Of a stretch of 27,695 nucleotides of DNA, positions 1 through 27,695 are shown piece after piece (position 1 is the stretch's first letter; every line of letters begins with the position of its first letter). The DNA comes from Chloroflexota bacterium. GTDB taxonomy: Bacteria > Chloroflexota > Anaerolineae > Promineifilales > Promineifilaceae. The notes beneath the pieces are model-generated. The model searched no databases. It saw nothing but the letters and a program-made list of their open reading frames with translations, and was not told the DNA's origin. The stretch spans positions 1 through 27,695 of the forward strand of contig JAAEOP010001184.1 of NCBI GenBank assembly GCA_024223125.1, in the 5' to 3' direction. The translations under genes and the position numbers were made by a program.

Positions 1-681
1 AGCCTGTTTACCCAAAACAGAGGCCATTTGTTGTGATAGTTCGCTGCTGTCGCCATTAAAGGGGGGAAGGCTGCCCGTATCACCCCATTGTTCACCCTGG
101 CGAATTTGTTCAATCGCTGTCAACACATCCGCATTGCGGGGGTCTAATTGCAAAGCCAGACGGCACGCTTGCAGCGCTTTATTTTGTTCTCCCTGGGTAT
201 TCAAAATGCGAGCCACCGCCAGGTATTCGCGGATGGCGTTATGAACGGCGCCTTGTTTTTGATAAATAGTTGCCAGCCGTTGGTGCGCTTTAAGCAAGTC
301 CGGTTCCAAACGGGCTGCCCGAACCCAATTATCCATAGCGTCATTCAAATGGCGGCGGCTGAGTTCCGCTTCGCCAATGGCCATGTAGGTTTTGCCGGCT
401 TCGCTTAACATGCCAAGTCGTTCTTGCATATCGGCTACCTGACGCAGATAGATGATGTCGCCCCGTGAATAACGGGCCGCTTTTTTAAAATTTCCCAGGG
501 CCTTTTCTAACTGGTTTAATTTACTGTAGGCAGTGCCTAAACCGTCATAGGGGGCTGGCTCATTGGGTATCAGTTTGGCAGCCGAGTCAAATTCTTTGAT
601 CGCTGCTTCCCATTTTTCATCCCATATATAGGAATGACCATTATTTAACGCTTCTTCGTAACGGGCACGATTGTTTGCCAC
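1..681 (-). CDS. TPR-repeat protein, 3' end cut by the window edge
   Basis: An open frame runs from a GTG at 679-681 to the window edge without a stop, giving 227 residues. The start is chosen because a GGAGG ribosome site lies about 8 bases upstream (complement of 689-693) and no other start has one. The protein is helical, with spaced A/Y/L/P patterns typical of tetratricopeptide repeats. At least four units are visible, for example around 'SAAKLIPNEPAPYDGLG', 'AARLEPDLLKAHQRLA' and 'ACRLALQLDPRNADVL'. No signal peptide or membrane segment is seen, so it is probably a cytoplasmic protein-interaction scaffold. The partner and the C-terminal domain, if any, are unknown. It is divergent from the membrane-protein gene at 886, and a TATACT-like -10 lies at 739-744 on the minus strand. 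Confidence 0.85.
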   Translation of the reverse strand, partial: MANNRARYEEALNNGHSYIWDEKWEAAIKEFDSAAKLIPNEPAPYDGLGTAYSKLNQLEKALGNFKKAARYSRGDIIYLRQVADMQERLGMLSEAGKTYMAIGEAELSRRHLNDAMDNWVRAARLEPDLLKAHQRLATIYQKQGAVHNAIREYLAVARILNTQGEQNKALQACRLALQLDPRNADVLTAIEQIRQGEQWGDTGSLPPFNGDSSELSQQMASVLGKQA

Positions 682-783
682 GCTAGAGCCTCCAGTACAA
701 AGTGTAAGTTATCGATGGACAGGTAAATCAGTTGAAAAAGTATACCACAGGGAAAAACGGAGGAAAAGCATTAAACATAAAAC

Positions 784-811
784 TTGACGGGGCTTTATGT
801 TATGGTAAGAT
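784..811 (+). promoter_or_regulatory. Candidate sigma-70-type promoter for the 886 gene
   Basis: TTGACG (784-789), a 16-base spacer and TAAGAT (806-811) form a near-consensus promoter reading toward the membrane-protein gene at 886. The predicted leader is about 70 bases. The divergent TPR gene probably uses a weaker TATACT box at 739-744, so the two genes would share this intergenic control region. The call rests on motif match only. Confidence 0.5.
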
Positions 812-885
812 ATTTGCAGCAGAGGGGATGTACATAATGTTAACTATTACATCCCGTTAAGGGGACATTATAAGGTAGGTGCCGC

Positions 886-1935
886 ATGGATTTTATTAAA
901 AAGAATATTCCTGTAATTTTAGCGTTTATCATTGGCTGGATTGTTGGGCTGGTTGTTTTTGGCTGGTGGTTATGGCCTGTTCAATGGACGGATGCGCCGC
1001 CTGACGCACTGTCTCCACAATACAAAGCAACGTATATTAATACAACGGCCGTTTCATATGCCCAAACACAAAACCCACAAGTTGTTACAAACGCTTTTGT
1101 CGGTTGGAGCGATCCTTATACTGACATTTGCACAGTAGCAACAACTACGCCTGATCCTAATATTCAGCCTGTCGTTTACAACGAAATGGCGAAGGTTGTG
1201 AGTGGAGGACAGGATTGTACGGCCGCGGCCGTGCCGCCCACAGAGGGAGGCGATGCAGCCCAACCGGCTGAAGATACCGGTGGGGCCAACACCACGGTTG
1301 TATTATTCTTGATTCTGATTCTGGTTGCGTTGGCTATTGCTATTGTGTACGTGCTACGCAAACGCCAATCGGTGACGGATGATGAGGAACCGAGTACATA
1401 TTATGACATGCCGGAAACAACCCCGGTGAGTGATGATGAAACGGCCGCTATTCCGTTAGCCCGTTTTCCCAGTAATTACAGCTACGGCCGTGATAACTTC
1501 GACGATTCGCACAGCATAGAAAATAACGCTGGCGACTTCATGGGTGAATGTGGCATTGGTATCTCCGAATCCATTGGAACCGACACGCCCAAAAATGTAA
1601 CCGCCTTTGAAGTCTGGCTTTTCGACAAGAACGATATCCGCACCGTTACCAAAGTGATTATGAGCGACCATGCCTTCTTTGACGACGCCCTCAAAGCCAA
1701 GTTAGCTCCCAAAGGGGAACCGGTGCTGGCACGTGAAAATGAAGTCATTGTTCTGGAAACAGCTTCCCTCATCGTCAATGCTGAAATCAAGCAAATGCAA
1801 TATGGTGAAAGTGGCAGCCTACCCCCGCAAAGCTTCTTTGAACGCTTCGAGATTGAGCTTTCTGCCTGGGCAAAAGATGCCGAGTTTAGCGAGCCAGATG
1901 TACAAGATCAGGTAGATGACCTGCTAGATTATTAA
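886..1935 (+). CDS. Unknown bitopic membrane protein with acidic cytoplasmic domain
   Basis: 349 residues that I do not recognise as a named family. Residues about 8-30 form a strongly hydrophobic first helix and residues about 137-157 a second one, followed by the positive-inside stop signal RKR (158-160). The roughly 105-residue loop between them would face outward. It contains two cysteines (82 and 111) that could form a disulfide and ends in a Gly/Ala/Pro/Glu-rich linker. After helix two comes an acidic linker (165-190), then a compact Phe-rich domain (about 195-340) with an alternating strand/helix look. Both termini would be cytoplasmic. The upstream AAGGTAGG is an acceptable ribosome site. 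Three copies of the genome's CGGCCG-core octamer family lie in the first 600 bases. It is a single gene with its own promoter and terminator. Function is unknown. Confidence 0.85.
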   Translation: MDFIKKNIPVILAFIIGWIVGLVVFGWWLWPVQWTDAPPDALSPQYKATYINTTAVSYAQTQNPQVVTNAFVGWSDPYTDICTVATTTPDPNIQPVVYNEMAKVVSGGQDCTAAAVPPTEGGDAAQPAEDTGGANTTVVLFLILILVALAIAIVYVLRKRQSVTDDEEPSTYYDMPETTPVSDDETAAIPLARFPSNYSYGRDNFDDSHSIENNAGDFMGECGIGISESIGTDTPKNVTAFEVWLFDKNDIRTVTKVIMSDHAFFDDALKAKLAPKGEPVLARENEVIVLETASLIVNAEIKQMQYGESGSLPPQSFFERFEIELSAWAKDAEFSEPDVQDQVDDLLDY

Positions 1936-1966
1936 GCCTCTTTGTTAAAGGATTCCCATAAAGATC

Positions 1967-1999
1967 AAAAAAGCCCCAGCAAATCGCCGGGGCTTTTTT
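1967..1999. terminator. Bidirectional intrinsic terminator
   Basis: A run of six A (1967-1972), a GCCCC-A-GC / GC-C-GGGGC stem (1973-1980 with 1986-1993, one internal mismatch, 5-base loop) and a run of T (1994-2000) form a classic hairpin. It has a U-tract on both strands. It lies between the convergent membrane-protein gene (ends 1935) and the dGTPase-like gene (ends 2057), so it can stop both transcripts. Confidence 0.85.
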
Positions 2000-2056
2000 T
2001 ATTTGTATATGCCTGACAAAGTGAAAAAATGTTGCTTGCAAACTTGCCACTCTCTT

Positions 2057-3211
2057 TTACGCATGTTCATAAGGGGTAAATAATTTTTCCCATTCCTCTA
2101 AAGCGTACCGGTCTGTCATACCAGCAATATAATCGGTGACGACACGATGGTGTGAACTATGTTCGAGTCGTTTTTGGGTGCCGGTGGGCAGCATTTTGGG
2201 TTCTTTGATGTAGGCTGTAAACATTTCGGTAATAAAGTGTTCGGCTTTTGTTTGCATCCGAATAAGCCGGTAATGGCGATACATATGCTCCAATAGAAAT
2301 TTTTTGAGCTGTTTCACTTTGACGGCGAAGTCGGGGACATAATCTACCAGGTTGTGGGGATGGGTTTGCACTTTTTCGGGGGAATCAATCTGGTGTTGGC
2401 GTAGGCTTGCGGCCGTGTGCTGCAACACATTTGTCACTGATAAGCCGATCAATTCTCGAATGATCTCGTGGCGTACCATTGGCGTAAACGGTTCCCAGGT
2501 TTGCCAGCCAGCTACCGCCTTCAATTCCTGCCACAGTGTCAACTCATCCAACATTGTTAAATCGAACATGCCGGCTCGCAAACCATCATCCAGATCATGG
2601 GCATTGTAGGCAATCTCATCGGCCAGATTAGCGATTTGCGCTTCCAGCGAGGCGCGTCTTTCAGGAGCATACGCCGACACATCCGATTTATCGTAATCTG
2701 TTTCATGTTTCAACATCCCCTCGCGGGTTTCATATGTCAGGTTCAGCCCCATAAACCCAGGGTAGCGATTCTCTAATTTGGTGACGATGCGATAACTTTG
2801 GGTGTTGTGGTTAAAACCGCCGTGTTCTTGCATCAGTCCGTTCAGAGCATATTCTCCCGCATGACCAAAAGGGGGATGACCCAAATCATGGGCCAGACAA
2901 ATTGCTTCTGTTAAATCCTGGTTACAGCCTAATCCTCGCGCCAGTGAACGGCCGAGTTGGGCCACTTCTAATGTATGCGTCAACCGGGTACGGTAATGAT
3001 CCCCTTCGTAGTAGACAAAGACCTGCGTTTTGTATTCCAGGCGGCGGAAGGCGGTTGTATGAATGATGCGGTCACGATCACGGCCGAAAGCAGTGCGGGT
3101 TTCTGATTCTGATTCAGGATGAATGCGTCCCTGAGACTCGGCGCTTTTTAGGGCATGGGGGGCCAGGGTAATGGCTTCTACCTCTTCTAGTTTGGCGCGT
3201 TTGTAAAGCAT
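2057..3211 (-). CDS. dgt: dGTPase-like HD-domain deoxynucleotide triphosphohydrolase
   Basis: 384 residues, the usual length for the short dGTPase-like group. These enzymes split dNTP to deoxynucleoside and triphosphate in the cytoplasm and so tune nucleotide pools. The N-terminal FGRDRDRIIHT...FRRLEYKTQVF signature (about 42-65) is typical of the family. The HD metal site is complete: His79 in LTHTLEV, His108-Asp109 in CLAHDLGHPPFGH, and Asp198 in NLADEIAY. The ATG at 3211 has GAGGAGAT seven bases upstream. The gene stands alone. Its leader carries two copies of the decamer AGTTTTCAGT. dGTPase versus broader dNTPase specificity cannot be told from sequence alone. Confidence 0.93.
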   Translation of the reverse strand: MLYKRAKLEEVEAITLAPHALKSAESQGRIHPESESETRTAFGRDRDRIIHTTAFRRLEYKTQVFVYYEGDHYRTRLTHTLEVAQLGRSLARGLGCNQDLTEAICLAHDLGHPPFGHAGEYALNGLMQEHGGFNHNTQSYRIVTKLENRYPGFMGLNLTYETREGMLKHETDYDKSDVSAYAPERRASLEAQIANLADEIAYNAHDLDDGLRAGMFDLTMLDELTLWQELKAVAGWQTWEPFTPMVRHEIIRELIGLSVTNVLQHTAASLRQHQIDSPEKVQTHPHNLVDYVPDFAVKVKQLKKFLLEHMYRHYRLIRMQTKAEHFITEMFTAYIKEPKMLPTGTQKRLEHSSHHRVVTDYIAGMTDRYALEEWEKLFTPYEHA

Positions 3212-3235
3212 GACTATCTCCTCGTTTTTTCAGCA

Positions 3236-3273
3236 AGTTTTCAGTTTTTACTGTGCAGCGTTTAGTTTTCAGT
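3236..3273. repeat. Direct repeat AGTTTTCAGT in the dgt leader
   Basis: The decamer AGTTTTCAGT occurs at 3236-3245 and 3264-3273, just upstream of the dGTPase-like start. A third exact copy overlaps the stop codon of the Nudix gene (14037-14046). In both places a CTGTGCAG or GTGCAGT word lies nearby, so these look like members of one short intergenic repeat family. Confidence 0.6.
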
Positions 3274-3330
3274 GTACGAGGTAACGGGGTATTTGTCATC
3301 TTTTGTTACGGCCGTGTTAAGAAAACATGA

Positions 3331-3770
3331 TCATGTAGGCGTAAACAAATAGGGAAGACAGAACCCCAAGAGTGGATTACTCCAGGCAAAAGTCTGCCCG
3401 ATCAGCAACTCCCGCAGCGGGCTGAGTTGTAAAGAACGGCTCAACGCATCTAGGCTGCGAAACCAAAGGGTGAGGCTGGTTTTTTCGGTTTGTCCCACAC
3501 CAAAATCACCGCCGACTGGAGACATGGACACATGTCAGCTTGCACCTACCTGACCGCGGGCGATGAAGTTCACGGCCGTGTTCAAATCCCCCCTCGCTCC
3601 GGCCAGTAAGAAGAGGCCATCAGGCAAAAGGCGCGGGTAAGTTGGCGCTGCCATAATGTTGGTGCGTAATGATGCCACAACGGCGGCTCTCCAATCGCAT
3701 TGCTGAGTTGGGCCGCATGAACGAGACCGGGATGGGCTGCCTGTGCCCCCAACAATGAGGTGGTTTTTTG
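3331..3770 (-). pseudogene. Eroded protein-coding remnant, family not recognised
   Basis: Between the shape operon and the dGTPase-like gene about 440 bases still look coding on the minus strand but are broken. One frame reads SLLGAQAAHPGLVHAAQLSN and APTLWQRQLTRAF near 3660-3765. Another frame continues with RLLPDGLFLLAGARGDLNTA, meets an in-frame TGA at 3535-3537, and then goes on as MSPVGGDFGVGQTEKTSLTL to a stop at 3331. A frameshift plus a nonsense mutation in one old gene is the simplest reading. I do not know the original function. A 66-residue functional ORF at 3331-3531 is possible but has no visible ribosome site. Confidence 0.35.
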
Positions 3771-3782
3771 TTTCCCCCCCTG

Positions 3783-6248
3783 CTACTGATCAAATGGAGA
3801 ATCTACCTGCGGCGGTAAAATCACATCTTGCTGTTTAGCCTGTTCTAGAAAATTGGCCGGGATGTCAGGATTAAATGTTGTGGAATTACAGACTTGGTCT
3901 GGGGGGGGCGAGGTTTCCCCTTCGGCTACCTCGGTCGGGGGTGCATATTGTCCTACCTTATAATAGGCAGCCATAATATTGCAGGCGACTGGCGCTGCCC
4001 ACGCTGACCCTTCGCCGCCATGATACATAAATACGGAGACAACAATTTCTGGGTCTTCGGCCGAGGCATAGCCCACATACCAGGAATGAGTGGGCAGAAT
4101 TTGCCGGTTTATAATATCATCGTAGCTGCACCACCCTTTTTCAATGGCAATGTTATCGCAAAATTCGGCCGTTCCCGTTTTCCCGGCCGTGCTAATGCCC
4201 ACATTATCTAACCAATCTACATAGGTTGCCCCGGTAAAGAATTCTTCGGGGCTGATGTAAGTGTTTACTAACTGCATTGCATCGGCAATGATTCTGATAT
4301 ATTCGCGGCCCACATCCAGCGCATCAATAACAACGGGTTGGTAAATAGGATTTCCGGCCGTATCAAATTCAATATTAAACGTGGGATCGTCCAATGGGTT
4401 ACCGGCTGCGTCGGTTAGAGTTGTTTCGCCGTTTGGGCCGGGATGAGCGCGGGCCAATATCTGGCTGTTTTCATCCACAAATACCACATTGTCATCTTCA
4501 TCAGTCATATGATGCACGATGGAGGGCTGGTACAAAAAGCCGCCATTGGCAATAACGGCCGCCATCTGAGCCACCTGCATAGGTGTCGCCAACATAAACC
4601 CCTGACCAATACCCAAGTTATAATCATCCCCCGTTGACCACGGTTCACCAAATACACGAGCTTTCCAGGAACGATCTGGGGGTAGATTACCATCTGCCTC
4701 TAATGGTAGTTCAATACCTTGAATACGGCCGAAACCAAACTGCTCACCATATTTGGCAATCCCCTCCACACTCAACCCCTCCACAAACTCACCATCCTGA
4801 GCAAAACCGCCGCTGATCTTATAAAAATAAATATCACAAGAGTTTGCTAACCCGGAGGTAACATCCATTACTCCGTGCTCCCCTTTGGGAGTATTCAACA
4901 CCCAGCAGACAAACGTTTGGGCGCGGCCGGGATCGTTAGGTGCATACCGGTTGGGAATTGTTATTTCGCCGGGCGCTCGCAGTAGACGATTGGGCGACAC
5001 GACTCCTTCTTGCAACGCTCCGGCCGCCGGTACCAGCTTAAAAGTAGAACCAGGTGGATATTCGCTGCTGATGGCGTGGTTGACCAGGGGTGTATATTCA
5101 TTGCGAGCCAGACCTAGATAGTAATCCACCGGCACTTCCGATTGAAAACGGTTGTTATCAAAGGAGGGCAGGCTAACCATGGCTAGAATTTCGCCGGTTT
5201 TGGGGTTCATGGCTACGGCCGTGGCCTGACCTACTTCCACAAATGATTCTTGCCCGGTGATAAAGTCACGGTCAGGCACAGCTTCGCGGGCTTCCATCGC
5301 CTGCCGCAAAATTTCTGTGGCCAAAATCTGCAAATCCAAATCAAGGGTAAGGTGCATATTTAGCCCGGCTTGCGGTTCTGTTTCCAGTCCGATCTGGCGC
5401 AGTTCACGGCCGGTCCAATCCACTTCAATTTGCCGCTGCCCTTTAATGCCCGCTAATTCTAATTCCATTGAAGATTCCAGCCCCGACCAACCAACCCGAT
5501 CATCTCGTTCGTAACCGAGTGTAGTAATCCAGTTTTCATTGGGAATTGGCCCCATGTAGCCGAGAATAGGCGCTATATATTCGCCGCTGGGATAGTAACG
5601 CAGCGGTTCTGGTATCACGCGCACACCGGGCAAAAAGATGCTTTCTTGTTCAATTTGGTAAGCCTGGGTGATGGGTACATTGGCGGTGATAACGGCCGGA
5701 ATGTATTGGGCAAAACTGTGTTCCTGGACAATGGCTTCAATGCTGTCGGGTAGCTGCTGAACGACGTCGGCATTGTCTAATGTTTCTTCAACGGAGGCGC
5801 CAAATGCTTGGGCTAAACGGGAGTATGTTTGCACCAATTCAGGGTTGGCCGATTCAATTAGATTTTGTTGTTGGACTGTGTTTGTCACCGGGACACCGGT
5901 CAATAAGGCTAAACGTTCGTAAATAGCTTGTTGGGCAGCCTCCCCGTCTGGCAAAAAAGCGGGGGTGATAGTGACATTGAAGCTGGGCAGATTGACCGCT
6001 AGAGGCAACCCGTTGCGATCAAAGATGACACCGCGCGATGCGTCAGTTTCCAGGATAGCGAACTGATTTTCCTGGGCTTGTATGGTTAGTTCCTCCCCGC
6101 GAGATTGTTGAATCCAGTAAACACGGTAGAGGAGTAGGCCAAATATGATGATGATAAAGATACGAAAAAAGTATAGACGGCCGCGTACACCAACATCTTC
6201 AGCGGCCGCTTCTTGTTCTTCAGTATGTTCCCAACCAATGCGAGACAT
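3783..6248 (-). CDS. mrdA: Penicillin-binding protein 2 (elongasome transpeptidase)
   Basis: 821 residues, somewhat longer than typical PBP2. It is a class B penicillin-binding protein that cross-links peptidoglycan outside the membrane during cell elongation. A cytoplasmic N-terminus is followed by one helix (about 26-42) and the dimerisation/pedestal region (70-300). The transpeptidase domain has all three motifs: Ser401-Thr-Phe-Lys404 (SxxK, catalytic Ser401), Ser470-Cys-Asp472 (the SxN/SxD position, as in other PBP2 proteins) and Lys690-Thr-Gly692. A Gly/Asn/Asp-rich insert of about 50 residues (590-640) before KTG explains part of the extra length. The ATG is preceded by GGAGA. It is the last gene of the mreBCD operon; no rodA follows in this window. 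A 33-base hairpin separates it from mreD. Confidence 0.95.
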   Translation of the reverse strand: MSRIGWEHTEEQEAAAEDVGVRGRLYFFRIFIIIIFGLLLYRVYWIQQSRGEELTIQAQENQFAILETDASRGVIFDRNGLPLAVNLPSFNVTITPAFLPDGEAAQQAIYERLALLTGVPVTNTVQQQNLIESANPELVQTYSRLAQAFGASVEETLDNADVVQQLPDSIEAIVQEHSFAQYIPAVITANVPITQAYQIEQESIFLPGVRVIPEPLRYYPSGEYIAPILGYMGPIPNENWITTLGYERDDRVGWSGLESSMELELAGIKGQRQIEVDWTGRELRQIGLETEPQAGLNMHLTLDLDLQILATEILRQAMEAREAVPDRDFITGQESFVEVGQATAVAMNPKTGEILAMVSLPSFDNNRFQSEVPVDYYLGLARNEYTPLVNHAISSEYPPGSTFKLVPAAGALQEGVVSPNRLLRAPGEITIPNRYAPNDPGRAQTFVCWVLNTPKGEHGVMDVTSGLANSCDIYFYKISGGFAQDGEFVEGLSVEGIAKYGEQFGFGRIQGIELPLEADGNLPPDRSWKARVFGEPWSTGDDYNLGIGQGFMLATPMQVAQMAAVIANGGFLYQPSIVHHMTDEDDNVVFVDENSQILARAHPGPNGETTLTDAAGNPLDDPTFNIEFDTAGNPIYQPVVIDALDVGREYIRIIADAMQLVNTYISPEEFFTGATYVDWLDNVGISTAGKTGTAEFCDNIAIEKGWCSYDDIINRQILPTHSWYVGYASAEDPEIVVSVFMYHGGEGSAWAAPVACNIMAAYYKVGQYAPPTEVAEGETSPPPDQVCNSTTFNPDIPANFLEQAKQQDVILPPQVDSPFDQ

Positions 6249-6262
6249 GGTTTTCTCCGTTC

Positions 6263-6295
6263 AGGTGCGACGCACTTTGAAAGTGTGTCGCACCT
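6263..6295. repeat. Near-perfect 33-bp palindrome between mreD and mrdA
   Basis: AGGTGCGACGCACTTT (6263-6278) is mirrored by AAAGTGTGTCGCACCT (6280-6295) with a single mismatch. The two 16-base arms are separated by one base. It lies 11 bases from the mreD stop and 14 bases from the mrdA ribosome site/start region. No T-tract follows, so it is more likely an mRNA processing or stability hairpin, or a REP-like repeat, than a terminator. Confidence 0.75.
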
Positions 6296-6306
6296 CAGCA
6301 CAGCCG

Positions 6307-6807
6307 TTATAGTTCAACACGATGGGGTGAAGTGGCTCGATCCAGACCAACCATCAGCCAATAGACAGGCAGCATAATGATGGCGTTGGCCAGGATGAGA
6401 GGTAAGAGGGTCACGGCCGTGTCAAAATCCGATAAGATGCCTAGAAGTCGCAAAAAGATGAGAGTCACAATCAGGTAAATAATGGTTGCCAGACCGGCCA
6501 ACAATAGGGGGAGTATAAAACGGCCGGCCGAGATTGCTTGTTGTATCCACAACACGGCCGCAATCGCTATCATGTACGATAAAGCTGTCAGTCCCAAGGG
6601 GGAAATAGAGAATAAATCCAACAGCAACCCGCCGATAAATCCCCAAATAATGCCTTCATTGACACCGCGCAGCAGCCCCCATGACAAAGCGATCAACAGT
6701 GGTAGTTGGGGCGCCAGACCAAAAATAGTGAAATAGGGCCACACGGCCGTTTGCAAAATCGCCAACACAGCCATCACCGGAATCGCCACATAGACAGACG
6801 AACTCAT
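6307..6807 (-). CDS. mreD: Rod shape-determining protein MreD
   Basis: 166 residues, the normal length of MreD, almost entirely hydrophobic with about five predicted membrane helices. It shows the family pattern of an N-terminal helix (VAIPVMAVLAILQTAVWPYF) and a central GLLRGVNEGIIWGFIGGLLLD stretch (about residues 44-64). MreD links the cytoplasmic MreB filament to MreC and the periplasmic cell-wall synthases. The identity is supported by its place between mreC and mrdA. The ATG has GGAG 12 bases upstream, slightly far but usable. Sequence conservation in MreD is low in general, so context carries part of the call. Confidence 0.9.
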   Translation of the reverse strand: MSSSVYVAIPVMAVLAILQTAVWPYFTIFGLAPQLPLLIALSWGLLRGVNEGIIWGFIGGLLLDLFSISPLGLTALSYMIAIAAVLWIQQAISAGRFILPLLLAGLATIIYLIVTLIFLRLLGILSDFDTAVTLLPLILANAIIMLPVYWLMVGLDRATSPHRVEL

Positions 6808-6833
6808 GAGTATACTTTACTCCATGACAATAC

Positions 6834-6898
6834 AGATGCCAGGCACTTTACACACAAGGTAGTGAGGCAATATTTGAGATCATAAGTGTCTGGCATCT
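6834..6898. repeat. Inverted repeat in the mreC-mreD gap
   Basis: AGATGCCAGGCACTT (6834-6848) and AAGTGTCTGGCATCT (6884-6898) are 15-base inverted arms with one mismatch and a 35-base spacer. The right arm lies four bases from the mreC stop codon. Like the mreD-mrdA palindrome, the mismatch is a G/A transition in the equivalent part of a CACTT-containing arm, so the two may be related elements. No T-tract follows. Confidence 0.7.
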
Positions 6899-6901
6899 CT
6901 G

Positions 6902-7759
6902 TTACTCCAGCGGACTATCAAAAATAGTCGTATCAATCGGCTGAAAATCCGTAATGATAAACAGCGTTTCTAACGTATCAAAATCTGTGCCCGGTTGGAT
7001 AATCGCCTGCTGGAATAATTCTGCTTCACTGCGATTCACCTCAATCACCCGGCCAATAACAATATCCTGGGGAAAGTTGCCGCCCAGTCCAGAAGTCAGC
7101 ACCACTTCGCCAACCTGCACATCAAACTTCAAATCTACCCAATCCATTGTGAGCGGCCCGCCCAACCCACTGCCGCTCAGTACGCCAGTAGCGCGAGAGT
7201 TACCCAATCGGGACGGAATAGCGCTGGCGTTATCGGTAATCAAAGCTACCTGGGCGGAGTTGGGTGCGGTACGGAAAATACGGCCGACTAACCCGCGCGA
7301 ACTTTCCACAGGCATCCCCACCACAATACCATCTTCAGCGCCTTTGTCTATGATGATGCTGCGTACAGCGGGGCTGGTATCGTAGCCGATGACGGCCGCG
7401 GTCTGGCGAGTGAGTTCCGGCGACTGCCGGGCACGGTTAAACAGGTCTTGTAAAATTTGCCACTCCCCTTGAATTTCCCGCAGCTCCTCGTTTTCTCGTT
7501 CTAGTTGGTCAATTTGGGCTTGCAGTTGGCTGATTTCAGCCCGGGCGCTTTGTAAATCGCGGGGACCTTCTAAAGCGCCAGAAACGGTATCTGCCTGGGA
7601 TGAGGTGATACTGATGACGGCCGACAATGGATCCCGCACCACACTTAAAGCATTCCCCAAATTACCACTGCTATCCAGCAGTGTCAGCAAAATAGCAATT
7701 CCGGCTAAAACAGCAAACGTTACCCAACGAATCCGCTTTTGTGCATCACCCAGGTTCAT
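6902..7759 (-). CDS. mreC: Rod shape-determining protein MreC
   Basis: 285 residues. A short cytoplasmic N-terminus is followed by one membrane helix (about 12-28), then a coiled coil (about 68-105, heptads in SQLQAQIDQLERENEELRE) and the two beta-barrel subdomains of MreC. Those include VIGYDTSPAVRSIIIDKGAEDG and the conserved GLVGRI and TSGLGGNFPQDIVIGRV segments. MreC organises PBP2 and the elongation machinery outside the membrane. It follows mreB in the operon. The ATG at 7759 has no recognisable ribosome site because the bases in front of it are GTGTTCC-type word repeats. Later starts would remove the membrane helix, so this start is kept. Confidence 0.95.
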   Translation of the reverse strand: MNLGDAQKRIRWVTFAVLAGIAILLTLLDSSGNLGNALSVVRDPLSAVISITSSQADTVSGALEGPRDLQSARAEISQLQAQIDQLERENEELREIQGEWQILQDLFNRARQSPELTRQTAAVIGYDTSPAVRSIIIDKGAEDGIVVGMPVESSRGLVGRIFRTAPNSAQVALITDNASAIPSRLGNSRATGVLSGSGLGGPLTMDWVDLKFDVQVGEVVLTSGLGGNFPQDIVIGRVIEVNRSEAELFQQAIIQPGTDFDTLETLFIITDFQPIDTTIFDSPLE

Positions 7760-7760
7760 C

Positions 7761-7815
7761 GTGTTCTGTGTTCCGTGTTCCGTGTTCCGTATTCGGTTAA
7801 CGGATTACGGAACAC
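7761..7815. repeat. GTGTTCC tandem words and hairpin in the mreB-mreC gap
   Basis: Three to four imperfect GTGTTCC heptamers run from 7761 to about 7790. They continue into an inverted repeat: GTGTTCCGTATTCGG faces CGGATTACGGAACAC across TTAA, with two mismatches. The element fills most of the 81-base gap and touches the mreC start codon. Such stuttering words recur in other gaps of this window with different sequences. Confidence 0.65.
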
Positions 7816-7840
7816 AGTATACCGTATACGGATTACGAAA

Positions 7841-8902
7841 CTAATGATGTGTACTACCGCGATGCAGACCGGCCAGAGACCGTTCCCAGATTTCAATGTT
7901 TTCCAGTACCCGACCTGCCCCACGCGCCACACAGGTCATTGAATCTTCAGCTACCCACACCCTCATCTTAATATTATCTTCCAAACGTTCGGCCAACCCA
8001 CGAATTTGTGCCCCGCCTCCGGCCAGGCAAACACCGACTTCCATCAAATCGGCTACCAGTTCCGGCGGTGTTTCATCCAAAGCGTCACGTACAGTATCCA
8101 CGATGATGTTGACGGAAGGGGCCATCGCTTCTCGCAGTTCAATGCTGCTAATTTCCACCGCTTGCGGCAAACCGTTAATCAGATTACGGCCGCGCAAAGT
8201 CATCGTCCGCTCCTCCGGCAAAGGAAAAGCGGAGCCAATGCCGATTTTGACCCGTTCTGCCATCCGTTCACCGATGAGTAAATTGTATTTGCTGCGAGCA
8301 TACTGCACGATATCCTCATCCATCTCATCCCCGGCCACGCGGATGGAACGGCTGACAACGATGCCGCCCATGGCGAAAATAGCCACCTCCGTTGTGCCGC
8401 CGCCAATGTCTACAATCATACTACCGCGTGTTTCATTGACAGGTAACCCGGCGCCAATAGCGGCCGCCGTCGGTTCTTCGATGAGATGGGCTACTCTGGC
8501 GCCGGCGGAAATGGCTGCATCGTACACGGCTCGTTTTTCTACTTCGGTTACACCGCTGGGAATACCGACCACGACACGCGGCCGGGGAAAGGGGACAATC
8601 ATTTGCTCATGCGCCTTGTCTATGAAATATTTGAGCATTGCTTCGGTGATTTCAAATTCCGAAATGACGCCATCGCGCAGCGGCCGTATAGCAATAATAT
8701 CAGCCGGAGTACGCCCCACCATTTCACGGGCTTCAGCCCCAATTGCTAATGGCTGCTTAGTACGACGGTTGATGGCTACCCAGGATGGCTCATTGATCAC
8801 AATACCCTTATCACGAATGTAAACAAGCGTATTGGCCGTACCCAGGTCAATGCCGATGTCTAATGATAATAGGCCCAACAGCCAGTCTAATGGTCTAAAC
8901 AA
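7841..8902 (-). CDS. mreB: Actin-like cell shape protein MreB
   Basis: 353 residues, close to the usual 340-350. MreB polymerises on the inner membrane face and guides lateral wall synthesis. Actin-fold ATP motifs are clear: IDLGTANT (18-25, phosphate 1), DIGGGTTEVAI (phosphate 2), and the adenosine-region GGGAQIRGL near the C-terminus. GIPSGVTEVEKRAV and EEPTAAAIGAGL are family signatures. The start is the unusual codon TTG at 8900-8902. It has GAAGGG about nine bases upstream, and the resulting N-terminus MFRPLDWLLGLLSLDIGIDL matches MreB proteins. It is the first gene of the shape operon, with a good promoter about 230 bases upstream and a structured leader in between. Confidence 0.97.
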   Translation of the reverse strand: MFRPLDWLLGLLSLDIGIDLGTANTLVYIRDKGIVINEPSWVAINRRTKQPLAIGAEAREMVGRTPADIIAIRPLRDGVISEFEITEAMLKYFIDKAHEQMIVPFPRPRVVVGIPSGVTEVEKRAVYDAAISAGARVAHLIEEPTAAAIGAGLPVNETRGSMIVDIGGGTTEVAIFAMGGIVVSRSIRVAGDEMDEDIVQYARSKYNLLIGERMAERVKIGIGSAFPLPEERTMTLRGRNLINGLPQAVEISSIELREAMAPSVNIIVDTVRDALDETPPELVADLMEVGVCLAGGGAQIRGLAERLEDNIKMRVWVAEDSMTCVARGAGRVLENIEIWERSLAGLHRGSTHH

Positions 8903-8929
8903 TGTAAGTACCCTTCTTCCCAGTTTCTA

Positions 8930-9028
8930 AGGCTTTTTCAAAAATTAAATGATCCTACCCGTTTTGAAAAAGCCTCCAGCCAATTCCGAAATAGCATCAA
9001 TTCAGGATCATTATTTTCTGGAATTGGC
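8930..9028 (-). promoter_or_regulatory. Structured 5' leader of the mreB operon (two stem-loops)
   Basis: Two perfect inverted repeats lie in the predicted mreB leader. AGGCTTTTTCAAAA (8930-8943) pairs with its complement at 8962-8975 around an 18-base loop. GCCAATTCC (8979-8987) pairs with GGAATTGGC (9020-9028) around a 32-base loop. They sit side by side between the promoter at 9133-9161 and the TTG start at 8902. No U-tract follows either stem, so simple intrinsic termination is unlikely. The rest of the 428-base gap holds AT-rich sequence with GATTGGA words (9038-9060) and no convincing gene. Confidence 0.55.
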
Positions 9029-9132
9029 CTAAATGAAGATTGGAAATTTGAGATTGGAGATTTAATATTAGGTTATCAGCTCCAGCTTTTGGTTTCCAAT
9101 TTTCCCTGCTCGTTATACAAAACAAGCGTGGA

Positions 9133-9161
9133 ATTATAACCAACCCTGAGAACCTCTCCAA
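9133..9161 (-). promoter_or_regulatory. Candidate promoter of the mreB-mreC-mreD-mrdA operon
   Basis: On the minus strand TTGGAG (9161-9156), a 17-base spacer and a perfect TATAAT (9138-9133) are in ideal arrangement. Transcription would begin near 9126 and leave a leader of about 225 bases before the mreB TTG start. The call is based on sequence match and operon position. Confidence 0.6.
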
Positions 9162-9230
9162 TTTTGCTCATATAAATGCCCAATTTTGCCCCTAAAACGA
9201 GTATAATTTCTTAATGATGGATAAAGTTGC

Positions 9231-9266
9231 TAGTGGCTATTGGTTTGTACAAACTACCAGCCACTA
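9231..9266 (+). promoter_or_regulatory. 36-bp interrupted palindrome in the leader of the 9331 gene
   Basis: TAGTGGCT (9231-9238) pairs with AGCCACTA (9259-9266). Inside, GTTTGTACAAAC (9243-9254) is a perfect 12-base palindrome, leaving short unpaired flanks. It lies 24 bases after a TATAAT (9202-9207) that could be the -10 of the downstream gene, although no good -35 is visible. It could be an operator or an RNA hairpin. Confidence 0.45.
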
Positions 9267-9330
9267 ACCACCAACCTATTGAAGCACATAATCTTCATTT
9301 GAGGTAATATGAAAAAGAAAGCAGGTAAAT

Positions 9331-9735
9331 ATGGCAAGACAAGCATTATTTGAAGGATTAGTTTACGATGAAGCGGAACGGTTGGTGGAAACGGCCGTTG
9401 TCGGCGATGAAACCAATTATGTTATAGATGATAATGGCTTTCTGCGGCACATCAGTTCAGAAATGGTAGACCGGCAAATATTAGCCGTCTTTCTGGACCA
9501 GCTTAACAACAACCGTGATGTGGCTGTAGAGCAAACGCTTAAGATGATGGGCAAAGATGATTTTATGACCAAAGCGGCCGTAGACGCTTCTTTGCGTAAC
9601 ATTGACATGGACCAGATCATTGCCCAGGGCATCCCCCTGCAAGCCCGCGATATGCTAGGCATGATGGGCTTCCGCGTCACCATCAATTTCCATGGAGATG
9701 TAGTGGGTATTGATCAACCGGCTGCGGAAGAATAG
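9331..9735 (+). CDS. Conserved-looking small protein of unknown function
   Basis: 134 residues, no signal peptide or membrane segment, acidic. I do not recognise the family. The N-terminus (MARQALFEGLVYDEAERLVE) and the C-terminal strand-rich GFRVTINFHGDVVGIDQP flank a predominantly helical centre. The ATG at 9331 has AGG seven bases upstream. A 14-codon ORF starting at 9309 in another frame overlaps it and is probably chance. Codon use matches its neighbours, and it carries an ACGGCCGT octamer read in frame as Thr-Ala-Val. It is divergent from mreB, with a private leader containing a large palindrome, and has no co-directional partner. Confidence 0.8.
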   Translation: MARQALFEGLVYDEAERLVETAVVGDETNYVIDDNGFLRHISSEMVDRQILAVFLDQLNNNRDVAVEQTLKMMGKDDFMTKAAVDASLRNIDMDQIIAQGIPLQARDMLGMMGFRVTINFHGDVVGIDQPAAEE

Positions 9736-9876
9736 CAAGTGTGCAAGTGGCAAGTATACAACGCTTGCTCCAGTGGGTGCGAGAAGAACCCAACTTCTTT
9801 CCTGCCGAGATCACTTCAATCACTACATCCTAAAATAGCGAATCGGCTCCAGTCTCGCACTCCGCTGAAAGCTTTG

Positions 9877-10041
9877 TCAGATCGCCTCGCCTCTATCTTT
9901 TGATTCATCCCAAATGGGTAATTCAAACTCAATCACTGTTTCTTGGCTCACGTTGAAGACTCTTAGTTCCTTGTCATGTTGTTGTATGATTAATTGTGCT
10001 ACAGATTGGGGCGACCCTGGATAAAAGAATCTTTCTTGCAT
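9877..10041 (-). CDS. 54-residue ORF at the end of the glycan operon
   Basis: A short frame runs from ATG at 10039-10041 to TGA at 9877-9879. Its AGGGGAAG ribosome site overlaps the TAG stop of the upstream sugar-transferase gene (10057-10059), so it looks translationally coupled. The 54-residue product starts MQERFFYPGSPQSVAQLIIQ and ends in the acidic WDESKDRGEAI. It is soluble-looking and of unknown function; a degraded start of a larger gene is also possible. The following 140 bases (9736-9876) hold only AACTTGC-type words and an AGAAG...CTTCT inverted repeat near 9780. Confidence 0.5.
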   Translation of the reverse strand: MQERFFYPGSPQSVAQLIIQQHDKELRVFNVSQETVIEFELPIWDESKDRGEAI

Positions 10042-10056
10042 ACTTACAAACTTCCC

Positions 10057-11472
10057 CTAATATGCCCCCTTACCTGACAACGCATGAGGAATTGTTTGCA
10101 GCAAAATGCGGATGTCCAGACCAAGCGACCAGTTTTCGATGTAGTAAATATCCAACAGGCATAGCTCATCGAATGTTAAATCAGAACGGCCGCTGACCTG
10201 CCACAAACCCGTAATCCCCCCAATTTCAGAAAGACGCTGCATATGCCACGGTTTATATTCGGCCACTTCTTCTGGCAGCGGCGGGCGCGGTCCCACCAAA
10301 CTCATCTGTCCCCATAACACATTGAGCAATTGTGGCAGTTCATCCAAACTTAAACGGCGGATAAAGCGGCCTACCCACGTCAGGCGGGGGTCATCTTTTA
10401 TTTTGAAAATGGGGCCATCGGCTTGATTGTATGCCTGCAGCGCCTCCTTTTGAGCATCAGCATCTACAACCATAGAGCGAAATTTGTACATTTTGAACGG
10501 CCGTCCATCCTTCCCTATTCGTATTCCTGAATACAAGATCGGGCCGGGAGAATCCAATTTAATGGCCAGGGCGATGACGGCCGTGACCAGCAGCGTGGGA
10601 ATTGCCAGCAGCAAAATGATCGAGTAATCTAGCAAACGTTTGGTCAATAATTGACCCCGGCTAATGCCCACATCCCGCACTCGCAGCGTGGGAATACCGG
10701 CCATATTATTCATCTCTACCCGGTTCATACTCAATTGCAATAAATCAGGAACCACCTGCGCTCGCACCCCATGTTGCTGGCAAACTTGCAACGATTGTGA
10801 AATAGCCGCATGCCTGTCGCCCGGTACAGCAATAAAAACGGTATGCAGATGCGGCTGTTTCTGCAAAATATCGGCTAAATCTGTAAACGTACCCATATTG
10901 GGAATGCGCCCCAGCCCAATGTTGTTTTCTCTGTGCCCATCATGCAAATAGCCAATCGTATGAAAACCCAAATCTGGCCGGGCTAGTAATGTGCGAATCA
11001 CACTGCGCCCCACTTCATTGGCTCCCAAAACCAACACCCGGTCATTCAAAATACCACGCCGGTAAAGTCGGGATAGAATCAAGCGGCGCAGCAAACGAAA
11101 CAAGCTGACCAAAAAAATAATAACCATAAAAGCCCAAGCAAAAAGAAGACGAGAAAATGGAGTTGGCTGCACAAAAAAGGTAATCCCAATCAGCAGCCCG
11201 ATGCCAGCGGCCGTGGCATAAATAATGCGCGACACTTCATCCAGCCAAAATTCGCCCCGCTTCCGCTGCCAGACACCCGCCTGAGAATAGGTAAATATCA
11301 GCAACAAACTCAACACAATTTGCTGCTGAATATAATCTGTATAAGGTTCGTAGAATACAATGGGACGCAGCCATTGCCACTCATACCGAATCAGGTAGGC
11401 AAGCGCAAATCCTACATTAAAGAGAAGAATATCCCCAAAAATGGTGATGTTGCGTATTTTTCGTTTGCTCAT
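10057..11472 (-). CDS. Polyprenyl-phosphate sugar-1-phosphate transferase (WcaJ/WbaP type)
   Basis: 471 residues from the preferred ATG at 11472. That ATG overlaps the upstream gene's stop as ATGA and has GGAAGAAGG in front; an in-frame start at 11529 lies inside the upstream gene and is less likely. About four N-terminal membrane helices are followed by a nucleotide-binding-like domain (RVLVLGANEVGRSVIRTLL), then a further helix and the bacterial sugar transferase domain. That domain has KRLLDYS, the Asp/Pro-containing LDSPGPILYSGIRIGKDG, KMYKFRSM, the LPQLLNVLWGQMSLVGPRPP signature and GLWQVSGRS. It would load the first sugar phosphate onto undecaprenyl phosphate at the inner membrane face, starting exopolysaccharide or surface-glycan synthesis. 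The sugar specificity cannot be read from sequence. Confidence 0.93.
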   Translation of the reverse strand: MSKRKIRNITIFGDILLFNVGFALAYLIRYEWQWLRPIVFYEPYTDYIQQQIVLSLLLIFTYSQAGVWQRKRGEFWLDEVSRIIYATAAGIGLLIGITFFVQPTPFSRLLFAWAFMVIIFLVSLFRLLRRLILSRLYRRGILNDRVLVLGANEVGRSVIRTLLARPDLGFHTIGYLHDGHRENNIGLGRIPNMGTFTDLADILQKQPHLHTVFIAVPGDRHAAISQSLQVCQQHGVRAQVVPDLLQLSMNRVEMNNMAGIPTLRVRDVGISRGQLLTKRLLDYSIILLLAIPTLLVTAVIALAIKLDSPGPILYSGIRIGKDGRPFKMYKFRSMVVDADAQKEALQAYNQADGPIFKIKDDPRLTWVGRFIRRLSLDELPQLLNVLWGQMSLVGPRPPLPEEVAEYKPWHMQRLSEIGGITGLWQVSGRSDLTFDELCLLDIYYIENWSLGLDIRILLQTIPHALSGKGAY

Positions 11473-12614
11473 CCTTCTTCCAACGCCCGGCGGTAGGTTT
11501 GAGTTGTTTCTCGCCCGGCTTGTTCCCATGAAAATTGTTTAGCATGAAGGTAGCCATCCGCCCGCATTTTAGCTGATAAATTGGAATCGTGTAACACAAC
11601 CGTTATGCACTCCACCAACTCCGCCACATTTTGCGGATCAAACAATAGTCCCGCCGATCCCACCGCTTCTGGAATGGAGGAACTATTCGACGCCACCACT
11701 GCCGTACCGCAAGCCATCGCTTCTACCACTGGCATCCCAAACCCCTCATACACTGAGGGAAAGACAAACACATCAGCGGCCGCATACCATAATGGCAGTT
11801 CCGCATCGGGCACATATCCGGGGAACCGTACTCGTTTTTCCAGTCCCAATACTTGTACGCGGGCAAAAATCTCATCAAACAGCCATCCTTTGCCGCCAAT
11901 AAGCGCCAGTTGCAAATCTGGTTCATTCAGGCGGGCAAATGCTTCTAGCAGCAAGGGGATATTTTTACGCGGCTGCAATGTGCCTACGTGCAGTAAATAA
12001 CGACCGATACCCTGCCGTTGCCGGAACGCATTCAATTCTTCTTCGGGAAACGGCCGGTACATTTCATCCACGCCGGGCACAACCACATCAATCCGGTTCA
12101 GGGGCACGTCAAATAAAGTATGTACATCCTGGCGGCTGGATTCGGAGATGGTAATGACGCGGCGGGCACGGCGGCAAGAACGGCGTGTCTGGCTTGCCAG
12201 ATACCACCTTTGCTGGGGCGGGAAGCGGTCTGGAAAATGGATAAAGCTCAAATCATAAATAGTGACGACGGCCGGGCAAGGAGCCAGCCAGGGCGTGACA
12301 AAAGCCATGCTGTGCAGCAAATCTATTTTCTGCCGCCAAGCGTGCCAGGGCCAGGCCGTTTGCTCCCAGGCAATACGAGCCAGTCGTTTTTCGGTGGGCC
12401 AGGGGGTGGATACGGCCGTTAACCCACTACTATTCAAAAAATCTGCTTGATGCCGGGTGTATATGAAGTAATCGGCCGTACATTCATCCTGGGGCAGATG
12501 GCGCAAAATCTGGGTAATGTATTGGTGGATACCAGCGCGACGATAGCCTGCTTCTCCAGATAACAGATGGGCGTTAATTCCTATTCGTTTCCTACTTCTC
12601 TTTCCAGAATACAT
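11469..12614 (-). CDS. Family-4 glycosyltransferase
   Basis: About 381 residues from ATG 12614; an in-frame ATG at 12641 would add nine residues. The GT-B fold is recognisable: an N-terminal acceptor domain (GINAHLLSGEAGYRRAGIHQ, with the glycine-rich loop), then the C-terminal donor domain with LHVGTLQPRKNIPLLLEAF and the GT4 signature PSVYEGFGMPVVEAMACG containing the paired Glu residues. It transfers a sugar from a nucleotide donor, probably in the cytoplasm, during surface-polysaccharide assembly. It overlaps the following sugar-transferase gene by four bases, so the two are co-translated. The start is set by a TATAAT at 12624-12629 that would place the transcript end almost on the ATG. 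Confidence 0.92.
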   Translation of the reverse strand: MYSGKRSRKRIGINAHLLSGEAGYRRAGIHQYITQILRHLPQDECTADYFIYTRHQADFLNSSGLTAVSTPWPTEKRLARIAWEQTAWPWHAWRQKIDLLHSMAFVTPWLAPCPAVVTIYDLSFIHFPDRFPPQQRWYLASQTRRSCRRARRVITISESSRQDVHTLFDVPLNRIDVVVPGVDEMYRPFPEEELNAFRQRQGIGRYLLHVGTLQPRKNIPLLLEAFARLNEPDLQLALIGGKGWLFDEIFARVQVLGLEKRVRFPGYVPDAELPLWYAAADVFVFPSVYEGFGMPVVEAMACGTAVVASNSSSIPEAVGSAGLLFDPQNVAELVECITVVLHDSNLSAKMRADGYLHAKQFSWEQAGRETTQTYRRALEEG

Positions 12615-12623
12615 GAAGCCGAA

Positions 12624-12629
12624 ATTATA
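12624..12629 (-). promoter_or_regulatory. TATAAT -10 box directly before the glycosyltransferase start
   Basis: A perfect TATAAT on the minus strand ends ten bases before the ATG at 12614. Initiation at the usual distance would give a leader of only about 0-4 bases, that is, a leaderless message, and no ribosome site is present. No good -35 is seen, so this is tentative. Confidence 0.4.
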
Positions 12630-12662
12630 ACGGAACCCCAAATCCCCTGCGAAAGCGCCTAC

Positions 12663-12691
12663 TTGACGCTCATATTGGCCTATGGTAGACT
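12663..12691 (+). promoter_or_regulatory. Candidate promoter for the LysM lipoprotein gene
   Basis: TTGACG (12663-12668), a 17-base spacer and TAGACT (12686-12691) read toward the lipoprotein gene at 12805. A second TTGACA at 12711 has no well-placed -10. The leader would be about 105 bases. Confidence 0.4.
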
Positions 12692-12804
12692 GCGTTATGT
12701 TTACTCAGGTTTGACATAATTGTGTATTATCTAACGATTATTCTCAAGAAGCACCTCATCTGTCATGACAAAATCATTTTGCAAAATAAATTGAGGAGAA
12801 CCTT

Positions 12805-13419
12805 ATGAAGATTCCATCTATTCAAATAACCTGGAAAGTAATAGGCTTATTGATGTTACTGATAGTTTTGGCAGCGTGTGAGCGTCCAGTGCCAGAGCCA
12901 GATTTGCCACCCTCGCCAACGCCTGCAGACCCGGCCACATTACCAACGGCCGTGCCCACCCTACCTCCCATTGCCCCCACTCAAGCCCCTGAAGATGTTC
13001 AACCCACACCTGTCCCTCCTGAAGATCAACCGACACCCGTCCCCCCTGATCCAGGTGGCGGAGACAGCGGCCAGCAGGGTGAAACCACCCACGCCGTTGC
13101 GCCAGGTGACACCCTTTACAACATCAGCGATCAGTATGGCGTACCGATGGAAGACATCATGGCCGCCAACCCCGAAATTACCGATCCCAATAATCTGACC
13201 GTTGGCGAACAAATAATCATTCCGGCGCCCGGTTCAGGTGAAACAACACCGCCATCTGGCGGCACAGATATTGTTTACACCGTAAAACCCGGTGATAATT
13301 TGTTCCGCATTGGTCTGCAATATGGCTGTGCCGTGGATCAGGTTGCCGGTTACAATGGCATCCCCGCGCCTTACACAATTTACCCCGGTGACCAGATAAA
13401 AATTCCGCCGGATTGTTAA
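12805..13419 (+). CDS. Secreted lipoprotein with two LysM domains
   Basis: 204 residues. A short basic start, a hydrophobic stretch (12-24) and the lipobox LAAC with Cys25 indicate a lipoprotein signal peptide. The protein would be anchored outside the membrane by a lipid on Cys25. Residues 28-90 are a Pro/Thr/Glu-rich spacer with PTPVPPEDQPTPVPPD-type repeats. Two LysM domains follow: about 91-140 (APGDTLYNISDQYGVPMEDI...GEQIIIP) and about 155-203 (KPGDNLFRIGLQYG...PGDQIKIP). LysM binds the GlcNAc parts of peptidoglycan or related glycans, so the protein is a wall-binding tether without an obvious enzymatic domain. GAGGAG lies eight bases before the ATG. The glycan operon is divergent next to it. 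Confidence 0.93.
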   Translation: MKIPSIQITWKVIGLLMLLIVLAACERPVPEPDLPPSPTPADPATLPTAVPTLPPIAPTQAPEDVQPTPVPPEDQPTPVPPDPGGGDSGQQGETTHAVAPGDTLYNISDQYGVPMEDIMAANPEITDPNNLTVGEQIIIPAPGSGETTPPSGGTDIVYTVKPGDNLFRIGLQYGCAVDQVAGYNGIPAPYTIYPGDQIKIPPDC

Positions 13420-13446
13420 AGGTTTGTCTAAAATCAACTTCGCATT

Positions 13447-13492
13447 TTAGGTGATTAGAGATTGGTGTGTGGAAAACCTCCAATCTCTAATC
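13447..13492. repeat. Hairpin repeat before the Nudix gene
   Basis: GATTAGAGATTGG (13453-13465) and CCAATCTCTAATC (13480-13492) are perfect 13-base inverted arms with a 14-base loop. The left part belongs to the 19-base word TTAGGTGATTRGAGATTGG, which recurs with one substitution at the start of the triphosphatase gene (about 23380-23398). It ends 12 bases before the Nudix ATG. Confidence 0.7.
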
Positions 13493-13504
13493 AACAGTCC
13501 CCTC

Positions 13505-14038
13505 ATGAAAGTTGTACATTCTGATGTTGTGTGGCAGGGGTCTTCCTGGCGACTACGGGTAGATTCGTTGCAAATGCCAGATGGCACGGCCGTCACTCGC
13601 GGCATTATTGAACATCCTGGTTCGGTGGTGTTGGTTCCGCTGCGGCCGTCAGCCAACGGCCCCGAAATCCTCATGCTGCGCCAATACCGGCTGGCTTTCG
13701 ATGATACCATCCTGGAACTGCCCGCCGGCACACGCGGCTGGGATGAAGATTGGCTGATTTGCGCCCAGCGCGAACTGCGCGAAGAAACTGGTTTCCGCGC
13801 CGCCCAGTTCACTTCCCTGGGCGAAGTGTGGCCCGCTCCCGGCCTTTCCGATGAACGAATGCACATCTACCTGGCCCAAGAATTAACCCTCGATCCCCTC
13901 CCCAGCGACGCCGATGAAATGATTGAACTAGCCCCCATGCTTTTGTCTGATCTGCTGCTGATGGCTCAGGACGGCCGTTTGCAGGATGCTAAAAGTGTGG
14001 TGGCGGTGTGGCGGGCGGCTGTAGCCTTGAAAGCGTAG
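13505..14038 (+). CDS. Nudix hydrolase, ADP-ribose pyrophosphatase-like
   Basis: 177 residues. The Nudix box is complete at residues 75-97: Gly75, Glu81, then Arg89-Glu90-Leu-x-Glu93-Glu94-x-Gly96-Phe97, fitting GX5EX7REUXEEXGU. It is preceded by the LELPAGTRG context typical of ADP-sugar pyrophosphatases, which split ADP-ribose and similar nucleotide sugars in the cytoplasm. ATG 13505 is preferred. The in-frame GTG at 13451 lies inside a repeat hairpin and would add 18 repeat-encoded residues. No ribosome site is visible before ATG 13505. The stop codon overlaps a copy of AGTTTTCAGT. The exact substrate is not determined by the motif. Confidence 0.9.
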   Translation: MKVVHSDVVWQGSSWRLRVDSLQMPDGTAVTRGIIEHPGSVVLVPLRPSANGPEILMLRQYRLAFDDTILELPAGTRGWDEDWLICAQRELREETGFRAAQFTSLGEVWPAPGLSDERMHIYLAQELTLDPLPSDADEMIELAPMLLSDLLLMAQDGRLQDAKSVVAVWRAAVALKA

Positions 14039-14181
14039 TTTTCAGTGTGCAGTAAACTGAATACTGAACACAGGTAAAACGGCGCATAGTAGCCAACTTT
14101 CCACTTTTGCAATAAGCTACCATAAGAACGGAGCCGTGCTGTCTTATTCATGCTGAGACACGGCCGTCCGCAGGGACATTT

Positions 14182-15498
14182 ATGAGCAAAAGTGATGAAC
14201 TGAGAGAACAAATCCTGACCCTGGTACAACAATTTTACGAAGCTGAACATGGGCAACATGTCTTTATTCCTGGTGAAACAGAAGTGCCCGTTTCCGGCCG
14301 TGTTTTTAACGCCGCCGAGATGATCAATCTAGTAGACTCCTCATTGGATTTCTGGTTAACCACCGGTCGTTACGCGGAACAATTTGAAAAAGAATTTGCC
14401 CGATCTTTGGGGGTGCGTCATGCGTTGTTGTGCAATTCCGGCTCCTCGGCCAATTTGCTGGCTCTGTCGGCGCTTACGTCGCCAAAATTAGGCGAACGAC
14501 GTCTTCAACCTGGCGATGAAGTGATTACCGTTGCGGCCGGCTTTCCCACTACCGTCAATCCCATTGTGCAAAATCAGTTTGTTCCCGTGTTTCTGGATAT
14601 TGATCTGGGTACGTATAACGTTTCTGTAGACTGTTTAGAAGAAGCAATTTCGTCACGCACACGGGTCATTATGATTGCCCATACGTTGGGCAACCCGTTT
14701 AATCTGGATGCAGTGACAGAAGTTGCCCGGCAGCATGATTTATGGCTAATTGAGGATAATTGTGATGCGGTTGGGTCGTTGTACAACGGCCGTACTACCG
14801 GCTCCTTCGGTCATTTAGCCACTGTCAGCTTTTACCCTGCCCACCACATTACCATGGGCGAAGGGGGCTGCATCCTCACCAAAAGCCCCATCCTCAAAAA
14901 GATTGTGGAATCGTTTCGGGATTGGGGGCGAGACTGCTGGTGCGCCCCCGGCGTAGCTAACACTTGTGGCAAACGGTTTGATTGGCAGTTGGGTGATCTA
15001 CCCTGTGGTTATGATCACAAATACATTTATTCTCACATTGGCTATAACTTGAAGATGACTGATATGCAGGCGGCCGTGGGTGTGGCTCAATTACAAAAGT
15101 TGGCAGAGTTTACGGCCGTGCGCCAACGCAACTGGCAGTATTTATATGATGGTCTAAAACAGTATGAAGAGTACCTGATTCTGCCGCAAGCGACTCCCAA
15201 CAGCGTTCCCAGTTGGTTTGGCTTTTTGCTCACTGTCAAACCGGAAGCGCCCTTTACCCGCAATGATCTCGTTCGTTATCTGGAAGATTGTCACATCGCT
15301 ACCCGGCTGTTATTTGGTGGCAATCTCACCCGCCAGCCGGCTTATGAACATGTTGATTATCGTGTTGTCGGCCGCCTTACAAACACCGACATGGTTATGA
15401 ACAACACCTTCTGGATTGGCGTCTACCCCAAACTAACCATTCCTATGTTAGACTATGTGCTAACCGTATTTTCTGACTTTATACAGCAGTTTAGCTAA
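14182..15498 (+). CDS. rfbH: RfbH/E1-type 4-keto-6-deoxysugar 3-dehydratase (PMP, [2Fe-2S])
   Basis: 438 residues, the length of E1 (DdhC/AscC/RfbH). The enzyme removes the C3 hydroxyl from CDP-4-keto-6-deoxy-D-glucose, a step to 3,6-dideoxyhexoses in surface glycans. It has a DegT/AspC aminotransferase fold. The usual PLP lysine is replaced by His (His221/His222 in [14 protein letters not shown]), as in E1, which uses PMP. The iron-sulfur cysteines fit the E1 spacing C-X57-C-X1-C-X7-C exactly: Cys194, Cys252, Cys254 and Cys262. [14 protein letters not shown] (85-98) binds the cofactor phosphate. The ribosome site AGGGA is weak. The reductase partner (E3) and CDP-glucose genes are not in this window, so they must lie elsewhere. 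Confidence 0.93.
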
Positions 15499-15525
15499 TA
15501 GCTAGAGAGTATTTATGTTGCATGC

Positions 15526-17955
15526 TTATTTCTCTACTGAATCTGTACCATCTTCATCGTCATCCCCAAAATCTTTTAGGCCTTGAGCCAGTTGTAGCAG
15601 GTGAGTTTGAACCAGATGATGAACTGTGCCTTCAGGATAACGGCCGTCGTCCCCCCGCACACCAGCCGGGAAATCCATCAATAACTCAATCCCTTCGTCA
15701 ATTGTTGTCACCGGCCAGATGTGGAATTTGTTTTGGGACACGGCCGTGATCACATCCTCATGCAGCATCAAATTATCCATATTACTGGCAGGGATCATTA
15801 CGCCTTGTTTGCCTGTTAAGCCCCGCGCCTGACAGAGACGGAAAAAGCCTTCAATCTTCTCATTCACCCCGCCAATGGGCTGCACCTCGCCCCGTTGGTT
15901 CACCGACCCGGTGACAGCGATGCCTTGTTTGATCGGCCGTCTACTCAGACTGGACAGCAGCGCGTACAACTCCGTAGATGAAGCGCTGTCCCCATCTACG
16001 CCACTGTAATTTTGCTCAAAGGTGATGCTGGCGTTTAACGATAGGGGTTGATTCTGCGCGTAAGTTCCGCCCAGATACCCTTGCAGTGTCAGGACGCCTT
16101 TTTCATGAATAGGGCCAGACATTTCTGTTTCCCGTTCAATGTGGGTAATGCCGTCGTCACCCATGTAGGTACGCACGGTAATGCGCCCCGGTTGACCAAA
16201 GGCATAATCGCCCATATTCAAAACTGACAGCCCGTTGACCTGGCCTACCACACGGCCGTCTGTAGCCACAAAAATCGTCTCATCCAGAAAATATTCAAAG
16301 ATTTCTGACTCCGCGCGGTTGACCCGGAAGATGCGTTCTTCCAGAGCTTGTTGTACATCGGCGGCCGAAACTGTGTCCCGGTCGTTATCTCCGGCCCAAT
16401 AACTCGCTTCCCGTACCAGATCAGCAATCTCACCAAAACGAGTGCTTAACTTGCGTTGGTCATTAGCCAGACGGGAACCATGTTCGACGATTTTGGCTAC
16501 GGCCGTGTGATCAAAATGGTGCAGGTCCTCTTCCTGGCAACGCCCGGCTATAAAATTGGCATAAGCCCACATTCCATCTTCCTCGCGGGGCATAGAGGTG
16601 TTAAAGTCAGCCCGTACCTTAAACAGGCTGGCAAAATCTTCATCCTGTGCATACAACATATAGTAAAGTGACAGGCTGCCTGTTAGAATAATTTTTACCG
16701 ACAAAGGGATCGGTTCCGGATCCAACGATTTAGCCATAACCTGACCCTGTTCTAACAGGGCTGGCGGTTGCGCGTAAATTTTCTGTTCTTTCAGCGCTCG
16801 CTTTAAGGCTGGCCATGCGGCCGGATTTTTGAACAAATCATGCCCATTGATAATGAGATACCCTCCATTAGCCCAATGCAGACTGCCACATTTAATATTG
16901 GTGAAATGGGTAAAGACATGACCGGAAGCCATTTCATACTCAATGCGGCCGAACAACCCATGAAACGTGGGGTTTGATTCCCGGATAACCGGCATTCCTT
17001 TGGCGTCTACATTGTTGACCAGCAAATTGACCTCATAACGGCGCAGGTCAATCTCCTCGGTGGTGTTTTGCGTATCTACCGGCGGGGCAAAATCGCTAAT
17101 CTGGGTCAACACATCTTTATGAACTTCTTCCAAATATTCCATCACTTCATCGTAATCTTTATAAGCTTCTTTGATGTCGTCGAAATGGCGCTGCACGGCC
17201 GCCGTTGCCACCTCATGGTCAACCTCTTTCATCTGCTGCTGGGCTGTTAAATCCATCTCATGAAGCTGTTCCCCAATTGCATTCAACTCTTCCATTAGCC
17301 CCTGGAGGGTTTCTTGCAAGGCTGCTTGTTGATCGGGCGGCATTTGCTGCAGCATTTGGTTAAGTTCTTGCGGTGAGAGTTGACGGCCGTCAACTGTTGG
17401 CGCAATCATAAACCCTGATGGCGTCTGCGTGAGGGCAAACCCCTGCTCTTGAGCTTTCTTGCTTAACTGTCCCAGTAGTGTGTTTTGTTGCTCCTCCATT
17501 TCTTTGCTGACTGCGGCAATCGTTTCCTGGTACGTTTCAGAATCAAACGCCTGGGGTAACTCGCGGCGTAAATCCTGAATGAGTTTTCTCATGCGTGTCT
17601 GGAACTTTTCCCCATCACCGGCCGACAATGAAATAGCTCGCGGCTGATGCGGTATTGCAAAATGATGCACATACAACCAATCATCGGGTATGGGTTTATC
17701 CTTAGCCTGCTTTCGTAAAAAATGAGCAATGGCAGTAGTTCGTCCTGTACCTGTAGCCCCCACAGCAAAAATATTGTATCCCTCACTCTGAATCTCCACG
17801 CCAAAGGCAATGGCCCTTGTCCCCCGTGGCTGTCCAATAATGCGGGTATTTACCTCTAACTCGGCCGTGGATTCAAAATCAAATAATGTTACGTTGCAGA
17901 CGAAGCGCAGCTTTTCTGGGGCAAGGGGCTGTAAGTGTGAAACTGTTTCAGACAT
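15526..17955 (-). CDS. LonB-like ATP-dependent protease
   Basis: 809 residues from ATG 17955, chosen because GGAGATG lies seven bases upstream; in-frame starts at 17961 and 18021 lack proper spacing. The N-terminal part has a Walker A (GATGTGRTT, about 66-74). A large helical insert rich in Glu/Gln (about 150-290), probably coiled coil, follows before the rest of the AAA+ core. The C-terminal S16 domain has Ser657 in DGDSAS and Lys700 in GGVNEKIEG. They lie 43 residues apart, the same spacing as Ser679/Lys722 of E. coli Lon. It belongs to the COG1067-type Lon family, not classical LonA (no LonA N-domain). It degrades damaged or regulatory proteins. The gene is convergent with rfbH, 27 bases apart, without a visible terminator. 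Confidence 0.93.
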   Translation of the reverse strand: MSETVSHLQPLAPEKLRFVCNVTLFDFESTAELEVNTRIIGQPRGTRAIAFGVEIQSEGYNIFAVGATGTGRTTAIAHFLRKQAKDKPIPDDWLYVHHFAIPHQPRAISLSAGDGEKFQTRMRKLIQDLRRELPQAFDSETYQETIAAVSKEMEEQQNTLLGQLSKKAQEQGFALTQTPSGFMIAPTVDGRQLSPQELNQMLQQMPPDQQAALQETLQGLMEELNAIGEQLHEMDLTAQQQMKEVDHEVATAAVQRHFDDIKEAYKDYDEVMEYLEEVHKDVLTQISDFAPPVDTQNTTEEIDLRRYEVNLLVNNVDAKGMPVIRESNPTFHGLFGRIEYEMASGHVFTHFTNIKCGSLHWANGGYLIINGHDLFKNPAAWPALKRALKEQKIYAQPPALLEQGQVMAKSLDPEPIPLSVKIILTGSLSLYYMLYAQDEDFASLFKVRADFNTSMPREEDGMWAYANFIAGRCQEEDLHHFDHTAVAKIVEHGSRLANDQRKLSTRFGEIADLVREASYWAGDNDRDTVSAADVQQALEERIFRVNRAESEIFEYFLDETIFVATDGRVVGQVNGLSVLNMGDYAFGQPGRITVRTYMGDDGITHIERETEMSGPIHEKGVLTLQGYLGGTYAQNQPLSLNASITFEQNYSGVDGDSASSTELYALLSSLSRRPIKQGIAVTGSVNQRGEVQPIGGVNEKIEGFFRLCQARGLTGKQGVMIPASNMDNLMLHEDVITAVSQNKFHIWPVTTIDEGIELLMDFPAGVRGDDGRYPEGTVHHLVQTHLLQLAQGLKDFGDDDEDGTDSVEK

Positions 17956-17991
17956 GGACATCTCCAAAGTAGGGTTTATGTTATGGCGAAG

Positions 17992-18040
17992 ATTATACTT
18001 GACAAGGTGACAAAGTAGCACGGTGACAAGGTGATAAATA
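17992..18040 (-). promoter_or_regulatory. TATAAT box and GGTGACAAGG word repeat before the Lon-like gene
   Basis: On the minus strand a perfect TATAAT (17997-17992) lies about 30 bases before the Lon-like ATG region, with no clear -35. Immediately upstream (18001-18036) the words GACAAGGTGACAAAG and GGTGACAAGGTGATAA form an imperfect direct repeat. This is another member of the stuttering intergenic words seen in this window. The DUF5996 gene ends at 18050 in the same orientation. Confidence 0.45.
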
Positions 18041-18049
18041 TCTAGCCGA

Positions 18050-18874
18050 TCAATTGTCTAAAGTGGGCGCCGCCAGGTTAAAGACGGTTTGGGCGTAAGC
18101 AAGTAGACGATCTTCCGCTTGGGTGTCTCCTACCAATTCGGCGTAGGGGAAGATTGTGCCTTCCCAGCCCTCGGTATGCCAGCTTGTGCCTGGTGGCAGG
18201 AGATTATCTAACAATGCCTCGGCCGCAAACGGCCAGGGGTTGGAGAAGAAGTATGGCTCTACACTATCGCTGCCAGGGTAAAAGCCCAGGTTTATTTGGG
18301 ATTGGGCTGTTTGCGTTTGGCCGTGTTCTTCATGGGTTAGGGTGTGGGTTCCAAACCATTCAAAAGCCATATCAAAACCATGCGGCCATATTTGGGTTGG
18401 CCCTGCGGGGCGGGGCAAGGTGGCTTTATGTTTGTTGAAGATGCGCTCAACGTGAACCAATATCTGGAAGTAGTGGGCGGCCATTTCAGGGTTGTACTCA
18501 CGGCCGTCGTCGTTCTCAAACTTTTCACGGGCATACGCACCTTCCAAACCAAATTCAGCCGCCGCAGCAATGATCTGATTGCCCATCTGTGTACTAGTTA
18601 ATCCGCTGGTCATATCAAATTCACAGTCGTCGCCACCGCTACTGAACATGACAATTTTATGGTGAAGGAGATCCATACGTAAGGCTAGGGTACGGCCGTT
18701 GGGCAAAGGCACATTGTCCGTCACTAACCCATCCGGACGCAGCTTCAAACCAAGATGCCACCAGTTTGGATGCTGAATGGCATGTGTGCGGGGAATAGTT
18801 CCCATTGCCTGACTATACGTGTGTAATGTTGTGCGCGTGGGGTTAAACTCGGTCAAAGAAGAAAAAATCGTCAT
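18050..18874 (-). CDS. DUF5996 family protein
   Basis: 274 residues from ATG 18874, which has a strong GGAGGTTGT ribosome site; upstream in-frame starts at 18937 and elsewhere have none. The layout matches DUF5996 proteins as I know them: an N-terminal TLHTYSQAMGTIPRTH segment, then NWWHLGLKLRPDGLVTDNVP, a FEIDFDFIDH-like strand here read as LALRMDLLHHKIVMF, and a C-terminal PYFFSNPWPFAAEALLDNLL with a WHTEGWEGTIFPY motif rich in Trp/Tyr. The protein is soluble, with no known catalytic residues and no established function. It lies 94 bases upstream of the Lon-like protease in the same direction, so co-regulation is possible but a separate promoter is visible for the latter. Confidence 0.8.
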   Translation of the reverse strand: MTIFSSLTEFNPTRTTLHTYSQAMGTIPRTHAIQHPNWWHLGLKLRPDGLVTDNVPLPNGRTLALRMDLLHHKIVMFSSGGDDCEFDMTSGLTSTQMGNQIIAAAAEFGLEGAYAREKFENDDGREYNPEMAAHYFQILVHVERIFNKHKATLPRPAGPTQIWPHGFDMAFEWFGTHTLTHEEHGQTQTAQSQINLGFYPGSDSVEPYFFSNPWPFAAEALLDNLLPPGTSWHTEGWEGTIFPYAELVGDTQAEDRLLAYAQTVFNLAAPTLDN

Positions 18875-19006
18875 ACAACCTCCATTTATAATTAAATGAT
18901 CCATTCCATCATAACGTAAAGATGGAAGATGGTACACTCATTCTATGGTTGTGAATAACAAGAATATGTGAGTTGCAGAACAAAAGGAGGGGGAGAGGTG
19001 ATGAAC

Positions 19007-19068
19007 CCTTCTGCCGGGCGACCCCGGCAGAAGGAATATGTTTTTATCTAATGGGCACAGACGTGCCC
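19007..19068. terminator. Two stem-loops downstream of the cold-shock gene
   Basis: A perfect 12-base stem CCTTCTGCCGGG / CCCGGCAGAAGG (19007-19018 with 19023-19034, loop of 4) is followed on the plus strand by an AT-rich TGTTTTTA. A second perfect 6-base stem GGGCAC/GTGCCC (19053-19058 with 19063-19068) lies nearer the cspA stop at 19084. Either could end the minus-strand cspA transcript. Neither has a good U-tract on that strand, so the role is uncertain. Confidence 0.45.
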
Positions 19069-19083
19069 TATCTTTTCATTGAA

Positions 19084-19296
19084 TTATCCTATTTTGGTTA
19101 CGTTCGCAGCGGCAAGACCTTTTTTGCCCTGTTCTATGGTGAATTCCACCCGCTGGCCTTCGAGGAGGGTTTTGAAACCGGCTCCTTGAATGGCTGAATG
19201 ATGGACAAACACATCTTCACCATTGTCTGGCGCAATGAAGCCATACCCTTTCTTTTCATTGAACCATTTGACTATCCCTTGTTGATACTCGCTCAT
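19084..19296 (-). CDS. cspA: Cold-shock protein (CspA family)
   Basis: 70 residues forming a single cold-shock domain, the standard length. It has the opening [15 protein letters not shown] with RNP-1 (KGYGFI) and RNP-2 (VFVHHSAI), followed by LLEGQRVEF and a C-terminal AANVTKIG. It binds single-stranded RNA and DNA in the cytoplasm and melts secondary structure. The ATG has AAGGAGCATGTTAG upstream, a good ribosome site. A strong minus-strand terminator ends only about 50 bases before the start. The gene must therefore either use a promoter within those bases or be controlled by read-through from a structured leader. Confidence 0.96.
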
Positions 19297-19348
19297 CTAA
19301 CATGCTCCTTATTTAAGTTAGCTGTTTTTTTATAGTGCAGTTGCCAAT

Positions 19349-19383
19349 AAAAAAAGCCGCCTGACTTTTGAGTTCATGCGGCT
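19349..19383 (-). terminator. Strong intrinsic terminator upstream of cspA
   Basis: On the minus strand AGCCGC pairs with GCGGCT (19383-19378 with 19360-19355). An inner TGA-CT / AG-TCA extension and a CAAA loop lie inside, and seven T follow (19355-19349). Its orientation means something is transcribed leftward from beyond 19383, although no protein gene is there. It therefore ends an unannotated RNA or acts as an attenuator in the cspA leader. Confidence 0.75.
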
Positions 19384-19600
19384 CGTACACTATCTGATGC
19401 TAACTCAACAAATCTTACCTCCAAGCGTAGCTAATTGTCGGCAAAACGTCAATAGTGAATTGAAAATTGAGGCGTTCTCATTGGTAAGTCCCCGGCGCGT
19501 CTCTCAAATTTCAGATATAGCTAAGCGCCGGGGACTTTCGAGACATCAACAAAACTTCCGCGCACCCTTGTAGGTTGGCATGATTCAAAAAGCTATAACG
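19384..19600 (-). ncRNA. Possible structured small RNA or cspA leader
   Basis: No ORF of interest exists here, yet the sequence is strongly structured. AAGTCCCCGGCGC (19486-19498) pairs perfectly over 13 bases with 19525-19537. A weaker stem AACG(T)CAAT / ATTGAGGCGTT covers about 19446-19476. A minus-strand intrinsic terminator follows at 19349-19383. A TAATAT at about 19604-19609 could be a -10. The expected RNA would be roughly 220-250 bases. It does not show features of tmRNA, RNase P or SRP RNA that I can recognise. A repeat element plus an attenuator is the alternative. Confidence 0.35.
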
Positions 19601-19645
19601 CGGATATTAGAAAGGAGCGGATAAAGAAATTGTGGCCTGTCGAAA

Positions 19646-19673
19646 TTGTTAATATTCACGGCCGTGTTAGAAT
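19646..19673 (+). promoter_or_regulatory. Candidate uvrA promoter
   Basis: TTGTTA (19646-19651), a 16-base spacer and TAGAAT (19668-19673) read toward uvrA. The spacer itself contains an ACGGCCGT octamer (19658-19665). The leader would be about 190 bases and include the 89-base inverted repeat at 19744-19832. No LexA-type box is recognisable. Confidence 0.45.
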
Positions 19674-19743
19674 AGAAGATTGCTTTACAAACTACTAAAA
19701 GTTTATCAACTTGCATACCTGCATACGTGCAACTTGCATAAGT

Positions 19744-19832
19744 GTTAACTTAAGCGAAGACCTCGCAGGTTTTAACGCAAAACCTCAGAGGGGCGTAGAT
19801 CATTTTGGAAACCTGCGAGGTCTTAAGTTAAC
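19744..19832. repeat. 89-bp inverted-repeat element in the uvrA leader
   Basis: GTTAACTTAAG (19744-19754) and AAGACCTCGCAGGTTT (19757-19772) face a continuous right arm (19809-19832) that reads GTTAACTTAAGACCTCGCAG on the other strand. The arms differ by three extra bases in the left one. The 36-base centre contains another partial copy (AAAACCTCAGAGG). The arms start and end with GTTAAC. It resembles a small non-coding palindromic or MITE-like element. It is flanked by AACTTGC words (19709-19740 and 19846-19862). Confidence 0.65.
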
Positions 19833-19872
19833 GACAATGGTGCAACTTGTAACTTGCAACCAAAAAAAATCC

Positions 19873-22764
19873 ATGTCCTTAGACAAAATCATTGTACGCG
19901 GCGCTCGCGCCCATAATCTCAAAAATATAGATGTTGAAATTCCCCGCGATAAATTGGTAGTCATCACCGGGCTGTCCGGCTCCGGTAAATCATCCCTCGC
20001 TTTTGACACTATCTTTGCCGAAGGCCAACGGCGTTATGTTGAGTCTTTGTCTGCTTATGCTCGCCAATTTTTGGGGCAGATGGAAAAACCGGATGTAGAC
20101 CAGATTGAAGGTCTCAGCCCGGCTGTTTCCATTGACCAGAAAGGCGTCAGCCACAACCCCCGTTCCACGGTGGGTACGGTGACTGAAATTTACGATTATC
20201 TGCGTCTGCTCTATGCTCGTGTGGGCACACCTCATTGTCCCCAATGCGGCCGTCCGGTCATGCCCCAATCGGCCGAGCAAATTGTAGATGATGTCGCCGC
20301 CATGCCCCTGAACAGCCGCATTCAAGTTTTGGCCCCCCTGATTAAAGATCGTAAGGGGCATCATCTAGGCGTGTTTGATGACGTTCGTAAGGCCGGCTTT
20401 GTGCGTGTGCGCGTCAATGGGGAAGTGCGTGCGGTAGATGAGACAATCGAACTGGATCGGTACAAAAACCATACGATTGAAGCTGTGGTAGATCGGCTGG
20501 TTATTCGTCACAACCCAGACGACGGCAGTGAAGACGCCCAGGCCGCCAAGTCCCGCCTGACAGATTCCATCGAAACAGCCCTGACGTTGGGCAACGGTAT
20601 CGTCATCATCAACGACGTCACTGACCGGAAACAGGAAAAAGATCATCTCTATTCAGAGCATCTTTACTGTCCGTATGATGGAACCAGTATTTCAGAAATT
20701 GAACCGCGTACTTTCAGTTTCAACAGTCCGCATGGAGCCTGCCCGGCCTGCCAGGGTTTGGGCACAACCAAACAAATTGACGCCAATTTTATTGTGCCCA
20801 ATAAAGAGCTGTCTCTGGAAAATGGGGCCATTGTGGGCTGGCCGACGGAAGATAAGCAAGGGTATTATTGGCAGTTGTTACAGGCTACGGCCGTGCATTT
20901 CAACATTGACATCAATACCCCCGTTAAGAATCTGACAGAGGCGCAGATGCGAATTTTGTTGTATGGTAGCGGACAAGAAGATGTGGTTGTTACCTATAAA
21001 AACCGCAACGGAGATACACGCCATTACAAGACAAAGTATGAAGGTGTCATCAATAATTTGTGGCGGCGGTATAATGAATCTACCTCTGATTATGTGCGTG
21101 ATAAGTTAGAAGCGTATATGTTGGATCAACCCTGTGAAACTTGTAACGGTTCTCGCTTAAACCCAGTTGCCCGTTCGGTAGATATTGATGGTCAGACGAT
21201 TAGTGAGGTGACAGCAACGGCCGTGCTGCGCCTCCTGCCCTGGGTAAATTCCCTCCGGGATGACGGCAACACGCCTCTGACACCCCGCCAGCAAATGATC
21301 GCCCGTTCCATCCTCAAAGAAATTTATGATCGGGTACAGTTCATGGTGAATGTGGGGCTGAATTACCTGACGCTGGATCGTAGGGCCAGCTCCCTCAGCG
21401 GCGGCGAAGCGCAGCGGATTCGTCTGGCAACCCAGATTGGTAGTCAGTTGATGGGGGTGTTGTACGTGCTGGATGAACCCAGTATTGGCCTGCACCAACG
21501 CGACAATGCCCGTCTGATTCGTACCTTGAAAGGGATGCGCGACCTGGGTAACACCGTTCTGGTGGTGGAGCATGATGAAGACACAATGCGAGCGGCCGAT
21601 TGGCTAATTGACCTGGGACCAGGCGCGGGATTGCATGGGGGTGAAGTGGTCGCTGAAGGGACGCCGGATTTCATTACCGATCATGAAGAATCACTTACAG
21701 GGGCTTATTTGAGCGGCCGTCAAACCATACCCTGGCCTAAGAAACGTCGCCAGGGAACTGGCGAATGTCTAAACATTATCGGCGCCAAAGAGAATAATCT
21801 GAAAGATGTAGATATATGTGTGCCCTTGGGACAGTTTGTGTGTGTAACCGGGGTCAGTGGCAGTGGTAAAAGTTCCTTTCTCATTGAGATTTTGGGCAAG
21901 AAGTTAAACCAGTATTTTTACAAATCCAAAGCGCTGCCGGGTAAACATAAACTGATTGAGGGGCTGGAACATCTGGATAAGGTAATTGAGATTGACCAAT
22001 CCCCCATCGGCCGTACACCCCGCTCTAATCCGGCTACCTATACTAATCTGTTTAATCCCATCCGGGAGCTATTTGCCAATTTGCCGGAGAGTAAGGTGCG
22101 TGGTTATAAGCCGGGTCGTTTTAGTTTTAATGTGAAAGGCGGCCGTTGCGAAGCATGTCAGGGTCAAGGGCAAAACCGGATTGAGATGCAATTTCTGCCC
22201 GATATTTATGTGCCTTGTGATGTGTGCCACGGCCAACGGTATAACCGGGAAACATTGCAAGTTCACTATAAGGAAAAAAATATCGCTGATGTGTTGGAAT
22301 TGAGCGTAGAGGAAGCGATAGACTTTTTTGAAAACATCCCCCGTATCAAACGGAAACTGAAAACGATGATGGATGTGGGGCTGGGCTACATTACGTTGGG
22401 CCAGCCGGCGCCTACCCTCAGCGGCGGCGAGGCACAGCGCATTAAATTGAGCCGGGAGCTTTCTAAAATTGCTACCGGCCGCACAATTTATATTTTGGAT
22501 GAACCCAGCGTGGGTCTACATTCCCATGATGTGGCTAAATTGATTTTGGCCTTAAACCGGCTGGTGGACAAGGGCAATACAGTTATCATCATTGAGCATA
22601 ATCTGGATATTATCAAGGTGGCGGACACGATTATTGATTTGGGGCCAGAAGGGGGCGACCAGGGTGGCGATATTGTCGCTTTTGGTTCACCGGAAGAGGT
22701 AGCGCAGGTTGAGGAGTCGTATACGGGTCAATTTTTGAAGCAACATTTGAACGGCCGTGTTTGA
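19873..22764 (+). CDS. uvrA: UvrABC system protein A
   Basis: 963 residues from ATG 19873. The longer frame from 19711 would include the inverted-repeat element and is rejected, because the [20 protein letters not shown] start matches UvrA. UvrA is the damage-sensing ATPase of nucleotide excision repair and loads UvrB. Visible motifs are the first Walker [10 protein letters not shown] (33-41), a CPYDG...CPACQGLG zinc module, the ABC signature [12 protein letters not shown] with Walker [14 protein letters not shown], the second Walker [10 protein letters not shown], the second zinc finger CEACQGQGQ...CDVCHGQ, and the second signature [12 protein letters not shown] with [13 protein letters not shown]. 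Both ATPase halves are intact. There is no ribosome site; the start follows an A-rich run. Confidence 0.97.
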
Positions 22765-22782
22765 CAGTCGTTACTCACAAAC

Positions 22783-22836
22783 TTGCACACTTGCCACGTG
22801 CAAACATATAATCTCATACATTCAAAACGTTCTGAA
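22783..22836 (+). promoter_or_regulatory. Promoter with operator-like palindrome for the GbsR-type gene
   Basis: TTGCAC (22783-22788), an 18-base spacer and a perfect TATAAT (22807-22812) place transcription start near 22819. Immediately after it lies the palindrome TTCAAAACGTTCTGAA (22821-22836), whose arms TTCA/TGAA and core AACGTT are perfect. A regulator bound there would block its own transcription. The -35 region is built from AACTTGCACACTTGC word-repeats. Confidence 0.55.
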
Positions 22837-22850
22837 TGCAGGGGATTACA

Positions 22851-23387
22851 ATGCACGAAAATCTGGTTGATGTAAATAACAGTACAGTTGCTGGTCTGGG
22901 AAGATTGGCTCGTTTTTTTGGCTTTAGCGATGTTATGGGCCGCTTATTTGGCACACTGCTCCTCAGCCCTGGCCCTCTCTCGCTGGATGATCTGGCCAAT
23001 GAACTTAAAATCAGCAAAGGGTCTGTTAGCATGAATATGCGCGACCTGGAACGTTGGGGCATGGCAGTAGAGGTTTGGGTAAAGGGAGAACGCAAAAAAT
23101 ATTACCAGGCTGAATCTGATTTATGGCGGGTGATTCGCAGTGTGCTGCAAAGCCGTGAACGGCGTGAAGTGCAAGTCGCTCTCCAGGTACTCAGCGACAG
23201 TGTAGAACAATTGCAGTCAGCGCGTGATGAGTTAACCCCTGAAGAACGTGAGCTGGCTGAATATTATCTGGAACGTATCGCCGAACTGCAATCCTTCTTT
23301 CAGGTAGCACAGATGGCTTTGGAAACAGTGCTGGGCACACAAGAAACCCTCGATTTTGAAGCGGTGACGAAGATAGAGATTAGGTGA
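22851..23387 (+). CDS. GbsR/MarR-like transcriptional regulator
   Basis: 178 residues from ATG 22851, which has AGGGGA six bases upstream; the earlier ATG at 22836 lies in the operator-like palindrome and has no ribosome site. The N-terminal helix pair LARFFGFSDVMGRLFGTLLL leads into a winged helix: LSLDDLANELKISKGSVSMN is the helix-turn-helix, followed by MRDLERWGMAVEVWVKGERKKYY as wing. A long C-terminal helical part (about 105-165) would form the dimer interface. This is the layout of the GbsR family of MarR-related repressors, known for osmolyte-responsive control in Bacillus. The ligand here is unknown. It overlaps the next gene by up to four bases and may be self-regulated through the palindrome at 22821-22836. 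Confidence 0.87.
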   Translation: MHENLVDVNNSTVAGLGRLARFFGFSDVMGRLFGTLLLSPGPLSLDDLANELKISKGSVSMNMRDLERWGMAVEVWVKGERKKYYQAESDLWRVIRSVLQSRERREVQVALQVLSDSVEQLQSARDELTPEERELAEYYLERIAELQSFFQVAQMALETVLGTQETLDFEAVTKIEIR

Positions 23388-23401
23388 TTGGAGATTGGAG
23401 A

Positions 23402-23929
23402 TTGAGGGTCGCAGTTGGTTCGCTTAATCCGATAAAGGTCACGGCCGTAACCACCACATTTATCCGTATCTGGTCTGATATTGACGTGGTTCCCGTCTCT
23501 GTGCCCAGTGGCGTCAGCGCTATGCCGATGAGTGATGAGGAAACAATGTTAGGGGCGCGTAATCGGGCAACGGCCGCTCGTGAAGCAGTTGCGGCCGATT
23601 TTGGCGTAGGGCTGGAAGGTGGCGTACAAAGGGAATCATTTGGTCTGGCGTTGATGGGTTGGGTGGTGGTTGTGGATGGTAACGGCCGTTACGGCATTGG
23701 CGGTTGTGCCCGCCTTCAACTCCCTGATCAGATTGCCCAACGTGTCTTAAGTGGTGAAGAACTTGGCGCCGTCATGGATGATCTTTTGCAAGATCACAAC
23801 AGTAAACAAAAAGGGGGCGCTGTGGGAGCCTTAACTAACAATCTGGTACTGCGAGGGGAATCGTTTGCTACGGCCGCAGCATATGCCCTGGCCCCCTTTA
23901 TCTCCTCTAACTTTTACCACAACCCTTAA
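23402..23929 (+). CDS. Inosine/xanthosine triphosphatase (YjjX/DUF84 family)
   Basis: 175 residues from TTG 23402. The family start RVAVGSLNPIKVTAV is recognised, together with SGVSAMPMSDEET, GARNRATAA, the acidic-glycine GVGLEGGV signature and the C-terminal KQKGGAVGALTNN...R. These enzymes hydrolyse deaminated purine nucleoside triphosphates (ITP, XTP) and so clean the nucleotide pool. Two starts are possible. A GTG at 23384 overlaps the regulator's stop as GTGA. A TTG at 23402 has GGAG eight bases upstream and yields the family-like N-terminus. The intervening bases are GATTGGA word-repeat, which thus supplies the ribosome site. It probably shares the regulator's transcript. Confidence 0.88.
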   Translation: MRVAVGSLNPIKVTAVTTTFIRIWSDIDVVPVSVPSGVSAMPMSDEETMLGARNRATAAREAVAADFGVGLEGGVQRESFGLALMGWVVVVDGNGRYGIGGCARLQLPDQIAQRVLSGEELGAVMDDLLQDHNSKQKGGAVGALTNNLVLRGESFATAAAYALAPFISSNFYHNP

Positions 23930-23939
23930 ACGGCAACGG

Positions 23940-24235
23940 ATCTCAACAGTTTGCTGATATGTGTCCCCAAAAACGCATCGGAACCAAAACGGATTTGCAG
24001 CGTCTCCAGCAATATTTCCCGTATTCCTCACATTCCTTGCTCCATACCGCGTCGCATAGCTATCCACTCAATACTGGTTATGTAAGATCATTTCTTTCTC
24101 TTCATATGCCCCTACATCATTCATAAACTGTTTCTCAATTTCCGAGGGTAAGGCCATCACCCAGTCAATAAACCGGAATAATTCTGAGTTTCGATTGTGG
24201 CAGAGGTTTTCAGGCAAATTTTGGCCGCGTTTCAT
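23940..24235 (-). pseudogene. C-terminal remnant of an Rpn/DUF4351-type nuclease-transposase protein
   Basis: On the minus strand a 55-residue frame (24235-24068) contains ELFRFIDWVMALPSEIEKQF and AYEEKEMI, the usual segment before the C-terminal coil in Rpn-like (PD-(D/E)XK nuclease family transposase) proteins. After a frameshift near 24075-24085 the next frame continues correctly with TSIEWIAMRRGMEQGM, a TGA stop, then GIREILLETLQIRFGSDAF and HISKLLRSVA. The family tail is therefore complete but has one frameshift and one stop, and the nuclease domain is missing. This is a dead fragment left beside the methylase-nuclease module. No other gene is seen in 23930-24310. Confidence 0.65.
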
Positions 24236-24310
24236 TCATATTACCGGGGGTCGCTCATCTGTGCTAAACTTGATTGTAATAAAAGTGTGATAATGATAGG
24301 TTATTTTGAT

Positions 24311-26260
24311 ATGCGTATAGATAGGCAGTTCGATGCCGCCTTTGCCGATGAACTAGCAATGTTTGAATCGTATAATAAACATTTATATCGGCCGAATTCC
24401 TATCTGCATAAATGGTGGGCGCGGCGCTGCGGTACAACGTTTCGCACGATTCTGAAACATCTAGTTACAGATGAGACGAAACAAGATTACTATTCGGCCG
24501 CAGGCTTAGAAGACACCATTATCCTTGATCCGATGATGGGTGGGGGAACCACATTGCATGAGGCAATTCGGCTTGGCGCTAACGTTATTGGAGCCGATAT
24601 TGATCCCATTCCTGTGTTACAAGCCAGGGCAACCCTTTCAACTGTGCCGCTGGCCGAGTTAGAAAAAGCCTTCCACCATTTTTACAAGACATTACATGCC
24701 GAATTTTCACATCTCTATCAGACGCCCTGCCCCTATTGTGGACGGCTTCATGAATGGCGCTTTATGCTTTATGGTTTGCAACGACATTGTGATTGCCGTC
24801 AGGTGTTATCAGTAGATTCGTTCATTCTTCGCTACCACAATGATGGGTCCGTCATCCATATTGACCCTAGCTCTCATTCCATTTTGCAGAACGACCAATG
24901 TGTGGTTGAACCTGAACTAAATGAACCCCGAGTGCCATTGGTTGAAAAATCGGACAAGCTATGCGCAACGTGCCAACGGCCGTATCGAGACAATTTACAC
25001 ATCCCTTATTACCAACGTTATATACCCATCACAACAGCCGGGAAATGCCCTGAACATGGCTTGTTCTTTAATGCCATTCACCATATTGAGCGAGACACCA
25101 TAACACAGGCTAATAAACAACGCGCAAATTTAACTTTTTCAGCAGCCGATTTCCATATTGTTCCAGGGCCAAAATCCAGAAGTTTATTAGACCGGCAAAT
25201 CAACAGTTACCTGGATGTTTACAGCAGTCGTCAACTGTTACTACTGCATAAGGCAATTGAGATTTTACCCCAATTTGATCCCCTCATTCGTTTGAATCTA
25301 GCCTTATTAGTTTCCACGTCGCTTGAATTTAATTCGCTTCTTTGCGGTTATAAGGGGACAAAAAAGAAGCGTCCTGGCGCTATCCGGCATACATTTGCCC
25401 ATCATGCTTATTCTTTTCCACACACGGCCGCTGAAAACAACCCCCTTTATCCCAAAAGAGCCTCCGGGAATTTAAAGAATCTTTTTCATAGTCGTATTGC
25501 GCGCGGCCGTAAATGGGCTACACAGCCTGAAGAACGGCGTATTGTAGAGGGAAAGGCAGAAAAGGTGCTGATTGAGGGAGAAACTGATTCTGGCACGGAG
25601 GTGTTTGATTTTGCTAACTTAGCCGACGGCCGTCGCCGCTTCATGCTCATTCAAGGCTCTTCGTCTAATCTGAATTTACCTGATAACTGTGTAGATTTTA
25701 TCGTAACTGATCCTCCCTATTTTGACAGCGTACAGTACAGCGATTTAGCCGCTTTTTTCCGGGCCTGGCTACAAAAATTACTGCCCCAAGATGTGGATTG
25801 GCATTATGAATTAGATGACGCCGCCGTAGACCAATACGCCAATAATAATGGTCAATATGATCATGTATTAGGACAAATTTTTTTAGAATGTCACCGGGTT
25901 TTGAAGAGTAACGGCCGTCTCATCTTCACCTTTCACCATTGGAACCCTAACGGTTGGTCGGCATTAACAAAATCCTTAAAACGAGCCGATTTTATTTTAG
26001 TGAATCGTCATGTCGTTCATGCAGAGAATCCATCATCAGTCCACATTGTGAACCAAAAGGCGCTGCTCCATGATGTCATTTTGGTACTGGCTCCAGCCGA
26101 ATCCATCATTACGCCTGAATGGAAACTTCCTTATACTATAGACACGAAAGGCAGTCAGGCATTTTGTCGAGATTGCGCTACGGCGATGGGTTGGTTGCTG
26201 AATGAGAATTTACCTGATGAAGAAGTTGACGCTCATTGGATGAGGTTGTTACCTAAATGA
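24311..26260 (+). CDS. Zinc-ribbon adenine-specific DNA methylase (COG1743-like)
   Basis: 649 residues from ATG 24311. Earlier in-frame ATGs at 24197 and 24293 add unconserved residues overlapping the nuclease remnant and lack ribosome sites; the true start is uncertain. The N-terminal HLYRPNSYLHKWWARRCGTT is typical of COG1743/DUF1156-like methylases. Motif I is DPMMGGGTT (73-81), binding S-adenosylmethionine, with GADIDP (94-99) after it. A long region follows with Cys140-x2-Cys143...Cys160-x-Cys162 and Cys218-x2-Cys221...Cys246 pairs, which look like zinc ribbons. Catalytic motif IV is DPPY (467-470), indicating amino-methylation (N6-adenine most likely). The stop overlaps the NurA start. 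It probably modifies DNA as part of a defence or maintenance module. Confidence 0.87.
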   Translation: MRIDRQFDAAFADELAMFESYNKHLYRPNSYLHKWWARRCGTTFRTILKHLVTDETKQDYYSAAGLEDTIILDPMMGGGTTLHEAIRLGANVIGADIDPIPVLQARATLSTVPLAELEKAFHHFYKTLHAEFSHLYQTPCPYCGRLHEWRFMLYGLQRHCDCRQVLSVDSFILRYHNDGSVIHIDPSSHSILQNDQCVVEPELNEPRVPLVEKSDKLCATCQRPYRDNLHIPYYQRYIPITTAGKCPEHGLFFNAIHHIERDTITQANKQRANLTFSAADFHIVPGPKSRSLLDRQINSYLDVYSSRQLLLLHKAIEILPQFDPLIRLNLALLVSTSLEFNSLLCGYKGTKKKRPGAIRHTFAHHAYSFPHTAAENNPLYPKRASGNLKNLFHSRIARGRKWATQPEERRIVEGKAEKVLIEGETDSGTEVFDFANLADGRRRFMLIQGSSSNLNLPDNCVDFIVTDPPYFDSVQYSDLAAFFRAWLQKLLPQDVDWHYELDDAAVDQYANNNGQYDHVLGQIFLECHRVLKSNGRLIFTFHHWNPNGWSALTKSLKRADFILVNRHVVHAENPSSVHIVNQKALLHDVILVLAPAESIITPEWKLPYTIDTKGSQAFCRDCATAMGWLLNENLPDEEVDAHWMRLLPK

Positions 26261-27483
26261 CGCTTGAATATGAAAAATTATTCCCTCAAATTAACAGTAT
26301 GGTGACAGCGGCCGTCTCCCGGCAGCGGCAGTTAGCTACACAACAAGGCGAGATCAGCCAAAAGTTAAACGCTCACGCGGCCGACCGAGACACCATCAAC
26401 AAAAGCTTAGACCTGGCATTAACCCGTACAGACAATAAATTGTACGCCGCCCGGCCGCATAACAAGTATGATCATGAACTGTTAAATGCGGGGGTGGATG
26501 CGTCGGTTGTGCCGGACACTGCCGTTATCATCGGCGCAGACGGTTCCCAAATCATGCCAGACCGGCACGCCCCTTTTTTGTATTCCCTCATCAACATCGG
26601 CATTATCATCTATTACCACGGCGTCGCCAAAGCGCCTGACACGTTGACCAAACCCACCCTCAAGTTTCCCGACGGCGAACTGCGAGCAAATGAAACCTTG
26701 TTTACCTCGGCCGATGTCAGTATAGCCCGTGACCTGGCTGAAATTGCCACCCTCAGCCAGACGGTTTGCGAACAAAGCCGCCAGACAGAAGACCTCGTTT
26801 TAGGGTTGTTGGACCAACGGCTTTTGTACCGGGGTGAAGCGGCCGTATTGCGAGATTGGTTGGAATCATTACAACAAGTAGAGGCATGTTATGAGGAAAA
26901 CGGCCGTGCCTACCTCACCGGCTTTATCAGTAACCCTGGCACCAGCGCCGTCGTCAACATGTTGCGTGCCCTCGATATTGACCGCATTGATACGGAAACG
27001 GGCGAGTTTTTGTTGGAGCCAGAAACACTCATCAAAAGCAATGTGGGGCTGACGGATGCGGATATTTTTGGCGATATTTTGCAACCGGGCCAGCGCAGTA
27101 CCGTCTTCATCAATATTTCTGATCTCAACACCCAATTTGGCAAACGGGGGCAGGAGATTTGCTTTTTTTATTTGAATGTGGCTAATAACGGCCGTCACAT
27201 TTCACGAGTAGATTTTCCAAAGTGGCTGGCAGATGATGTGACGGCCGTAAACCGCATCCACGCTCTCGCCATCAACCAATGCAAATTTGAATACCCCTAC
27301 GTCCTCACCCGCGCCGATGAAATTGCCGTCATCCTGTCTGAAGACCGCGACGCTTTTGAAAACATGATTGCCATGCGTATGGGGCCACAGTTTGCGCTGC
27401 GCCGCCACAGCCCCAAACAAAGTGGCAAATACGATACTCGCAGCAGCCGAACGCGATTTCAGGACCGTAAGGGTAGTAAATGA
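26257..27483 (+). CDS. nurA: NurA-family nuclease
   Basis: 408 residues; ATG 26257 overlaps the methylase stop as ATGA, so translation is coupled. NurA is a metal-dependent 5'-3' exonuclease with an RNase H-like fold that normally works with the HerA translocase in DNA end resection. Visible features are the first metal motif ADGSQIMPDRH (Asp95), a long helical region, LLDQRLLYRG (Asp186, matching the NurA second acidic motif), SRVDFPKWLA (316-325) and the closing YPYVLTRADEIAVI (346-359), which corresponds to the NurA C-terminal segment. The basic tail (390-408) is Arg/Lys/Ser-rich. HerA is not in this window. The family call rests on these motifs and is fairly firm; the defence role is inferred from context. 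Confidence 0.85.
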   Translation: MTLEYEKLFPQINSMVTAAVSRQRQLATQQGEISQKLNAHAADRDTINKSLDLALTRTDNKLYAARPHNKYDHELLNAGVDASVVPDTAVIIGADGSQIMPDRHAPFLYSLINIGIIIYYHGVAKAPDTLTKPTLKFPDGELRANETLFTSADVSIARDLAEIATLSQTVCEQSRQTEDLVLGLLDQRLLYRGEAAVLRDWLESLQQVEACYEENGRAYLTGFISNPGTSAVVNMLRALDIDRIDTETGEFLLEPETLIKSNVGLTDADIFGDILQPGQRSTVFINISDLNTQFGKRGQEICFFYLNVANNGRHISRVDFPKWLADDVTAVNRIHALAINQCKFEYPYVLTRADEIAVILSEDRDAFENMIAMRMGPQFALRRHSPKQSGKYDTRSSRTRFQDRKGSK

Positions 27484-27532
27484 AACTGATTATTCATGGT
27501 AAAATGGCGAAAGTTACTGTTTGGAGGTTTTC

Positions 27533-27695
27533 ATGGCAAACAAAAAGATAGCTTTTGGCTGGTATGGAGGCAAGTACAGTCACCTCAATTGGTTGTTGCC
27601 CCTGCTGCCCTATACAACTCATTACTGTGAGCCATTTGGCGGTTCCGCGGCCGTTATCATCAACAGAAACCCATCCCCCGTAGAAACATACAATG
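27533..27695 (+). CDS. Dam/D12-family N6-adenine DNA methyltransferase, 3' end cut
   Basis: 54 codons are present before the window ends. ATG 27533 has GGAGG five bases upstream. The N-terminus carries FGWYGGKYSHL (8-18), the GGK motif of the D12 class, and CEPFGGSAAVIINR (32-45), the AdoMet-binding motif I. These are diagnostic of Dam-like enzymes that methylate the N6 of adenine. The sequence up to the edge is intact. The catalytic DPPY and target-recognition parts lie beyond the edge, so its specificity cannot be judged. It lies 49 bases after NurA in the same direction and is probably part of the same operon. Confidence 0.88.
   Translation, partial: MANKKIAFGWYGGKYSHLNWLLPLLPYTTHYCEPFGGSAAVIINRNPSPVETYN

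Follow-up and report, generated by a model that had tools for sequence, protein, structure and literature searches.

ACGGCCGT, a putative highly iterated palindrome of new sequence in a Chloroflexota contig and in phage genomes

The window, that is, the whole stretch of 27,695 bases analysed here, belongs to the Chloroflexota, near Promineifilaceae/Ardenticatenaceae; the relatives obtained for its PBP2 and Lon-like proteins, which are protein and not DNA records, belong, as far as they carry names, to Chloroflexi, Anaerolineae, Ardenticatenaceae, Ca. Promineifilaceae and Ca. Leptofilum. Gene-based counts rest on 19 genes that we chose, and the 12 of these whose families were looked up include a single methylase (PF01555). 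A NurA nuclease gene is also present. The octamer ACGGCCGT lies at the following positions, each an exact match listed without strand, together with the methylase gene.

1045..1052, ACGGCCGT
1484..1491, ACGGCCGT
3308..3315, ACGGCCGT, intergenic
3572..3579, ACGGCCGT, intergenic
5215..5222, ACGGCCGT in PBP2 gene; TAV, found in 0/21 aligned relatives, which mostly have AAV or AVV
6413..6420, ACGGCCGT
6743..6750, ACGGCCGT
9391..9398, ACGGCCGT
10497..10504, ACGGCCGT
10577..10584, ACGGCCGT
12412..12419, ACGGCCGT
12946..12953, ACGGCCGT
13586..13593, ACGGCCGT
13971..13978, ACGGCCGT
14160..14167, ACGGCCGT, intergenic
14786..14793, ACGGCCGT
15112..15119, ACGGCCGT
15640..15647, ACGGCCGT in Lon-like gene; DGR, with DGS in 16/24 near relatives
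15740..15747, ACGGCCGT in Lon-like gene; TAV in 24/24 near relatives
16252..16259, ACGGCCGT in Lon-like gene; DGR, with EGS, EGG or EGA in 14/24 near relatives
16499..16506, ACGGCCGT in Lon-like gene; TAV in 23/24 near relatives
17383..17390, ACGGCCGT in Lon-like gene; DGR in 11/24 near relatives
18500..18507, ACGGCCGT
18692..18699, ACGGCCGT
19658..19665, ACGGCCGT, intergenic
20887..20894, ACGGCCGT
21217..21224, ACGGCCGT
22751..22758, ACGGCCGT
23441..23448, ACGGCCGT
23682..23689, ACGGCCGT
24197..26260, plus strand, DNA methylase of the N6/N4 class (PF01555), a family match that no result ties to ACGGCCGT
24976..24983, ACGGCCGT
25626..25633, ACGGCCGT
25911..25918, ACGGCCGT
26900..26907, ACGGCCGT
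27188..27195, ACGGCCGT
27241..27248, ACGGCCGT

The recount of 36 sites in 27,695 bases bore out the original prediction, made by eye, including all eleven coordinates that it had named and its expectation of about 0.4 at equal base use: the window should hold 0.39, 0.86 or 2.2 copies under Markov models of order 0, 2 and 3, respectively, and the Poisson probability of at least 36 copies at an expectation of 0.86 is ~5e-45. ACGGCCGT is the top-ranking 8-mer of the window, and the 8-mers ranked 2 to 7 all overlap it. The core CGGCCG occurs 104 times against 16.6 expected, with many copies carrying one changed flank, as had been predicted (GCGGCCGT, 14; ACGGCCGC, 12; TCGGCCGT, 5; ACGGCCGA, 5). 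Sites are found over the whole length of the window, with irregular spacing (CV 0.8, minimum 53); regular spacing, as might be expected for the nucleoid-protein role that had been suggested, was looked for in the window and in the phage records described below and was not found.

As predicted, the sites fall in the genes of both strands and in gaps (19 in plus-strand genes, 13 in minus-strand genes and 4 intergenic). The claim that they use all reading frames holds nominally for three frames, but the 32 genic sites split 16 (TAV), 14 ([N/D/Y]GR) and 2 (xRP), so that two frames dominate. Synonymous shuffling of the window genes gave a mean of 2.8 and a maximum of 8 sites in 500 shuffles, against 32 observed, and codon usage is therefore not the cause of the excess, in line with the original prediction. 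Column counts around the window sites showed no strong conservation outside the 8 bases, the largest bias lying four bases from the octamer, where 35 of the 72 strand readings have G; this agrees with the earlier view that no mobile unit is involved. Chance, a skew in bases, codons or amino acids, or a dispersed mobile palindromic unit have a negligible probability as explanations: the Markov and shuffle controls refute the compositional ones for the window, and a REP- or MITE-like unit is countered by the want of conserved sequence beyond the core and by the occurrence of sites in two main frames, on both strands and in gaps.

The octamer is not limited to the window, contrary to what would have spoken against a genome signature: it fills 13 viral contigs, which represent 12 distinct phages (G015 and G018 being the same phage, with 32 ORF pairs at 100%), and 8 of the 13 carry tailed-phage hallmark genes. 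The loci passing a common threshold numbered 20 of 50 for ACGGCCGT, 30 of 88 for HIP1 (GCGATCGC), the iterated palindrome of cyanobacteria, and 1 of 29 for the letter-reversed octamer TGCCGGCA. Phage densities range from 9.5 to 35 per 10 kb and exceed the window's 13 per 10 kb in 12 of the 13 records; one phage has 227 sites in 65,512 bases, or one per 289 bases, with random spacing. In the viral records counted, the sites are evenly spread, as over the 27.7-kb window, and in two phages some abut (starts 8 bases apart).

Deviations from the octamer are concentrated at its ends. In the window, one-letter deviants number 44 at the outer position against 4.6 expected, and 5 at the inner positions against 8.4. 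In 11 phage records pooled, the outer A is replaced by G 402 times (75 expected), by T 212 times (44 expected) and by C 173 times (70 expected); inner-letter variants stand at 0.5-1.5 times expectation. GCGGCCGC exceeds expectation in phage G008 (31 vs 6.9), and the outer letters of ACGGCCGT are therefore a preference. The most frequent palindromic flanks are AACGGCCGTT in G004, G011 and G021, TACGGCCGTA in G006, GACGGCCGTC in G019, and CACGGCCGTG in G012 and G018.

Almost every place at which the encoded peptide leaves room for the octamer carries it. In the window it occupies 16 of 18 Thr-Ala-Val contexts, 14 of 15 [Asn/Asp/Tyr/His]-Gly-Arg contexts and 2 of 4 in the third context (xRP), against 2.0, 0.7 and 0.1 expected from codon usage. 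Summed over open frames of at least 450 bases in 11 phage records, the corresponding values are 382/422, 327/402 and 120/200, against about 67, 20 and 4; these sums exclude G015, G016 and G017, and would shift little with G017 (4/4, 1/3, 0/1) and G016 (5/7, 2/5, 3/4). HIP1-rich viral stretches gave a similar occupancy, 273/284, 146/187 and 64/103. Nothing comparable was obtained with TGCCGGCA, an imperfect control in that it is itself enriched in a few viral stretches. The octamer also comes at a cost to the peptide: TAV reaches 17 against an expectation of 2.5, and the reversed VAT 3 against the same expectation, and changes of peptide relative to relatives are seen at sites in two proteins (DGS to DGR in Lon, AAV/AVV to TAV in PBP2). 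The occupancy measure is partly circular, because ACGGCCGT itself creates TAV peptides, and Lon has only three sites with a peptide also common in relatives, too few for a correction. Permitted-type peptides in Lon number 5 in the window and 4-6 in the 24 nearest relatives, and this imprint, weak in the relatives of both PBP2 and Lon, appears too faint to judge whether they share the signature.

Between related phages the octamer is retained at a much higher rate than control octamers. In pairs at 50-70% protein identity, ACGGCCGT was kept in 50 of 110 cases, compared with 980 of 10,515 other octamers of equal G+C and with only 14 of 132 for CGGCCG with other flanks; where the peptide was unchanged, the figures were 48 of 51 and 896 of 3,177 control octamers. 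Pairs at 90% identity or above kept 58 of 61 ACGGCCGT sites vs 2,912 of 4,787. All these counts omit the pair G015/G018, the 50-70% set also omits pairs of at least 90% identity, conserved sites were counted from both sides, and the aligned pairs are not independent. For HIP1-rich viral stretches, with only 4 aligned pairs, HIP1 was kept in 14 of 18 cases vs 98 of 538 controls. Conservation by itself cannot tell drive from selection.

The octamer is the sole link between the window and the phages, whose hosts are presumptive. Shared genes are limited to one match of 62 residues at 37%. An alignment search of the viral contigs found no relatives of the window PBP2, the 120 matches listed in a terminase search included no host name, and the nearest phage-collection records were below 60% identity and had mixed hosts. 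A scan of genome contigs for the Lon-like protein gave 11 loci with identities of 38-51%, labelled Dadabacteria, Deltaproteobacteria or Proteobacteria, and these led to the genome background given below. It is conceivable, though on balance doubtful, that the window and the phage hosts are unrelated and that ACGGCCGT arose as an iterated palindrome more than once, which would be compatible with either drive or a landmark function. The single shared-gene match and the differing palindromic flanks of the phages fit this; the flanks could, however, vary between species within one host group, the octamer is identical among 256 possible palindromic ones, and the background in 57 genomes of the phylum to which G003 belongs reaches at most 96 sites in 2.0 Mb (~48 per Mb).

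DNA uptake sequences and Chi sites are likewise short exact words found far above chance in coding DNA, but they are non-palindromic and directional, unlike ACGGCCGT, which is carried by phages and has a symmetrical near-miss pattern. HIP1, known since 1995 (Robinson et al.) and with no agreed function, is the closer parallel. Its published range of 300-2,700 per Mb, with O/E 55-228 (PMC4390886 Table 2), includes both values of the window, a density of 1,300 per Mb and an O/E of 93 calculated from base composition. Like HIP1, ACGGCCGT is a palindromic octamer of coding and non-coding DNA whose next-ranked 8-mers overlap it and whose deviations concentrate in the first and last letters (in the window and 11 phage records), and like HIP1 in HIP1-rich viral stretches it uses nearly all permitted contexts. 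The predicted likeness to HIP1 therefore stands for density, enrichment, 8-mer overlap, outer-letter deviations, the lack of a mobile flank and independence of codon usage. It does not extend to the sequence or the lineage: the core is CGGCCG instead of CGATCG, the outer letters are A/T, the absence of GATC leaves no Dam-type m6A site, the carrier is a member of the Chloroflexota and not a cyanobacterium, and HIP1 itself has 0 copies in the window. The alternate cyanobacterial palindromes given in PMC4390886 (GGGATCCC, TCGATCGA, GGCGCC, rCCGGy and GCsGC) are described there as lineage-specific, G+C-rich replacements at ~500-2,500 per Mb, a range that rCCGGy exceeds, and a possible methylase is given for each; they do not include ACGGCCGT but share its palindromy, G+C richness and density scale. 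Neither ACGGCCGT nor chloroflex nor phage occurs in the main text of that paper. No named equivalent appeared among the literature matches listed, as the original prediction had supposed, and among the papers searched ACGGCCGT occurred as a whole word in a single one, on DNA encryption.

On these direct observations (abundance, near-complete use of contexts, conservation of the exact octamer, outer-letter bias of deviations and presence in phages), we favour, at roughly even odds (about 0.5), the reading that ACGGCCGT is a highly iterated palindrome of new sequence in Chloroflexota, made and kept by a modification-linked repair bias. The sites would arise in place by point substitution and not by insertion of a mobile unit, through a host-side process that reads the core CGGCCG and converts near matches to the full octamer, site by site, ignoring spacing and tolerating amino-acid changes. 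Phage DNA replicating in such hosts would be subject to the same process, so that a single one, acting through methylation and repair, may lie behind the sites of both window and phages. The most likely machinery would be a solitary methylase modifying CGGCCG, coupled to biased mismatch repair, such that mutations toward ACGGCCGT are retained and mutations away from it reverted. Elhai's repair model predicts saturation near one site per kb; the phage with one site per 289 bases and the random spacing go against it, and the accompanying G-methyl-C rule fails to account for the outer A/T.

Methylation is a possible role of the sites. The analysis turned up no methylase known to read CGGCCG. The window N6/N4 enzyme is weakly similar to solved methylases (best E 0.03) and carries, as read from its translation, a DPPY motif, which is more usual in adenine methylases. 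Among 17 viral records, which may be fragments and were searched for the C5 and N6/N4 families only, a C5 family matched in 5 (4 above cut-off) and N6/N4 in 7 (5 above); a homologue of the C5 enzyme was found in L224, a stretch devoid of ACGGCCGT. Phage-borne methylases as the source of the signature were set aside, because most viral records lack a match to either family. In PMC4390886, four HIP1-rich cyanobacteria are reported without a CGATCG methylase.

As a palindromic hexamer, CGGCCG resembles the sites read by type II systems, and ACGGCCGT could in principle be the target of a host restriction-modification system. Phages generally show avoidance of palindromic restriction sites, and the same tendency is described for host genomes (PMC4687349). 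Here the site abounds in window and phages alike, and a plain restriction target is very improbable because the phages are enriched in it instead of depleted.

A selected landmark for a DNA-binding protein (a Chi-like self mark at which a nuclease halts or which guides recombination, or a nucleoid or segregation site) is a weightier alternative, albeit one that we consider rather unlikely; on the phage side, DNA without ACGGCCGT would be destroyed or poorly copied in the host, so that phages accumulate sites. It would fit the conservation of the exact octamer and not of the hexamer CGGCCG, the greater density of most phage records than of the cell, and the NurA gene in the window. Known Chi sites are directional, whereas a palindrome gives no direction. 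The filling of nearly every permitted context and the abutting sites in two phages are more than a landmark needs, and the amino-acid differences in Lon and PBP2 would require selection at each of thousands of sites. For HIP1, statistical analyses cited in PMC6604393 favoured selection.

More broadly, and with somewhat less confidence than in the modification-linked repair bias itself, highly iterated palindromes may be a general result of host-encoded, sequence-directed conversion of resident and phage DNA, continuing until almost all codon contexts able to accommodate the palindrome contain it, with ACGGCCGT as a second, independent case. If so, such palindromes would be no cyanobacterial oddity, and phages would offer a clean read-out of the conversion. 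A second palindrome with a different core, outside the cyanobacteria, allows one to ask what these elements share. Phages at near-complete occupancy provide genomes small enough for gains and losses to be tallied, and the degree to which permitted codon contexts are filled is an easy way to tell a site-by-site process from a spacing-limited one. ACGGCCGT may also provide an inexpensive marker by which phages could be assigned to their hosts.

The palindromic octamer ACGGCCGT is the most frequent 8-mer of the window, and an exact recount agrees with the original prediction on its number (36 exact copies, or 1,300 per Mb) and on all eleven positions named there, against 0.39, 0.86 and 2.2 copies expected under Markov models of order 0, 2 and 3, respectively. 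Its core CGGCCG was observed 104 times vs 16.6 expected and, because GGCC without a surrounding CGGCCG amounts to 93, the enrichment belongs to CGGCCG and, most of all, to the full octamer. Spacing is irregular, and the columns adjoining the window sites showed no strong flank. Four sites are intergenic, and the other 32 are genic, encoding TAV (n = 16), [N/D/Y]GR (n = 14) or xRP (n = 2). Codon bias, already discounted in the original prediction, does not account for them: 500 rounds of synonymous codon shuffling in 19 window genes left 2.8 genic octamers on average and never more than 8. Separately, the window is devoid of the palindromic hexamers GTCGAC, CTCGAG, GGGCCC, CGATCG and TTCGAA and holds 28 TCGA vs 77 expected, a pattern that suggests restriction avoidance.

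The window genes include PBP2, MreB, UvrA and a Lon-like protease, together with putative MreC/MreD-like frames named from their position only; open frames 886-1935 and 9331-9735 had no Pfam match at E 0.001. Among the matches listed, PBP2 relatives (119 others) showed 66-80% identity and Lon relatives (n = 119) 60-71%, the names, where given, being Chloroflexi bacterium, Anaerolineae, Ardenticatenaceae, Ca. Promineifilaceae and Ca. Leptofilum. One further gene bears on the modification of DNA:

24197-26260: N6/N4-class DNA methylase

This methylase gene and a NurA nuclease gene have 4 bases in common (both within 24197-27483), which hints at an operon; the methylase is weakly similar to the MADS, Hma and DUF1156 defence methylases.

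We then expressed occupancy as the octamer share of those peptide contexts able to hold it without amino-acid change. In the three frames, occupancy was 16/18, 14/15 and 2/4 in the window (2.0, 0.7 and 0.1 expected from codon usage), 68/71, 81/85 and 32/37 in the viral record G006, and 382/422, 327/402 and 120/200 summed over 11 phage records. Many occupied contexts are created by the motif itself: TAV is found 17 times in the window and 71 times in G006 (2.5 and 8.2 expected from composition, respectively), as compared with 3 VAT in each (same expectations). In the Lon-like gene, the octamer lies at both TAV positions common to relatives, a third shared context is turned into NDR, and two of three DGR sites substitute other residues of most near relatives. 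The pressure is therefore so strong that alterations of the encoded proteins accompany it.

The sites are not limited to the window, a possibility that the original prediction had left room for, since 13 viral contigs proved rich in ACGGCCGT. Scanning the viral contig set three times for three octamers with short gaps yielded 50 loci, 20 of which, in these 13 contigs (G015 and G018 being one phage), passed a strict threshold of 8 or more sites, at least 10 times the order-2 expectation and at least 8 per 10 kb; the other 30 were short, weakly enriched or G+C-rich chance matches. Copies of ACGGCCGT, with those of the letter-reversed control TGCCGGCA in brackets, number 85 (1) in 33.5 kb of G004, 226 (5) in 100 kb of G005, 227 (1) in 65.5 kb of G006, 106 (7) in 46 kb of G008 and 89 (1) in 57 kb of G009. 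For comparison, copy numbers in 57 genomes of the phylum to which G003 belongs run from 0 to 96, at most ~48 per Mb against the 1,300 per Mb of the window. A terminase, portal or tape-measure protein was identified in G004, G005, G006, G009, G011, G018, G019 and G021, the terminases belonging to differing families; four proteins tried from G008 and G020 included none of these hallmarks. The variant GCGGCCGC is absent from G006 and present 31 times in G008 (6.9 expected), an excess which makes the outer A/T of the octamer a preference. The base pair most often adjoining the octamer varies among G004-G021 (A/T, T/A, G/C or C/G) and is perhaps a host fingerprint.

Site conservation, which the original prediction proposed to compare between related genomes, was determined across 24 pairs of viral records, which gave 61 pairwise ORF alignments at 50-90% identity, with other octamers of six G+C as controls, and the octamer was kept above them. 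At 70-90% identity, 80/120 sites were retained (controls, 4,018/14,110), and at 50-70%, 50/110 (980/10,515). Where the covered peptide was unchanged, retention reached 76/84 (3,872/7,964) and 48/51 (896/3,177), respectively. For CGGCCG with other flanks, sites kept as octamer were near controls overall (50/166 and 14/132) and somewhat above them with unchanged peptide (50/92 and 14/35); thus, the constrained or regenerated unit is the full octamer.

One-letter variants, counted with octamers masked, concentrate at the outer letters (window: 44 vs 4.6 expected; inner, 5 vs 8.4), as in the HIP1 pattern described in PMC4390886. In the pooled phages, A>G, A>T and A>C gave 402/75, 212/44 and 173/70 observed/expected, and inner variants 0.5 to 1.5 times expectation. 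Central deviations were in excess in G005 (4G>A; 10 vs 3.1) and G019 (3G>A; 15 vs 3.3), the only two of 11 counted phages with a C5 methylase match over the cut-off:

L083:6405-8108: C5 methylase match, G005
L098:17156-18970: C5 methylase match, G019

Such a central C-to-T excess is as m5C deamination would give, a lead only, picked after the fact among 132 cells.

HIP1 (GCGATCGC) behaves similarly in viral DNA: in 185 frames of 30 HIP1-rich viral stretches its occupancy was 273/284, 146/187 and 64/103, with ACGGCCGT in 0/66 permitted contexts, and it was kept in 14/18 cases vs 98/538 (4 aligned pairs only). When all 256 palindromic octamers were screened across 223 fetched loci at least 2.5 kb long, a cut-off of 6 or more copies and at least 15 times the expected number was reached by ACGGCCGT in 66 loci, by GCGATCGC in 34, by TGCCGGCA in 5 and by two more in 1 locus each, figures that serve as contrast and not as frequency, the three named octamers having been picked by scans and the loci overlapping. 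In the HIP1 triple scan (L116-L203), 30/88 viral stretches were HIP1-rich at the strict threshold, with up to 54 per 10 kb, and HIP1-bearing phages seem common in IMG/VR. Five stretches met via the control pattern (L213, L221, L229, L212 and L218) are enriched 15- to 170-fold in TGCCGGCA, which may be a further HIP; L180 holds 25 CGAGCTCG in 13.6 kb and L046 14 GTGGCCAC in 13 kb, both well over expectation. Among the literature matches listed, ACGGCCGT as a whole word appeared in one paper, on DNA encryption, and those listed for HIPs, mostly open literature, described HIPs neither in phages nor in any organism other than cyanobacteria. An unpublished remark in PMC3497702 grants octamers as frequent as HIP1 to very few bacterial genomes; PMC3025956 gives 7,402 HIP1 vs 60 expected for S. 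elongatus PCC 7942, and PMC6604393 cites a statistical study of HIP1 selection. The literature covered also took in passages of PMC9239245, PMC13065082, PMC2843746, PMC8093824 and PMC6293099.

A role of ACGGCCGT as a restriction target is unlikely because phages are where the octamer is most abundant, and so is a spacing-limited function, since the sites are randomly spaced and fill nearly all permitted contexts. That leaves a process acting on each site separately, through biased repair or through selection at every one of them. Of the two, a repair bias linked to CGGCCG modification is favoured because it needs no benefit at each site, explains the amino-acid costs and would extend to phage DNA within the same cell. 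The published HIP model of G-methyl-C directed repair, saturating at one per kb (PMC4390886), would need change, as that saturation fails here and the outer A/T is left unexplained; the window methylase is a candidate modifier only by its presence there. According to PMC3025956, HIP1 scarcity serves as a mark of foreign genes, and the ACGGCCGT-rich phages show the opposite.
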